From: Hippopus hippopus
Lineage: Eukaryota > Mollusca > Bivalvia > Cardiida > Cardiidae
DNA length: 64,000 nucleotides
Direction of reading: 5' to 3'
NCBI GenBank assembly: GCA_946811185.2
Contig: OX328099.1
Coordinates: 39,729,299 to 39,793,298, forward strand
A model generated the notes under the pieces. It saw nothing but the letters and a program-made list of their open reading frames with translations, was not told the DNA's origin and ran no database searches. The position numbers and the translations under genes are program-made. Of the stretch, positions 1-64,000 are shown in pieces (the stretch's first letter is position 1; every line of letters starts with the position of its first letter).

Positions 1-1504
1 TACGTAGCTTTTTTTATGTAACAAGGCAGATAACGGAAATGTCACTATTTTCTCCAATTCATGAACAGATAAAGTTTTGCCTCAAGTATCTCTGCCTTGT
101 GTCACATTTTCTCCTTAAAGATCAAGTCTCGGGCCTATTGAGGCTGTGGATTTGAGCCCCAGGGCTGGTTACGTTAAAGAACCAGGCATACCATAGGATG
201 GGTTTCGTCCTGTATCTTGCACTATCCCACCTAACATAATAAAGAGTCTTCTGGGGGCGTCGCCCATAGGGTCAACCGGTGGTGACGATAGATAAACGGG
301 AAATAATCGTAATATCTTCTCCTTTGTATTATGTCTGAAAATAGTCTGGATTTAACTGCGTACAAATTAACAAAAAATTATATGTGATCAAGTAGATGAG
401 ATACGCAGACGACAAACTACAGTGTAGATGTATCTCCCATAATTAGATTTGTCTTTGGATGGGCGAAAAAAAAAAAAAATGGGCTGGTTGCCAACATGCT
501 CCCGTTTTCCCACAATATTTTCAAAAGCCCTTTTCCCCACGGCCGATAAAATTCGTGATTGTAATGCATCCACATAACACGTTCATGTCGTTTCAAATTT
601 GCTGTAAAACATTTTTTTCAAGCTTTTCCTGTTAACCCGCTATTTGATGTAAATATTTTAATTTAATTTGTTGTTATATTACTGTTTTGCAAGGCGACTT
701 GCACGTCGAATAAATTCTTGACTGTGCGAGGATTCATACCAAACTCGGCTTGGTTACAAGCTCAGTGCACTAATGACTGAGCTTCCGGTATTCGACACAG
801 AAACTGTAGTCTGCTCCCATTTATTTGGAAACCTGGAGGAGGAACACAGAAAATATTTTACAGCTGGTCCAGAGCATTAATTATAGTTCGTAATTATTCC
901 AAATGTTTAATAGGCCTAGTTCGTTATATCAATCGTAATGGTTTATTCGTTATTTCAGCAAGGGTAATAAAAACAAACATTTCATCCCTTTCCCACAATC
1001 CTTTCTACCCTTCCGTAGACAAATTTTAGTTTTTAAACCACGTTTAATTTGTCGTCTTCTGTGTACTACCTAGGTCTGCAGTGTAGTTAATAATGTCCAC
1101 CTTCATATAGACTTCTGAATAAGTGTTTAAATTGTAAACATTTCCCCCTTTTATAATTGAAAATGTCAGTGTTTTGCACAGGATGTCATTAACTATGAAA
1201 AAAGAGCAAAATCTGATTATTTCGGATACGAGCACGAACAAAATATGTGCCCGAATTATTCAAGTGGATTGTTACAGTTCTGCTCGAAACTCGATTTTAC
1301 TTCGAGATATGTCTTCATAAGCACTCAAAGTTTCTAGCCAATCACAGACCCAGCTGTGCTTCCCTGAAAATTGTTGTAGTACTGTCCCACTTCCGTTAGC
1401 CGTGTCGAAGTGCCGTCGAAGAAGCTTGCCGAAGTAGCAACAAATCCCGAGTTCAATATACGTGCTTGATACCATGCATACCTGCACGAGGACAAGAAAA
1501 GAAA
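1..1504. other. Gene-free repeat-derived DNA
   Basis: No supported gene. Positions 121-290 resemble a dispersed repeat with a degenerate tRNA-like B box. Half-copies of the short hairpin family (ending in cccacaat.ttttc) lie at about 500-540 and 985-1015. The short ORFs here have no family features. Confidence 0.4.
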
Positions 1505-1767
1505 TGAGCCGCGCTCTGTGAAAAGGGGGCTTAATGCATCTGCGAAAAGTTTCGACCCAGGTCAGCCTGCGCAGTCCGCGCAGGCTGACCTGGGCCGAAA
1601 CTTTTCGCTATTGGTCGATTTTCTGCATGTCAAAGGATTAGTCTACCTCATGATTGAGTCGGTTGTTAAAAAAAGTGGCTATTATGGATCCATAGGTATG
1701 TGATGGCTTTCTTGGTATGATGGATTACGGAGATGCATTAAGCCCCCTTTTGCCGGAGCATGGCTCA
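1505..1767 (+). repeat. MITE family 1, full copy
   Basis: This copy of about 263 bp has terminal inverted repeats TGAGCC(A)TGCTCTG...AAAAGGGGGCTTAATGCATCT. A strong internal palindrome at 1556-1605 (cgacccaggtcagcctgcgc / gcgcaggctgacctgggccg) extrudes as a hairpin. About 20 copies or fragments occur in the window, which makes this its commonest repeat. No coding capacity is seen. The element is probably mobilised in trans by a DNA transposase. Confidence 0.85.
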
Positions 1768-1867
1768 AATATAAGAAAAAACATTGGAGTGTGTATATCA
1801 GTAATCAATACAAAAATTACCCTTTACCACATAATCTCACGTTTAAACGACTCTGAAGGACAAGGCT

Positions 1868-1950
1868 TTTGAAAACGTTGTGGGATTAAGGAGTTCTAAA
1901 ATCCTTGTTACCAGCATTTTCTCCCTTTCCCACAATGTTTAAAACCCTTT
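1868..1950. repeat. Short hairpin repeat family 3
   Basis: Inverted halves of the type AAAACATTGTGGGAAAAGG...GAAAATGCTGG / CCAGCATTTTCTCC...CCCACAATGTTT, with almost no loop in well-kept copies. Other copies lie near 5786, 6008, 6325, 11500, 29190, 35205, 36462, 40915, 41527 and 45645. They often sit next to an 'AACCCTTTACCA' type end. Confidence 0.7.
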
Positions 1951-3534
1951 TAGAGAAAACATCATCATTAGAGACAGCTTTGATTTGTTGTCTTCAATTG
2001 CTTTGAACTTGGACCAGTCCACATTTTTGTTGTTTGGTAAAGAGTAATTCAACACTTCAAGGATAGTAACATAATTTCAAGAGCCAGTTAGAACGTATAG
2101 AATGTGGTGAATACGGGCCCTAAATTTACCTTGTATCACAGAGTGAAGAAACTAGTTCCAGGAGGTAATACTCAAAGCGACTTGTTAATCCATAGAGCGC
2201 CGAAAAAATCCCGACAAACATTTTTAGACAATAAGACCTAAAAAATTACAGTTTTAATGTTACCCTTGTCCAGAATTTCTCAGCAAAGCGGACAGTGTAT
2301 ATCAAAGACCAGACAGCACTTTTTGTACTGTCCGATCTTTATCAAAACTGGCCGCAAAGGCAACTGTACTCGTGAATGCCGCTAAAAGGTCTTAATAACT
2401 AGTTATTTCCTCCTAAAACAGGCTTGTTGCATATGACGCTGAAAAAATCCTTATGAAATAAAGATAGAATAAGGATAACAACTACGATTTAAGGATTACG
2501 ACCCTAACTCATCTGTAAATATCGTGTAACATCGATGTTTTCGTAAAGGCTATTCGGCAAATCTCGGCAGCTTCCGTCTTTTAATATGAGAGTTAGGGGC
2601 CTTAGACCTTAAAGAGGCCTTTATACTCATTTTCAGCCAGTTTTAACTCATTTTGTCTTTATTTTATCAAAATATAGTCATTCTTATATCTTCATGCCAA
2701 ATATTGCGCCTGACGGTTGCAAGGTTGCTTAGATTACGGTCGATAGAAAATGCATTTTGCTGAGTTGCGGCCTTCCATGTAAACAGATTCGTTGTTTCCG
2801 GTTTTTGAATCGAAGATTTTCGATATATCCGTTATACACTCGGGTAGATTCGTATGATGATCATGCATTCTAACACGTGACTATATTTGACCTTCGCCCC
2901 GCGTTTAATGAGGTAAACAAAGGAAAATGGAGGCTTCTCTGTTGCAGCCTCGATTTTCAGACGGAGGTCGCGGCATACATGCAAATTACGACGTGTCCGA
3001 CTCTAGGCGGAAACCAACGATAAATTTCCGTGATGCACCGCCATTGTTTACAGCTTCGATCGTCAGCCAGTTTTCTTCTGACCAATGTTCGGTTTCTACT
3101 ACAAATCTCCGTGTTTCTTTTTTTTCAGTTACACCATATATGTCAGTAATTTATCCATGTTTACACAAAGGACTGATTTCTATACCATTCTAAATTGTTT
3201 GAAATTTAACAGCGTTTTTGCTCACCGGCTGTAGACGGGCATCTTTAAGTTTTCATTACACGAAAACGTGTAAAAAAATTTGTTACAAATGGAGAAAAAT
3301 AATTACTACAAGAACTTTCAGCTCTTGCCATAATGGTTCAAATGTAAGAAAAAGCTGAAAGTAGAACTGTAATGGCGAATGCTTTAGATGTTTCGTAAAA
3401 CATAGTTTGTGAACTAAATCGGCATACAGAAAATGCTTGAATAATGGAATTTTGGGAGTCTGTCGCAGTCGCGATTGTCGCTAACTTTGATGTAGGAAAA
3501 AGGTTTGGTGTACAGTTATCGAGATGTCACATAC
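1951..3534. other. Intergenic or intronic DNA; one weak exon candidate inside
   Basis: No exon of the GH128 gene could be found here, although its last exon must lie downstream (lower coordinates) of 3535 on the minus strand. The stretch is AT-rich with no long ORF except 2927-3193. Confidence 0.35.
2927..3193 (+). CDS. Candidate small ORF or first exon, unknown
   Basis: An 88-codon ORF opens in a good Kozak setting (AAAATGG). Its first two thirds have balanced coding-like composition and the end is low quality. No family is recognised, and it could be a chance ORF or a first exon read past its donor. The call rests on the start context and composition only. Confidence 0.15.
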   Translation: MEASLLQPRFSDGGRGIHANYDVSDSRRKPTINFRDAPPLFTASIVSQFSSDQCSVSTTNLRVSFFSVTPYMSVIYPCLHKGLISIPF

Positions 3535-4080
3535 CTGTATACGTACGGAGCTGCCTCCAACTGCGGTAGAACATCTCGAAGGAGTGCCAACTGCCTGTGG
3601 GGATCTTTGGTGTACGGACATGCAAACTCTGTCAGCCATATCTTCTTACCATAACGATCGTACAAACCTTTCAAATACTGCATGATTTTGTCGGCATTGC
3701 AGTTGTAGATATGCGTTGCCAGATAGTCCACCCTACAGCCCTTGCAGTGCTGGAAGAATTCGTCAAACCAATGATTAACACTGCCAACACAGTTGCCCCC
3801 ACATGGTGCAGCCGCGGGACTTACAAGAGGCTTACCACGGGACTGCTCTTGTATTGTTTTCCAGAGAATAGCTGCATCTGCTCCCGACATATTCGACTGC
3901 TCTTTATGATTCGGTTCATTAAAACCTAGGACCGCCACAGCCTCGTTTTCGATCGTTAAATTTCCCTCGTGCAGCGCGTTGAAGTTCCAAACCATTGGCA
4001 CGAAGGTGTCGAGTATATGGTCGACGCCAGTACACGTAAATTTGCGCCTGTACTCGTCCACGTCCATACGATAGTCATAC
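3535..4080 (-). CDS. GH128-type glycoside hydrolase, gene 1, exon 2
   Basis: This 546-nt exon encodes the catalytic core of a glycosyl hydrolase of the Glyco_hydro_cc/GH128 (Asl1-like) group. Known members are TIM-barrel endo-beta-1,3-glucanases. It carries LGFNEPN, whose Glu is the likely acid/base, then LVSPAAAPCGG, W.DEFF..C..C.VDYLATH.Y, and IWLTEFACP, whose Glu is the likely nucleophile. The exon is bounded by TTATAG|G and ACAG|GTATGT splice sites, both phase 2. It joins in frame to exon 1 at 5281-5426, completing the WW of ISWWYDYRMD. The last exon (expected around YVYR|YAWF) is not found and may lie left of the window. A digestive or antifungal glucanase role is inferred. A paralogue with identical architecture lies at 9526-11132. 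Confidence 0.88.
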
Positions 4081-4133
4081 CTATAACATAAATGTACAAG
4101 TACATCATTTTTGATAATTTGAGTTATGCTATA

Positions 4134-4345
4134 TTAACCCTTAGGCTGCTAAGCGCGACTCACTGACCTTTTGCGGTCATCGTAGATCAAGATCAGACTG
4201 CACAGAACTTGCAGTCTGATCTTAGATCTACACTGTCCGATAAGGAGATATCTTTCTTCCAAAAATACCTTTCAAACAGCAATATTTGGGTTTTTACTAT
4301 TGGCTTGAAAGTTTTATTTCTTTTATTTAGCCGGATAAGGGTTAA
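4134..4345. repeat. MITE family 2, full copy
   Basis: The copy starts TTAACCCTTAGGCTGCTAAG and ends ...GGATAAGGGTTAAA. Its central hairpin is GATCAAGATCAGACTGCAC / GTGCAGTCTGATCTTGATC-like. A second subtype of the family has 'cagccgtcgaaagaagtcga' ends. Confidence 0.8.
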
Positions 4346-4612
4346 AAGAGAGTTTGATGTTTCTTTGTATAATACATCACAGAGATGCACGAAACCCCTT
4401 TTTGCCAGGGCGCGGCTCATTTGTAATGGACAGCTGTATATTCTGTGAATCTTATCTCGGTAAGGTATGAAACAGACTAGCTGACTATAACTATTGGTAC
4501 CGTTTCAAAGACCCTAGTAATATCATATAAAGATTGCACATTCCGATATTTTGTGAGTCTGCCTGAAAGTTCACTAGTTTGGGTCTTTAACACAGCATGA
4601 AAATTACTAATT

Positions 4613-4831
4613 TAAGGATAGGGCACCCTAATGAGATTTGTGTAACATCGCCTTTCATCGCAGAAAAAACGTACGGATTCGGCTAAGACTCGGGTAATCC
4701 GTGATCGATCGGACGATAGACGCTGCTTCCCCGCATCGATTACAGATTACCCGAGTCTTAGCCGAATCCGTACGATTTTGGCGATGAAAGGCGATGTTAC
4801 ACGAATCCCATCAGGGTGCCCGCTTCCTTAA
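4613..4831. repeat. Inverted-repeat element family 5
   Basis: Long terminal inverted repeats run TTAAGGATAGGGCACCCTAAT... to ...ATCAGGGTGCCC. The inner arms (cggattcggctaagactcgg / ccgagtcttagccgaatccg) are near-perfect complements. A second copy lies at 54934-55100. It sits inside the 1.2-kb intron of GH128 gene 1. Confidence 0.8.
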
Positions 4832-4880
4832 AAGCCCACTAACGGCAAAAAGTTATCAATGCAGGTGTTAAAATGCATTT

Positions 4881-5131
4881 GAGTCATTCTCCGGCAAAAG
4901 TGGGCGTAATGCATCTCCGTGATCCATGGTACCAAGCAAGCCATCACATAATTATGGATCCATAATATGTACTTTTTTTTAAACAACAGGCTTTATCATG
5001 AGGTAGACTGGTCCTTGGATATACAAAAAATTGACCAACAGCGAAAAGTTTCGGCCCAGGTCAGCGTGGGCTGACCTGGGTCGATACTTTTCGCAGAAAC
5101 ATTAAGCCCTCTATTCACAGAGCATAGTTCA
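4881..5131 (-). repeat. MITE family 1 copy
   Basis: Reverse orientation relative to the copy at 1505 and still has both ends. The internal palindrome is shortened to ggcccaggtcagcgtgggctgacctggg. It lies in the intron of GH128 gene 1. Confidence 0.75.
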
Positions 5132-5280
5132 TTTAAATTTAAACCACAATATTCAAAGCTATGGAAATTATTATGAAGATGACAATTTGTTGTTGCACGG
5201 TCGGTCCAAGTGTTAGTCGAAATTCTTAGTGATTTTTTCTTTTTAACCTAACCGGATTTCGAAGTTCAAACTTGACTTAC

Positions 5281-5426
5281 CACCACGATATGTTATTCAA
5301 AACCTGGAAATCCTCGCACTTTGCATAGCCTCTGTACAAAGCTGTTCCCTTCTTCTTCGAACCCTCGGATAGAATGTATAGAGTACCCAGGACAAGTATC
5401 GCTAGAGTTACTTTTAAAGCTTTCAT
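5281..5426 (-). CDS. GH128-type glycoside hydrolase, gene 1, exon 1 (signal peptide)
   Basis: The ATG at 5426 opens a 48-codon plus 2-nt exon. It encodes a signal peptide (MKALKVTLAILVLGTLYILS), then a KKKG.A..RGYAKCEDFQVLNNISWW mature start. The donor TGGTG|GTAAGT at 5281/5280 joins in phase to exon 2 at 4080. Exon 1 of the paralogue at 10987-11132 is also exactly 146 nt and ends in the same NNISWW motif. The product is inferred to be secreted. The exon had to be read through its splice junction because the ORF in the genomic frame runs in a different, meaningless frame. Confidence 0.85.
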
Positions 5427-5431
5427 AGTGC

Positions 5432-6720
5432 CTAACCCCGGTCTCAAGTAAATCATTAGTCAACTGTAACAACAATAGCCAGACTACATTTATGCTGAGG
5501 AGAGATAAGAAATAAACCTAATTTTCAACCTTTATTACCTTTGAAAGCTTAGCAGGACGTAAGTCTGACCATTGATCTACACTGTCTCATAGCTTGCACA
5601 TTTTGGCCTCGTTAAAAAAATGTGAGGATGTAGAAAATGGACCCTTTGTTACTGTAGGAAACGACTCTTTCTGTACTTCAGGGCTTAATTCTGTACCAAT
5701 CACAAAACTTTGGGCTTGTCCTTATACAAAGCATGAGCAGACCTCAAATCAAATGTCACTAGTATGTTTGGATTTGTCCTGGTAAGGATAGAAAACATTG
5801 TGAGAAAAGGAGAAAATGCTGGGTACCAGCATTTTCTCCTATTCCCACAATGTTTTCAAAAAACATCTTCCTCAAGGTCGTTGAAACTCGGGATAGTATG
5901 GTAAAGGGTTAAGTATGAACGATGTGACATAATTTAAGATTTGTCCATATTGAAAGCATATTCAGATGATTAAAAACTGAACGATTGATAGAATTTGTCT
6001 TGAAAAGGTATAAAATAGTGTGCAAATAGGAGAAAATGCTGGTCGACAGCATTTTCTCCTTTTCTCATACTGGTTTCATAGGCTTTATTCCTAATAGTTG
6101 TTTAAGGAGGAGGTTATTTGATGAAGGATAAGGTTATTTAAACTAGAGTATTTTTTCTTATTTAGACCTTTTTAATGGTTATCGGTTACTTGATATCAAT
6201 AGGACGTGACTGTTGCCTCTTACTATGGAATATTAAAACAAGAGGGCCATGATGGCCCTGTACCGCTCCATTGGCTTTTTAACCCTTTACCACACAAATC
6301 GAAGTGTTAATGACCCTGAAAGAGACGGCTTTCGAAAACATTGTCGGAAAAGGACATGTTGTCAGCCAGTATTTTCTCCTTTTCCCTCAACGTTTCCTAC
6401 CCTATCAAACACCAAGCAGGTTTATTCATTGGCATGAAAGGTAGGCCTAAAGTTCTGAAAAACCAAAAAAAAAACTGAATGACAGAAACCTTACTTAAAA
6501 TTAAATACTCCACTCATGTACGAAAGAATAACTTTAAGCATCAAAATAAATCACTCTCCCTGAAAACAGAACATTTTCTATCCAAAAAACTTGAATACAT
6601 ACCACCAATCATGTATTACAGTAGTTTAATAATCAAGGGAGGTAGATACTAACAAACTTTTTCTCTTACTATAACAGGAGTTATTTCCCTTGATTACTAC
6701 TTAAATTGAAGTCACTATAT
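5432..6720. other. Intergenic region between the two GH128 genes
   Basis: This stretch contains three copies of the short hairpin family (about 5786-5865, 6008-6080 and 6325-6410) and otherwise AT-rich DNA. No gene is supported. The last exon of GH128 gene 2 should lie somewhere between here and 9525 but was not identified. Confidence 0.4.
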
Positions 6721-7068
6721 AAGCCCATGTTAAACTTGTGATCCCCGGGATGGGGCCAATTTTGACCCCAGGGCTATAATATGAAAAAACTTGTTAGAGG
6801 TCCAAATTTGGTAGTCAGACAAAAAGATTTTCAAAGATTTTCAATATTTTCCAGTTTTGTTGTCATGGCAACTAGAGTTTTTGAAGGAATCAAATTCTTT
6901 CAAGCCTTTCAAGAAATTCTGAAGAGGACCACAGGATCATTTCTGTAAAGTTTCATCAAATTTGGATGGGTACTTCAGAGAAGATGTTTGAAATAAAAGT
7001 TAACGCACGCACGAACGGACGCACGCACGCACGGCGGACACCGGGCAATGACATAAGCCCGCTGGAGC

Positions 7069-7098
<30 letters not shown>
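6721..7098. repeat. Dispersed repeat ending in a microsatellite
   Basis: The sequence runs from 'gtgatccccgggatggggcc' to 'gaagatgtttgaaataaaag', then 'ggcggacaccgggcaatgac', and ends in (GA)n at 7066-7098. The same tail reappears at about 50320-50410, so it is the 3' end of a dispersed family. Confidence 0.5.
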
Positions 7099-7100
<2 letters not shown>

Positions 7101-7289
7101 TCTCAAAAAATGACGTGGACTAAAACTCATTACCACGAGTTTTATGATAGATTCTTCGGATTTAAGTGGGCGCTGACAGGAATTCTTGAATTGGTTCAAG
7201 TTTTCTTCGACTTTTATACTGACATTTTAGATCACCTGAGCATGAAGTGCTAAATGTGAGCTTTTGTGATCGTGCTGCATCGTCCGTCG

Positions 7290-8440
7290 TCCGTCGACAA
7301 TTATTACCCAGTGTACACTCTAGAGGCCACATTTTTAGTACGATACTCATATAATTTCAAAAGAATGCTTGTCTTGATAAATTCTCGGACGAGTTCGAAA
7401 ATGGCTCACGTGGGGTCAAAAACAAGGTCACAAGGTCAAATTATAGAAAAACCAATACACATGAAATTTAGTCAAAAGTTTTGTTTTGACGGTATTGAGA
7501 TCGAGCTTTAGAATGAGTCACATCGAGTAAAATACTAGGTCACCGGGTCAAATCTTAGAAATACCACCTTTAGAAAGGCCATATTTTCGGTCTAATACTT
7601 ATCAAAGTTGGTCAGAATGCTTGCCTTGATGATATCTACGAAGAATTTGAAAACGTGTCACGTCAGAATGGGTTACGTGGGGTCAAAAACCAGGTCATCA
7701 TGTAAAATCTAAAAAAAAAAACAAACCTTGTGTACATTCTAGAGGCCACATTTTTAGTCCAATATTCATGAAAAATGGTCAGAGTGTTTGTCTTGATGAT
7801 ATCTCAGACCACTTTGAAAATTGATTATGTTGTATCTTTAACTAGGTTACAAGGTCAAATCTTTGAAAGACCTTGTGTATGCTCTAGAGGCCACCTCTTC
7901 TGTCAAATACTTACGAAAATTGGTCAGAATGTTTGTCTTGATGATATCTTGGACGACTTTGAAAATTGGTCACATCAGATTAAAAACTAGGCTGCCTGGT
8001 CAAACCTTAGAAAATCTTGCGTGCGCTTTAAAGGCCACATTTTCTGTTCAATATTCATGAAAGCTTGTCAGAATATTTGTCTTAATGCTACCTTTGATGA
8101 AATTAAAAATGGGACAAGTCGGGTGAAAAAACTAGGTCACCAGGCATTTCAGAAAACCGTGTGCACACTCAAGAGGCCAAATTGTTTGTCCAATACTCAT
8201 GAAAGTTGGTCAAAATGTTTGTCTTGATAATGTCTACAACAAGTGTGAAAATGGGCCATGTTGGGCTAAAAAGTAGGATACTGAGAAAAATTCTAGAAAA
8301 AATCTTTTGTACACTCTAGAGGCCACATTTTCAGTTCAATACCCATGAAAGCTTGTTAGAATGCTTTTCGATAATATCTCGGGAGAGATTGGAAATGGGC
8401 CATGTTTCGTCAAAAGACTCCGGTGAGCGACGACGGGGCC
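7290..8440 (+). repeat. Tandem repeat, unit about 145 bp
   Basis: The phrase (cta)gaggccacattttt.gt.caatactcatgaaa recurs at about 7324, 7574, 7743, 7886, 8031, 8176 and 8320. The last five units are 143-145 bp apart. Units also share 'ggtcaaat.ttagaaa' and 'tcttgatgatatct..gac.a.tttgaaaatgg'. They are diverged, so the array is old. It lies between the two GH128 genes. Confidence 0.85.
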
Positions 8441-9265
8441 ATCATGGCCTCTTGGTTTACTGAACATTTTTTTTCCGATCTTGCTGTGACCTGGGGAGAA
8501 AACTGGCTTTTGCACGGCATAGTGGTTGGAGAGTTGGATTTGTGATTAGGAAATCCTGGTTCGACCCCAAGCAACGGCGCTTGTTACGTGGTAGTGTCTT
8601 TTTCCGAGACGGTGCAGAGCCACAGTCTAATGTAGACCTAACCCGGAATAGCCGAGGATAAGATGAAAATAAGGCAGACTTAAGTGATATGGTTGAAATA
8701 CTGTTGAAAAAAGTGTTGAAAACCACTTAAAACTAACTAATAAGTCATGCTCATAGCATGAACTTAAAAAAACTTAAGATAAATAAAAAAGAAATAAACA
8801 ATAGAACATTGCATTGACCTATGCTACATGAAAAGCGACCTGTGACTTGGTAATATTATTGTTCGTATCGTGGTTTTGATTAGGAAACGACAGAAACAGA
8901 TGCAATGAACAACGTAGCATAACTGTTTTGAATACTTTTAAACAACAGCATTTGGAAATACGAAGACAGTTGTTTGGAACGAAGGCTTATAATGAGCGTG
9001 CATTATTAGGTGTTCTAATTAAGTGCAACTGGATTAACAAAAAGATGCCATCTGTTACAGAAGGGACAACCGAGTCAACAAATTATCCAATAATCTGATT
9101 GTTTGTGTCTTTTGGCCACTGGAAATCATTGTAGTAGGCTCCCAGGGTTGTAAGTGTGGAGGAGTGAGAGTGTAACAAACTTGTGGTGTGAGTTGTGAAT
9201 CCGTCCGAGGTTTTGCGGGCTTTATACCAAGAGTATCTGAAAAGAAGATTGAGTAACATTCTGGG
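8441..9265. other. Intergenic; degenerate SINE-like segment
   Basis: Positions 8510-8650 hold a tRNA-like B-box phrase (ggttcgacccc) in a repeat context. The rest is AT-rich with no gene seen. Confidence 0.35.
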
Positions 9266-9400
9266 AAAAGGAGGTTAATGCATCCCTGTAATGCATTATA
9301 CCAAGCAAGTCAATACATAAATATGGATCCATTAATCCATTCTGTCTGACAACCGACTAAATCATGAAGTAGGATGGTTCTTGCACATATTGGAAATTCA
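9266..9400 (-). repeat. MITE family 1, truncated copy
   Basis: About half an element: the end segment (aggttaatgcatccctgtaatgcattataccaagcaag) through 'ccgactaaatcatgaagtag'. The internal palindrome and the other end are missing. Confidence 0.65.
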
Positions 9401-9525
9401 TATCCATGTCCGTCAGTTTCTGAGTTTCAGTGAATTGAATTTTCAGCCGTCGAAAGAAAATGAATTTATATTACTTTTCGCTGAAAGAGTTATAGGTATG
9501 GTGTTAAATTTATTTCTAACTGACC

Positions 9526-10070
9526 TGTAGACGAAGTCGGCGGCCTCTAAACGAGGTAGGATAGCCTTCATATAATCAAGCTGATGACCGTAATTCATTG
9601 TCCGAGGACAGGGGAACTCTGTTAACCAGATTTTCTTTCCATATCGAGTGTACAACTTCTGTAAGTAGTCCATCGTCGTATCAGCATTGCAGTAGTATGC
9701 ATGCGTCGCAAGATAGTCTACCCTACAGCCATGACACAAGCGAAAAAACTCGTCAAACCACTCAAAACTGTTTCCGATGCATTTTGACTTAGTGCTACAT
9801 GGTGCAGCAGCAGGGCTGACAAGAGGTCTGCCATGGGAGTGTCTTTCTATTTCCGGCCAATGCAAGGCGGCTTCTTTTGCTGTCATATCTGCTTGGGAAT
9901 GAAAGTTTGGTTCATTGAAGCCTAATATGGCGGGTGTGTTGGAAGGTACAGCAACAGGATGTTTTGGATCCCAATTCCACACCATCGGCACATGATTATA
10001 CTTGTGTTTGTCGATATCTGCGCAGTTGGTTTGGGTATGATAATACCAGAAGTTCATACGCCAGTCATAC
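9526..10070 (-). CDS. GH128-type glycoside hydrolase, gene 2, exon 2
   Basis: Paralogue of the exon at 3535-4080 with the same motif order: MVWNWDP, ILGFNEPN (acid/base Glu), LVSPAAAPC, W.DEFFR.CHGCRVDYLATHAYYCNAD, IWLTEFPCP (nucleophile Glu), and ADFVYR at the 3' end. It is flanked by TTGTAG|G and ACAG|GTCAG splice sites with matching phase. The acceptor joins to exon 1 at 10987-11132. About half the residues differ from gene 1, so the duplication is not recent. A secreted beta-1,3-glucan hydrolase is inferred. The last exon was not found, so the C-terminus is incomplete in this annotation. Confidence 0.87.
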
Positions 10071-10179
10071 CTACAATGAAAAATATATCGGCGAAAATGT
10101 ATCCAGTTTTTGCAATGAAGTCGAGAGGAACTTGAGCTGAGAAAGTTTACAGTTTAATCACGTGTATGTGTTTAATACG

Positions 10180-10545
10180 GAGCCCGGTAGGTGTCATGCT
10201 CTACACACTTTTTATTTCGAAATAATGAAATCCTAAATCGTTCAAACGAAATGCTATTTCGAGAAAAGGAAATGACTCACATGGCCATGGCGGACGATGA
10301 CAACCAAGTGTTCCGAACATACCCATTTCATTTTCTCGAAATAGCATTTCGTTTTATCGAAATAGCATTTCGTTTTAACTATTTAGTATTTCGTTTTCTC
10401 GAAATAGTATTTCGTTTTATCGAAATAGCATTTCGTTTTAACGATTTAGTATTTCGTTTTCTCTAAATAGCATTTCGTTTGAACGATTTAGGATTTCGTT
10501 ATTTCGAGATAAAAAATGTGTAGAGCATGACACCTACAGGGCTCT
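10180..10545. repeat. Inverted-repeat element with internal ATTTCG repeats
   Basis: The ends agcccggtaggtgtcatgct and agcatgacacctacagggct are inverted. Internally, 'cgaaatagcatttcgtttta' and related units repeat at least six times. It sits within the intron of GH128 gene 2. An ORF across it is low-complexity and not real. Confidence 0.8.
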
Positions 10546-10986
10546 GTAGTTTAACAAGTTGAAACATAATTAGATTTAACCAGTCCAGATGTGTTGTATT
10601 GGTTCTGTGTAAGCTCAATTATTCTGATGAAAAAGAAACGGCTATCCGAAATGGGTCCAAACAGAGTTTTAACTTATATTTTTGTCTGAAGGCTTTAGCT
10701 ATTACTTTTACTACTTGAGCGTGAGACATTACATTTGAAGAGCTAAATGAAATACATATTTTCAGTCACTTTAACAGAGCCATGATATTGCAATGTCGGG
10801 GCTTGTTTTCTAAACATTCCTGAATCAACGTATACCATGTAGAAACATGTCCCGTGGAGTCTAATCTTGATCTACGCTTGATATTCTAAAGAGTTATAGA
10901 TTAGCAATATAGTTATATCTACAAATTGTTTAATCTTGTAAGAATCGTCGAAGAAGGTTAGAACATGTTTGAGTGGCGCTACTTAC

Positions 10987-11132
10987 CACCAGGAAATGTT
11001 GTTTAAAGCTTGAAAATCACCGCAGAGGAGATCAGTCGGTCCCATTGCAACACCTTTCTTCTGAGAGCCTTCGTTCATATTCGGCAATAGACCATTAACA
11101 AACAGCACCACTGTCCCACGAGATATTGCCAT
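10987..11132 (-). CDS. GH128-type glycoside hydrolase, gene 2, exon 1
   Basis: The ATG at 11132 starts a 146-nt exon with a hydrophobic N-terminus (MAISRGTVVLFVNGLLPNM), then GSQKKGVA and DFQALNNISWW. It ends at TGGTG|GTAAGT, exactly like exon 1 of gene 1. The signal peptide is weaker than in gene 1 because of an internal Asn. The matching length, phase and terminal motif make the exon call firm even though it is short. Confidence 0.8.
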
Positions 11133-11139
11133 TTGGAGG

Positions 11140-11950
11140 AGTGTTTTCCAACCCTTGAAGTGCTCGATAAATGAATTGGATATTTCAGGCCTATATGAGA
11201 TAGGTCGAAATGTCGCGAGTAATAGGCTGTCTCACAAAATATCATGAAGTGTACATCCAAGATTAGACTGGACAGTCTTTGTTGCCTGATCTTGATTTAC
11301 ACAAGCCATATAATAACATTATAGTGTCAATGTGAAGTCTGAAAAAAACAGCGTGGTCGAGTGTAAGATTATCCTTTTCTAACAAGGAGTTTAAATTTGA
11401 AAAAAAAAAAGCTGGGTCAAGGATACAAAGATAATGTACACATTTTTAGGACAGTTTCCAGAGTTATCTAAGGGCCGAATGCATTTGTCTTTCAAAGGGT
11501 AGAAAACAATTTGGGAAAAGAAGAAATGAAAATGCTGTTTACCTGCATTTTCTCCTTTTCTAAAAATGTTTCTAAAAGCTATGAGTATTCCTTAAGGTCG
11601 TAAAACCTAGGATTGTTGGGAAAAAGGGTTAATTCATACAAAAGAATATATACGTATGTTGTTTAATTAAAATATTTATTGTCAATATTTTGTTATCTAC
11701 TCAGAAATATTTTTACAAATAATCGAGTTCATGCCTGTTTTAGCGGTTAGAATGAAAGACTTGTAATCCTGCATATCTTGGTTCGATTCCCATCCGAGAC
11801 ACTTGGTTACTTATGGAACTACATAGCCCCAGCATAATCATGTAAACCCACGAATCTTATGAAGCAGTAAGCTGTCGCCATGGTATGAATAAAGAATTGT
11901 TTAGAGCGGTAAAAAACGCCTTTCAATCTATCATTGTTTAAAATAAATAT
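11140..11950. other. Intergenic; repeat fragments
   Basis: Contains a hairpin family 3 copy (11500-11580) and a tRNA-like SINE fragment at about 11740-11830 (ggttcgattccc B box). No gene is supported. Confidence 0.4.
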
Positions 11951-11953
11951 AAT

Positions 11954-12220
11954 AAACCATGCTCTGTGAAAACGAAGTTTAATGCATTTGCACAAAGTAT
12001 CGATTCATGTTAGCCTGCGCAGTCCACACAGGCCGAAATAAGTCGAAAATAAATTATTGTTATTTGTAAATTTTCTGCGTGTCCAAGGACCAGTCTCATT
12101 CCAGATTCAACTTGTTGTTGTTGTACTTAATGGATTTCATGGATAAATAATTATGCGACGACTTGCTCGGTATAATGCATCACAAGATGTTTCAAACCCC
12201 CTTTCCTAGAGCTGCGCTGA
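11954..12220 (+). repeat. MITE family 1, diverged copy
   Basis: Both ends are present but mutated (aaccatgctctgtgaaaacg ... cctagagctgcgctgatta). The internal palindrome is largely destroyed, so this is one of the older copies. Confidence 0.65.
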
Positions 12221-12665
12221 TTATACATATTTATAAATAAAGCTTGAAGATGTAACACAGAGATTTATCTGAAACAGAGCATATTCACGAATTAAACTGG
12301 AATAAAACCCATGCTTGACAAAGATGTGCAGCAAAAAAAAGTTTTAGGAAATGGTTAAAATGGGATTGGAATGGCGTCTACGTATAGATTACTACATGCA
12401 TGAAAGAAACGCTTTCTTAAATGACTATAAAAAAAAAAAAATGTCACCAGTGCTAGTAAACTTTCATACATTTAAAAAACGCTTGCATCTAATATTCCTA
12501 CTACACGCATTAAAAAATCGCCTTTTTAATTCACAATAAAAAACGCTTTTTTAATTCACTATAAAGATGTCACTGAAAATACTAGCAAACTTTCATACAA
12601 ACCCTTGCGCTTAATATTCCCTTTTCAAGATAATTCAAGCTACTTTATTTCGCAGGCTGTACGAT

Positions 12666-13280
12666 TTATTCGTAATAAGATGCGAACACGGTTCCTATCG
12701 CATAAACATCGGCCGTTTTAAATGTTGCTTCAGCAAATGTGTCAGTGTCTTTGTTCCACATACATCGACTCACGACTTGCATACTTTGTTTAGCATCTTG
12801 AATGATTGTAACAGTCACAACATATTTATAACGGCCAAATCCGAGGGCCTTCACTCGTTTTTTGATATCGTCCGAGAGGCCAGTGGTCAGTTGCCGCACA
12901 GTTGGTGTGTATTCCACGCCTGTAAGCCATTCCTTAAGGGCGTCGTATATCACGTTTTTCGCTTTGTAGGACTGGAACTTTCTGTCCGGCTCTAATTTAT
13001 AAGTGTTCTCGTATTTGACCGGCGGACCTGGTTTGGTGGTACCTGAGGCGCCGGATATGCTGGTTCGTGAGACTTGGGACAGCCGGCGGTCTCTTGTGGC
13101 TTGTATCAGACTGGGGTCCCACTTGGAGGCTCTTCTCATCTGAGGTTGACTCATTCTGGGTACAGAGGCGGAACTGTCGTCTAAAGACTTTCTAGGGTTT
13201 GACATACTGTCTAGTGCGTTGATATTTTCTTTAGTCAGTCTTCTTGGCTGTTGGGCTGTTGTTATTTGTTTGGCAGGCAT
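12666..13280 (-). CDS. Tctex1-domain dynein light chain
   Basis: The 204-aa single-exon ORF starts at ATG 13280. Residues about 90-204 form a Tctex1/DYNLT domain (YENTYKLEPD..F, IYDALKEWL, YTP...QLTT.LSDDIKKRVKALGFGRYKYVVTVTIIQD, SRCMWNKDTDTFAEATF, YAIGTVFASYYE). Family members bind dynein intermediate chain as light chains or act in ciliary and axonemal motor complexes. The first 85 residues are Ser/Arg-rich and probably disordered, with RRLSQVSRTSISG (a PKA-like RRxS site) shared with the paralogue at 46172-46804. The Polinton begins only 291 bp upstream of this start codon. It most resembles the longer TCTEX1D/DYNLT5 type, but exact orthology is not certain. Confidence 0.9.
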   Translation of the reverse strand: MPAKQITTAQQPRRLTKENINALDSMSNPRKSLDDSSASVPRMSQPQMRRASKWDPSLIQATRDRRLSQVSRTSISGASGTTKPGPPVKYENTYKLEPDRKFQSYKAKNVIYDALKEWLTGVEYTPTVRQLTTGLSDDIKKRVKALGFGRYKYVVTVTIIQDAKQSMQVVSRCMWNKDTDTFAEATFKTADVYAIGTVFASYYE

Positions 13281-13571
13281 CCTGTAGTTCCAACTTTGTT
13301 ACTACACTTGTATTATTTCTAACTTCCTAGCTGTCTTGAATTAACTATGTGTTAATGTATCTGAAAAGCAGAAAAAGGTTGCTATTTAGGAAAGAGAGTT
13401 GACGTTACACACTGGTATGCTTGTTTGAATGGTGTTTCACGCCGCTCTCAAAGGTATTTCACTTATATGATGGCGATAAATCACCGATGCATCTATTTTT
13501 GGGTCGTCGCCTTCAAGAATTTGATTCTAGATAGAATACCTGGATAGCAATTTCAAGACATTAGGCACGGA
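13281..13571. other. 5' flank of the Tctex1 gene up to the Polinton junction
   Basis: Presumed promoter or 5' UTR of the minus-strand Tctex1 gene, cut by the Polinton insertion at 13571/13572. No TATA box is obvious. Confidence 0.45.
13566..13571. repeat. Target-site duplication, left (CACGGA)
   Basis: CACGGA directly precedes the element's first bases AGTAGTAAA and recurs directly after the mirror end at 28537-28542. A 6-bp duplication is characteristic of Maverick/Polinton integration. Confidence 0.95.
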
Positions 13572-14092
13572 AGTAGTAAATGGTAGTCACTTGGGGCACA
13601 AATAGGCCATGTGCCCCATGTGACTACCCTTTAATGCCCCATTCTGCTACCCTGACAGTAAATGGGGCGCCGGGGTAGCAGAATGGGGCAAACCGGAAGT
13701 CGATTTTTGTAAAACCGGAAGTGAATTTTAGTAAATGGAGTTATCTCCCCTGATTTTATCCGGAAAGGGGGGGAATGGGCGTGGCTTAGGAAAGTCACGT
13801 GACGTTACCATGACGACACGTGACGTCACTTCCGGTTGACGTGGACTTCCGGTACCTATTCTCCTTACCCTGAGAGGGGAAAGATGGGTGCGGCTTAGGA
13901 AAGTCATGTGACGTCATGGTTACAGGGCAAAGACCATTTCCGGTTGATCTTAGACTGCACATGTTGCAGAGATTGGACAGTCCTATCTGACTTACCCTGA
14001 GTGCCCTATTCTGCTTACCCTGAGTGGGGTTGTACTGACTGAAAGTCTTGAAAATTGACAATTTGAAAGATCACTCTTTCGTGTGGAATGGT

Positions 14093-14108
14093 AGCCCTGA
14101 AAAGGGCT
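14093..14108 (-). terminator. Histone-type 3' stem-loop of left gene A
   Basis: On the minus strand it reads AGCCCT-TTTC-AGGGCT then ACCATTCCACACGAAAGAG. It starts 20 nt after the stop codon. Confidence 0.85.
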
Positions 14109-14113
14109 GTTTG

Positions 14114-14144
14114 TGGAGGTTGTGTTTTTTAGGCACAACCTCCA
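14114..14144 (-). promoter_or_regulatory. Second hairpin spanning the gene A stop codon (left)
   Basis: An 11-bp perfect stem TGGAGGTTGTG / CACAACCTCCA places the stop codon in its loop, just upstream of the histone-type stem-loop. The right copy has the same stem at 27964-27994. Confidence 0.6.
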
Positions 14145-14557
14145 ACTTTTCTGCAGGCTGGACAGCTGCTTGCTGTCCGCCTCTTAAGCCTCCTCAATTC
14201 CGTCTCGTCCAGGTTAAAGTGCAGAGAGAATGGTGGTTCGTCATCGTCATCCCAGCATTCCGTCACTGGAATGACGACCTTCTTCTCGTTGACTGGTGGC
14301 AGTGGTGTCGGCTTCAGGCCTACCCCACCATCAAGAAAGAGCAATATTTCTTCAAAGAGTGGGCATCTATTTTCGTCTTTTTTCCACTCTGTTGGTGTGA
14401 TGACGAGCCCTACCTTGTAGTTTACTAGTGGGTGTAGTGGTGGTCTTTCTTCCTCTGCCATCAAGTGGTTGAGCTGGTTGTTAACCCTCTCTATTTTCAA
14501 TCAGAGGGTGGATACCGCTCTCATTAAATTGCGAACTGACTTCCGAAGATCTTCCAT
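14129..14557 (-). pseudogene. Arm gene A, left copy (premature stop)
   Basis: Same gene as 27668-27979. The ATG at 14557 matches the right copy, but codon 19 is TGA (14501-14503), after which the frame stays open to the shared end. It has about 40 extra residues mid-protein that the right copy lacks. Downstream, both share VIPVTECWDDD.EP.FSLHFNLDETELRRLKRRTASSCPACRKVGGCA-type sequence, given here only as motifs: an acidic WDDD stretch, a basic LRRLKRR segment and a C-terminal CPxCx4GC metal-binding-like motif. The function is unknown. Initiation after the stop is possible but unsupported. Confidence 0.7.
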
Positions 14558-14588
14558 CGTTCAATTGAATAGTGAAAAATTTCACTGG

Positions 14589-14745
14589 CTTTTATAAGCT
14601 GGTGGGAGGATTGACCTACTTTGGCTCAGAATTAACGGTGACCAATCAAAATGTGTAATGATATAAGGAACGAATCGATTGGACACCGTTAATTCTATGT
14701 CAAAGTAGGTCAATCCTCTCGTCAGAACTAGGATTGACCTACTTT
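14589..14745. promoter_or_regulatory. Arm promoter module (gene A left, bidirectional)
   Basis: TATAAAAG on the minus strand (14589-14596) faces gene A. AAAGTAGGTCA occurs at 14612-14622 (-), 14702-14712 (+) and 14735-14745 (-), with AP-1-like TGACTCA next to the last. CCAATCA and GTTAAT motifs lie between. Confidence 0.75.
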
Positions 14746-14779
14746 GACTCAGAATTAAGAGCGCGTTCCCGGGCGAAAG

Positions 14780-15180
14780 CACCCTCGATAAAGGGGTTTA
14801 AACGCTATATGTTATTAAGTGTAACTCTTTAGAGGTAGAAATGCCAAAATTTGAAAAGAATAATCTTTTAGAATTAACGTTTTTTTGACCAATCAGACGC
14901 TTCGTTGCTTTAATGTTGGCCAATCAGAAGCTTCGTTATATTTCTTTGTGTGCGTAAAAAAACTAGAAGGAGAAGATTCGTGTTATGTACATGAGTTTGG
15001 ACTTAGTCTTTTTTTTGATATGGAATACAGTGTGAATTTAATGTCCACACTGTCTCAGGACAAGAGGGTTGGGAATAGACTTTTTTTGTCTGGTTAGAGT
15101 AAAAAATTTGCAGTGGGACTGTGGACTTAGGCTTTTTTGAGTATAACTATTAGAGTATAACTCATTGACTGAAAGTCTTT
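14780..15180. repeat. Arm spacer repeat (degenerate cassette), copy 1
   Basis: Shared with 16160-16500 and 18370-18690: two (G)CCAATCAGA..(C)TTCGTT boxes, then 'tttgatatggaatacagtgtga' and 'ggcttttttgagtataac'. It encodes no convincing protein. It may be the remains of a deleted cassette or a plus-strand promoter without a gene. Confidence 0.55.
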
Positions 15181-15231
15181 TGACTGAAAATTGACAATTC
15201 GAAAAGAAAGATCTTTTCGTGGTGTTGGGTT

Positions 15232-15247
15232 AGCCCTGAAAAGGGCT
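15232..15247 (-). terminator. Histone-type 3' stem-loop of gene B
   Basis: AGCCCT-TTTC-AGGGCT on the minus strand, 30 nt after the stop, followed by AACCCAACACCACGAAAAGA. Confidence 0.85.
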
Positions 15248-15277
15248 GTTTTTCTGTGTTGGAATGTTTTCCAGCTT

Positions 15278-15892
15278 TTAATGACAGCTTTTCTTTGGTT
15301 TTTTCGGGATCTTGAAATCATCAAAGTCATCAATCTTTTTTCCGTATTTGCCCTGGCCCGTCATTGTCGAGATTGCCCAGTTGTTGAGAACTCCTTGCTT
15401 TTTGTGAAGTTCCCCATTGCTTTCCTCCGATTTTCTTTTTGTTGCTCTTCGCTGTTTTTCCTTTGGATGTTGTTTTTCTTTCTTTACAACCGTTACGATT
15501 GACTCTACTAGTTTATGAAGACTGGTTTTATCAAAGTCAAATTCCATCGGGATTTTCACCGGAATCTGCACAGGAACAGGTGAAACACGCTTACTCTGTT
15601 GACATAATGTCTCAATGTTTCTGCTCAGCTATTCAGTGTTTGTGTTTAAAGTCTTTATCTCCTCCAAATGCTTGTTGAAAGTCTTCAGTTCTTCTAAAAG
15701 CTGAGTCAATACAGAATCTTGTTTTGAATTCAGCTGTCTTACTTCTTCAAAAATGTCGTCCAATATGGTCTTTGGGTTGACTAGTGTTGAATTCATCGCT
15801 GTCGATGGGCTGATATCTCCAGTGTTTTCTTTTGGTAGGAATTCGTCTATATCGAAACCGTCCAAGTTGAATCCATTTCAGTTGAAATCCAT
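15278..15892 (-). pseudogene. Arm gene B, coiled-coil/basic protein with two in-frame stops
   Basis: One reading frame of 205 codons from ATG 15892 to the stop at 15278. It is interrupted by TGA at codon 5 (15878-15880) and TAG at 15629-15631. Upstream of the TAG is a Leu/Gln/Glu heptad region (IFEEVRQLNSKQDSVLTQLL), probably a coiled coil. Downstream is a Lys-rich segment (KKEKQHPKEKQRRATKRKSE) and a short KIPKKPKKSCH tail. Its 5' UTR and 3' UTR closely match those of gene G (27017-27316), yet the proteins differ. No family is recognised; a DNA-binding or virion-core-like basic protein is only a guess. Confidence 0.6.
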
Positions 15893-15959
15893 TCTTCCGT
15901 TAGTGTTTTATTCGAGAGCTGAGAGTCGAATAATTTATTATTTAGAAAAACATCGTCGG

Positions 15960-16116
15960 CTTTTATAAGCTGGTGGGAGGATTGACCTACTTTGGTTCAG
16001 AATTAACGTTGACCAATCAAAATGTGTAATGATATAACGAACGAATCGATTGGACAACGTTAATTCTATGTCAAAGTAGGTCAATCCTCTCGTCAGAACT
16101 AGGATTGACCTACTTC
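15960..16116. promoter_or_regulatory. Arm promoter module (gene B)
   Basis: TATAAAAG (-) lies at 15960-15967 and AAAGTAGGTCA at 15983-15993 (-) and 16073-16083 (+). A one-base variant is at 16106-16116. CCAATCA and AACGTTAATT are present. It is nearly the same sequence as the gene A module. Confidence 0.75.
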
Positions 16117-16159
16117 GATTCAGAATTAAGAGCGCGTTCCCGGGCGAAAGCACCCTCGA

Positions 16160-16500
16160 TGAAGAGGGTTAAACGCTATGTGTTATTAAGTGTAACTCAT
16201 AGAGGTAGAAATGCTAAAAATTTGAAAAGAATAATCTTTCAGAATAAACGTTTTTTGACCAATCAGAAGCTTCGTTGGTTTAATGTTGGCCAATCAGAAG
16301 CTTCGTTATATTTCTTTCTTTGTGTGAGTAAAAAACTAGAAGGAAAAGGTTCGTGTTATGCACAGAAATTTGGACTTAGTCTTTTTTTTGATATGGAATA
16401 CAGTGTGATTTTGAAAGAGAAAACTAGGTCTGTATTGGACTTAGACTTTTTTGAGTATAGCTCTTTGACTGAAAGTCTTTTGACTGAAAATTGACAATTC
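16160..16500. repeat. Arm spacer repeat, copy 2
   Basis: Same unit as 14780-15180, with paired CCAATCAGAAGCTTCGTT boxes and 'gatatggaatacagtgtga'. It ends in the 'gactgaaagtcttttgactg' block that lies beyond each stem-loop. Confidence 0.55.
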
Positions 16501-16528
16501 GAAAGATCACTCTTTCTTGCTGAATGGT

Positions 16529-16544
16529 AGCCCTGAAAAGGGCT
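16529..16544 (-). terminator. Histone-type 3' stem-loop of gene C
   Basis: AGCCCT-TTTC-AGGGCT on the minus strand, 26 nt after the stop. It is followed by ACCATTCAGCAAGAAAGAG, a near-canonical histone downstream element. Confidence 0.88.
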
Positions 16545-16570
16545 GTTTTGAGTCTTGTTGTCTGGCAAGG

Positions 16571-16777
16571 CTATTCATCGACTGTATAAACTACAGGTCT
16601 GATCTCTCGCCAGCAATATTCGCACCAGACCCATGGGTCATCGTCTTCATCATAAAATCCCTCATCAGGATTTGGACAGTTGTGCTTTTGTCCAAGATAC
16701 TGTAGGGGAAATGTACATTTCCCACACTCTATGTCGCATGCTTGAGCACACAAAGGGCAAATAAGTATCTGAACCAT
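16571..16777 (-). CDS. Arm gene C, 68-aa zinc-ribbon-like protein
   Basis: The start was set at MVQIL (16777). The upstream in-frame ATGs lie at or before the expected transcription start of the TATA box at 16815-16822, and the paralogue C' (18798-19004) is then also exactly 68 aa. Cysteine pattern: CPLC, C.IECGKC, KHNCP.PDEGFYD, WCEYC. These are four CxxC-like pairs that probably bind zinc. The acidic DEDDD stretch varies between the paralogues. The family is not recognised. It could be a small nucleic-acid- or protein-binding zinc ribbon. Confidence 0.75.
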   Translation of the reverse strand: MVQILICPLCAQACDIECGKCTFPLQYLGQKHNCPNPDEGFYDEDDDPWVWCEYCWREIRPVVYTVDE

Positions 16778-16814
16778 AGTGGAACGAATATGATTTGATG
16801 TATAAAACATTGAC

Positions 16815-16849
16815 TTTTTATAGTTTTGCTGGATGGATTGACCTACTTT
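16815..16849 (-). promoter_or_regulatory. Arm promoter module (gene C)
   Basis: TATAAAAA (-) lies at 16815-16822 with AAAGTAGGTCA (-) at 16839-16849. 'tgactcagaattaacg' and CCAATCA lie upstream. The start codon follows the TATA box by 38 nt, so the 5' UTR is very short. Confidence 0.7.
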
Positions 16850-17093
16850 TGACTCAGAATTAACGTTGTCCAATCAAAAAGCTCGTTATATCTTTAGTTT
16901 TATTGGAGAGATGGCTTTTTCTTACTCAAAACTTACTGTTGGACTTAGTCTGAGGAACGATTTTGTTCTTTAGGGAAAGATTTAGCTAGAGAGTTGATGC
17001 AAAGGACCTCTTTTTTGACTGTAACTGATTGATTGTAATTCTTAGAGGAAATTGACAAATTTGAAGAAAGATCACTCTTTCTTGGTGTTGAGT

Positions 17094-17109
17094 AGCCCTG
17101 AAAAGGGCT
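17094..17109 (-). terminator. Histone-type 3' stem-loop of gene D
   Basis: AGCCCT-TTTC-AGGGCT on the minus strand, 40 nt after the stop, then ACTCAACACCAAGAAAGAG. Confidence 0.85.
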
Positions 17110-17149
17110 GTTTTTTAAAGAAATCAACTCAAAATATTCAGAGTTGGAC

Positions 17150-17437
17150 CTATTCGTCGAAAAACTCCCGGTCAAGTTCATCCATCTGTTCACGCTTACA
17201 GCGGGTATAGTCTCTGTACATATCGAGTGTTTCTTCAATAACCCATAATTTTATCCCAAAGTAACAGCAGTACAATCTGTTATTTGTACGTTCTGACATC
17301 TTGTATGCTTTCTCTACCACATCTTGACGATGTTCTAGCAAGTCGATCTGTTTGTAGGCTTCCATAAATTCTCGTTTGGCAACATTCATTTTGCGTTGTA
17401 TCTTGCGTTCACTCGAAGTCAGTTTTCTTGTAAACAT
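17150..17437 (-). CDS. Arm gene D, 95-aa basic helical protein
   Basis: ATG at 17437, stop TAG at 17150. The protein is very rich in Lys/Arg/Glu and predicted to be all-helical: a basic N-terminus (MFTRKLTSSERKIQRKMN), a central KMSERTNNR motif and an acidic C-terminus (DELDREFFDE). Paralogue D' at 17898-18191 keeps KM.ERTNNR, IE.TL.M and the acidic tail. No family is recognised. The charge pattern suits a nucleic-acid-binding or coiled-coil dimer protein, which is inference. Confidence 0.72.
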   Translation of the reverse strand: MFTRKLTSSERKIQRKMNVAKREFMEAYKQIDLLEHRQDVVEKAYKMSERTNNRLYCCYFGIKLWVIEETLDMYRDYTRCKREQMDELDREFFDE

Positions 17438-17490
17438 GATGATTCGAATTGGTTATCTAGTTGATAATAATTTTTTACAATTGAGTCCGG

Positions 17491-17649
17491 ACTTTACATA
17501 TTCTTGCATAGGGATTGACCTACTTTGACTTAGAATTAACGTTGGCGAATCAAAATGTGTAATGATATAACGAACGAATCGATTGGACAACGTTAATTCT
17601 ATGTCAAAGTAGGTCAATCCTCTCGTCAGAACTAGGATTGACCTACTTT
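17491..17649. promoter_or_regulatory. Arm promoter module (gene D)
   Basis: AAAGTAGGTCA occurs at 17516-17526 (-), 17606-17616 (+) and 17639-17649 (-). The TATA position has decayed to TATGTAAAG (about 17492-17500), while the D' module keeps TATATAAAG. Confidence 0.65.
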
Positions 17650-17855
17650 GACTCAGAATTAAGAGCGCGTTCCCGGGCGAAAGCACCCTCGATAAAGGGG
17701 TTAAACGCTATGTGTTATTAAGTGTAACTCATAGAGGTAGAAATGCCAAAAATAGGCTTTTTTGAGTATAACTCTTAGAGTATAACTCATTGGCTGAATG
17801 TCTTTTGACTGAAAATTGACAATTCGAAAAGAAAGATCTTTTCGTGGAGTTGGGT

Positions 17856-17871
17856 AGCCCTGAAAAGGGCT
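17856..17871 (-). terminator. Histone-type 3' stem-loop of gene D'
   Basis: AGCCCT-TTTC-AGGGCT on the minus strand, 26 nt after the stop, followed by ACCCA (the canonical histone flank) and CACGAAAAGA. Confidence 0.87.
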
Positions 17872-17897
17872 GTTTTGAAGAAAATCAAGTTGAATAA

Positions 17898-18191
17898 TTA
17901 TTCAGAATCAGACGAATCGTTGAACAGCTCTCGGTGAAGTTCGATAATCTGGTCAGCTTTGGAAAAGGCATATTCATAAAACATTTCAAGTGTCCCTTCA
18001 ATAACTGTAAGCTTCATTCGAAGGTTATAGCGGAACGCTCTGTTGTTTGTACGTTCTGCCATCTTGTACTGTTTCTTCACCTGGTCTAAACGTTGCTTCA
18101 GCAAGACGATCTGATTAAAGGCTTTTCTAAATCGTCGTTTAGCATCATTTAAAGTGAAACGTTTGTCAAGAGTTCTTATTCTTGAAGGCAT
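17898..18191 (-). CDS. Arm gene D', paralogue of gene D, 97 aa
   Basis: ATG at 18191. It has a basic helical N-terminus (MPSRIRTLDKRFTLNDAKRR), AERTNNRAFRYNL, then VIEGTLEMFYEY and an acidic FNDSSDSE end. It aligns with gene D along its whole length at moderate identity, so both copies have probably been kept under selection rather than being a fresh duplication. The function is unknown. Confidence 0.75.
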   Translation of the reverse strand: MPSRIRTLDKRFTLNDAKRRFRKAFNQIVLLKQRLDQVKKQYKMAERTNNRAFRYNLRMKLTVIEGTLEMFYEYAFSKADQIIELHRELFNDSSDSE

Positions 18192-18243
18192 GTTGATGAT
18201 TTGGTTATCTACTTGATAATAATTTTTTACAATTGAGTGCGGA

Positions 18244-18368
18244 CTTTATATATTCTTGCATAGGGATTGACCTACTTTGACTTAGAATTAACGTTAACCA
18301 ATCAAAATGTATAATGATATAACGAACGATTCAACTGGGTAACGTTAATTCTATACCAAAGTAGGTCA
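18244..18368. promoter_or_regulatory. Arm promoter module (gene D')
   Basis: TATATAAAG (-) is at 18244-18252 and AAAGTAGGTCA at 18268-18278 (-) and 18358-18368 (+). Two GTTA-type motifs and CCAATCA lie between. Confidence 0.75.
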
Positions 18369-18369
18369 A

Positions 18370-18690
18370 TCCTCCCATCAGAACTAGTTTTGATTCACAA
18401 TTAACGTTTTTTGACCAATCAGAAGGTTCGTTGCTTTAACGTTGCCCAATCAGAACGTTCGTTACATTTTTTTTTTATCCAAAAAAACAATTGATAAATC
18501 TGAAATGATAGAAGAGAGGATTTACGCTTTTGAATTTTTTGGTATGGAATACAGTGTGATTTTTTTGATACCCACACTGTCTCTGCTCAAAAAGGGTTGG
18601 GAATCGACTTTTTTGTCTGGTTAGAGCAAACATTGCAGTGGCTGTGGCCTTAGGCTTTTTTGGAGTATAACTCTTAGAGTGTAACTCTTT
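18370..18690. repeat. Arm spacer repeat, copy 3
   Basis: Third copy of the 14780-15180 unit, with paired CCAATCAGAA.GTTCGTT boxes and 'ggtatggaatacagtgtga'. Confidence 0.5.
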
Positions 18691-18755
18691 GACTGAAAGT
18701 CTTTTGACTGAAAATTGACAAATTTGAAAAGAAAGATCTTTTCGTGGTGTTGGTT

Positions 18756-18771
18756 AGCCCTGAAAAGGGCT
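18756..18771 (-). terminator. Histone-type 3' stem-loop of gene C'
   Basis: AGCCCT-TTTC-AGGGCT on the minus strand, 26 nt after the stop, then AACCAACACCACGAAAAGA. Confidence 0.85.
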
Positions 18772-18797
18772 GTTTTTCGAGTATTCATCTATCAAGA

Positions 18798-19004
18798 CTA
18801 CTGCTCTTCTAAACGATTTACTGGGATGATTTCACATCCACAGTATTCACAGCATACTGCCGAGCTTTCATCATAGTCATAGAATCCCTCATCAGGATCA
18901 GGACAGTTATGCTTCTGACCAAGGTAGTCCAGAATAGTAAGGCATTTTCCGCATTCTATATAGCATCTGCTACCACACATCGGACAGAGAAGTATCTGTA
19001 CCAT
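18798..19004 (-). CDS. Arm gene C', paralogue of gene C, 68 aa
   Basis: Start MVQIL at 19004. CPMC, C.IECGKC, YLGQKHNCPDPDEGFYD and CCEYCGC are present, so every cysteine of gene C is kept plus extra ones. The 3' distance to the stem-loop is identical to gene C (26 nt). It is divergently paired with gene E across a shared promoter at 19042-19210. Confidence 0.77.
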   Translation of the reverse strand: MVQILLCPMCGSRCYIECGKCLTILDYLGQKHNCPDPDEGFYDYDESSAVCCEYCGCEIIPVNRLEEQ

Positions 19005-19041
19005 GATGGAACGATAATGATTTGATGTATAAAACATTGGA

Positions 19042-19210
19042 ATTTTATAGCTTGCAGGGTGGATTGACCTACTTCGACATAGAATTAACGTCGCCTAATC
19101 GAATCGTTCGTTATATCATTACACATTTTGATTGGATAACTTTAATTCTGAGATTGGTCAACGTTAATTCTGAGTCAAAGTAGGTCAATCCTCCCGTCAA
19201 CGTATAAAAA
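19042..19210. promoter_or_regulatory. Divergent arm promoter (C' left, E right)
   Basis: A TATA box TATAAAAT (-) at 19042-19049 faces C' and TATAAAAA (+) at 19203-19210 faces E. AP-1 TGAGTCA overlaps AAAGTAGGTCA at 19171-19187 (+). A one-base-off copy is at 19065-19075 (-). The layout is nearly symmetrical around a CCAAT-like centre. Confidence 0.78.
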
Positions 19211-19249
19211 CGAACTTTTTTTTATGATCGGATTATTTTTCATTTCACA

Positions 19250-19456
19250 ATGAAAGACAATAAAAATTTTAGCAAGTGTTTTGGAAGGAGAAAGGGCAAA
19301 ATGATGAAGAGAGAGATGGAGGAGAAGCTAGATCGGGAGAAAAGAGAAAAAGAAGCAAGAAGAGAAGAGGCAGCGAAGTTGAAAACTCTCTGCGAGTTTT
19401 TAAAGAGGCAAGGGCTTGAGTTTTCGCCCGACTTCATGTCACTGGTATGGAATTAA
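19250..19456 (+). CDS. Arm gene E, 68-aa highly charged protein
   Basis: ATG at 19250, 40 nt after TATAAAAA. A Lys/Arg/Glu-rich helix covers most of the protein (KMMKREMEEKLDREKREKEA), ending in LKRQGLEFSPDFMSLVWN. It is the only left-arm gene transcribed toward the core. A diverged homologue E' lies at 25767-26213. Charge and predicted helix are all that can be said; no family is recognised. Confidence 0.7.
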   Translation: MKDNKNFSKCFGRRKGKMMKREMEEKLDREKREKEARREEAAKLKTLCEFLKRQGLEFSPDFMSLVWN

Positions 19457-19485
19457 TTTTAACCATCCAGTGAATGGAGAAAAAC

Positions 19486-19501
19486 AGCCCTTTTCAGGGC
19501 T
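19486..19501 (+). terminator. Histone-type 3' stem-loop of gene E
   Basis: AAAAACAGCCCTTTTCAGGG begins the signal, followed by CTACCATTCCCCAAGAAAGA: stem-loop, ACCA flank and the exact 9-mer CAAGAAAGA of the histone downstream element. It starts 29 nt after the stop and is the clearest copy in the window. Confidence 0.92.
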
Positions 19502-19620
19502 ACCATTCCCCAAGAAAGAGCTTTTCTTTCGAATTGTCAATTTTTTCTCTCAAAAGGTTTACAGTCAAAAGACTTACAGTCAGAAGAAAAAAGTCAAGCC
19601 CAGAATTATTTCATATGTTT

Positions 19621-19626
19621 TTTATT
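19621..19626 (-). terminator. AATAAA poly(A) signal for gene H
   Basis: TTTATT on the plus strand, in a block inverted at 25740-25760. It serves the minus-strand core gene H, about 180 nt after its stop. No histone-type stem-loop is present on this side. Confidence 0.65.
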
Positions 19627-19804
19627 CAAACAATTTTGTACAATGAAACAAGACATGAACTGTGAAAAAACAATGGAATGAAAAAACAGTATCTGTTAAA
19701 AACATTGAAAATGAAAAAACAATATCTGTGCAAAAAACAATTTAGCATAAAAACATTTCGTACAATATAACATTTCATACAATATAACATTTTACAATGC
19801 AAAT

Positions 19805-20458
19805 TCACAATGCAAATTCACAAATGCCCAGAGTTTTCCATTTGTCTTCATGTTCCATAATAACTGCATGCAATTGCTCATTACCCAAATACAATTGATA
19901 TTCACTTTCCATCTCTCTGAATTCACGTATTCCTCTAAATGGAAAAACATGTTTTGTAACGCCTTTTGTTGAAAGGGATGAATATACACTTTCTTCTGTA
20001 ACATCTCTATCAAATAAAATATAGCCTTCCAAGGTATCCACTATTTCCTCATCGTTTTGAATAAATCCTCTTTTGTAGCGTAAGTAAAAGTTAAATAAAA
20101 CTGATTTCATTTTCAGAACGTTCAGAAAGCTTTCTTCTGTTCTTCCTATGATAATAAAGCACCAGCGACTTGTGGATCGGATTTGTTTACCGATAGCACC
20201 GTCTTTCCACCAACAAGATGCTAAATAAGCTTTGAGAACGAGATCTAAATCCGAATCGTCTACCATCATAGCAATAAAGTTGTGTATAGCATACAACTTG
20301 CAGGACGAATCTCCTTTTACAAAACCTTTGTGCAATTTATCTATCCAAAGTTTCACACAGCCGAATTTAATGTAAAGTTGCGTTTGTTCATCGAGCGTAT
20401 GCTGTTGAACGAATTCTCCATAAATCTTTTCACGTAGTTCTATTGGTAAAGGCAGCAT
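19805..20458 (-). CDS. Core gene H, 217-aa protein of unknown function
   Basis: An intact ORF with ATG at 20458. It begins LPLPIELREKIYGEF, which resembles the first helix of an F-box, but the rest of an F-box is not convincing. Trp/Cys-rich and mixed helical segments follow (YLASCWWKDGAIGKQ, GRTEESFLNVLKMK). It starts 66 nt after the polymerase stop on the same strand, so it may be co-transcribed or use a promoter inside the polymerase gene. It is the only minus-strand core gene with no lesion. Confidence 0.65.
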   Translation of the reverse strand: MLPLPIELREKIYGEFVQQHTLDEQTQLYIKFGCVKLWIDKLHKGFVKGDSSCKLYAIHNFIAMMVDDSDLDLVLKAYLASCWWKDGAIGKQIRSTSRWCFIIIGRTEESFLNVLKMKSVLFNFYLRYKRGFIQNDEEIVDTLEGYILFDRDVTEESVYSSLSTKGVTKHVFPFRGIREFREMESEYQLYLGNEQLHAVIMEHEDKWKTLGICEFAL

Positions 20459-20524
20459 AATTTTTCAGTGATATTATTTTGCGTCTTACTCGGACCGTTC
20501 AGTTCAAAACAATGTAACATGGAA

Positions 20525-23500
20525 TTATCTTCTCAACGTTTTATAGCCATAGGGTACAGTGTCAGTATCATTTACAATAACTCTCTTGGTGTATACAGAA
20601 CGAAACGTTTTTGTTTGCGGTTCACTGGTGACCGTTCTATCTCTATGTCTTTTGATTTTACAATCATATTCAATTTTGATTTCTGTAGTGCGATTCAAAG
20701 CACATTTTGAATATGTATCGAAATTCACCACCTGACTTGTACTGTAATGCAAAGTAATCCCCTTCACTTTACATTTGCTTTTCACTTTTCCATCTTTTGT
20801 TTTCATTTTGTAAGCATAATTCTTTGGTCCTAGTCCTCTGAAATGAGTGATTTTACAATCAGGCTCCTCATCAGTCCATTTTCCTAGTCTGATGTTAATA
20901 ATGGGTGGGTTCCATAATTCAGGATCATGAATGTACATGCAACTATCTGTATCGAAATACAGAACTCTATCCTTTAACTTTTCAAGAACGCTGTACAATT
21001 CCAGCCTTGCATAAGCTGTTACGTAGGCTCCTACAATAACATTGGCTGTAGCGTGAGTATCAATATGTTCCAACTTTGTTTCGTAGTTGACCAAGATGAA
21101 TGGACAGTCATCGTCAAAGATTTCTACATGCTTCACAATGAAATTTGGATTGGTGACCAATTCAAAATATTTAGACGGATCGTTGATGTATTCCGTCTAG
21201 GTCATTTTTTCACGCTGGGCTAATTTTCCCCAAAGACAGTTCAACATAATCTTAGCAAAGGATCTTCTCCCAGGATTTTTTTGAATACAACTTGGATCAA
21301 GACGAATACCTTCTGCCTCCTCATATTCACGAATAAACTGTTCTTTTTCTGAATCTGATTGACACCAACTGGGATATCCGCTAGCTTCTTGCTTAATTTT
21401 CAAGAAATTATCCACATAGCCTTTAAAGAACTGATTCGACACAGAATCGAATTGCCAAATTTCATACACATACAATAACCGATAACCACAGTCAAGAGCC
21501 TTAAACAGTTCAAAAGTAACCCAAGTTCCTACCAAAGCCCTCTCTTCTTTGTTATGTCTACAAATGTTTGAATTTTCTTCTGCACATTTCATACAGAGTG
21601 GAAACATCATTTTGTTGTTACAGTGAACTGGGAGAACGGGGTGAAACAAATCATCTGGGGGTAAAACTTTGCATTTAATTATTCCTTCATACTGACGAAT
21701 ATTCTTCACGTCAATATTCTCAGTAGTCAAGATTTTTGGTTGACCTACAGGATAAGATTTGTGTTTGCAAACATAAGGGTACAGAGAACAAATATCAATG
21801 TATTTGATTTCCTTTTTACTTTTTTCCTTGACATCATAGGCAATTTTTATTGCATTACATCTTCCTCCAGACAATCCCTCTCTTGGATCGATGGGATCCC
21901 GATTTGGATACAGGTTTTCAATGAGTTTTTTGTACTCTTTATCCTTCTTCATCTTAGCATCGAATTCATGTTCCCATACGTTATACCCCATTTTTTGGAT
22001 AGCTCCTAAACGTTCAAAAGTACGTTCATACAATTCAGACATCGATCTTCCATTGATGGGATTGATCTGTTTTCGATCTGTATAACATACGGGACAGCCA
22101 TGAACAAATCCCCAAGGAATTGGTAGACAGTGTTTGATTGACGGTGAAATCCGTCTACACTGTATCTTCCGATTTGAACTTCACCACCATTGTTTGCGTG
22201 GCGAATATTGATTCCTTTTTCCATAGCTACGCTCTGGATCCAGCGTATTGCTTTCATGGAAAAGCGACGTCTGGATGCATCTTTACTTGAAATGATAGCT
22301 ATTTGATTTTCAGGCAAATATTTGCTTCGCCAAACCTTGTTACACGCATCGGCAATGGTAATCGCCTCTAGAAATGGGCAAATGCCACCCTGTTCAATAA
22401 ACACTTTTCTGAATTCACCACATCCTCGTCTTAGGATATCAACATCTGACCTACAGTACATTTCCATCCCTTTTTGAAAATTGAATTCCTCATCCCTTTG
22501 AACTTTATCATTATACCAGACTATGAAATTTGACCTGGCGTCTTCAGACATTGAATCGGGTTTGTAATAAGACATATCCAAGTAGGGACCAATGTACAGA
22601 ATTCATCTGTATTTGCCCAGTGAGGAAAGTAACCTTTTTTCATTTCTTGAAGACCAAATGTAGCTGGAAATTTTGCCAAACCGAAGTTCATGAAATTAAA
22701 AGAATCGATCAAACGCACTCCATTCAGTTCTAACTTCATAATGTTATTGCCATTCATGATCAAATTTGGAAGTTTTAGTCCAATTTTGATAACATAGTCA
22801 AGAATAAACTGTCCGTCATAGCCTTTGAAATTATGCGCAATAGCCGTGACTCCTTTATGATGTTCTGAAAAGAGCCAGTTGCAAAATTGACTCAAAGTTT
22901 CCTCACCTTGAAAAATAACTTCTCTTCCTTCTTCAAATTCACTGCATGTGGAACAATGAAAATCTAGTGGTTTATCGATACATTCATCACATGCTCTGTG
23001 TGCAATACAGTAATTCGGGATATGTACCCCTGTGTCTTGTTTGCATTCAAAATCAAAGTAAATGAACAATGGTTTTTTGACTACAGAAGAACTCGTCTTG
23101 TCATCGGTGTTTGTCTTACTTTGGTAAGGCTGAATATAACATTGATGAGAAAAGTCAACAATTTTCTTGCAGATATGACACTTTTTCTATCCATGGCAGA
23201 TATGATTTTTCTTTCTGAGTTGATATTGTTGACCACATTTTAAACAGAGTTTTACTAATTCACAAATGGATTTCTTTTCTTTACCTTGAACATTTCTATG
23301 ATTTGCCAAACATGCAGCACTGAAAAATCGTCTATGACACCCACTGCAAACATATTCTTCTGATTCTGATGGACATTTTCCTTTGCGATAACAACCTTTA
23401 CAGATATTTGAACATGTATGACTTTCCCGTCCCGAGTATCCCACATCACAGAACTCACAATAATATCCACAACTAAGAAAACCTGCAATGGATTTGATGT

Positions 23501-24570
23501 AATCATAGTGGTTTTGATGAAAGTACAAATGTATGATTTTACTATCGTCTTTCACTTCTGGATGTTCAAATACTTTTTCCACTTTTGAATGCTGTTGATG
23601 AACTTTAATGACATAGTCCTTTTCATACAAGAAAGATTGGATTTTTTTGTATTCGTCAATTCCTGCAGATTGGGTTGACGAAACTCCAGCTTCATTCAAC
23701 AGTTTCTCAGCTTCAGTCTTTTGAAGTATTCTGTCTGATTTTCTGATGCATAACCATCTTCTATACCATGCTTTGGTGTTTTCACGTTCACTGTAGCAAA
23801 TGTCCACCACAACTGCTCTTGCAAATCATAGGTGATCATGATTGTTAATTTGAATAATAGATTTTTTCTTCCGGGCAAAAACCTTTGAATCCAGTTCTGA
23901 TGATCTTTTTCTCCCGTTACCGCTTGGAGGTATTGTATGTGAAATGTCAAATGTCATGAATCCATCGTTCAAGACGAAATCTGTATTCGCCTTTCAGCTG
24001 TTCTGTAGGTAGAAAGGGAATATGAATCCCTATTTTCAATGAAGGGTGGTTGATACTAATTCCAATCATATCCGTCGGTTCAGCATTTAACTTTTGAATG
24101 ATTTGATGGGTAACTTCATCAAATAATCCGATCAGTTGATTGGGTGGTAATTCTTCAAATTTCTTAAAAGACGCCATCAACAGATGTGATTCTGTTCTAA
24201 ATTTCCTCGATTTCTTTTTTCCCTTCTCCGTTAAGTCATACAGACTTTTCATGTCTAAAGTAGTGTTGTTACTTTCTTCTTTTGGGTCCTCAATCAATTT
24301 TTTCGAGGAAATATCATCTTCACTTTCACTTTTCATGATCGTTTTTTTCTTAGGTGTTTCATCTTCACTTTCACTTTTCACGTTCATTTTTTTCGAGGAG
24401 ATTTTATCTTCACTGTCACTTTCTACGATCATTTTTACAGGTTTTTTCTTGGGTGAAGAGAAATCGTCTTCACTGTCACTTCCTTCTTTTTTCATTTTTT
24501 TTGGTGGTGAAAATGACTCATCGTCACTTTCGCTGTCTGAATAGGGTACTATTCTTTTTCTTTTACCCAT
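20525..24570 (-). pseudogene. Protein-primed family B DNA polymerase (pPolB), degraded
   Basis: About 1,350 codons from ATG 24570. Order: an acidic/basic low-complexity N-terminus (SDSE repeats); a Cys/His zinc cluster (about 23190-23480); exonuclease motifs FDFEC (about 23050), HNFKGYDGQF (about 22820) and YCRSDVD (about 22450); F.HGCPVCY (about 22090); motif A DICSLYP (about 21785); motif B NCLWGK (about 21235); motif C YFDTDS (about 20950). This is the DNA_pol_B_2 family of Polintons and adenoviruses, which replicates linear DNA from a protein primer. Lesions: frameshifts near 23952, 22592 and 22108; in-frame TGA 23826-23828, TAG 23187-23189 and TAG 21197-21199. All catalytic motifs remain legible, so decay is fairly recent. 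Confidence 0.92.
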
Positions 24571-24620
24571 CGTTTATGTCTGAATGTAAGACAATGACAC
24601 GGTAAGTCAGAAAACTCGGC

Positions 24621-24657
24621 ATTTTATAGAGCCTTTCAGCTCGATAGTGTATAAATA
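24621..24657. promoter_or_regulatory. Divergent core promoter (pPolB left, CCHC gene right)
   Basis: TATAAAAT (-) at 24621-24628 and TATAAATA (+) at 24650-24657 lie only 21 bp apart and face opposite ways. Neither AAAGTAGGTCA nor the arm CCAAT boxes occur here, so core and arm genes use different promoter types. Confidence 0.75.
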
Positions 24658-24725
24658 GAGACGATAGCTACGAAATCTATATCATTCTTCTGATCAACTT
24701 CAGACAGTACAGTTGATAAAAAATA

Positions 24726-25583
24726 ATGAGCGAGTTTAAGCTACAAAATACATCGCTGATCGGAAAGATGATGTATCTGTACGTTAACCCATACACCCAC
24801 GATTACGAGATCAGCAATGTTCCGTCAAAGTATCAACTTCAACATATCGGGAACTATGTGGGATCATTTTTATCCCATCAACATGTAACAGAAAAAGACG
24901 TTTACCGTATTATCAGTTACAGAGTTTTGAATCAAGCAGCGATCAAAAAACGATATGAACCGGATGGAAAGAGAAAAGATATTTGTTTTACATGCAACAA
25001 ACCAGGACACTGGGCTAGAAATTGTCCAGAAAAAGAAAAGCAGACAGAAACAGTCGTTTTTGTCTATGTGAACCCACGCAGTCACGATATCAAAATTTCA
25101 CCAACAATGGGATTTTGTGGTGAATTTCAGAACATGAAATTCGTTGGTGTTCTGAAATCATTCTGCAACGAAAATAAATGGAAAACAAGCTCACTACAGA
25201 CTACAAGATCATCGGATGATAATCAGATCGAAAATATGCAGATTGACAACACGACTATCAGCGATACAGAGATCTGTAAAATAACAGAACAGATAGAGAA
25301 AAAAATATCTACAAACGATAATCTAAGAAAACAACCAACTTTGGAACTAAAAAACAACGAACTTTCTTCAGAGGAGACTCTTTCAACCAAAGAGGAGAAA
25401 AAGCAGAACAATGAAAAAAGAGAAAGCGAGAAAAAAAAGAAGTGTTTCTTTTGCAAATCAAAAAAACATGGGGATAAAATCTGGACCTGTCCAGATATGG
25501 TATTAAAAAATAATGAAAGGGGAAGAAAACGAAAGAGTGAATGTGAATCTGACTTTCCAAAGAAAAAAAGAAAAACACACTGA
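24726..25583 (+). CDS. Core zinc-knuckle protein, 285 aa
   Basis: An intact ORF with ATG at 24726. A canonical CCHC knuckle occupies C87, C90, H95 and C100 (CFTCNKPGHWARNC). A longer variant lies at C240, C243, H248 and C255 (CX2CX4HX6C). The N-terminal phrase YLYVNPYTHDYEIS (17-30) is repeated as FVYVNPRSHDIKIS (112-125), so the protein looks like two copies of a [YVNP..HD..IS + knuckle] module. The second copy carries a Ser/Lys/Glu-rich insert and a bipartite basic tail (GRKRK...PKKKRKTH), a probable nuclear signal. It is likely a single-strand nucleic-acid-binding partner for replication, by inference. It is transcribed divergently from pPolB. Confidence 0.8.
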   Translation: MSEFKLQNTSLIGKMMYLYVNPYTHDYEISNVPSKYQLQHIGNYVGSFLSHQHVTEKDVYRIISYRVLNQAAIKKRYEPDGKRKDICFTCNKPGHWARNCPEKEKQTETVVFVYVNPRSHDIKISPTMGFCGEFQNMKFVGVLKSFCNENKWKTSSLQTTRSSDDNQIENMQIDNTTISDTEICKITEQIEKKISTNDNLRKQPTLELKNNELSSEETLSTKEEKKQNNEKRESEKKKKCFFCKSKKHGDKIWTCPDMVLKNNERGRKRKSECESDFPKKKRKTH

Positions 25584-25745
25584 AAAAAGTTTCAACAAAA
25601 AAGTTCTTGTTGAAAAAACTGTTGCAAAATATTGTTTTAAGTTTTTTAAAAAATGTTTTAACAAAAAAAGGTTGACTTGTTTAAATGTTTTCATTCCAAT
25701 GTTTTTTCACAGTTGATGTCTTGTTTCATTGTACAAAATTGTTTG

Positions 25746-25751
25746 AATAAA
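25746..25751 (+). terminator. AATAAA poly(A) signal for the CCHC gene
   Basis: AATAAA lies 163 nt after the stop, inside the inverted block shared with 19500-19680. No stem-loop occurs on the plus strand here. Confidence 0.7.
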
Positions 25752-25766
25752 AACATATGAAATAAT

Positions 25767-26213
25767 TCAGGGCTTGACTTTTTTTTTCTTCTGACTGTAA
25801 ACTTTTGACTGTAAGCCTTTTGAGAGAAAAAATTGACAATTCAAAAGAAAAGCTCTTTCTTGGGGAATGGTAGCACTGAAAAGGGCTGTTTTTCTCCATT
25901 CACTGGCTGGATAAATTAATTCCATACCAGTGAAGGATACAGCTTCTGTAGCTTCTTTTGCCACCCACGATGCTCGGTAGGTGGCATGAAGTCCTTTAGA
26001 TCGGGGTAAATATTCCCCATCTTGATCTTCGGCGTACGAGTATAAAACTCGTACCCTCGCCTCTCGAAAAAAGCACACAGTGCTTTGATCTTCATCCTCT
26101 TTCTTTCTTCTTCTTTTCTTCTCCATCTCTATGTGCTCCTCCATCTCTTTCTTTTTCTTTTCCTCAGTCTTTGGCTTTCCAAATACCCCACAGAAAAAGC
26201 TGCTGCCTTCCAT
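25767..26213 (-). pseudogene. Arm gene E', diverged homologue of gene E running through its 3' signal
   Basis: The frame opens at ATG 26213, which overlaps the TATA box, so the true start is more likely the ATG at 26144. It shares the charged KKKKEMEEH..EKKRRRKKE helix with gene E, then an unrelated middle, then FTGMELI at the point where E ends. Compared with E the frame is shifted, so the ORF reads through the damaged stem-loop (25872-25887) to 25767, and its last about 50 codons are former non-coding DNA. The copy is probably non-functional, or encodes a protein with an altered C-terminus. Confidence 0.55.
25872..25887 (-). terminator. Damaged histone-type stem-loop of gene E'
   Basis: The plus strand reads AGCACTGAAAAGGGCT: one C-to-A change at 25875 breaks a central stem pair. 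The CAAGAAAGA-like downstream block is still present. It is the only damaged stem-loop of eleven, and it belongs to the gene with a wrecked reading frame. Confidence 0.75.
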
Positions 26214-26416
26214 TTTTTATACGTTTGCAGGGGGATTGACCTACTTTGACTCAGGATTAACGTTTGTCCAATCGAATCGTTCGTTATATCATTACACATT
26301 TTGATTGGACAACGTTAACCCAACTGCATTTTCCTCTATGCAAAACACTATTCTCAGTGATCATAGTTAAAATACTTTTGTAGTCACTATTTTTATAGCT
26401 CTGTAGACTATAAAAG
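26213..26416. promoter_or_regulatory. Divergent arm promoter (E' left, F right)
   Basis: TATAAAAA (-) at 26213-26220, AAAGTAGGTCA (-) at 26237-26247 with an overlapping AP-1 TGACTCA (26247-26253), two CCAAT motifs, and TATAAAAG (+) at 26409-26416 for gene F. Confidence 0.7.
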
Positions 26417-26478
26417 ACAATCGCAAAACACATTCATTCGGAACTCAACTGCTGTAGAGTTAAAACCAAATCAGCACA

Positions 26479-26619
26479 ATGTTTGGACTAACAATTTTAC
26501 TTACATTGCTGTACTGGATAGAAGAAAGAGAACGCCTTAGACGTATAAGGCGTGAAGTTGAGCATCTATTCCAAGTAATAAATGCGATGGAAAATAGGAG
26601 AATAAAGAGAAGAGGTTAA
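26479..26619 (+). CDS. Arm gene F, 46-aa membrane-anchored basic peptide
   Basis: ATG at 26479, stop TAA at 26619. The N-terminus MFGLTILLTLLYWI is a short hydrophobic segment, followed by a basic helix (ERERLRRIRREVEHLF) and an IKRRG end. The TATA box is 63 nt upstream and the histone-type stem-loop begins 23 nt downstream, which is what supports so short an ORF. A small type I- or III-like membrane protein is inferred. No homologue is recognised and the left arm has none. Confidence 0.68.
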   Translation: MFGLTILLTLLYWIEERERLRRIRREVEHLFQVINAMENRRIKRRG

Positions 26620-26641
26620 AAAAAAGTGAATCTGTACAAAC

Positions 26642-26657
26642 AGCCCTTTTAAGGGCT
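26642..26657 (+). terminator. Histone-type 3' stem-loop of gene F (UUUA loop)
   Basis: AGCCCT-TTTA-AGGGCT then ACCCAACACCACGAAAAGA. This is the only copy with a UUUA loop; the stem is perfect and the ACCCA flank canonical. Confidence 0.87.
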
Positions 26658-26910
26658 ACCCAACACCACGAAAAGATCTATCTTTCCTCAAATTTTGTCA
26701 ATTTTCAGTCAAAAGACTTTCAGTCAAAGAGTTACACTCAAAAAAGCCTTCTAATTTTCACTTTTTGTCTAGGTCGAATGAATGCTTTTCTACTTCATTC
26801 AAAATAGATCTGTTCTAAAGAGATTTTTCCACATATGTATGCATTAAGCTTTTTTCTCAGAACTTTGCTCAGGATACTTTCTTCCAGGTTCGCGCTCTTA
26901 ATTCTAAGTC

Positions 26911-26943
26911 AAAGTAGGTCAATCCCCTGTAAACGTATAAAAG
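26911..26943 (+). promoter_or_regulatory. Arm promoter module (gene G)
   Basis: AAAGTAGGTCA at 26911-26921 and TATAAAAG at 26936-26943, only 14 bp apart. The 5' UTR that follows matches that of gene B. Confidence 0.75.
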
Positions 26944-27016
26944 TCGTCGATTTTCCAAATAATAAATCATTCGACACTCAGCTCTCGAATAGCACGGTTA
27001 AGTGTTAACGAAAAAA

Positions 27017-27316
27017 ATGGACCAAATGAATCATCGACTTATTGAGGCTCTCCGAGTCTTTCTGATTGGTGGTGATCAAGTACTGATACTAAAGAACAGG
27101 ATTGAAGAGAATAGAATACAACTAGAACAAATATCACGCACATACGTAGATCTTGGTGAGAAAATAGTCGAACTAGTACTAGAGACAACACCTGACATTA
27201 TCTTGGTTGATGTGGAACTCGGGAGACGGATTACTTTTAATAATGGAGCAATGACAATCACGAAAAGAGTCGGAGCATGTCCAATCTGCCATGCAAATTT
27301 TGGATGTTGTCATTAA
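27017..27316 (+). CDS. Arm gene G, 99-aa coiled-coil protein with C-terminal CPxC motif
   Basis: ATG at 27017 (an upstream in-frame GTG was rejected). The first two thirds are helical and heptad-like (ILKNRIEENRIQLEQISRTY), followed by a hydrophobic IVELVLETTPDIILVDVEL and a C-terminal CPICHANFGCCH. The tail matches the CPxCx4GC ending of gene A. Gene G sits between 5' and 3' UTRs almost the same as those of gene B but has a different coding region. The function is unknown. Confidence 0.72.
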   Translation: MDQMNHRLIEALRVFLIGGDQVLILKNRIEENRIQLEQISRTYVDLGEKIVELVLETTPDIILVDVELGRRITFNNGAMTITKRVGACPICHANFGCCH

Positions 27317-27346
27317 AAGATGGAAAACATTCCAACACAGAAAAAC

Positions 27347-27362
27347 AGCCCTTTTCAGGGCT
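27347..27362 (+). terminator. Histone-type 3' stem-loop of gene G
   Basis: AGCCCT-TTTC-AGGGCT, 30 nt after the stop, then AACCCAACACCACGAAAAGA, as in gene B. Confidence 0.87.
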
Positions 27363-27495
27363 AACCCAACACCACGAAAAGATCTTTCTTTTCGAATTGT
27401 CAATTTTCCCTCTAAAGAGTTACACTTAATAACATATAGCATTTAAACCCCCTCTTCATCGAGGGTGCTTTCGCCCGGGGACGCGCTCTTAATTC

Positions 27496-27637
27496 TGAGT
27501 CAAAGTAGGTCAATCCTAGTTCTGACGAGAGGAATAACGGTGTCCAATCGATTCGTTCGTTATATCATTACACATTTTGATTGGTCACCGTTAATTTTGA
27601 ACCAAAGTAGGTCAATCCTCCCACCAGCTTATAAAAG
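27496..27637 (+). promoter_or_regulatory. Arm promoter module (gene A right)
   Basis: AP-1 TGAGTCA overlaps AAAGTAGGTCA at 27496-27512. A CCAAT motif and a second AAAGTAGGTCA at 27604-27614 follow, then TATAAAAG at 27630-27637, 31 nt before the ATG. Confidence 0.78.
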
Positions 27638-27667
27638 CCGACGATTTTTTCACTATTCAATTGAACG

Positions 27668-27979
27668 ATGGAAGATCTTCAGAAGTCAGTTCAAAACTTA
27701 ATGAGAGCGGTATCCACCCTCTCATTGAAATTAGAGAGGATTAACAACCAGCTCAACCACTTGATGACAGAGGAAGAAAGGCTACCATCACCACCAATAT
27801 CGGCATCGGTAGCGAACGAAAAGAAGGAGTTTGTCATCCCAGTGACAGAATGCTGGGATGACGACAATGAGCCGGCGTTCTCTCTCCACTTTAACCTGGA
27901 CGAGACGGAATTGAGGAGGCTAAAGAGGCGGACAGCAAGCAGCTGTCCAGCCTGCAGAAAAGTTGGAGGTTGTGCCTAA
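27668..27979 (+). CDS. Arm gene A, right copy, 103 aa (intact)
   Basis: ATG at 27668. The N-terminal helix (VSTLSLKLERINNQLNHLM) looks like a coiled coil. Then come a Pro/Ser linker, an acidic ECWDDDNEP patch, FNLDETELRRLKRR, and a C-terminal CPACRKVGGC motif that may hold a metal in a dimer. The left copy (14129-14557) has a premature stop and an extra insert. The stop codon lies in the loop of an 11-bp hairpin (27964-27994). The role is unknown; position at both termini makes it the outermost gene of the element. Confidence 0.75.
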   Translation: MEDLQKSVQNLMRAVSTLSLKLERINNQLNHLMTEEERLPSPPISASVANEKKEFVIPVTECWDDDNEPAFSLHFNLDETELRRLKRRTASSCPACRKVGGCA

Positions 27980-27994
27980 AAAACACAACCTCCA
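27964..27994 (+). promoter_or_regulatory. Stop-codon hairpin of gene A (right)
   Basis: TGGAGGTTGTG pairs perfectly with CACAACCTCCA, and the TAA at 27977-27979 is in the 9-nt loop. The histone-type stem-loop starts 6 nt later. Confidence 0.6.
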
Positions 27995-27999
27995 CAAAC

Positions 28000-28015
28000 A
28001 GCCCTTTTCAGGGCT
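28000..28015 (+). terminator. Histone-type 3' stem-loop of right gene A
   Basis: AGCCCT-TTTC-AGGGCT, 20 nt after the stop, then ACCATTCCACACGAAAGAG. Confidence 0.87.
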
Positions 28016-28536
28016 ACCATTCCACACGAAAGAGTGATCTTTCAAATTGTCAATTTTCAAGACTTTCAGTCAGTACAACCCCACTCAGGGTAAGCAGAAT
28101 GGGGCACTCAGGGTAAGTCAGATAGGACTGTCCAATCTCTGCAACATGTGCAGTCTAAGATCAACCGGAAATGGTCTTTGCCCTGTAACCATGACGTCAC
28201 ATGACTTTCCTAAGCCACACCCATCTTTCCCCTCTCAGGGTAAGGAGAATAGGTACCGGAAGTCCACGTTAACCGGAAGTGACGTCACGTGTCGTTATGG
28301 TAACGTCACGTGACTTTTCTAAGCCACGCCCTTTTTCCCCCTTTCAGGATAAAATCAGGGGAGATAACTCCATTTACTAAAATTCACTTCAGGTTTTACA
28401 AAAATCGACTTCCGGTTTGCCCCATTCTGCTACCCCGGCGCCCCATTTACTGTCAGGGTAGCAGAATGGGGCACTAAAGGGTAGTCACAAGGGGCACATG
28501 GCCTATTTGTGCCCCAAGTGACTACCCTTTACTACT

Positions 28537-28542
28537 CACGGA
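28537..28542. repeat. Target-site duplication, right (CACGGA)
   Basis: Exact repeat of 13566-13571 directly after the terminal ...TACTACT. Confidence 0.95.
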
Positions 28543-29409
28543 TGACCTCTACACACAACGAGACGAGATAACGCGACCATTAACAAAAATTTAATGCACA
28601 AAAGGATAACAGAAAGACACTAAATGCGATCATTGTTATAATTTTTTTGTGTTAATTATACAGCGATTGAAAACAGAACCGCAAAAGTCGACATGCAATT
28701 TGTCATTCATAACATGTGAATCTTAAGATCACATAATACAGTTTTTATACTATTTAACATTTAGTAACACAAAGAAACAAGGAGCTAATCCGATCATTAT
28801 GGCAGATGATAAGTCTAATTGACGAAAAGAGCACAAATTCCTTTTAAATGGATAACTCCACTACAAGTCAACTTATTGTGATAACATAAATTCATTTTAC
28901 CAAATGAATAAGTCGGTTGTAAGACATTACGGGTTTTATGAATCCATAATTTTGCGATGATTTGCTAGGTATAATTCATCACGGAGATTCATTAAACCCC
29001 CTTTTTTCTCGGCGTGCCACCGAACTATACTAACTTGATGCGATCTAGGATAGTACGAGCTCGTATTTACCTACCAGTGATAGTGTAATGTTTAAAACGG
29101 TTGGTAGTAAAGTCGAGTCCAGACCATGTAAACTCTTTTCCAAAACAACCTCACAAGTTTTTACTAACTTGGAGAAGCTGGTCTTTTCAAACATTGTCTG
29201 AAAAGGATAAAATACTGGTAACTTTCATTTTCCTTTTTTCCCTCCATGTTTTATATCCTTAGACGGACAAATTTCACCATTTGCTATGCATTTAGCTTGG
29301 ACATGTCTAATACTCTGTGGTCTGGCAAAAGCTTATTTTGTCGTAAATATTACATTATTTGATTACCGTGGTACAAATTACACTTTCAAACTCCATAGCT
29401 GGAAAGTAT
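28543..29409. other. Host flank right of the Polinton
   Basis: AT-rich, with a MITE family 1 fragment (about 28900-29020) and a hairpin family 3 copy (about 29190-29270). No gene seen. Confidence 0.4.
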
Positions 29410-29673
29410 GTGAGTCATGCTCTGGTAATAGGGGGCTTAATGTATCTCCGTGTTGCATTATATCAATCAAGATATCACATAGTTATGGATCCACAATAGT
29501 CACTTTTTTTAACAATCGACTTAATCATGAGGTAGACTGGTCCTTGGACATACAGAAAATTGACTACTAGCAAAAAGTTTCGGCCTAGGTCAGCCTGCGC
29601 GGATTGCGCAGGCTGACCTGAGTCGATACTTTTCACAGATGCATAAAGCCTGCTCTTGCCAGTACATGACTCA
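29410..29673 (-). repeat. MITE family 1, full copy
   Basis: Both ends and a well-kept central palindrome (cctaggtcagcctgcgcgga / ttgcgcaggctgacctgagt). Only a few bases separate it from the next copy. Confidence 0.82.
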
Positions 29674-29678
29674 TATAT

Positions 29679-29945
29679 ATGAGCCGTGCTCTGTGAAAAG
29701 GGGGCTTAATGCTTACGAGAAAAGTATCGACTCAGGTCAGCCTGCGCAGTTCGCGCAGGCTGACCTGGGCCGAAACTTTTCGCTATTGGTCAATTTTCTG
29801 TTTGTCAAAGGACCAGTCTTGCTTATGATTAATTCGGTTATTTAAAAAAGTGGCTATTATGCATCCATAATTTTGTGATGACTTGGGCCGGTTGCATGTA
29901 TCACGGTGATGCATTAAGCCCCCTTTTGCCAGAGCATGGCTCATA
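29679..29945 (+). repeat. MITE family 1, full copy
   Basis: Opposite orientation to its neighbour at 29410, so the two form a head-to-head pair. A terminal fragment follows at 30005-30065. Confidence 0.82.
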
Positions 29946-30065
29946 TATGTGTCGATATCCCACTGATTTCCCAGAATCAGCCCGTTGTTATACAAAATAC
30001 ACTATATGGTATCATGCATCAAGGAGGTGCATTAAGCTCCATTTTCAGAGAGCATGGCTCGTGTA

Positions 30066-30962
30066 TATTTTTTTGATGGCGAAGAATTGCTTAAGAATAG
30101 AGAATTATTACACGAAAGCGCTTTGAACCTACCTGGTAATTATCAGTCCACGTTTTAAATCCTTTAACTGAACAGATACAAAATTACAGACGATACACTG
30201 TGTATACTCTAAAAGTTAACATTATCAAAAATGTCTAAAACGTTTTACGGCTCCTTTCATGCGCTGGGAGACATCGTTCTTTAGCAACTATGCAGGCCGG
30301 TAAACATCCGGTAGGAAAACAATACGCACTAATAGATATGAAATGTGACCGCGTCATTTGGTCTCATATTGTAGACAATTTATAGATAATTAGTCGAGAT
30401 TAGTTTCCATGGTCGGATGAACATTGAGCCATTGAGCCACTGACTCTAGACCTGAAAGTCGTCACAATCTCCCACTATCTCTCAACAGAGTGTTATTGGT
30501 GTCCGTGGTTGTGAGTTAGAGCGTCAGCCACATAACCATACGGTCCAGAGTTCGATACCCGGGAGCGGTTGTCAACTTTGGGATTTTTCATTTGCCTACA
30601 CATCCGGCGCGAGAGGCAGAATCGAGGGAAATTTGTATAAGATGTAAGAACTTGTTTCTCAATCGATGTAAAATAAATATGTTTATACTAGAGTGTTACT
30701 TTATGAATTATCAGGGTCTTTGGCCATTTTATATTGCATTTTCTATCTTATCTGGGTTTCGAAAGTAATGCAATTCCTGATTGGCTGAGCCTTTTGATTG
30801 AGCCGATCAAACATGGTATTACTTTGAAATTTAGAAAATTCTTGAGGGTAAGACTAAGAATGCTGTTAAGAATGGTTGGTGGATACAGACCTGCTTGGCG
30901 TGATGTAATACATCATCACAGGCCACATTTTAATCAATTAATGATACAATACATATATGCAT
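30066..30962. other. Repeat-derived DNA with SINE-like head
   Basis: A tRNA-like segment with 'gtgagttagagcgtcagcc' and a B-box phrase 'agttcgatacccggg' lies at about 30500-30620. No gene is supported. Confidence 0.4.
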
Positions 30963-31232
30963 GTGAGCCATGCTCTGTGAAAAGGGGGGTTAGTGCATTT
31001 GCAAAAAGTTTCGACCCATGTCAGCCTGCGCGGTCAGCGCAGATTAACATGGTCGTAACTTTTTGCTTTTGGTCAATTTTTTCTAAATGTCCAAGGGCCA
31101 CTCTACCGCAGGAATCAGCCGGTTGTTAGACATTAGATGGTTCCATAATTATAATAATAATAATGTGATGATTTGCATGGTATCACGTATCACGGAGATG
31201 AATTAAGCCCCCCTTTCACAGAGCATGGCTCA
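30963..31232 (+). repeat. MITE family 1, full copy
   Basis: Both ends are well kept. The central palindrome is partly decayed (cccatgtcagcctgcgcggt / cagcgcagattaacatggtc). Confidence 0.8.
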
Positions 31233-31618
31233 TGTATATATTTCTTAAAGAAGGGGTTGCCAGATTATCCTGAGACGTGCATCAGACAATGAAATCGGAA
31301 AACAGTATGCACTCAGTAGAAGTAACTCTTTCAGTGCCGGATATAATTTGGGTAAATTCCACCTCTTTCGACGACTTAAGACACACGTTCCGTGCAGTCT
31401 GATCTTGATCTATGCCGTCTATAAAAGCTCCGCCATTGGCTTATGGGGCTTCCCACGGTGTTTTCTACCCTATCAAGGAGAAATTTCATCATTTTAGCGA
31501 CATTTGATGTCGTCTGCAAATGCTTTCAAATTGGACAAGCCTTAAATTGTGTCGTTTGGTAAGGAGTTAAATGGTTACATGCAAATGATTGAAATTCCCA
31601 AAATAATTGGCTAGCATC

Positions 31619-31875
31619 ACGCTAAAAAGGGGCATTCGGACATTTGCGTAAAGTGTCGTCTCGGATCAGCCTGCGCAGTCCGCGCAGGCTAATCCGAGAC
31701 GGCACTTTACGACTACATTAGATTTTGTTCTTCAGTAGGCTTGCCATGCGCAAAACAGAAAATTACATAAACACGGAAAGTGTCGTTTCGGATTAGCCTG
31801 CGCGGACTGCGCAGGCTGATCCGAGACGACGCTTTACGCAAATGTCCGAATGCTCCTTTTCACGTGTTGCAGGCC
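31619..31875. repeat. MITE family 4, double-hairpin element, copy 1
   Basis: Terminal AAAAGGGGCATTCGGACATTTGCG / CGCAAATGTCCGAATGC.CCTTTT-type inverted ends enclose two separate internal hairpins (ctcggatcagcctgcgcagt / gcgcaggctaatccgag), one in each half. Confidence 0.8.
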
Positions 31876-32339
31876 AATAATACCTCTCTAGCCATTTTAC
31901 AGTGACGGTCGTATATCGTCATTTGTAACAATCCACATAAACATCGGTGATGACCGACTTCTATACTGGGTATTGTCGGAGAGGCCCAAATTGACTTACA
32001 ACTCTGCCATTGTAAAAAAAACAAATATGTAAAGGCCGAAAACATTGTGTATTTACGTTCATGTCGACAGGAATAGCTCAAGTGGTACTTCTTGATACTT
32101 ATAAGCTACCAATCTCGGGATGCCCGAGGGTGTGGGTTCGATCCCCACTGCTGGCCAGCTAGGATTACTAAGAGTCATTCGGATGAGAAGTTAAATCAAG
32201 GTACTTCAGTGTGACCATGCAGGTAACCAATAGGGTTATTTAAAGGTATTTTTAAAAAATATGTGTAAATTGAGCGTACATAAAGTAAATAAGGCTTAAC
32301 CTTTAAACGGAAAAATGATTGTTACCAGAATTTCTCCTT

Positions 32340-32420
32340 CTTTGTTTCCCCTATACAGACAGACAGACGGGCGGACGGACGGACAGACAGACGGGCAGAC
32401 AGGCAGACAGACAGACCCAC
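32340..32420. repeat. Tetranucleotide microsatellite (GACA/GACG)n
   Basis: About 70 bp of imperfect agac/gacg/gggc repeats. The ORF running through it is not a gene. The surrounding 31876-33148 shows one SINE-like B box (gggttcgatcccc at about 32136) and nothing else. Confidence 0.8.
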
Positions 32421-33148
32421 AAGCGTTTTCTAAAGTCGTGTGGCATGCAATTGTATTTATTTGCACTGCATTTATCAGTTGTTTTTATCGTGTAGACACC
32501 TTAAGGAAATTGCTAAAATTTATTATGCAAACGTTGACATGTCTATGGACGAAAATTACATATCACATTCCTTTGAGATATATCAGGGATTATATATGGC
32601 CAAAAGCACTTGAGTGTCGCTATCTTACCCGGTTCTACATCGTACTGAAATGTTGTTTACCGTTCGACAAAAATAGGGGCCAGGTTGATTCTGTCGCAAC
32701 GGAGATGACTTAGTTTGTTCATTGTCTGGGAATTTGGTTCAAACTTGGTCTCTGATGTGCCTTGCACAAGAACTCCCGGTGAAAAAACAAGCTCCTTGAG
32801 TGAGGTTCGAAGTTGGAACTGCTAGGTTTCAAATCCTATGTATTCATGCAGGAGCCCTCGTAAGCAGGTATATGTAAAATAGAGCATTAACTCGGAATTC
32901 TTTCATTTCTTAAATGGTTTTTGGGCGTAGTTGAAAACGCTAGCTTTTATCCTATTTCTTGCTATTGATATAACCGAACGAATAAATAGTAATTTGCGAT
33001 TGGCCAAAAATACTGTATCAATTTTTCATTTTTTCCCTCGAAGTCTTATTTAAACAATCTCGTATCGGAATGAAAGATTGGGTAACCAATTTTCATTGAT
33101 CTTACTTATGGAGAGTAGACTGCACGAACAGACCAATCAGCAATACAA

Positions 33149-33416
33149 TATGGCATGCAACACGCGAAAAGGGGCATTCGGACATTAGCGTGAAGTGTCG
33201 TCTCGGATCAGCCTGCGCAGTCCGCGCAGGCTAATCCGAGACGACACTTTACGACTACGTTAGATTATGTGCTACATTAGACTAACGCAAAACAGAAAAT
33301 TACATAAAAACGGAAAGTGTCGTCTCGGATTAGCCTGGGCGGACTACGCAGGCTGATCCGAGACGACACTTTACGCAAATGTCCGAATGCCCCTTTTCGC
33401 GTGTTGCAGGCCATAT
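33149..33416. repeat. MITE family 4, copy 2 (best preserved)
   Basis: Ends ATATGGCATGCAACACGCG and CGCGTGTTGCAGGCCATAT. Two perfect or near-perfect internal hairpins. It directly abuts a MITE family 1 copy at 33416. Confidence 0.83.
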
Positions 33417-33683
33417 GAGCCATGCTCTAGCATAACGGGGTTTAATGCATCTCCGTGATACATTATGCCAAGCAAGTCATCACATAAGTATGGATCCATG
33501 AAATCAATATTATCTAACAACCGACTGGATCATGAGGTCCTTGAAATGGTAATTGGACATGCAGAAAACTTACAAATAGCAAAAAATTTCGAACAGGGTG
33601 AGCGGGCGCGGACCACCCAGGCTGATCTGAGTGACACTGTCTGCAGATGCATTAAACTCCCTTTTCACAAAGCATGACTCATG
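33416..33683 (-). repeat. MITE family 1 copy
   Basis: Its ends are kept (tgagccatgctctagcataa ... cacaaagcatgactca), and the middle palindrome is strongly mutated. Confidence 0.75.
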
Positions 33684-33689
33684 TAAATA

Positions 33690-34337
33690 AAAAGGTTTAC
33701 TTAAAATTGTTTTGTTAATACTGAGGTGTTACTTACCAACTTCACTCTATATTTTTTTGACTTTTTTTTTTTTGTCCAATAGTCTAGATTTTTATGACGG
33801 GCCTCAGGTAGCTAATACATTGTTCTTTAATTAGCCATAATAATCAGTAATAAAGAGATTTCAAAAATACAAAAACAATTGATGTCTTCGGCAAATCAAC
33901 TTAGTGCTATTCGTCATTGTATTTTCCCGATACTTCACGAATACAAAATGTCCCGGTTGAGTAATTTTAGTAAATGGTAAACCGCTGATTACATCGATTC
34001 CCGCGGTACTTTGGGATTTTTTCCCATATTCATATAGAATTATTGACTTCCACTCCATCGATTTAAGGATAGGTAACAAAATATAACGCAACAATATATA
34101 TCTTTGAAAAAAGATAGACGGTCTAAGTGGTACTTAGAAAGAATCTATGAATACTCAAACTCTTTCAATATGGGTAGAAATAATGAAAAGTAACCTCGCC
34201 AGCAATTGCCTCTTTTTCCTCATTGTTTCGCATCTTCTTGACAAGTGAAATTTTCAATTCGATATTTTTCCAAAATAAGATGTTAAAACAGTAGCAACGT
34301 CTGTATATTTTGATGTTATAAATGTACCCTCAAATGG
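33690..34337. other. Intergenic, AT-rich
   Basis: Nothing supportable was seen. Confidence 0.35.
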
Positions 34338-34786
34338 GCCGGTGTAATGCAGAGAAATGACCCTCCCCTACAAAATGACCCATGGGTCATTTCACTACGT
34401 AGAGGAATGACCCGGGTCATTATTCTACGTAGAGAAATGACCCTAGACCGTAGAGAAAAGACCGTAGAAGTAGCAGCAGCAGCAGCTGTAGTAGTAGAAG
34501 TAGTAGTAGTAGTAGTAGTAGAAACATCAGCAGCACAGCAGCAATAACAATGTTAAGGCAAAAAGGGGGTAGTAGAAGTACGAGTAGTAGTAGTAGTAGT
34601 AGTAATGGTAGTAGTAGTAGTAGTAGTATCAGCATCAGCAGCAACAACAATGTTAGAGGGGGGCCCTTTCTCTACGGTCTGGGGTCATTTCTCTACGTAG
34701 AATAATGACCCGGGTCATTCTTCTACGTAGTGAAATGACCCAGGGTCATTTTGTAGGGGAGGGTCATTTCTCTGCATTACACCGGC
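34338..34786. repeat. Inverted element of TGACCC/GGGTCA palindromes around a trinucleotide core
   Basis: The ends gccggtgtaatgcagagaaa and tttctctgcattacaccggc are perfectly inverted. Each arm holds several short palindromes (TGACCCATGGGTCA, TGACCCGGGTCA, CTACGTAG). The middle (about 34470-34650) is (AGT/AGC)n microsatellite. The Val- and Leu-rich ORFs here are artefacts of that microsatellite. Confidence 0.83.
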
Positions 34787-34979
34787 AGGGGCCCGCCGTA
34801 TAAACACGTTCACGTTTTTTAACAAATAGCAAATTATTTTCAATTCATTCAGGTATATCAATACCGCGAAGTAGGTCAAAAGCCAGCGCATTCAGCGGTG
34901 CCGAGAAAAGAATGTACGGAAGCAATTTAGTAATAGACCTTTACAAAGAGCACAGTTTAACTCATAAAAAGCACAGGAA

Positions 34980-35060
34980 ACATCTTAAGTTACTTTTTGC
35001 GGACATTGTAGATCAAGATCAGACTGCAAAGAATGTGCAGTCTGATCTTGGATCTACGTT
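34980..35060. repeat. MITE family 2 core fragment
   Basis: Hairpin gatcaagatcagactgcaaa / gtgcagtctgatcttggatc only; the ends are lost. Confidence 0.65.
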
Positions 35061-35469
35061 GTGCTCTACTTCATTACATAGTCAGGCGAGAGCAACCTTG
35101 AAATAGCAAAATTTGACTTATTTTTCCTGCATAGGTCTCATTCCTTATTGATTCAGCGGTTTAATCCGCTTACCACACAATCCGTGGCTTTAACGACAAA
35201 GACAAAGACGGCTATGAAAACATTTTTGAAAAAAGACGAAATGCTGGTAACTAGCTTTTAATCCATTTCCCACAATGTTCTCTATGCTGTCAGAGAACTA
35301 CAACTCAGTTGTACAATTTCCGAAGTTGTCGTCTGCAGTTATCATCAGTCAGGAAGCGTAAAAAATTTCTTATTTGGGAACAGGTTAAAGGTTGAAAGAA
35401 AATCGCCCAGCTACTTATTTTTTTTTTCACCGTTGTCTGTCCAGCCAACACATCAATTTTATGAAAAAG

Positions 35470-35750
35470 CGACCTGGCCAGGTAGCTCCGTGGTTAGTAT
35501 ATCCGACTCATGACCAGGTGGTTGAAGCTTCGGTAACCGGTTGAGGCAAACTTTCTTACCGGCGATTTTTCACCTCTCACCTTTGATGCATGTGGGAAAA
35601 GTAAAGTGGAAAGAAAAGTGTGTCAGGACTGGTGTGAGAAAGCCCTGAAACACATTCGTAGGTGCTCTGACCGCCGTGATATTACCTACTAAGCTGTTTT
35701 AAAGGCGTTAAACTCCAATACAAACAAACATTGATAAAGTGGGGAGGGGG
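35470..35750 (+). repeat. SINE-like element with a different tRNA-like head
   Basis: A-box-like 'ggtagctccgtggttagtat', a weak B box, then a body ending 'ctgttttaaaggcgttaaac', which is the shared 3' tail of the SINE family. Confidence 0.55.
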
Positions 35751-35919
35751 GGGGAGGGTATGAAGGAAGGGAGATAACTCATTAAAAAGAAAAGTATAGT
35801 GCGGTAATATCTCTTGGGTATTGTGTTTTTTGTTAAAAATACGTTGGTGCTACTAAATGCAAGGGAAAATGACTGAAGTTAACATCTAAGCGCTGAAACT
35901 GGATTAGGCTGGTTTTGCG

Positions 35920-35985
35920 GGCAGTGTATATTAAGACCAGACTGCACAGAACGCACAGTCTGATCTTTGTTCCACATTTTCCACT
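35920..35985. repeat. MITE family 2 core fragment
   Basis: Hairpin ccagactgcacagaacgcac / agtctgat.tt, diverged. Confidence 0.5.
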
Positions 35986-36029
35986 AATTTGGAGACAAAA
36001 ACAGCTGCATCTGTATCTTTTGTTAGGAC

Positions 36030-36290
36030 TGAGATTGATTGATTGTAGGGAGTTTAGCACCGTTTTCAACATTATTTCAGTTATATCGCACCGGCCAGTG
36101 CACCTGTCCATACTTTCCTGGAGTTTGTTTACCTGTGCTCCTCACAATATTATTTCCAAGCCGATGGCTGCTTTCCTACATGACCTTTATCGAAACAATG
36201 GTCAGCAGGGTAAGAGAGGACTGAATCCTGTCGAAATGACTATCATTAATCTTCGAAAAGAAATTGGCCGAGCCGGGGATTGTGAGGACT
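36030..36290 (-). repeat. SINE, minus orientation, 5'-truncated
   Basis: Begins (3' tail) with attgattgattg and 'caccgttttcaacattattt', then 'cggccagtgcacctgtccat'. The tRNA head is mostly lost at the 36290 end. Confidence 0.65.
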
Positions 36291-36299
36291 GAGAATGTC

Positions 36300-36985
36300 C
36301 CTTCATTTATGTATTACTACAAGGATTACAAAGTTCTTTCTCCAGCATAAGATTTATTTATTTGATAGAACAAGATTGTGGACCATTTTGACACGAGTCT
36401 ATGCTGTAAACAATTTTAACCCTCTAACACACTATCCCGAGTTTTAACGGTCTTGAGGACAAAAGCTCTTTCAAACATTGTGGAGAAAGGAGAAAATGCT
36501 GGTAACCAGCATTTTTTCCTTTCCCCACAATGTTTTCTTACCTTTATGATACAAATTTCGTAATTTGACCCAAATTTAATTTGTTGTCTGTGAGATTTAG
36601 TTCAAAGTTTTGTCGTTGGGTAAAGACTTGATTCGATGTGTGGTCAGTTTAACTCTGTACAATACGACTTACCTCTGAAATTGACCATATTGACATTTTG
36701 TGTAGGTTTTTTTTCCTCAGACTTTAGCAATACCAGAAGCAGCAGCAGCTGCAACAACAACAACAACAACAACAACAAATGTCCCCAACACCCTCATACA
36801 GAAGCTTTTTCCCAGGCCTATGGAGACTGTTTTTATAATTAACTGGTGTATAGGTTATCTGCTAGCTGGATGAATCATACCCTATTCTGTACCCTCATAG
36901 CGTATAAAAATTTCATTTAATGGATTTTATTCCTTTTAAAATCTACATCTTATCTCTTTTTTAATTCAACATTTTCAGCATAAAA
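36300..36985. other. Intergenic; hairpin repeat and (CAA)n
   Basis: Hairpin family 3 copy at 36462-36550 and a CAA microsatellite at about 36748-36780. No gene. Confidence 0.45.
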
Positions 36986-36989
36986 ATAT

Positions 36990-37206
36990 ATGAGCATTGC
37001 TCTAGCAAAAGGGGGCTTAAAGCATATGCAAAAAGTATCGATCCAGGTCCGTCTGCGCAGTCCGTGCAGGCTAACCTGGGTCGAAACATTTTGCCATTAT
37101 CAATTCAGTTTATTGTCAGACAAAATGGATCCATATTGTGATAATTTGCTTGGTACGATGCGTCACGAAAATGCATTAAAACCCGTTGTTCCGGAGTATG
37201 GCTCTA
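36990..37206 (+). repeat. MITE family 1 copy, internally shortened
   Basis: About 50 bp shorter than full copies. The central palindrome is present but decayed. Confidence 0.7.
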
Positions 37207-37257
37207 TTTCATTGAAGTACTGACAGTTTTTTCAACTTTTTCGCTTTACCTGTCGCC

Positions 37258-37600
37258 GATCCTGGTAGTTCAGTTGGTAACGTACAGGACTTGAAAATTG
37301 AGCCCACAGGTTCGAACCCATGCTCGACTAATTTCTTTCAGAAGACTGATAAAAGTAATTGCGACAGGATTCATTTCTTTGTTTCGACGATGGTTATATG
37401 GGAATGCAGCCAGTGGCTTTGGTGGGGAGGGGAGGGGGGTAGAAATATGCGAATTGCTGGTAAGAGAAACTCCTGGCAGCATGGTGTGTGTACTGGTTAC
37501 TACAATATAAATGAAATGACATTGAACATGGCGTTGAATACTAGTACCATACAAACAATGCTTCGTCATAGTCAAAAAAGAAACTTCACTCTCGTTGGGA
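37258..37600 (+). repeat. tRNA-derived SINE, diverged full copy
   Basis: Polymerase III A box (ggtagttcagttggtaac) and B box (ggttcgaaccc) in the head. The body has 'cagccagtggcttggtgggg' and the tail 'gaaatgacattgaacatggc'. Confidence 0.7.
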
Positions 37601-37750
37601 GGTCGATAAGTTGAACATACAGGAAAGGTATTCTGTACTCATTAATGTCGTAGTACCATAAAAATCATGTTCATAATGTAAAGTTTCACCGGAAATGTTA
37701 CGGAAATGTAAGGGGGGAAAAATGGTAAGTCACAACTTGATGAAAGCATG

Positions 37751-38761
37751 TCAGTAGCGCGTATGGCTGCCATGAGCGTTCACAACTGCTACGCAACGTC
37801 TCTTCATGGATTGAATGATGCGTCTGAACACAGCTTGGGGGATGCGTCGCCATAATTGTACCAACATGGCACCAAGTTCCGGCAAAGTCTGTGGAGGATT
37901 CCTAACTTGGCGTAGTCTTCTGCCCAACACATCCCATACGTGTTCAATGGGATTAAGGTCGGGAGACCTTGAAGGCTACTCCATGACATTGATGCCAGCA
38001 TTCCGAAGAATATTCCGCGTTAAATTGGCCGTATGTGGTCTGGCATTATCGTGTTGGAATGTCAGACCTGGGCCATGAGCTGCCATGAATGGCAAAACCT
38101 CTGGAATGAGCACTTGATCTCTGTATCCCGCAGCAGTTAGGTTTCCTTGAATGACAATCAGTCGGGAACGGACATGACCATTAAAGGCACCCTAAACCAT
38201 AACACTACCGGCCCCAAAACGGTCTACTTCCTGCACACAACACTGTGCGTTGTGTTCACCGCGTCTCCTCCAAACTCTAACTCTCCCATCAGCGAAGTGC
38301 AAATTGAATCTGGATTCGTCACTAAAAACGACCCTATTCCAATCACGCTGAGTCCATCTCAGATGTCGTTGTGCCCAGAGAAGCCGTTGACGTCGATGTA
38401 ACTGGGTTAAAATTGGTCCACGATATGGCCGACGTGCATGAAGACGAGCAGTACGCAGGCGATTACGTATGGCTTGGGCAGTCACATGGCCTCTAAACAA
38501 TTCATTCCTAGTGGACGTTGCAGTGAGAAATCGATTACGCAGATGACGTAAGACGATTTGTCGGTCTTCCGCTTGTGTCGTCACACGTGGTCTACCCGAA
38601 CGAGGTCGGTCTGCTGTGGTGCCAGTTTGTTGGACACGTGTCCGAAGATCATGGATAGTCCGTCGACTGCATCCCATAACCCTAGCAACTTCAGTGACCG
38701 ACGCTCCCGTATTCAGCATGCCAATGGCACGTTCACGTTGAAGGTTTGACAGTCGTGGCAT
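37751..38761 (-). pseudogene. Tc1/mariner transposase, near-intact with two TGG-to-TAG type stops
   Basis: One frame of 337 codons from ATG 38761 to the TGA at 37751, the usual length for the family. Two helix-turn-helix regions (VTEVARVMGCSRRTIHDLR; GRPRVT... GHVTAQAIRNRLR) precede the catalytic DDE core: VFSDESRF, HDNARPH and PDLNPIEHVWD. In-frame TAG codons at 38192-38194 and 37976-37978 both fall where the family has Trp. No frameshift is seen, so the copy is young. Terminal inverted repeats were not found within reach. It could have supplied transposase to local MITEs, but their ends do not obviously match. Confidence 0.88.
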
Positions 38762-38764
38762 TGG

Positions 38765-39199
38765 AAATCAACAGATAAATTGACTGTAAGAACTTGCTTT
38801 TCTGAAATGTCACTATACCCGAGCTAACGTGGGTTCAATTGCACGTGCCTCATAAGGTCACGTGACTAGGAACACGAAAAAACACGCTTTTACCTTGATG
38901 CACACTCGCACGTGCTGCATGCCTGTGCGCGAAAACTTGCTGTGTTTCATGATGTCTTTGACAACACATTTACCATTGATAATAATAATAACTCTTGTTA
39001 TAGTAGTTTCAGGACAATATTTAGAAATTCATGAGTGTGAAGTTTCTTTTTTGACTGAGTATATTTCAGTATTATTACGCTTTACGACCCTGCAGTGGAA
39101 AGTTATTGGAAGCTTTTGTGGACAGAGTGTCAATTTCTCGTTACAGACAGTTTCTACTTTTCCTTGCCGTCAAATATTTGTCGTTTGATTGTTTTATAA
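38765..39199. other. 5' side of the Tc1 relic and intergenic DNA
   Basis: No gene or clear transposon end recognised. Confidence 0.35.
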
Positions 39200-39204
39200 A
39201 TGAA

Positions 39205-39290
39205 GGGCGCTCTGGCAAAGGGGGATTTAATGCATCTTCCTGATGCGTCGTATGGAGCAAATCGTCACATTATTAGGGGGTCCATAAAAA
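39205..39290 (-). repeat. MITE family 1 end fragment
   Basis: Outer 85 bp only, just before a full copy. Confidence 0.6.
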
Positions 39291-39295
39291 TCAGT

Positions 39296-39556
39296 TTGAG
39301 CCATGCTCTGGCAAAAGGGGGCTTAATGCATCTCCGTGATCCATGGTACCAAGCGAGCCATCAAATACTTATAGATCAACAATAGCCACTTCTTTTAACA
39401 ACCGACTTATTCATGAGGTAGACTGGTCTTTGTAAATACAGAAAATTGACCAATAGCGAAAAGTTTCGGCCCAGGTCAGCCTGCGCGGACTGCGCAGGCT
39501 GACCTTGGTCGATACTTTTCGCAGATGCATTAAGCCCCCTTTTCACAAAGCATGGC
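39296..39556 (-). repeat. MITE family 1, full copy
   Basis: One of the best copies, with central palindrome cccaggtcagcctgcgcgga / ctgcgcaggctgaccttggt. A second partial copy is fused at 39557-39717, giving a composite. Confidence 0.85.
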
Positions 39557-39842
39557 CCATTTTGTCTAATAATGGACTGAATCTGAAAGTGGACTGGTCC
39601 TTTGAAATGCAGAAAATTTACCAATAGCAAAAAGTTTTACCCTGATCAGCCTGTGTGTACAGCGCAGGCTGACCTGGGTCGATACTTTGTGATCCCCCTT
39701 TGCCAGGGCATGGCTCAGTTGTTTTGTTGTAGGCTATTGAAAAAGCTTATACAGTAATGGGCTAAAGATCACAAATCATGAGTGGTTGTTATTGTATTGA
39801 TTGTCTGATGTTGAATTATCAACCCTGTCTGCGACTACAAGC

Positions 39843-40139
39843 CAGGTCCCGGTAGCTCAGTCGGTAGCGTACAGGACTTGAGAACAGGGGGTGGCTGGTT
39901 CGATCTCCGGCTCTGCCAATTTCTTTCCAAGGATTGATGATAGTCATTGTGACAGGTTTCTTTCCTCTCTCACCGCTGACCAATGGTTATGTTGGAAAGC
40001 AGCCAGTGGCTTGGAAAAGAATATTGTGCGGAGTACTGATAAAAGAAACTCCAGCAAAGCATGGATTGGTGCACTGGCCGCCGCGATATAACTGAAATAA
40101 TGTTGAAAACGACGTTAAACACCATTCAATCAATCAATC
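39843..40139 (+). repeat. tRNA-derived SINE, reference copy
   Basis: A box ggtagctcagtcggtagcgt, B box ggttcgatctcc, a conserved body (ccagtggcttggaaaagaat, gtgcactggccgccgcgata), tail 'gaaataatgttgaaaacgac' plus 'gttaaacacc', and a (atca)n 3' end. About ten related copies occur in the window. It is not a functional tRNA gene because the acceptor stem does not pair. Confidence 0.83.
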
Positions 40140-40299
40140 AGCGGCTACAAATACAGTTTTTTTTTTACTGACGGCATAGATCCTGTACAATCTGATCTTG
40201 GATCTTTATCCTCCGCATGTGTAGTTAAGATAAGATAAACATTTTTCTAAGTTTCAGTGGATTATATTTTTAGTCGTTGAGGAAGGTCGAGCTTTCATA

Positions 40300-40565
40300 T
40301 GAGCGGCACTCCCAGAAAAGAGGGTTTAATGTATCTTTGTGATGACATGCAGTGCAACTTATCACATAATTATGGATCCATTATGGATCCATAAATTCTC
40401 TTTTAACAAAAATCTGAACAATGAGGTAAAAAGGTTCTTGGACATGCAGAAGATTTACCGATAGCAAAACATTCAACCCATGGCAGCCTGCTCGGACCGC
40501 ACCGGCGGCCATGGGTCAGTTCTTAATGAAGATGCATTTATTAATTTTTTTTAAAGAGCGTGACT
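40300..40565 (-). repeat. MITE family 1, diverged copy
   Basis: Ends mutated (cggcactcccagaaaagagg). The sub-repeat 'ttatggatccat' is duplicated. Confidence 0.6.
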
Positions 40566-41120
40566 AAAATATATTTGGAGCTGAAAGTGATATAAAGAAA
40601 AAAAAAAGGGGGGGGGGTAGGCAATTTGATGTAGACTCTGAAAAGAATGAAATCCATTGAAAGAAATTTCTATACGATATGATGGTAGTATTCATTACCG
40701 CACTTTTGCCTTTTCAAGCTGAAATAAATCGATAGAAAATATAGAAAACTTTATTTTAATCAATACAAATATTGAGCTGACGGGCCTTTCTTCTGTATAC
40801 CTGTTTTACATAACCTTTCACTCGATAACTAAAATTAAGACTCGTTCATGTAGACAGCATTTGCAATAATCAAATAAAAATTGGGCTCAAAAGACTGCAT
40901 TTTTTGTTGAAAGGTTAGAAAACATTGTGGGAAAAGAAGAAAATGCTGGTTACCAGCATTTTCTTCTTTTCCCACAATGTTTTCAAAAGCCTTCCTTCCG
41001 AGAGTCGTAAAACATGAGATTTCTTGGTGAAGCAGAGCGGCAAAAATATACTAAGAGAGGAAACAAGCAAAAATTTTATAGAAAGGAAAACGTGAGTGTA
41101 GGATTTACTTCATGAATCAA
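40566..41120. other. Intergenic; hairpin family 3 copy
   Basis: A very clean hairpin lies at 40915-40995 (aaaacattgtgggaaaagaa / ttcttttcccacaatgtttt). Nothing else is supported. Confidence 0.5.
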
Positions 41121-41124
41121 GCCG

Positions 41125-41334
41125 AGCTTCGGTAGCTTATCGGTCACGTGCATGGACTAGTGCCCAATAGGTTGACAGTTGAAAGTTCGAAACCCGACAC
41201 GGCGGTAACTGTTGAAGATTGATAAAATGACATTGCGACAATACTGAACCTCTCAGACCATTGAACATACTTCCGACTTTGTTCACTTAAGAAAGCAACT
41301 AGCGACCAAAGGTTTTTTTGCATATAGCACTGAA

Positions 41335-41385
<51 letters not shown>

Positions 41386-41440
41386 GAGAGAGATGGATGG
41401 ATAGGTGCACTGGTCGTGACACAACTGAAATACATATATG
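41125..41440 (+). repeat. SINE copy interrupted by microsatellite
   Basis: B box agttcgaaaccc and tail 'ggtgcactggtcgtgacaca' are separated by (GA)n(GACA)n at about 41334-41394. Confidence 0.65.
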
Positions 41441-42700
41441 CATATTAAAATGCAAAACGGACAAAACCAAACAAACGAATACAAGCCAGAGTCCGATAAA
41501 TTTACGACGCTGTAGAAAAAAATTTTTGAAAACATCGTGGGAAAAGGAGAAAATGTTGGTTACCAGCATTTTCTCCCTTTACCACAATATTTCTACCCCA
41601 TAGTAGGCGAAAGTATAATTTGAGTCACACTGAATTGGTCGTCTGCACGTGCTTGCAACACAAAGGAGTCTAAAGTTGTGCCATTTGGTAAAGGGTTAAA
41701 ATGTTGGATCAGTTCGATCCTCATCCCAGGTGCTTGGTATTCCCTTGGGCAAAGCACGGTAGAGTCCAAGCTTAGTAATGTATTAACACAGGAAAACAAA
41801 CACACGAGTAAATGAACTGTCGCTGTGATATGACTGAAATAACTTTGATATATTCAATCAATAACCCTCTTTTCAACAATATGAAAAACAATGAAGAAAA
41901 AGCCTCAATATTGACATTCTAGTACTTCTTACCCCGTCTATATATTTTTTTTTAAAGAATATCTTTATTTCTTGTTTTTTCTCCCGTTTCTTACCCGAGA
42001 TGAACTATTCATTTGTAGAAAGGGTATAAATGGGGGAAAATGAAAAAGAGCCACTCTGAAAAGATGGATGTTTTTTTTTTCCAAATGACTGTACACTAAA
42101 AAAATGGGTGTTTTTGTGGAAAAAATTGTATAAATATTTGCCCATTCTAAAAAGATAAATGTTTTTTTTTTATAGTGATTGTTCACTTAAAAAATTTTAG
42201 ATTTATTGAAGAAAACTGATTATTATTATTTGAATAGTGTGTATTTTACGAAATGTTTTTACAAGTTAAGCGAACAAAGAGAACATTTTCGTTCATAAAA
42301 CATACAGAGATACAATTATACAGAGGTTCAATGATGTCTGTATGCTAGGTACAAGAATCGAAGGGCACACGATAATTGTACAGCACACAAACTGGCAAGT
42401 TCAATTTTGAATTATAGATTTCAATTAGAACCAACTGTACAGTTTTCTAGACCTGTTCACATACATACTTCCTAAGCTTGCACGAAAACTTGGTCAGATA
42501 CACGATAAAAATCCCAAATCAATATACTTTTTAAATATAAGAAAGTTTGCTTAACACCAAGAATGTTCTTAGCAGATTACATACATCTTTTACAATAGGA
42601 TTCAATAAGATATGGTTTTCTTTACAAATCAGTTGAGATTTCTTCCAAGATATAGTCAAAAGTATTTACGTTTCGTATTGTGCTTTTCATTTTTTTTTTT
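41441..42700. other. Repeat fragments and AT-rich DNA
   Basis: Hairpin family 3 copy (41527-41600), SINE 3' fragment (about 41690-41865) and three loose repeats of 'aaaaag/aaaaat.ttttttt' around 42040-42180. No gene. Confidence 0.4.
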
Positions 42701-42779
42701 TTTTTCAGTAGGAGGACCATTAAAATGTGGATTGTATGGTTTGTAAATTTGCCCAAGAAGCTATCGATGCAAGCTGGTA

Positions 42780-43200
42780 TAATATTACTATGGAGTATGA
42801 ACCCGTTGCTGTTACTGACACTAAGACATCGTCTCGTCATGCTCCCTGTCAGGTTCCTCATTATCCTTTGTGGGATGCTGTTGCCGTCTTCGACATGTTC
42901 ATGTATTCTTCTTGGTAACAACCGACTGTCTGAAATTTGAGGCTGCAACTCTTTCAACACATGGTCGTTAGGTTTGAGATCAGAGGATCGAGCTTTCTAG
43001 TACTGACTTTCCATTCCTTCTCTTTACAGGTACACTTGCACTCTATGGGCATTATGGGAACGGGCATTACCGTCCAATAGAATAAACCAGTCATGCTCTG
43101 CACCAGCATACAATCTCACCAGGAAGTCCAGAACCTCATATCGATTCCCCTTGGCAATCAATGTGCCTGTGCCCTAGTCAAGGACAACGGAGTCAGTACG
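42780..43200 (-). pseudogene. Tc1-like transposase relic (C-terminal half)
   Basis: The minus strand shows an LDGNARSHNAHRVQV phrase (second catalytic Asp, about 43085-43035). After frame changes comes a C-terminal SIPQRIMRNLTGSMTRRCLS.SNSNG phrase (about 42870-42790), the standard end of Tc1 transposases. Several stops and frameshifts are present. The plus-strand ORF 42727-42918 is only its antisense shadow. Confidence 0.65.
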
Positions 43201-43812
43201 TCAAGCTGATGCTGTCTAAGACCAAACTCAATAGCAGTTATATTTAGCATACACTAGCCCACCGGTCTGTATAATCTAGGCAGAATTAGGACTGCTATGT
43301 TGAAGAGGACAGGTCGCAAGTCTAGTCAAAGCAATTTGGTCCACGATCCACTTATCTCGTATCTGGCAGTAGTTCCGAGAAAGCGGAAAGTGTATACACG
43401 ATCTACTCCATCGAACACTCCCTCTGCGCCCTCTTTACTGTTATCTTTTGGTAAAGCACTGATTTCAGATGAGATGCATTCTTAAAGTCGATACTGAAAC
43501 TGGGTTGCTGTCACAAAATGGTTTCTGCGAACCTAGATGATTAAAAGAAGCAATCACCTTCAGCCACAAGGGTTGCGCTTTTATTTCTGCCAGCACTTTG
43601 CCACCTAACATGGGTGCCATACTGTTGAAAACTTACAAATGTTCTGGTGATAACAGTATGATACATGCCGAGGGACTTGCCTACATTACATGCGTAACTC
43701 ACAGCCCCATCTATCCTCCACAGATTCTGTTCCTATAAATGTTTTTTTTTTTTACATTTTAATTGTCCATATTTCATTTACAGAACTTCAGCCTTTCGAT
43801 TGGAAGTAAATA

Positions 43813-44182
43813 TTAAGGTAGTAGACCCCTAACGCTTCTAGTTCAACATGGAATAAAATTTCTTGTTAGTTGATAAATAAGGATTCATACTGATATAATA
43901 CTTTTGCACGTTTTTAACCGACCAGAAATTCCTTTGATGTCTATCTTGAAATTATTTGTTGATACTTTTGTTAGTTTCCTGAAAAGGGAGGTAATTATTA
44001 TCTCCCTTTGTAATGAGAATGTAGTGGTTTTAGATTTATAAATGATAATTCTAAGAAGGAAAAAAAGTTAAAAAGTGGCTCGGTTAAAGTAGTACAATAA
44101 TACTCATTTTTAATCATAGCAAATTTTGTAGATAATATTATAGTGGAAATAGCTGTTTTCCATTAGGGGTCTACTACCTTAA
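43813..44182. repeat. Inverted-repeat element, 370 bp
   Basis: Perfect 20-bp ends TTAAGGTAGTAGACCCCTAA / TTAGGGGTCTACTACCTTAA. The interior is AT-rich with no ORF. The (T)TAA edge suggests a TA/TAA target. Confidence 0.82.
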
Positions 44183-44659
44183 GTACCCCATACATGCCGG
44201 ATACATGTACACACAGTGCGCCAAAAAACACTAGGAAAGGCATGGGGTTTATCATTTTCATGGCTTGAACCAAATTTTTGCCCGTTATAAAACCCGACAA
44301 ATGCGCACGGGGAACCGTTTAGTTATACCACTGAACCACATCCTATCACATGTATACCTTTTACAAACTGTTAAGTGCAATGGGAAATATTTAGTGCTTG
44401 GCAAACTTTGAGAGGTATGCGACGCAGAAAATCAGTTCATTTTCTACCGTTTATCGGTTGCAAATTTCAGAAATTGTGTGTTTGATGAAGCATTGGAGGT
44501 AAAATCTACGTCCGCATGTGGAGAAAACGGGTTTTTAAAAGGCTAAATAAACCAAACTGTTAGCATATAAGCCTACCTTATTCTGTTCTCTTATCAACAT
44601 GTAAAATATGGCACATTACATCAAAATATCTTACAGTAACTGCCTACGACTATTAAGCC

Positions 44660-44839
44660 CTTCAGCGCCATAGACATAAGCAAGGTTTTTGGTGACAGCT
44701 AAGATTAAGACCAGACTGCCCAGAACGTGCAGTCTGATCTTATATCTTTGCCGTCCGCTTGTTTAGTCATGCCTATAAGTTAAAATTCCTTCTCAATTTC
44801 ATTGGATTGCATTTTCAGCCGTCGAAAGAAGTCGATAAT
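44660..44839. repeat. MITE family 2, subtype with 'cagccgtcgaaagaa' end
   Basis: Core hairpin accagactgcccagaacgtg / cagtctgatctt. Same subtype at about 40140-40290, 52205-52380 and 56870-57000. Confidence 0.65.
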
Positions 44840-45102
44840 TGAGCCATGCTCTGTGAAAAGGGGGCTTGATGCATCTGCAAACAGTTTCGACCCAGGTCAG
44901 CCTGCGCAGACGCGCAGGCAGACCTGCGCCGAAACTTTTTGCTTTTAGTTAATTTTCTGTATGTCCAAGGACCAGTCTACCTCATGATTAAGTCGTTTAT
45001 TATAAGAAGTGGATATTATGGATCAATAAGTATGTTTTGGTTTGCTTTGTACCATTGATCACGGAGATGCATTAAGCCCCCTTTTGCCGTAACATGGCTC
45101 AT
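44840..45102 (+). repeat. MITE family 1, full copy
   Basis: Both ends and the palindrome are kept. It is abutted on the left by a MITE family 2 element. Confidence 0.82.
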
Positions 45103-45719
45103 ATATATTCGGCACTGAAAGAGTTAACGTGACCCGATATTGAACTAAGTAGCCTAGTTTGGTACGAGCATTTTTACAGCAGCGGTTTGTATTGTTGTTT
45201 AGGGAAGATAAATTTTCCACGATGTCGTCTTTTCTGAAGTGTCATGAGGAGATTTTCATAGCTCAAGAGGATCTATCGACAAGTTTTTCCAATAACTCTA
45301 GAGTATTTCTATTTTCTTTCCTTTGAACAGTCTTTGTTCCGGTCACTTTACCGATTCTACTGATTGATTTTCTCTTAGTTTTTTACACCCTTATAAAACT
45401 GTTTATGGTGTCTTTGACCTGGTCAACTCAATTTCTTTACTCTCAGGTTGATCATATGCCTCAACAACCCATTTCTTGACTTGTTAACTTGTATCAAATG
45501 TGAGATCAAGCTCTTTATGTATCTTTGTACTTTAACTCTTTAAATGAAAAGAAAGTCTTAGACTCGTCTATATTGCTAGCAATACAGGTCAACAAATAAA
45601 ACGTGGCTGAAATAATTGGATCCACTATGTCTATGGAAGGGTAGAAAACGTGGTTGGGAAAAAGGGAAAATATTGGTTATCATCATTTATCCTTTTCTAA
45701 CAACATTTTACAAGCCATC
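45103..45719. other. Intergenic; degraded hairpin repeat
   Basis: A degraded hairpin family 3 copy at about 45645-45715. No gene. Confidence 0.4.
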
Positions 45720-45955
45720 ACCGTGCTCTGTGAAAAGGGGGCTTAATGCATCTACGAAAAGTATCGACGCAGGCTGACCTGGGCTGAAACATTTTGCTAT
45801 TGGTCTATTTTATGTATGTCAAAGGACCAGTCTAACTCATGGTTCAGTCGGTTTTAAGGCAAAATGGATTTTATGGATCCAAAATTGTGGATGGCTTGCT
45901 TGTTTCAATGCACCACAGAGACGCATTAAGCCCCCTTTTGCCAGACCATGGCTCA
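45720..45955 (+). repeat. MITE family 1, shortened copy
   Basis: One arm of the central palindrome is deleted (gcgaaaagtat region joined to cgcaggctgacctgggctga), so no hairpin can form. Confidence 0.75.
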
Positions 45956-46171
45956 CAAATACTTTTACATTGTGCAGGTTCTAAACTTTACTACTAAAAC
46001 CAATGCAAGTCTGAATTGTAATAGCTCTAACCTATATATAGCTATCTCTAAATCCGAATTGTTCAGATGTTCATTACATTTTACAAAACTTGTTTTACTT
46101 CGATGCCTTTCAATGACTTTTCAACATCGCTACATCCATCATAACTCAACACCGGACAGTCGTTCAATGAA

Positions 46172-46804
46172 TCATTCAAAGTATATGGCATAAACAGTGG
46201 CAACAGCAAACAGACCATCTTTCACATAATGTGCTTCCGCGTAATTGTCTGTTTCTTTATTCCAAAGACACCTGCTGACCAGCTGAACTCCTTGGTTACA
46301 GTCTTGACCTATAGTTACCGCTACTATAAGCTTGTATCTGTGGAAACCAATTTCCTTGACTCTGTTTTTTATCAGATCAGACAGCATTTGTGTCAAATTT
46401 CGACATTGAGTTGGGTTATACTTCTCACCGTCCAAGCATTCTTCCAAAACCTCTTTAATTATCCCTTTTACAACACCAGGTTTGAATCTTTCATCTGGAG
46501 TTGGTTCTAATCTGTAGGTATTTTGTAGTTTTACAGGATAAAAACCGAGATGTTTGTTTCCGATTGAAGATCCGGTTATACTGCTTCTAGAAACTTGAGA
46601 CATGCGCCGATACTGGACGCTATTTCTGGGCTCGAACCTAGACATGCGCCGTATGCTAGGATTTGTTGTAAGTGTCGATGGGCCGTCGCTGCTATAGTCT
46701 CGAGGAAATATTGAATGTCTTCTCGTACTTGTACTGCTGTGTCCATGCTCTGAGGGTCCGCCTAGAGATAAGTTCTCGGCTGTTAGCGTCTGAGCTTTCG
46801 CCAT
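46172..46804 (-). CDS. Tctex1-domain dynein light chain, paralogue
   Basis: ATG at 46804, 210 aa, uninterrupted. The Tctex1 domain covers the C-terminal about 120 residues (LQNTYRLEP.PDERFKP, IIKEVLEECL, YNP.QCRNLTQMLSDLIKNRVKEIGFHRYKLIVAVTIGQD, SRCLWNKETDNYAEAHYV, FAVATVYAIYFE). The N-terminus is Ser/Arg-rich and contains RRMSQVSRSSITG, matching RRLSQVSRTSISG in the gene at 12666-13280. A splice acceptor (TCTTTGCAG|AAAATT at 46846/46845) just upstream suggests a 5' UTR intron. It is expected to act as a dynein light chain, possibly ciliary. Confidence 0.9.
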   Translation of the reverse strand: MAKAQTLTAENLSLGGPSEHGHSSTSTRRHSIFPRDYSSDGPSTLTTNPSIRRMSRFEPRNSVQYRRMSQVSRSSITGSSIGNKHLGFYPVKLQNTYRLEPTPDERFKPGVVKGIIKEVLEECLDGEKYNPTQCRNLTQMLSDLIKNRVKEIGFHRYKLIVAVTIGQDCNQGVQLVSRCLWNKETDNYAEAHYVKDGLFAVATVYAIYFE

Positions 46805-46996
46805 GATCGGAAGAAAATCGAATTGTTTCACTGTCCAATAATTTTCTGCAAAGACAATACATAAAGAGAATGAAACTATTTGTTCTGAGAAATTTTCCCC
46901 TCTACTTGTGAGTTATCGGAATAGTATTATTGATTGTATCTGAAATAAGCCATGTCTTTCTCATCCCATAGGCAATCGCCCTAACTAACACTTTAA

Positions 46997-47205
46997 CCCT
47001 TAACCTGCTAAATATACGAAATTAAACTTTCAAGCCGATAGTAAAAAACCAAAATGTTGCTATTTCGAAGATATGTTTTGAGAAAATACCTCCGTATCGG
47101 ACAGTGTAGATCCAAGATCAGACTGCACGTTCTGTGCAGTCTGATCTTGATCTACACTGTCCGCAAAAAGTCATTGAGTCGTGCTTAGCAGTCTAAGGGT
47201 TAGAC
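46997..47205. repeat. MITE family 2, full copy
   Basis: Perfect core cagtgtagatccaagatcag ... ctgatcttgatctacactgt with TTAACC.GCTAAA ends. It lies about 190 bp upstream of the Tctex1 gene's first visible exon. Confidence 0.83.
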
Positions 47206-47209
47206 TTTG

Positions 47210-47915
47210 ATTTTATTTTAAAAACAAAATCTATTCAATTGACCAACTTCTTAAAGAATTTTTGCAATGCTACCCGCTCCTCTCCATTTCCAATAACAAA
47301 TGGCCTCTAGAGGAAAAAATAACAGATGACGTAAATTACACCATAATCGAATTTGATGCATATACAGGTTGAATCTATAACAAACTTGTAAAAGTACTTG
47401 TAGGATGGAACCAAGGAAATTCGGGTAAGTTGAGCAGAAGAAAACGACACGTTTCTTTCTTTACAAGACATGTATTACATGCGACTTGTTTAAGATTTGG
47501 CGTATTGAGAGCATTGGTTTTGAATTTAAATTCCTACTTGATACCGATTGTTCCATTGTTATTTATTACATTGGAAAAGAATACCAATAACGGGGCCCAA
47601 TTATTTTTGCTCAATATTTCTTTTTATTTCTAATATAATTGTTTGTTGCGATTTGTTCCGACATTCAGTCAGCAACTTCAATCGTTTTGCTTTGTTGAAC
47701 CTCCGATTAGCGGGCAGGATAGATAGGTTACCATTGAAGGAAAGTTGGGTTACGTACTATCACGCAATAGATTTTCCAATGGGTTTATCTTTCGGATTTT
47801 GAAATCCGGACGGCTGTCATTTCTGGCCTTTGTCAATAATGAACCATGAAAATTAAATAAATAGTTGTATAAATATGGTTCAATCTTTATATCCTACAAA
47901 CAAACATTAGCATTT
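47210..47915. other. Intergenic, no feature
   Basis: Only short chance ORFs were seen. Confidence 0.35.
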
Positions 47916-47917
47916 TT

Positions 47918-48130
47918 AATCCTTTAGCTGCTCAGCGCGACTCAAGGACCTTTTGCGGACAGTGTAGATCAAGATCAGACTGCACAGAACGTGCAGTCTG
48001 ATCTTGGATCTACACTGTCCGATACGGAGAATATCTTTCCCAAATAAAAGCCTTCTAAATAGCAATAATTTTTGGTCTTTATCATCGGCCTTAAAGTTTG
48101 ATTTCATTTATTTAGCAGGATAAGGGATAA
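47918..48130. repeat. MITE family 2, full copy
   Basis: Starts 'aatcctttagctgctcagcg' and ends 'tttagcaggataagggataa', with a near-perfect 65-bp core palindrome. Confidence 0.83.
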
Positions 48131-48186
48131 TCCTTTAGTTACCGTGATTTACTCAACAGAACATAACCACTGTGATAATAGGACAG

Positions 48187-49124
48187 GTTTAAACCATAGG
48201 GGTCCGTAGTTTGACTCCTGGCACCCATAGCCTATATAGTATAAACAAGGGATTTAACTGTATGCAGCCCGTTACTCGCCCCCGGTTACAAGAAAACAAC
48301 GTATCTTTTCTACCCCATCAGTTATTCTCCTAATTTTTTCTACAGCTGAGAGCTAAAACATTTTTCTACCAGAAAAACATAACTGTTTGTCAATGGCTAA
48401 TGCAGTCTGGCTGATACATTCGCTCGAACTTGTAAAGTCGCTCAAAAATCTTCGCCATTAACACGGGTTCGTACATTTGATACTGACGTTCGCGCATATA
48501 AACCAATGAAATTTCTCGTTCCAAACAGTGTCACCGTACTGTCACGTGACAAAAAGGTGTGAGCAGCTGTATGAAATTTCATTGGTTGAATTCACGACTG
48601 TTAGTATATATCAACCGATGAAATTTCTCGTTCCAAACAATGTCACATGACAGAAGATGGCTGCAGCTGTTCGAAATAAGAACGTGGATCACAAATTCAA
48701 AGAATTCTGAGGCGTTTCGTCGTTATTGAAGATAAAGACTATAGGTCAGTAGTATTTTTAAACATACTTAAAGGGTGGGTGCCGCTAATGCTGCGTTTCA
48801 TTGGATCTAAAGTGCATTTTATATCTTGAAAACGGATGTACGAACCCGTGTCAATGGCGCTGATTTTTGAGCGAGTTTACAAGTTCGAGCGAATGTATCA
48901 GCCAGACTGCATTAGCCACTGACAAACAGTTGTGTTTTTCTGGTAGAAAAATGTTTTAGCTCTCAGCTGTAGAAAAAAATAGGAGAATAACTGATGGGGT
49001 AGAAAAGATACGTTGTTTTTTGTAACCGGGGGCGAGTAACGGACTGCATACAGTTAAATCCCTTGTTTATACTATATAGTCTATGGGTGCCAGGAGTCAA
49101 ACTACGGACCCCTATGGTTTAAAC
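48187..49124. mobile_element. 938-bp element with about 290-bp terminal inverted repeats
   Basis: Both ends begin with the palindrome GTTTAAAC followed by CATAGGGGTCCGTAGTTTGA (inverted at the right end). The arms, about 48187-48480 and 48835-49124, are nearly identical in inverse orientation. The middle holds two direct copies of 'aaatttctcgttccaaacaatgtcac' and one inverted partial. No ORF of note is present, so it is a non-autonomous foldback-type element. Confidence 0.85.
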
Positions 49125-50846
49125 ACAAACTGCACATAAGATTGTCAATCTGGTCATTATACACGCTATGCTTTATCAGAATCTATTGAAGTTTGCAACA
49201 ATTTACTTCCTATTCTATTTAATAAATTCATAGATAGGTACTTGCTTCATCAGTAAAAAACCACTTTTTACCCCTCATAATTAGTACCTGAAAACAAAAT
49301 GTGCCAACGATATTAAATAGTCGAAAAAAGTACTTTATGCAGTTTGTTTGCTTGCTTCCAATCATCTTAGCAGCAGGTTACCAACCCTAAAGCTCGCTAT
49401 AAACATTGCATCGGTTATCACTATCAAATGGCATTCTCACGGGATTCAATTACATTGTCTCCACTCGTACAATAGTTTGACACTTTTCAGAATAAATATC
49501 CCATGTGAACACTTACGTTTATATATATATAGATTTCTCACTTCAAGAATATAAAATAGCATCCTAAATCTACATTGTACAATTCGCCTGGCAGTGAAAA
49601 TGGGCCATGCTAATAGCATTGTTTCGGACAGATCAAAAGAATCATCAATGTTATCGAAAAGGATCAAATTGAAAATAAATTATAAATCAATTTTGACGCA
49701 TTCATTTTGACAGGAAGTCACAACCGCAGCAGACAGTTTCTTAAAAAAGATCACAATCTTGTCAAGAAATACTATAGTTACGGATGTCCGACCAAGAAGA
49801 GTTCTAGCGAAATATTATCGATTTCTGAATTGTGTTTTGTGACGAAAAGCTATAAATAGGACTGCAACATGAGCATATAATGAAAAAAAAGTCACGCTCA
49901 AAGAAGGGATGCTCTCTCTGGATCAAGACCTACAGGCGACACCTTGGAGTGTTTTAGGATTATTGTGCATAGTATTCTGCCCAAAAGCTCTTGAGAGGGA
50001 GATTTTGAACGACTGCTCTATCAGCACTAAAGGAATAAAACGCCACGCCAAAAACTGTCATCTTTCCGAAGGATCAAGATAACGTCAGAGAATGTAAAAA
50101 AGAAAGAAAGATTAACAGAGAAAGATCCATGGCATAAATCTTTGATTATGCTGATTAAAAAAACAAAACATTTTTTTTTTTCTTTTAATTTAGTTTTTCA
50201 TTTTCATTCCGTTTTGAAATTTTTCTTTTTTCTCTGAACATGTTCTTTTTACAAAATCTTTAAGTAGACTTACGGTGGGAGTTTTTTAAAATTAAGATGG
50301 TTTCAAATTAGTCGTGTAGTTTCTGATGAGAAGATGTTTAAAATAAAAGCCAATTGGGACAGGGATGGAAGAACGACGGATCCAGGACATGGTATAAGCT
50401 CACTGACCGTCGCCCAGCGGACCATAAATAGTAACTGCATCAAGTAACTGGAAGATGTGCGATACATTAAAGTCGCGTTTCAGCGAGATCTGCGATGTCA
50501 AGTGTGCACACTGTCTGTAGTGTCAGATCTGATACAATCACACGAACTTTTGGAGAGGGGGGAGCAGTTATCATGCCTCCTCGAACAAATAATAACTAAG
50601 ATAGTGCAATTCTGTGCTTTAATTGGCCGGCTTAAACAAACTCAGGAAATTTATTGAGATACTCATCGAAAAAATACATCGTGTTTCAAGGAGATCTACA
50701 AGAATGACATCGTAAATCTGCTCTGTCAAATTTTACACAGTGAAAATGTTTGCCAATATGCATTGATATATGGAAACATAAGGTAGTGGATTCCTGTTAG
50801 TTAGGACAGAGTAAAACAGTTTGCCAAATTAAAATAAGTAATTGAG
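49125..50846. other. Intergenic, AT-rich
   Basis: The tail of the dispersed repeat also seen at 6950 occurs at about 50320-50410. Otherwise nothing is supportable. Confidence 0.35.
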
Positions 50847-51103
50847 GTATGCTCTGGCAGAAGGGAATAAATGCATCCCCGTGATGCATCATACCAAGCA
50901 AGACATCACATAATTAAGGATCCATAAAATCAATTATTTCTAACAGCCGACTGTATCATAAGGTAGACGGGTCCTTTGACATACAGACAATTGACTAATA
51001 GCGAAAAGAATCGACTCAGGTCAGCCTGCGCGGATTGCGCAGGCTGACCTGGTCGATACTTTTCGCAAATGCATTAAGCCCCCTCTTTACAGAGCATGGC
51101 TCA
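50847..51103 (-). repeat. MITE family 1, full copy
   Basis: The palindrome is near-perfect (actcaggtcagcctgcgcgg / attgcgcaggctgacctggt). Confidence 0.82.
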
Positions 51104-51244
51104 TACGTTAATTGAATAATTAAACTTATTATTTAAATAAACACGTTTCATTTTCGTCTCAAAGGAGGCCAGTTTTTTTAAAAACATGTCCAACGGAGAC
51201 GCTGCTACTTAATGAGCATTAACTGCTTTTCCCTCACTGTCTTC

Positions 51245-51430
51245 ATTTGTATTCATAGATTGAACCTTAACTCGTACTGGTTTTTCAAAGCAGCCAGTGG
51301 CTTGGAAAGGGTATTGTGCAGAGTACTGGTAAAAGAAACTCCAGGAAAGTATGGATAGGTGCACTGGCCGCCGCGGTATAACTGAAATAATGTTGAAAAC
51401 GGCGTTAAATAACATACAACCAATCAATCA
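51245..51430 (+). repeat. SINE 3' half
   Basis: 'gcagccagtggcttggaaag' through 'gcactggccgccgcggtata', 'ataatgttgaaaacggcgtt' and (caat)n. The head is absent. Confidence 0.7.
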
Positions 51431-51619
51431 ATCGTATTTTACAATTGTATTTAACCTTTTGCCAAACGACAAAAGTTTAGATCCGTCAGAATTGATAGGA
51501 TTTGCAGACGATAAAATAAAATGTTCAAATGATGAGATTTTTCTCTGAAAAGACAGAAAAAGTAGAAAGCAATGTGCAAAAGAGGAGAAAATGCTGGTTA
51601 TCGGAAATGAGATATGATT

Positions 51620-51885
51620 TGAATGGGGCTTGCTCGGTGAAATGGGTCTAATGCATTTGCAAAAAGGATCGACCCCGGTCAGACTGCGCAGTCCGCGCAG
51701 GCTGACCTGGGTTTAACCCCTGTGATATCGGTCATTTTTTTCTGCAGGTCGAAGGACTAGTCTACCTCATGATTCAGTCTGTTGTTTAACAAAATGAATT
51801 TTACGGATCCATAACCATGTGACGACTTGCTGGGTACAATGTATCACGGAGATGCATTACACCCCCTTTTACCAGAGCGCTTCTC
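51620..51885 (+). repeat. MITE family 1, diverged copy
   Basis: The left end is mutated. The palindrome's right arm is intact (cagtccgcgcaggctgacct). Confidence 0.7.
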
Positions 51886-51894
51886 AATTATATG

Positions 51895-52155
51895 AGCCAT
51901 GCTCTGACAAAAAGGGGCTTAACGCATCTCCGCAATCCATCATACCAAGAGAATCATCACATAATTATAGATCCGTAAAATCCATTTTGTCTAACAAACA
52001 TCTGAACCATGAGGTAGAATGGTCCTTAGATATACAGAAAACTGACAGATAGCGAAAAGTTTCGGCACAGGTCAGCCTGCGCGGACTGCGCAGGCTGACC
52101 TGGGTCGATACTTTTCGCAGATGCATTAAGCCCCCTTTTTCACAGAGCATGGCTC
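51895..52155 (-). repeat. MITE family 1, full copy
   Basis: Adjacent to and inverted relative to the previous copy. Both ends and the palindrome are kept. Confidence 0.83.
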
Positions 52156-52204
52156 AATTATAAAAGTGCATTATGTGAAGACGTAGAAATACATGTTTAT
52201 AATT

Positions 52205-52380
52205 AACCCTTTCGGCCGGGACAAAATACAAGGCCCTTGGCAGACGGTATAGATCAAGATCAGACTGCTCTCAGATCCTGAACCTATAGCATCCGCTTAC
52301 TTAATCAAGCCCATAAGATAAAAATTCCATCGGAGTTTCAGTGGATTGTACTTTCAGCAGTAGAAAGGGGTCGAGTTGAT
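52205..52380. repeat. MITE family 2, second subtype
   Basis: Begins 'aaccctttcggccgggacaa'. One arm of the core hairpin is partly lost. Confidence 0.55.
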
Positions 52381-52887
52381 TTTTTACGTGCTAAAAGCAC
52401 CAAAGAAGGAAGAAGACGCCGATAGGTGCAGGTCGCTGAGATGTAACTAAAATACTATTGGAAAAAAATTAAATTTCCAGACAGCTACCAATATCAGAGA
52501 GGCACATTTATCATTAATCTGCACTGTCTTTTGCCTATGTGAGGAAAAAAAAAAAACCTTTCACTTAAAACCCTTATGAACAAAACAACATCATGTAAAA
52601 AATTATGTGTAAATAATTACCTAGTTATCTATCCTACGTCAGCTAGAACTTCACAAAGTATAATTTGCACATAGATATAAACCTCTATCCCAGCAAATCC
52701 CTCTGTTGCTATGTACAACGTGAGCATCAAGCTTCACAAAGTTAACACCTATATCAGGTGATGTTCCACCTTGTTGGTGCGAACAAAACTTGACTTTATA
52801 AGCGAGATTGAACGCTAACGATTGAAGTGGCAGTAACGCTACGATATATTTTATCGATTTGCTTGTACCCTAAACTGCTCGGTAAAT

Positions 52888-53088
52888 TCACCCTTAGGTT
52901 GCTATGCGTGACTCAAGGACCTTTTGCGGACATTGTAGATCCAAGATCAGACTGCACAGAACGTGCAGTCCGATCTTGGATCTACACTGTCCAATTAGAA
53001 GATATTTTCCCCCAGAAAATAGCTAAATTTGTGGGTTTTTTCACTATTCGTGAAAGTTTCATTTCACTGATTTAGCAGGTTAAGGGTT
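52888..53088. repeat. MITE family 2, full copy
   Basis: Core ccaagatcagactgcacaga / acgtgcagtccgatcttgga and end 'tttagcaggttaagggttca'. A further fragment is at about 53160-53270. Confidence 0.8.
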
Positions 53089-53284
53089 CATAAGATATTT
53101 AGTTAACAACAAGGACGAAACTACAGGTCAATTCTGCTCGTATCACAAATACATCACAAAATATCGGAGAGGTAGTTCAGAGATTCGACTGCACGTTCTG
53201 TGCACTCTGATTTTCATCTAAACTGTCTACAAAAGTGCCATAAGCGGCATATAGCAGCCAGGGGGTTACCCTTTTCATGCGGAA

Positions 53285-53570
53285 TCTATTTGTTTGTACA
53301 TGGTGTTTAATGCCGTTTTCAACATCATTTCGCAGCGGCAATTACACTTATTCATGTTATCCTGTCCAAGTTTTTTTTTCTTTTAACTATTACTTCGCAG
53401 AATGTTCTTCCCAAGGCGAAACAATGATAATCGGTGAGAGAAGAATGATTTTTGTGGCAATGACTATTACCGATCCTCGGAAAGGAATTGGTCCAGCTGG
53501 GGATTTGAACCAGCGACCCCATAGTTTGAAGTCATGTGCGCTACCGACCGTGCTACCGGCCTAAAAGCAG
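53285..53570 (-). repeat. SINE, minus orientation, with tRNA-like head
   Basis: The head at 53480-53570 (ggatttgaaccagcgacccc = B box on minus; gtgctaccggcct side = A box region) looks like a tRNA in reverse but fails to form a full cloverleaf. Confidence 0.7.
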
Positions 53571-53679
53571 TAAATTGCCAAACACTTGCTTTACAATTAT
53601 CTCGTTAGTATGAAACGAGTGTAGTAAAACTGAGTACTGTTGAAAACGACATTGAGTGTATTTTCCAAATAACAGCATA

Positions 53680-53882
53680 ACGGACACATTCTATTCTCTC
53701 CCTCCTCATCCCACTACCCCTTTTTCGCAGGAGTGTGCTTCGGCCAAGACACTTTAGAGACCTAGCCTGGCACTGTTGAAACCCAGAACGTACATGGACA
53801 TGTGAGCTGTCCCCATTATATGACTGAAGTTATGTTGAAAACGGCGTAAAACATCAATCAATCAATCAATCAATCAATCACC
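53680..53882 (+). repeat. SINE-related fragment with (ATCA)n tail
   Basis: Tail 'gttatgttgaaaacggcgta' followed by six atca repeats. Confidence 0.6.
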
Positions 53883-54138
53883 CTTCCACTCTACAGCTTG
53901 TAGTTTCAAATGTCTGATACTTGCTTATGGTAATCATGAAATTTCTCGAAACTATCTAGAAAGTTATACCCCCTTTCAGCGCAACAGACTAAATTAGAGG
54001 CTTTTGAGGGCGACAAGTGTAGTCTGATGGATCTATTCCATCTGGTTGTTTATAAATTCAAGTCTAGAAGATAAAAATCTTTCTTATTTTCACTGAATTG
54101 TATGTTCAGTCTTCGAAAGAGGTCGAGTTATACATAGA

Positions 54139-54390
54139 ATCAAAAATAAGGGAACCCTTGTATTTCATCTTGAAGTAATTCTTTATTCTAGCTAAAACAT
54201 ATAACAGATATGGAATCCAAGTCAATATCGAATGTGACCTCCATGTGCAGCAATACCTGCACGACACCTGGCGGGCATACTTGAGATGTTTTGGCGAATC
54301 GTTGCTATTGAAATCTGCTGAAGTATTGAGAGGTAAAGTCACCCTGTCATATCATGTCAGAAGAAACAAGTAACAGGTTCCCTTAATGTT
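54139..54390 (-). mobile_element. Tc1-like relic with inverted ends
   Basis: The ends TAAGGGAACC.. and ..GGTTCCCTTAA are inverted. The minus strand encodes the phrase MPARCRAGIAAHGGHIRY, the typical last residues of a Tc1 transposase. It is therefore an internally deleted transposon of about 250 bp. Confidence 0.65.
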
Positions 54391-54399
54391 GTGGCTACG

Positions 54400-54930
54400 T
54401 ATATATTATATTTGGTGCTGAAGGAGGTAAAACAGTAAGGAGGTAAAAAATTAATACATGTAGATACAGTCATTGATCCACAGTTCACAGTTGTACAGTG
54501 TATAATAGTATTCAAGAATACAGAATTGATCCTATATGTTCAAAAGCTTTTCTTATTAAAAGTATATGCTGCTATATACAAATCTATCATGTCAAACCTT
54601 ATTAAAAATGTGCCACAAACACATCGAAAGATAGTCATGAAAAAAGAAGAAAACTCTCTCAAAATGACAGCTTTCAAAAAGTTTTAGTATCTCCTCTATT
54701 CAATACTGAAAGGGACATTTTAGACTTTTTTTTAACTGCGAATTTGTACAACAGTGATCAATAGTACAATACTTTTCCCTTCAAACTTAAGGAAACTGGG
54801 TGGTTACGTGCGGTAAAAAAAGGTGCAAATTTGGCATTCAAATGACAGGTTGGTCGCTATACTATCGGTAACTCCGTCTATTTCTATGAGATCAAATATG
54901 ACGTCATCATACCTATTCTAACACGACCCC
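54400..54930. other. Intergenic, AT-rich
   Basis: Nothing supportable seen. Confidence 0.35.
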
Positions 54931-54933
54931 ACT

Positions 54934-55100
54934 AGGGCACCCTAATGGGATTCTTGTAACATCGACTTTCATCGCGGAAAAAACGTACGGACTCGGCTAA
55001 GACTTGGGTAATCCGGATTAGCCGAGTCTTAGCCGAATCCGTACGACTTTGGCGATGAAAGGCGACGTTACACAATCCCATTAGGGTGCCCTATCCTTAA
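54934..55100. repeat. Inverted-repeat element family 5, copy 2
   Basis: Shorter than the copy at 4613-4831 because the loop is deleted. The arms (ggactcggctaagacttggg / agccgagtcttagccgaatc) remain. Confidence 0.78.
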
Positions 55101-55814
55101 ACGACAAGTGTTGTTGATCACTTGACATTCCCACAATCCCTTTCGAAATTCTGGCGCAAAATCTAAAAATACCTAAAGAGGCTAAGTATAGCCAGTTAAG
55201 GAAATATACTTTGGATTTTTTCTTTCTAAAATGTGTCTATAGGCCTAGTTCTTTACTGGTGATTCAATAGCTATCGCCTTACTTAGTTCAGTGATGAATA
55301 TTTTCATGAAGTTTAGTGAGACCATGAAAATCTGAATAGCCCCCCTTTAAACCTCGACACAGAGGTAGCTTGTAAAGATGTCTTCTCTGAACAGGGTCTG
55401 TATTCACCAACCATTCTTAAGAACGTTCTGTGTCTTATCCTTCAGAATTTTCTAAATTTGAAAGTAACACAACTGAGGTTGTGTTACTTTCAAATGTTGA
55501 AAGGACACAGGAAACCTCTGAACAATTCATCTCCAATTTTTTTTTTCTTCTTTCACAACCAACCGCACGTGAAAAAGTACACACCAAGCCTACAAATTAC
55601 GCAAAGATCGATAATCGATTGAGATTGATTTCTTCTAGTCCTATTTGTGGGACAAAAGTCTTTAAGGAATGAATACAACCAATTATTTTCCCATTATTTT
55701 CAATAAGACCGGGTTTCATTTTGTTGACAATTATTAGGCATTCATGATCACGCCCGTTCAGGAAAGCGGTCCTGCATCGATCGAATTATTTCATTATATC
55801 AATCCTTATCCTGC
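55101..55814. other. Intergenic
   Basis: A short perfect inverted repeat 'gtaacacaactgaggttgtgttac'-type (about 55457-55482) is the only structure seen. Confidence 0.35.
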
Positions 55815-55965
55815 CGATTGATTGTATGGTGTATTCACCGTTTTCAACATTATTCCAGTTATATCGCGGCGGCCAGTGCAACTATCCATACTTTTCTTTT
55901 ATCAGTACTCCGCACAATATTCTTTCCAAGCCACTGGCTGCTTTCCCACATAGCCATCAGCTAAA
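55815..55965 (-). repeat. SINE 3' fragment, minus
   Basis: 'caccgttttcaacattattc' to 'agccactggctgctttccca', directly followed by a MITE family 2 copy. Confidence 0.65.
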
Positions 55966-56145
55966 TAAGTCAAGCCGATACCAAAAACCCGAATAATGCT
56001 TCTTCAAACTTTTTTTTTTTGGAGAAAAATCTCCTTATCAGACAGTGTAGATCCAAGATTAGACTGCACGTTCTGTGCAGTCTGATCTTGATCTACGCTG
56101 TCTGCAAAAGGTCAGTGAGTCGCGCTAAGCAGCCTAGGGTTTAAA
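55966..56145. repeat. MITE family 2 copy
   Basis: Core cagtgtagatccaagattag / ctgatcttgatctacgctgt. The left end is merged with the SINE fragment, indicating nested insertion. Confidence 0.75.
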
Positions 56146-56149
56146 CTGG

Positions 56150-56870
56150 GGTTGTGGGGGTATAACAATAATTCTAATTCTAAACTTCAAGACGAGTTGT
56201 CTGATTTACTCAGACAAAACTTCAGTTTATGCTAGAATTAGTTCATACTCAAGTGTAAAGTTCTAACAGTGTATGAAATACAGAATTTCAAGATTAGACT
56301 TAAATTCAATGAGAAAAATTAAAAATAAGGTGTGTATTAATATCACGTTTCCTGGCCGGTTAAAACGTTCTAGAAACACTGGCCTTAGAATACTGACAAT
56401 ATTTTAAAATATCATTCAAAATGTAATTTTAAACATTGTCCGGTAAAGCCTCACATACAGTTCATCTCATAAACTCTTATTGATAGCAATGAAGCTGTGG
56501 TGGCTAACTGAAAACTGCATCGAGTACTTTAAGTCTCCTCATGGCGACCCAATATGGTTTAATAATGTAACGAGGCATTCGGACGAAATATTTCTTTCTT
56601 TTGCCGCTGTTTTCTAACATGGGCTTTGAAAGTACCCGAATATGAAGGTGTCGTAATAACTGGATTAGTCTTAACAAAGAACAATACACTTAACAGGTTT
56701 GTTGCCTAAGCCTTTAATCGTTGGCATAAGGCCTTAAAGAACCTCACAAAGAGGTAAACGACCTGCTTATGTAGTGTATACATGCCTCGGTTTTTTGACA
56801 GAACACCTACCCGTACACGTACGAGTATATTGAAGTCCATGTACATTGTATATTATGTGGAAGTACTTAA
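56150..56870. other. Intergenic
   Basis: No feature seen. Confidence 0.35.
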
Positions 56871-57002
56871 CCCTCTCAGCACCATAGGGAAATAATGGCT
56901 TTTTGCGGAGGGCATGGATCATGATCATACCACACAGAACGTGTAGTTTGATCTGGCATCTATACCTTCTGCCTGTTTCACCAAGCTCAAAAGATACAAA
57001 TG

Positions 57003-57262
57003 GGTGGCGCTCTGTGAAAAGGAGGCTTACTGCATCTCTGTGATACATTATACCAAGTAAGTCATCACATTATCATGAATCCATAAAACCCATTTTGTCT
57101 AACAACTGGCTAAATCACGAGATAGAGTCGTCCTTGGACATGCAGAAAATTGACCGGCAGCAAAACGTTTCAATCCAGGTTAACATGCGCGGACTGCGCA
57201 GGTTAGCCTGGTTTGGAACTTTTTTTTCATATTCATTAAACCCACTTTTCAAAAAGCATTAT
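57003..57262 (-). repeat. MITE family 1, diverged copy
   Basis: The central palindrome has changed to tccaggttaacatgcgcgga / ctgcgcaggttagcctggtt: both arms changed together, keeping much of the pairing. Confidence 0.7.
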
Positions 57263-57263
57263 T

Positions 57264-57884
57264 AAAATATTATGGTGGCATATTTCTGCCGCGAGATACG
57301 AGATAACTATTGCGATAATTTAAGTGAACTATCGTGATAAAACAAAAGTTCCTGTAAATATTATCTAGATAATAAAAATTTTCACGATAAAAACATCGCG
57401 ATAATTCTAACTGTTATCATGATTTTTTTTGCTTTCGTGCCCATAACTGACATTCACGGTATCTATATTTAGATACGGTTTCGGAACATCTTCGTCTACA
57501 ACCTTATGAATTCTCCTTTTCCCTGAATGATTTTAAAGTTGTTCGTAGGATTAATTAAGCTACAATTGTTAATGATTCGAATTTTTACTTACTTCAATCT
57601 TGTGAGGTCAAAAACTACCGAGTTCATCCAAATGATGAATTTTCTATTTATAGATATCGAGAAACAGATAGAATTATCACGATAATTTTATCTCGATGTC
57701 AACTTCGTGCACGATTAAGAAATTTTGCGTTAAAACATTAAGTTTATCGTGACATTTTGTTCAGGAAACGTTTCACTATCCCGATAAAATTTCCAGGAAA
57801 CTTTAATTTATCGCGATAGTTTTCTAAAATTATCATGATAGCTATCTCATATCTCGTGGCAGAAATATGCCACCATAAAATATA
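57264..57884. repeat. About 620-bp AT-rich inverted element
   Basis: Ends ATATTATGGTGGCATATTTC / AAATATGCCACCATAAAATA. Many internal copies of TATCGTGATA / ATCGCGATAA-like motifs are present. No ORF. It abuts the MITE at 57003. Confidence 0.8.
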
Positions 57885-58474
57885 TCTGAGGTTCAATGGA
57901 CTGTATTTTATCCGTCCCGTCAAAAGAGTTTAAGTTTGTATATTTGGCACAGAAAAAGTTAAAACGCTTGGTAGGTCTATCTAAAACTTACCTTGTGTTT
58001 GAATTGTATTTTATCCCGCTTTCTACAGGGTTTCAGTCATTCAGAATTACTTCTATTCATTGCTCTGGTACTTGGATACAGGTGGTTTCTATGAAGGCGA
58101 CAGCTCACTTTACATTTGTGTTTCCTGGGTTTTTTCGGCGTACCTGAATGTGCTGGCTTTTGACATACTTTTTGGTAGTGATAAAAATGAATAAATAGAA
58201 ATTTCTGATTGGTAAAAAATGTATGGACATCTTTATTTTAAGGGCCACTGTTTATTTGCTAGCAAATTTACGCCGTCTATCTTTTTAAACATATTTCTTG
58301 TTCATTAGTGTGCTAGGGTTCTGCGGTATCTTTCCCAAGGACTCTCCTACGTAACCGACGGGGATGAAAGCCGGATTTTCCGATTATAAATCCAATTACT
58401 GGAAAAGTCATCTGAGACAATACTAAGAGAGTCCTGATGGTCCTGAAGTTGTTCGCATGAATCCTCAGCATCTG

Positions 58475-58735
58475 AGGTTACACCGAGCCGGTAACTCAGT
58501 AACGTACGGGCTTGAACTTCGAATCACAAACTCTTTCTGAAGATTCATGATAATCACTCCGAAAGATTCTTTCCTCTCTCACCGCTGATCACTGTTTCGA
58601 CGTGTTGGGGATCAGCCAGTGGCTTGGGAGGAATACTGATTAAAGAGCTGGCGAAAAAATACTCCGGAAAAGCATGGATATGTGCACTGGCCGCCACTAT
58701 ATCACTGAAACATTGAAAACCGCGTTTAAAACCAT
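58475..58735 (+). repeat. tRNA-derived SINE copy
   Basis: Weakened A box (gccggtaactcagtaacgta), body 'tcctctctcaccgctgatca', tail 'gtgcactggccgccactata'. Confidence 0.7.
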
Positions 58736-58739
58736 GCAA

Positions 58740-60090
58740 AAGAAAGAGTGTTTGTTTTTTATCGCCAGGCAATAATTTGAAAAAAAATCACGGATGTTCA
58801 TTTGATGTTGATACATAATGTATATATACTAAATTTAGAATCTCTATGACTAACGGTTTGGAAAAAGAGGATTTTTCTCGGTTCTTTTTTAGGAGCATCT
58901 GATCCCTGTGGACTAGCCATCTTCAACCCCAGAGCTGAAGTTCCAACAGCCTCGATGGAGATCACTCACCGATGATGTTATGATTTATGCAAAACAGATG
59001 TAGGTCCTATGGTTTCAGGCAATAGGATATTTATGTTGTTTCCTGTTTAACTGTATATATACATGGGGGGGGGGGGGTCATTTTAACCTCAGGACTAGAA
59101 TTTGGATTATCGTGGTAGAAAACAGTGGACTATTGTGGTAGAAGTAACACAGGTATGTGATACTAGATTCCTCCGAAATACTGTTCTGAAATTACAGCTA
59201 TCAGAAGAGACCACATGTTCGTCCAGAAGTCCACACTCTCAAAATAATGTACAAACGAAAAACCGTTTAACCGAAATCGCTGTAAATTAAAGTATGTTAA
59301 TTTTGATTTACCGTTGGTATTTTACTTCAAGTTAAACAATGAAAATCGGCCAGGATTCAACAGGTCTGTTATTTGACTGTAATAACCTTTTTGACCACCA
59401 TACAATGACTTTATAATAAGTGCAAGGTCACAAGGCACAATACAAAAATGGCTGTGGGATTGCGGTAAAGATCAAAGAGGGATTTCTTGCAAACGCTTGG
59501 ATAAAATTGAATGATATTTTTTGTGAAACTGACCCTAATATGAAGGCAAGAAACAAGTCATGTCATTTTTTACTTTCTTGTTGATACTTTGCGGATTTCT
59601 TTATCGAAAGGTAAAGTGTAATGCTGCAAAAAAAAAAAGTACATATCACCACCCAACAAAACATCAAAAGGTGAGGCCTTAAGATTCTAGACAAGAAGAC
59701 CCTTAACGTACAACTGGTTCAACAATAAGAAATAGGCCTACGACAACCAAAAACTTGACCTTTCCAAGACCAGGTCAAGGTCAACCTACTGTCATCATTT
59801 AAATACTCTCTGTAGCGCTACCTGTACTAGTTATTTATGTCAAGTGTCAAAGCCAAGTGACATTTCGTTCTGCAGAAGAACAGTTTTCCTTTTCTTTTCT
59901 CTTATAAGACTAGTGAATGATCGCCAGGTCCAAATTCATACAAAAAAAATCCTCAGTCACCAAATACAGCCCTACAGAAAATAATACTTTCCGATAGAAA
60001 GTGAAAAATCATGGAAAGTTTATCTAGAAATGAACTTTAGAAAGTATTCAAATGCCAATCATCAAATTATATGATCTTTATTTCCTCTTT
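58740..60090. other. Intergenic
   Basis: A poly-G run at about 59065-59077 and AT-rich DNA. No gene is supported. Confidence 0.35.
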
Positions 60091-60154
60091 TCAATTAAAA
60101 ATCAACAAATATAATATTTTTCTTGCTGTTTCCTATTATGACAAGTAAATGGCT

Positions 60155-60304
60155 ATGAGCGGTGAGTAAAGTCGCCGGATCGAACGGATCGGACTTCATA
60201 ACCGGAATGGACCGAGCCGAAGCTGATCGGAGTAAATAACCGGGTTGGACCATTTTTCTTCGATCTTGTATTGACCAACCAAGTTTTATCTTTCCCAAGG
60301 CCAT
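60155..60304 (-). CDS. Candidate first exon, unknown
   Basis: From ATG 60304 the first about 50 codons (MALGKIKLGWSIQDRRKMVQ..., ...RSIPVMKSDPFDPATLLTAH) have coding-like composition and higher GC than the flanks. No family is recognised and no strong donor was chosen. It could be chance. Confidence 0.17.
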
Positions 60305-60309
60305 TTATT

Positions 60310-62260
60310 CAACATTTGCTAGTCTGTTAGTACTTTGCTTTCAGCATTGGCGGTTATGTTAGGCAACCCTCAACAGTTCATCTTTTACCTAGGTAGTCTA
60401 TTTATAAGTGGAATGGGGCCATTCCTGTAAGTTAAATTGCCTCTCTTCTCAGATAAAGACTAAAGGTAACCAAAAAACAGATTGGTCCTTTCACCTGTAT
60501 TCCTTTGTTTTTATCCCTGATTCCGTTGGGGATGTTGCGATAAATATAAAATGATTTGTGATATATGTGTAAGGTCCCCATATAATTTAGAGCAAATTCT
60601 GTTTTCAATCATCAAGCACTGCATATATATCGATTTGTAAATCAATCTAACCAGATTTAGTTGAGATATGATCTCAAGAACACAGCTGTTTAGTGCAAGA
60701 AAATCAAGGATAAAAACGGAGTAAACCCCTTATCAGGACCAATGTAGTACTGGAGAGGAATCAAGGGAAATAACTGAAGAATGGCCCTCATTCGATTGTG
60801 ATTGACTCAAGAGTTTCTAACGGGAAGGTCTTTGACATTTTAAACCTTAGATTCTGTTTTAAGCTACAGTACTCTATTCATGCAACAGGTTAGAACTAAA
60901 TGAAGAGTTTTTGAGAGATAACCAGGCATTGGTGATTTTTCTGATCTTGTAAAGAAACTGGCAGTGCTACTACATGAGAAATTTGATTATGACGTGCGGC
61001 TTACAAATCCATCCTGGCTGCTATGTTCTCAGGTGTGCTTAATAACAATGATTATAATAACAATTGTAAAACAACCGACCTAAAAAAACTGTATAATTTG
61101 TTCTGTAGGGGAAGGGCTAATTCTAAGTTGTGAGAACTTGTGGCTCAACCCCATTTCAACTTATGAAATAAAATATGTTTAAACTACCTAAAAAAAATAG
61201 CTAAATAATGAAAAAAAAAAAAATGTCCACCGGGGATTCGAACCTGCGCCTGTCATGACTTGAGATATGGAAAAATTGTATTCATCACACATATTAAGTA
61301 TATTTAAGTGGAACAAAAAAGAAAGCCAATTACACCCAGACTGAAGAAGGAGGCAAAAAATGGCGAGTGTCGTAATAGCATCGTAGTTTCTCCGAGGAGA
61401 GCGATCACAAAGCTTTTGTCTCTTGTGAATGTCGGCCTGTTTAGGACCTACTAACCACGACACAACGGCTCACACATCATCAGAGCGGTATTTACGATAT
61501 ATATACCTGTTATTGATCAACCGCTGAATTGATCATTTCTAAAATTAGATCAACAAACCGTCACTGATATTTTTATAGACTGTCCTATAGACATTTGTAT
61601 CGATACATCACAGACTTCGGAATCATGCGTACGACTTTCATTAGTCACTCTATCAGCTTTTTCGGCGTGGCTGAATGAGCTCACTTTCGACCTATTTTAG
61701 TAATAGAATGAATTGAATTAAATTACTCATTTTGTGGTTGGTAAATGATATGTAAACTAAGCGAAAAGCGTAACTGCTAAGTGTAGGAATTTTCCGATAT
61801 TAGAAAAAAGTATTCATGATTGATCAAACACAACATTGATCACAGTTATGACATGTAAAGATGAACTATATTACAATGCAGATGTTAAATACTGGAAAGA
61901 ATCCATAATCTAATTAATATTTATAAAACAATAACAATAAATATTGGCGAGTTTTTTTTTTTGTCTCTTTCCACTTAGAGATAAGACTCAATAATGAGAC
62001 GTTTATGATGCTTCTTTACATTTTTGGATATTTATTGTGCAGCGACTGCAGCAAAGCTGTACCGCTGTTACAGTTTACTGACAGCACAACACAATAATTG
62101 ACCGGAAACCACTACAGTTCGAAATTCGATGTAAAATCCCGCAATATATCCAATAAAGTTTAGGATTAATGAGAGCGTCAACATTTCAGTCTGCAATTAT
62201 CAGAAGTCACGAGAAGTAACCTATTCTACTGTGCGGTCTACATGTATCTTAACGCTTAAC
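60310..62260. other. Intergenic
   Basis: A minus-strand tRNA-like B box (gggattcgaacctgcgcctg, about 61228-61250) suggests one more SINE head. Otherwise nothing. Confidence 0.35.
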
Positions 62261-62264
62261 CTTG

Positions 62265-62475
62265 CGATATAACTAAAATGAACTTTTTAAGTAGTAAAAA
62301 CCCAAAAATAGTAAAAACCCAAATATTGCTTTTTCAAAGTTATGTTTTGGGGAAAACCATCTCCCTATCGGACAGTGTAGATCCAAGATCAGACTGCACG
62401 TTCTGTGCAGTCTGATCTTGATCTTCACTGTCCGCAAAAGGTCCTTGAGTCGCGCTTAGCAGCCTAAGGGTTAAG
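62265..62475. repeat. MITE family 2, full copy
   Basis: Core cagtgtagatccaagatcag / ctgatcttgatcttcactgt; ends 'gcttagcagcctaagggtta'. Confidence 0.82.
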
Positions 62476-62714
62476 ACGGATTATTGTTAGCAGTAACTGC
62501 TCCTTTTCCGAGGATAATTAAAATTCACATCTAGTCTTGAAATTTATCAAATTGATACGTGTGTAATTTCACTTTTCATCAATATGCAAAACAATGAGGA
62601 AATAGAGGCAGTTGCTGGCAAGGTTATTTTTCAGTATTCCTCTTCAAAATGAAACACACAAGAGTTTCAGTATCTATATTCCAGTGCCTTTTACGACGTC
62701 TGTCTTTTTTAAAT

Positions 62715-62750
62715 GAACGAACGAACGAACGAATAAACGAGCGAATGAAC
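62715..62750. repeat. (GAAC)n microsatellite
   Basis: About nine imperfect gaac/gaat units. Confidence 0.75.
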
Positions 62751-63228
62751 AAGCGAAATACCTTTTCATGAATAAACATGAATAACACATAGTGTAATGT
62801 CATTGCGCTATAGTGGAAAAGGAAGTAAGAATATTGAACAGATTGCTAGAAAATAAAGGAAATAAGGGAAAAAGTTGACAAGTTGCTGGAGGATCATCCA
62901 AAGATACTCAACCAGCTGTGGACAGCCTTGGAAAACATTGCCGGAAAAAAGCAGCCGCTCATATATTGCAAGCTAACTGCCCCCTCCCCAACATAGCCCT
63001 CCAGAAGTTTAACTGTGTATAATTTGTAGATCTGACAGTCTTTGGTTGGACTGCAATTATTCGTCAAACAATTTCTAGTAGATCTATGAAAATTCACACG
63101 AGTCATTTGAAAAAAAAACGAAAATATGATCTTGTGTAATATAGAAAAACCCATTTGAAAATAGCTTCCCTATACATCTCACAAGGCATTAAGATATTAA
63201 GTGGTATAAATCAAAGATCAAAGTTCAG

Positions 63229-63379
63229 GTTTGGTTCAGTTCGATCTCGATTGAACCTTCCTGCAAAAGAAGTCAAAGCTACAATCGGTACTCCGGTGAA
63301 AATGGTACATCGACTGCAACACTGCGACCCAGGCGTCAAATCTTCTAGAGAGAAGGAAGTGTGGTCAGACGAAAAAACG
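63229..63379 (+). CDS. Candidate internal or first exon, unknown
   Basis: An open frame with balanced residues (FGSVRSRLNLPAKEVKATIG, VHRLQHCDPGVKSSREKEVW) ends at a strong donor ACG|GTAAGT at 63379/63380. The acceptor side (GTTCAG|G at 63228) lacks a pyrimidine tract. Alternatively the ATG within (about 63303) starts a first exon. No family is recognised. Confidence 0.25.
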
Positions 63380-63727
63380 GTAAGTGAAAAATAAAACAAA
63401 AAACAAAAACCTGTTGGAAATCCCACAAAACGAAAGAAGCAGTGTAAATTAAAGATCAATCCACATGCTTTTACAGTCTGACCACGATCTAGATCTACTT
63501 TGCTTTCACAGATATTTCTTGTTCACCGTGAACATTACTTTCAGGAAAGCGTACAGTTTTAAAAGCGAGCATTCATTCGTGTAGTCAGTTATCTAAACAT
63601 TTTTGTGTTAAACGCGTCGTCTGCTCTCGTTTTGTATCGAAGTAGAGAAATTGTAATTTTCAATGAACTGTGGCAGTGCGGCTTTCAAAAAACATCTGTC
63701 GTATTTTGCGTAATAAGTTTTCTACTT

Positions 63728-63997
63728 GACCCATGCTCTGAGAAAAGGGGGATTACATGCATCTCCCTGGTGGATTGTAACAAGCAAGTCATCACATTAT
63801 AATGGATCCATAAAACCCATTTTTTCTAACAACAGACTAAATCATAAGGTAGACCGGTTCCTCTACATGCAAAAAGTTGACCATTTGCAAAAAGTTTCGA
63901 TTCAGGTCAGTCTACTTGTTGGACTGTGCAGGCTGGCCTGAATTGATCAATACTTTTTGCAAATGAATTAAACCCCCTTTCACAGAGCATGGCTAAT
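63728..63997 (-). repeat. MITE family 1 copy
   Basis: Ends are intact (acccatgctctgagaaaagg ... cacagagcatggctaa). The palindrome is diverged. Confidence 0.75.
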
Positions 63998-64000
63998 TTC

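Follow-up and report, generated by a model that had tools for sequence, protein, structure and literature searches.

Polinton-like elements are kin of virophages. To our knowledge, the SLBP/U7 pathway is considered to serve replication-dependent histone mRNAs exclusively, and in the literature that we searched neither a selfish element nor a sizeable group of genes other than those for histones was reported to use it. Virophages (Sputnik, Mavirus) carry promoter signals of their giant virus, whose machinery expresses them, and Sputnik genes also carry the 3' hairpin signal of the giant virus, a polyadenylation signal of mimivirus type (PMC6723459).

The window, which is the whole stretch of 64,000 nt that was analysed (Hippopus hippopus, GCA_946811185.2, OX328099.1, positions 39,729,299-39,793,298 of the forward strand), contains a mobile element with many small genes in its arms (Table 1). 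A 3' module of histone type follows every arm gene, and promoter motifs of histone type precede most of them; both agree in sequence and spacing with the histone genes of the host. It is very probable from these signals that the arm genes are expressed like the replication-dependent histone genes of the host, the element having taken over the host histone expression package.

The terminal inverted repeats (TIRs) of the element are 96.2% identical and the flanking 6-bp duplication is exact. Among five copies with both flanks seen, the window copy counted, the target duplication was exact in four and kept five of six letters in one. The element is present in many copies in the host genome, and one hairpin pattern had 16,327 genome-wide matches; all arm modules and element copies sampled were from the Hippopus hippopus genome alone. 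The DNA polymerase B (PolB) remnant in the central region has animal relatives. Its PF03175 pieces lie at 21200-22180 and 22524-23186, and the non-matching pieces were assigned to PolB by position alone. The Pfam search of central frames covered seven ORFs and ten stop-to-stop pieces, from 32 listed of at least 60 aa, and found no integrase, capsid, ATPase or protease domain in them. A retroviral-like integrase may have been lost in the window copy, or may be supplied in trans. The original prediction called the element a Polinton; PolB, TIRs and the 6-bp duplication agree with this name, but the Pfam search of the window copy gave neither an integrase nor a capsid domain. The element is Polinton-like, and the strict label is confirmed only in part.

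Table 1. Positions in the window of the element, its genes and their histone-type signals
Feature	Position	Strand	Remarks
Target-site duplication CACGGA, left	13566..13571	.	read at element edge
Mobile element, ~15 kb	13572..28536	.	inverted arms; termini AGTAGTAAA...TTTACTACT; these termini also on other copies
Left terminal inverted repeat	13572..14286	.	27 differences/715 nt vs right TIR
Stem-loop, then GAAAG + AATTGTCAAT	14093..14108	-	29.9 bits
Arm gene, 110 aa, C-terminal CPACRKVGGCA	14129..14461	-	Pfam: none above cut-off
Histone-like promoter block 5' of arm gene 14129	14740..14795	-	copies ~16110-16160, ~17645-17700
Stem-loop	15232..15247	-	24.9 bits
Arm gene, 89-aa reading frame, 5' part interrupted in window copy	15278..15547	-	relative in L048, 190 aa
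Stem-loop	16529..16544	-	26.6 bits
Arm gene, 79 aa, Cys-rich	16571..16810	-	
Stem-loop	17094..17109	-	27.8 bits
Arm gene, 95 aa	17150..17437	-	
Stem-loop	17856..17871	-	30.1 bits
Arm gene, 97 aa	17898..18191	-	
Stem-loop	18756..18771	-	26.9 bits
Arm gene, 79 aa, Cys-rich, CxxC motifs	18798..19037	-	
Histone-like promoter of arm gene 19250: GATTGG, TTAATTCTG, AAGTAGGTCAATCC, TATAAA	19142..19214	+	host H2A promoter alignment, 78% over 64 columns
Arm gene, 68 aa	19250..19456	+	
Stem-loop, then CCCCAAGAAAGAG	19486..19501	+	24.9 bits
DNA polymerase B remnant, several frames, broken in window copy	20525..23186	-	PF03175 in two pieces
Central gene, 285 aa, CCHC zinc knuckle, no histone-type 3' end	24726..25583	+	
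Stem-loop, one mismatched pair	25872..25887	-	15.7 bits
Arm gene region, interrupted in window copy	25916..26213	-	
Arm gene, 46 aa	26479..26619	+	
Stem-loop, TTTA loop	26642..26657	+	31.9 bits, top Rfam score
Arm gene, 99 aa, C-terminal CPICHANFGCCH	27017..27316	+	
Stem-loop	27347..27362	+	24.9 bits
Histone-like promoter region of arm gene 27668: GGTGCTTTCGCCC, CGCGCTCTTAATTCT, AAGTAGGTCAATCC, TATAAA	27460..27650	+	matches host H1, H4, H2B, H2A promoters
Arm gene, 103 aa, C-terminus common with arm gene 14129	27668..27979	+	
Right terminal inverted repeat	27822..28536	.	
Stem-loop	28000..28015	+	29.9 bits
Target-site duplication CACGGA, right	28537..28542	.	read at element edge

The window copy has 11 small arm genes belonging to seven unrelated protein families. 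No Pfam match above the cut-off, histone included, was obtained for the ten arm proteins scanned, and protein search gave no homologue for the product of the gene at 18798. In the gene at 16571 a TATA box lies 12 nt 5' of the first ATG, which suggests a later Met as the start. In the region at 25916, a 59-aa frame (25916-26095) stops 28 nt short of the hairpin and an overlapping 148-aa frame (25767-26213) crosses it. The dN/dS values were 0.07-0.54 in 11 of 13 chosen arm-gene pairs, with dS saturated in two; judged from their coding sequences, the seven ORF families are evolving under purifying selection.

A stem-loop 20-40 nt past the stop had been claimed for eleven arm genes, and it was found for 11 of 11, on the coding strand, with two of the frames (15278 and 25916) interrupted upstream. 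The distance is 28-39 nt in the six host histone genes examined. The pattern AGCCCTTTTMAGGGCT occurs at 11 sites from 14093 to 28015, with no mismatch at ten and one at 25872 (a 12th listed match is site 26642 read on its opposite strand), and shuffled sequences had 0.05 matches on average and one at most. The 6-bp stem is perfect in ten of the eleven hairpins, as predicted, and closes a U-rich loop of 4 nt; the conserved flanks are AAAC[SL]A(A)CC, also as described. In host histone genes the hairpin is GGCCCTTTTMAGGGCC or a close variant of it. That of the arm genes differs from it in the first pair alone, which is A-U instead of G-C, and this was the sole departure from consensus that the prediction had named.

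Rfam Histone3 recovered all 11 arm stem-loops at 15.7-31.9 bits (E = 7e-6 to 0.003 for ten of them, and E 8 for the mutated stem at 25872), and at E<=10 there were zero matches in 1-13500 and 28600-64000. The gathering threshold of Rfam, 34 bits, was not attained by any arm copy. The H1, H2A, H2B and H3 stem-loops of the host cluster are also below this score (30.0-33.5 bits), and those of H4 (35.2 bits) and of a solitary H2A-like gene (37.9 bits) are above it.

The palindromes might work as DNA instead of RNA, serving replication, recombination or the binding of proteins: inverted repeats of such type could be DNA sites, and some other element copies have two or three of them in tandem at 24-nt spacing. 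This is extremely improbable, since all 11 window hairpins stand on the coding strand directly past the stops, and the TTTC/TTTA loop and the flanks are asymmetric and common to host histone genes. It is also quite improbable that the modules are a relic, that is, captured histone flanks now carried along and inactive in SLBP/U7 processing. Such a relic would agree with numerous and often decayed copies, with 16 of 83 module starts in the wider sample that have no nearby ORF of at least 40 aa, and with the broken PolB of the window copy. It does not agree with the closely held spacing of the module, with one module type behind seven unrelated ORF families under purifying selection, with a second stem pair that is invariably G-C among 53 hairpins, or with the compensated stem changes in other copies and subfamilies. 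The independent compensatory events are few, and two of five covariation measures were not above shuffles; pairs with double change were reached by 90 of 500 shuffles and further pair types by 479 of 500.

A purine block had been expected about 10-15 nt beyond the hairpin, and CAAGAAAGAG/CACGAAAAGA is present at about +12/+13. Of 67 arm modules sampled, 57 have GAAA beginning at +12/13 and nine of the remaining ten have GGAA there, and in six of six host histone genes a looser purine pattern (GAAA, GAGAG or GAAT) begins at +11/12. TTGTCAA (at most one mismatch) lies at +24 to +38, about +31, in all 67 arm modules and at +29 to +33 in all six host genes, and at random points its frequency is 12-13%. 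Over the 45 nt 3' of the hairpin (hairpin excluded), the 11 window modules agreed with the host more closely than did any of 500 shuffles. The predicted layout of histone pre-mRNA is supported by hairpin core, flanks, purine block and TTGTCAA, which match host histone genes at similar distances. This comparison, in which the promoters agree too, favors the original proposal that the element uses the host's SLBP/U7 machinery.

AATAAA/ATTAAA is found 235-363 nt past the stop in 4 of 11 arm genes, so that downstream polyadenylation is possible there, and the arm transcripts might bear the stem-loop and be mainly polyadenylated, in a dual expression mode. We consider this unlikely, because the other seven genes have no AATAAA/ATTAAA within 400 nt and no such signal is nearer than 235 nt.

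The arm promoters resemble host H2A, H2B, H4 and H1 promoters. In 9 of 11 arm genes AAGTAGGTCAATCC (at most two mismatches) begins 24-26 nt before TATA[AT]A, an arrangement that host H2A and H2B also have; the motif is absent from host H1, H3 and H4. In the wider sample the promoter motif is missing within 400 nt of 21 of 67 arm genes, and a TATA-like box is lacking within range of 28 of the 68 motif copies. The element was aligned by blastn with one 10-kb piece of the host histone cluster, giving 64 hits that fell on the host side in promoters (37), 3' ends (25) and elsewhere (2), with none in coding regions, and the orientation was concordant in 53 of the 56 hits falling at an arm gene. As a control, 43.5 kb of the remaining window gave 111 alignments, none of them in histone promoters or 3' ends. 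The central region of the element had no blastn hit with the cluster, and 20 shuffled elements had 0-2 hits each. Because 25 of the 37 promoter matches are with H2A, the source of the package was probably the histone genes of the host, from which it was captured and then spread to unrelated ORFs within the element. It is likely that this DNA transposon or virus lineage captured the complete host histone programme (promoter and SLBP/U7 3' end) and placed seven unrelated non-histone families under it.

The hairpin could instead be a transcript end of element or virus type that marks a polyadenylation site, as in mimivirus and virophages, and works with neither SLBP nor U7; the kinship of Polinton-like elements with virophages is in favor of this. 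A second hairpin can form 3' of the first, and for 52 of 67 arm modules the folding energy of +1..45 is -2.5 kcal/mol or lower, a count that has no shuffle control. The hairpin polyadenylation signal of Sputnik (PMC6723459) would also fit. Nevertheless this explanation is very improbable, as hairpin, flanks, purine block and promoters all match host histone genes, and a generic hairpin needs neither such flanks nor the purine block nor the promoters.

Returning to expression by the histone pathway, the host genome encodes SLBP. A host U7 snRNA was not found: the best RF00066 match had E 0.77, and none of seven pattern candidates read was U7-like. In the proposed mechanism, host histone transcription factors would switch on the arm genes in S phase, SLBP would bind the arm hairpin, and U7 snRNP with CPSF73 would cleave the RNA after the hairpin and ahead of the purine block. 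The cleavage would give short mRNAs that lack poly(A) and last only during DNA replication. The tandem hairpins of some lineages may additionally draw SLBP to element mRNAs. The central PolB region has no such signals. The start and end signals together would tie the arm genes to host DNA replication, and S-phase timing would suit an element that has its own polymerase yet needs host nucleotides and replication factors.

If this is true, a mobile element copying both ends of histone genes shows that the SLBP/U7 pathway can serve other genes, and it offers an explanation of how the expression of such an element can be coupled in time to DNA replication. It would also offer thousands of natural copies for learning the requirements of SLBP and U7. 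Through the element one could also reach the regulators of histone genes, which have received little attention in this group of animals.

Compared with metazoan replication-dependent histone genes (SLBP/U7, RF00032), the element agrees with the host's own members in hairpin, flanks, the purine block near +12, TTGTCAA, and the promoter elements and their spacing. It is different in the A-U first stem pair, in the location of the genes in a mobile element with products that gave no Pfam match (0 of 10 scanned), and in the two or three hairpins in a row of some copies. With Polinton/Maverick and adintovirus-type elements it shares a PF03175-type PolB, long TIRs and the 6-bp target duplication, but the window copy has no Pfam-detected integrase, ATPase, protease or capsid, and many small arm genes stand under histone-type signals. 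Like virophages (PMC6723459), it has borrowed the expression signals of another genome's machinery; unlike in virophages, these signals belong to host histone genes rather than to a giant virus, and the mRNAs would be cleaved with no poly(A) added.

The small arm genes lie in a mobile element bounded by inverted repeats of 715 nt with 27 differences, and an exact 6-bp duplication, CACGGA, flanks it on both sides. The AGTAGTAAA termini are common to this element and other copies in the same genome. Five copies, the window one included, were seen with both flanks: the 6-bp duplications were exact in four and matched at 5 of 6 positions in one. The centre of the element carries PolB remnants and a CCHC protein, and is without histone-type signals. 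The original prediction named the element a Polinton. PolB, the inverted repeats and the 6-bp duplication agree with this name, while the element frames searched yielded no integrase, ATPase, protease or capsid domain, so the element is Polinton-like and is not filed as a complete Polinton. Scans of viral_contigs with the hairpin, PolB, a Cys-rich arm protein and a PolB profile gave no relatives, and no homologue came from a protein search in which a Cys-rich protein was the one arm query used. Neighbouring and other loci are listed together with the main features.

Locations and sequences of the element, host histone features and neighbouring loci
Feature	Location	Sequence or remark
Polinton-like element	window 13572-28536	
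Frame with TATA box close to first ATG	window 16571-16810	
Frame with TATA box close to first ATG	window 18798-19037	
Frame with TATA box close to first ATG	window 25916-26213	
Glycosyl hydrolase catalytic core ORF	window 9443-10057	PF11790, E 6.6e-37
204-aa ORF just outside the element	window 12666-13280	presumably resembles Tctex1-type dynein light chain protein
Tc1/mariner-type transposase fragment	window 38192-38761	HTH_Tnp_Tc3_2
Tandem histone cluster of host	C15:40.57-41.47 Mb	
Host hairpin, H4/H2A/H3		GGCCCTTTTAAGGGCC
Host hairpin, H2B		GGCCCTTATCAGGGCC
Host hairpin, solitary H2A-like gene		GGCCCTTTTCAGGGCC
Host hairpin, H1		GGTCCTTTTCAGGACC
Solitary histone-type stem-loop outside histone cluster	L044:1068-1112 (C8:42665067)	31.4 bits; near a putative transposase ORF
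SLBP exons of host	C11:6982951-6984266	

There were 11 copies of the 16-mer AGCCCTTTTMAGGGCT in the window, one of them with a mismatch, and dinucleotide shuffles average 0.05. All of them are inside this single element. As had been predicted, each stem-loop follows an arm gene on the coding strand, 20-40 nt past the stop codon (11 of 11); two of the eleven reading frames are interrupted upstream in the window copy. The proposed check with the Rfam model Histone3 (RF00032) detected all eleven hairpins of the element at 15.7-31.9 bits, and no match at E<=10 was obtained in window 1-13500 and 28600-64000. None of the arm hairpins reached the gathering score of 34 bits. Among the five histone types of the host cluster only H4 passes this score, and the solitary H2A-like gene passes too.

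The ORFs of the host cluster were recognised as H1, H2A, H2B, H3 and H4, and H1 was confirmed by its relatives; the first named animals among these are annelids and molluscs, which makes the host probably a lophotrochozoan. The host hairpins have AAC before them (AAA in H1) and ACC, ACA or ATC after them, and the arm hairpin is the same as the host hairpin except for its A-U first pair. The purine block of the arm modules reads CAAGAAAGAG and CACGAAAAGA. Its predicted place past the hairpin was borne out: GAAA begins at +12/13 in 57 of 67 modules and GGAA is there in nine of the other ten. In all six host histone genes examined, the block (GAAA, GAGAG or GAAT) begins at +11/12. For the bivalve Lucina pectinata, PMC6210712 describes the stem-loop in all histone mRNAs found and purine-rich elements only in some, therefore the purine block appears to be variable in this group. 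Absent from the original prediction was a further motif, TTGTCAA (1 mismatch allowed), which lies at +29 to +33 in six of six host histone genes (in L041 and L043, stretches of the host genome) and at +24 to +38 in every one of the 67 arm modules, which are related copies and not independent cases; random points gave 12-13%. When the 45 nt past the hairpin were compared with the hairpin excluded, the 11 window modules against the 6 host modules beat 500 of 500 shuffles.

The stem was surveyed, with up to 2 mismatches, in the window and in arm stretches from about eleven other copies. Among the 135 hairpins, 72 were canonical with the TTTC loop, 26 were AGCTCT..AGAGCT with both partners of pair 4 changed, and 26 were AGTCCT..AGGACT with both partners of pair 3 changed. 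The pair count used distinct rows of 30 nt whose flanks are histone-like, which excluded a few differently flanked hairpins; with host H2B entered by hand, the set came to 53 rows, 6 from the host and 47 from arm modules. The shuffle figures for these pairs are not probabilities, because few independent events were copied many times: standard pairs made up 97.5% of cells, a level that none of 500 shuffles attained, and 19 cells were double-changed (0 of 500), of which six are the host G-C first pair, eight are at pair 3 and five at pair 4. Neither the number of pairs showing a double change (90 of 500 shuffles got as far) nor that of further pair types (479 of 500) was above shuffles. The second stem pair, G-C, is invariant in the 53 rows. 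Genome-wide (1.07 Gb) there were 5,899 exact canonical 17-mers, and the wider pattern AGYYCTTTTCAGRRCTA gave 16,327 matches with 0 in the control. In the first 100 places listed of these 16,327, pairs 3 and 4 were Watson-Crick in 90, with one U-G in 9, and C-A, the sole non-standard pair permitted by the pattern, in 1.

In the arm module, the purine block and the pyrimidines downstream of it can form a second hairpin. Some copies have two or three hairpins in tandem, 24 nt apart. Such tandem hairpins stand past one arm gene in ten stretches of the host genome (L046, L049-L055, L062 and L063), and the pair recurs at about 148 nt in several copies.

The likeness extends to the promoters. A single 10-kb piece of the host histone cluster, aligned with the element at E<=0.01, gave 64 local matches. 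On the host side, 37 were in promoters (H2A 25, H1 5, H4 4, H2B 3), 25 in 3' ends and two elsewhere, and coding sequence had none. In the element, arm promoters took 34 of the matches and arm 3' ends 22; eight were unassigned, six of which match host promoters; gene orientation was concordant in 53 of the 56 assigned matches. The 6 kb at the centre of the element had no match to the histone piece, and 20 shuffled elements had 0, 1 or 2. Shared repeats were considered as the source of the 64 matches and rejected: three pieces of the remaining window (43.5 kb) gave 111 matches to the same histone piece, all outside its promoters, 3' ends and coding sequence.

The promoter parts common to arm and host histone genes include GAGGGTGCTTTCGCCC..GG..CGCGCT, TTAATTCTG, CCAAT boxes and AAGTAGGTCAATCC. 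With up to 2 mismatches, AAGTAGGTCAATCC begins 24-26 nt upstream of TATA[AT]A in nine of eleven arm genes; H2A and H2B of the host share this layout, and H1, H3 and H4 do not. At the same tolerance GGTGCTTTCGCCC precedes four of eleven arm genes, as well as H1 and H4 of the host. With up to 1 mismatch, AAGTAGGTCAATCC in the window element and other arm stretches has a TATA-like box 24-26 nt downstream in 40 of 68 cases and none in 28, and there is no copy in the window outside the element. Of 67 genes in the window and further-copy arm stretches, 46 had the promoter motif. In three frames only 8-12 nt separate the TATA box from the first ATG downstream, and translation therefore probably begins at an in-frame Met further on.

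The arm ORFs form seven unrelated multi-member families, all represented among the 11 window genes. The dN/dS was 0.07-0.54 in 11 of 13 chosen pairs, and in two pairs dS was saturated; in their evolution the ORFs thus resemble genuine genes. Of the 83 module starts, 16 had no 40-aa ORF within 90 nt, which fits the decay of copies. None of the 11 window arm proteins contains LxCxE, a motif of tumour-virus oncoproteins.

Judged by sequence, the arm genes most likely have the layout of replication-dependent histone genes but encode a different protein, and both ends would work like those of a histone gene. From this anatomy, host histone promoter factors would transcribe the arm genes, SLBP would bind the arm hairpin, and U7-guided cleavage would take place between hairpin and purine block, in the manner of the SLBP/U7 histone pathway outlined in PMC7026596 and PMC5706932. 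SLBP is present in the host. The RF00066 search for U7 in the host genome gave three weak matches, the best folding no better than shuffles; a CTTTC-plus-Sm-site pattern gave 218 matches (control 132), and none of the seven read among the 100 places listed was U7-like. Within 400 nt of the stop, AATAAA/ATTAAA is missing in seven of eleven arm genes and is 235-363 nt on in the other four.

For the origin of these signals, capture from the host fits better than convergence, because long stretches are shared with their spacing. A transfer the other way, from the element to the flanks of the histone genes, is unlikely, since histone-type hairpins are known as a general feature of animal histone genes.

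In the open-access literature searched, we found no paper that links Polintons to SLBP, to histone promoters or to histone stem-loops. A Histone3 match of 14.7 bits in SARS-CoV-2 is listed in PMC7786107; it is within the nsp3 coding sequence, not a gene-end system, and was rejected as a precedent. Adomavirus 'Histoid' genes, according to PMC11071296, resemble histone proteins. This is a different matter, since their likeness is in the protein, whereas that of the element is in the histone signals. The closest parallel in logic is the virophages, which bear signals belonging to the giant virus that they exploit (PMC6723459), while the element bears those of the host histone genes.
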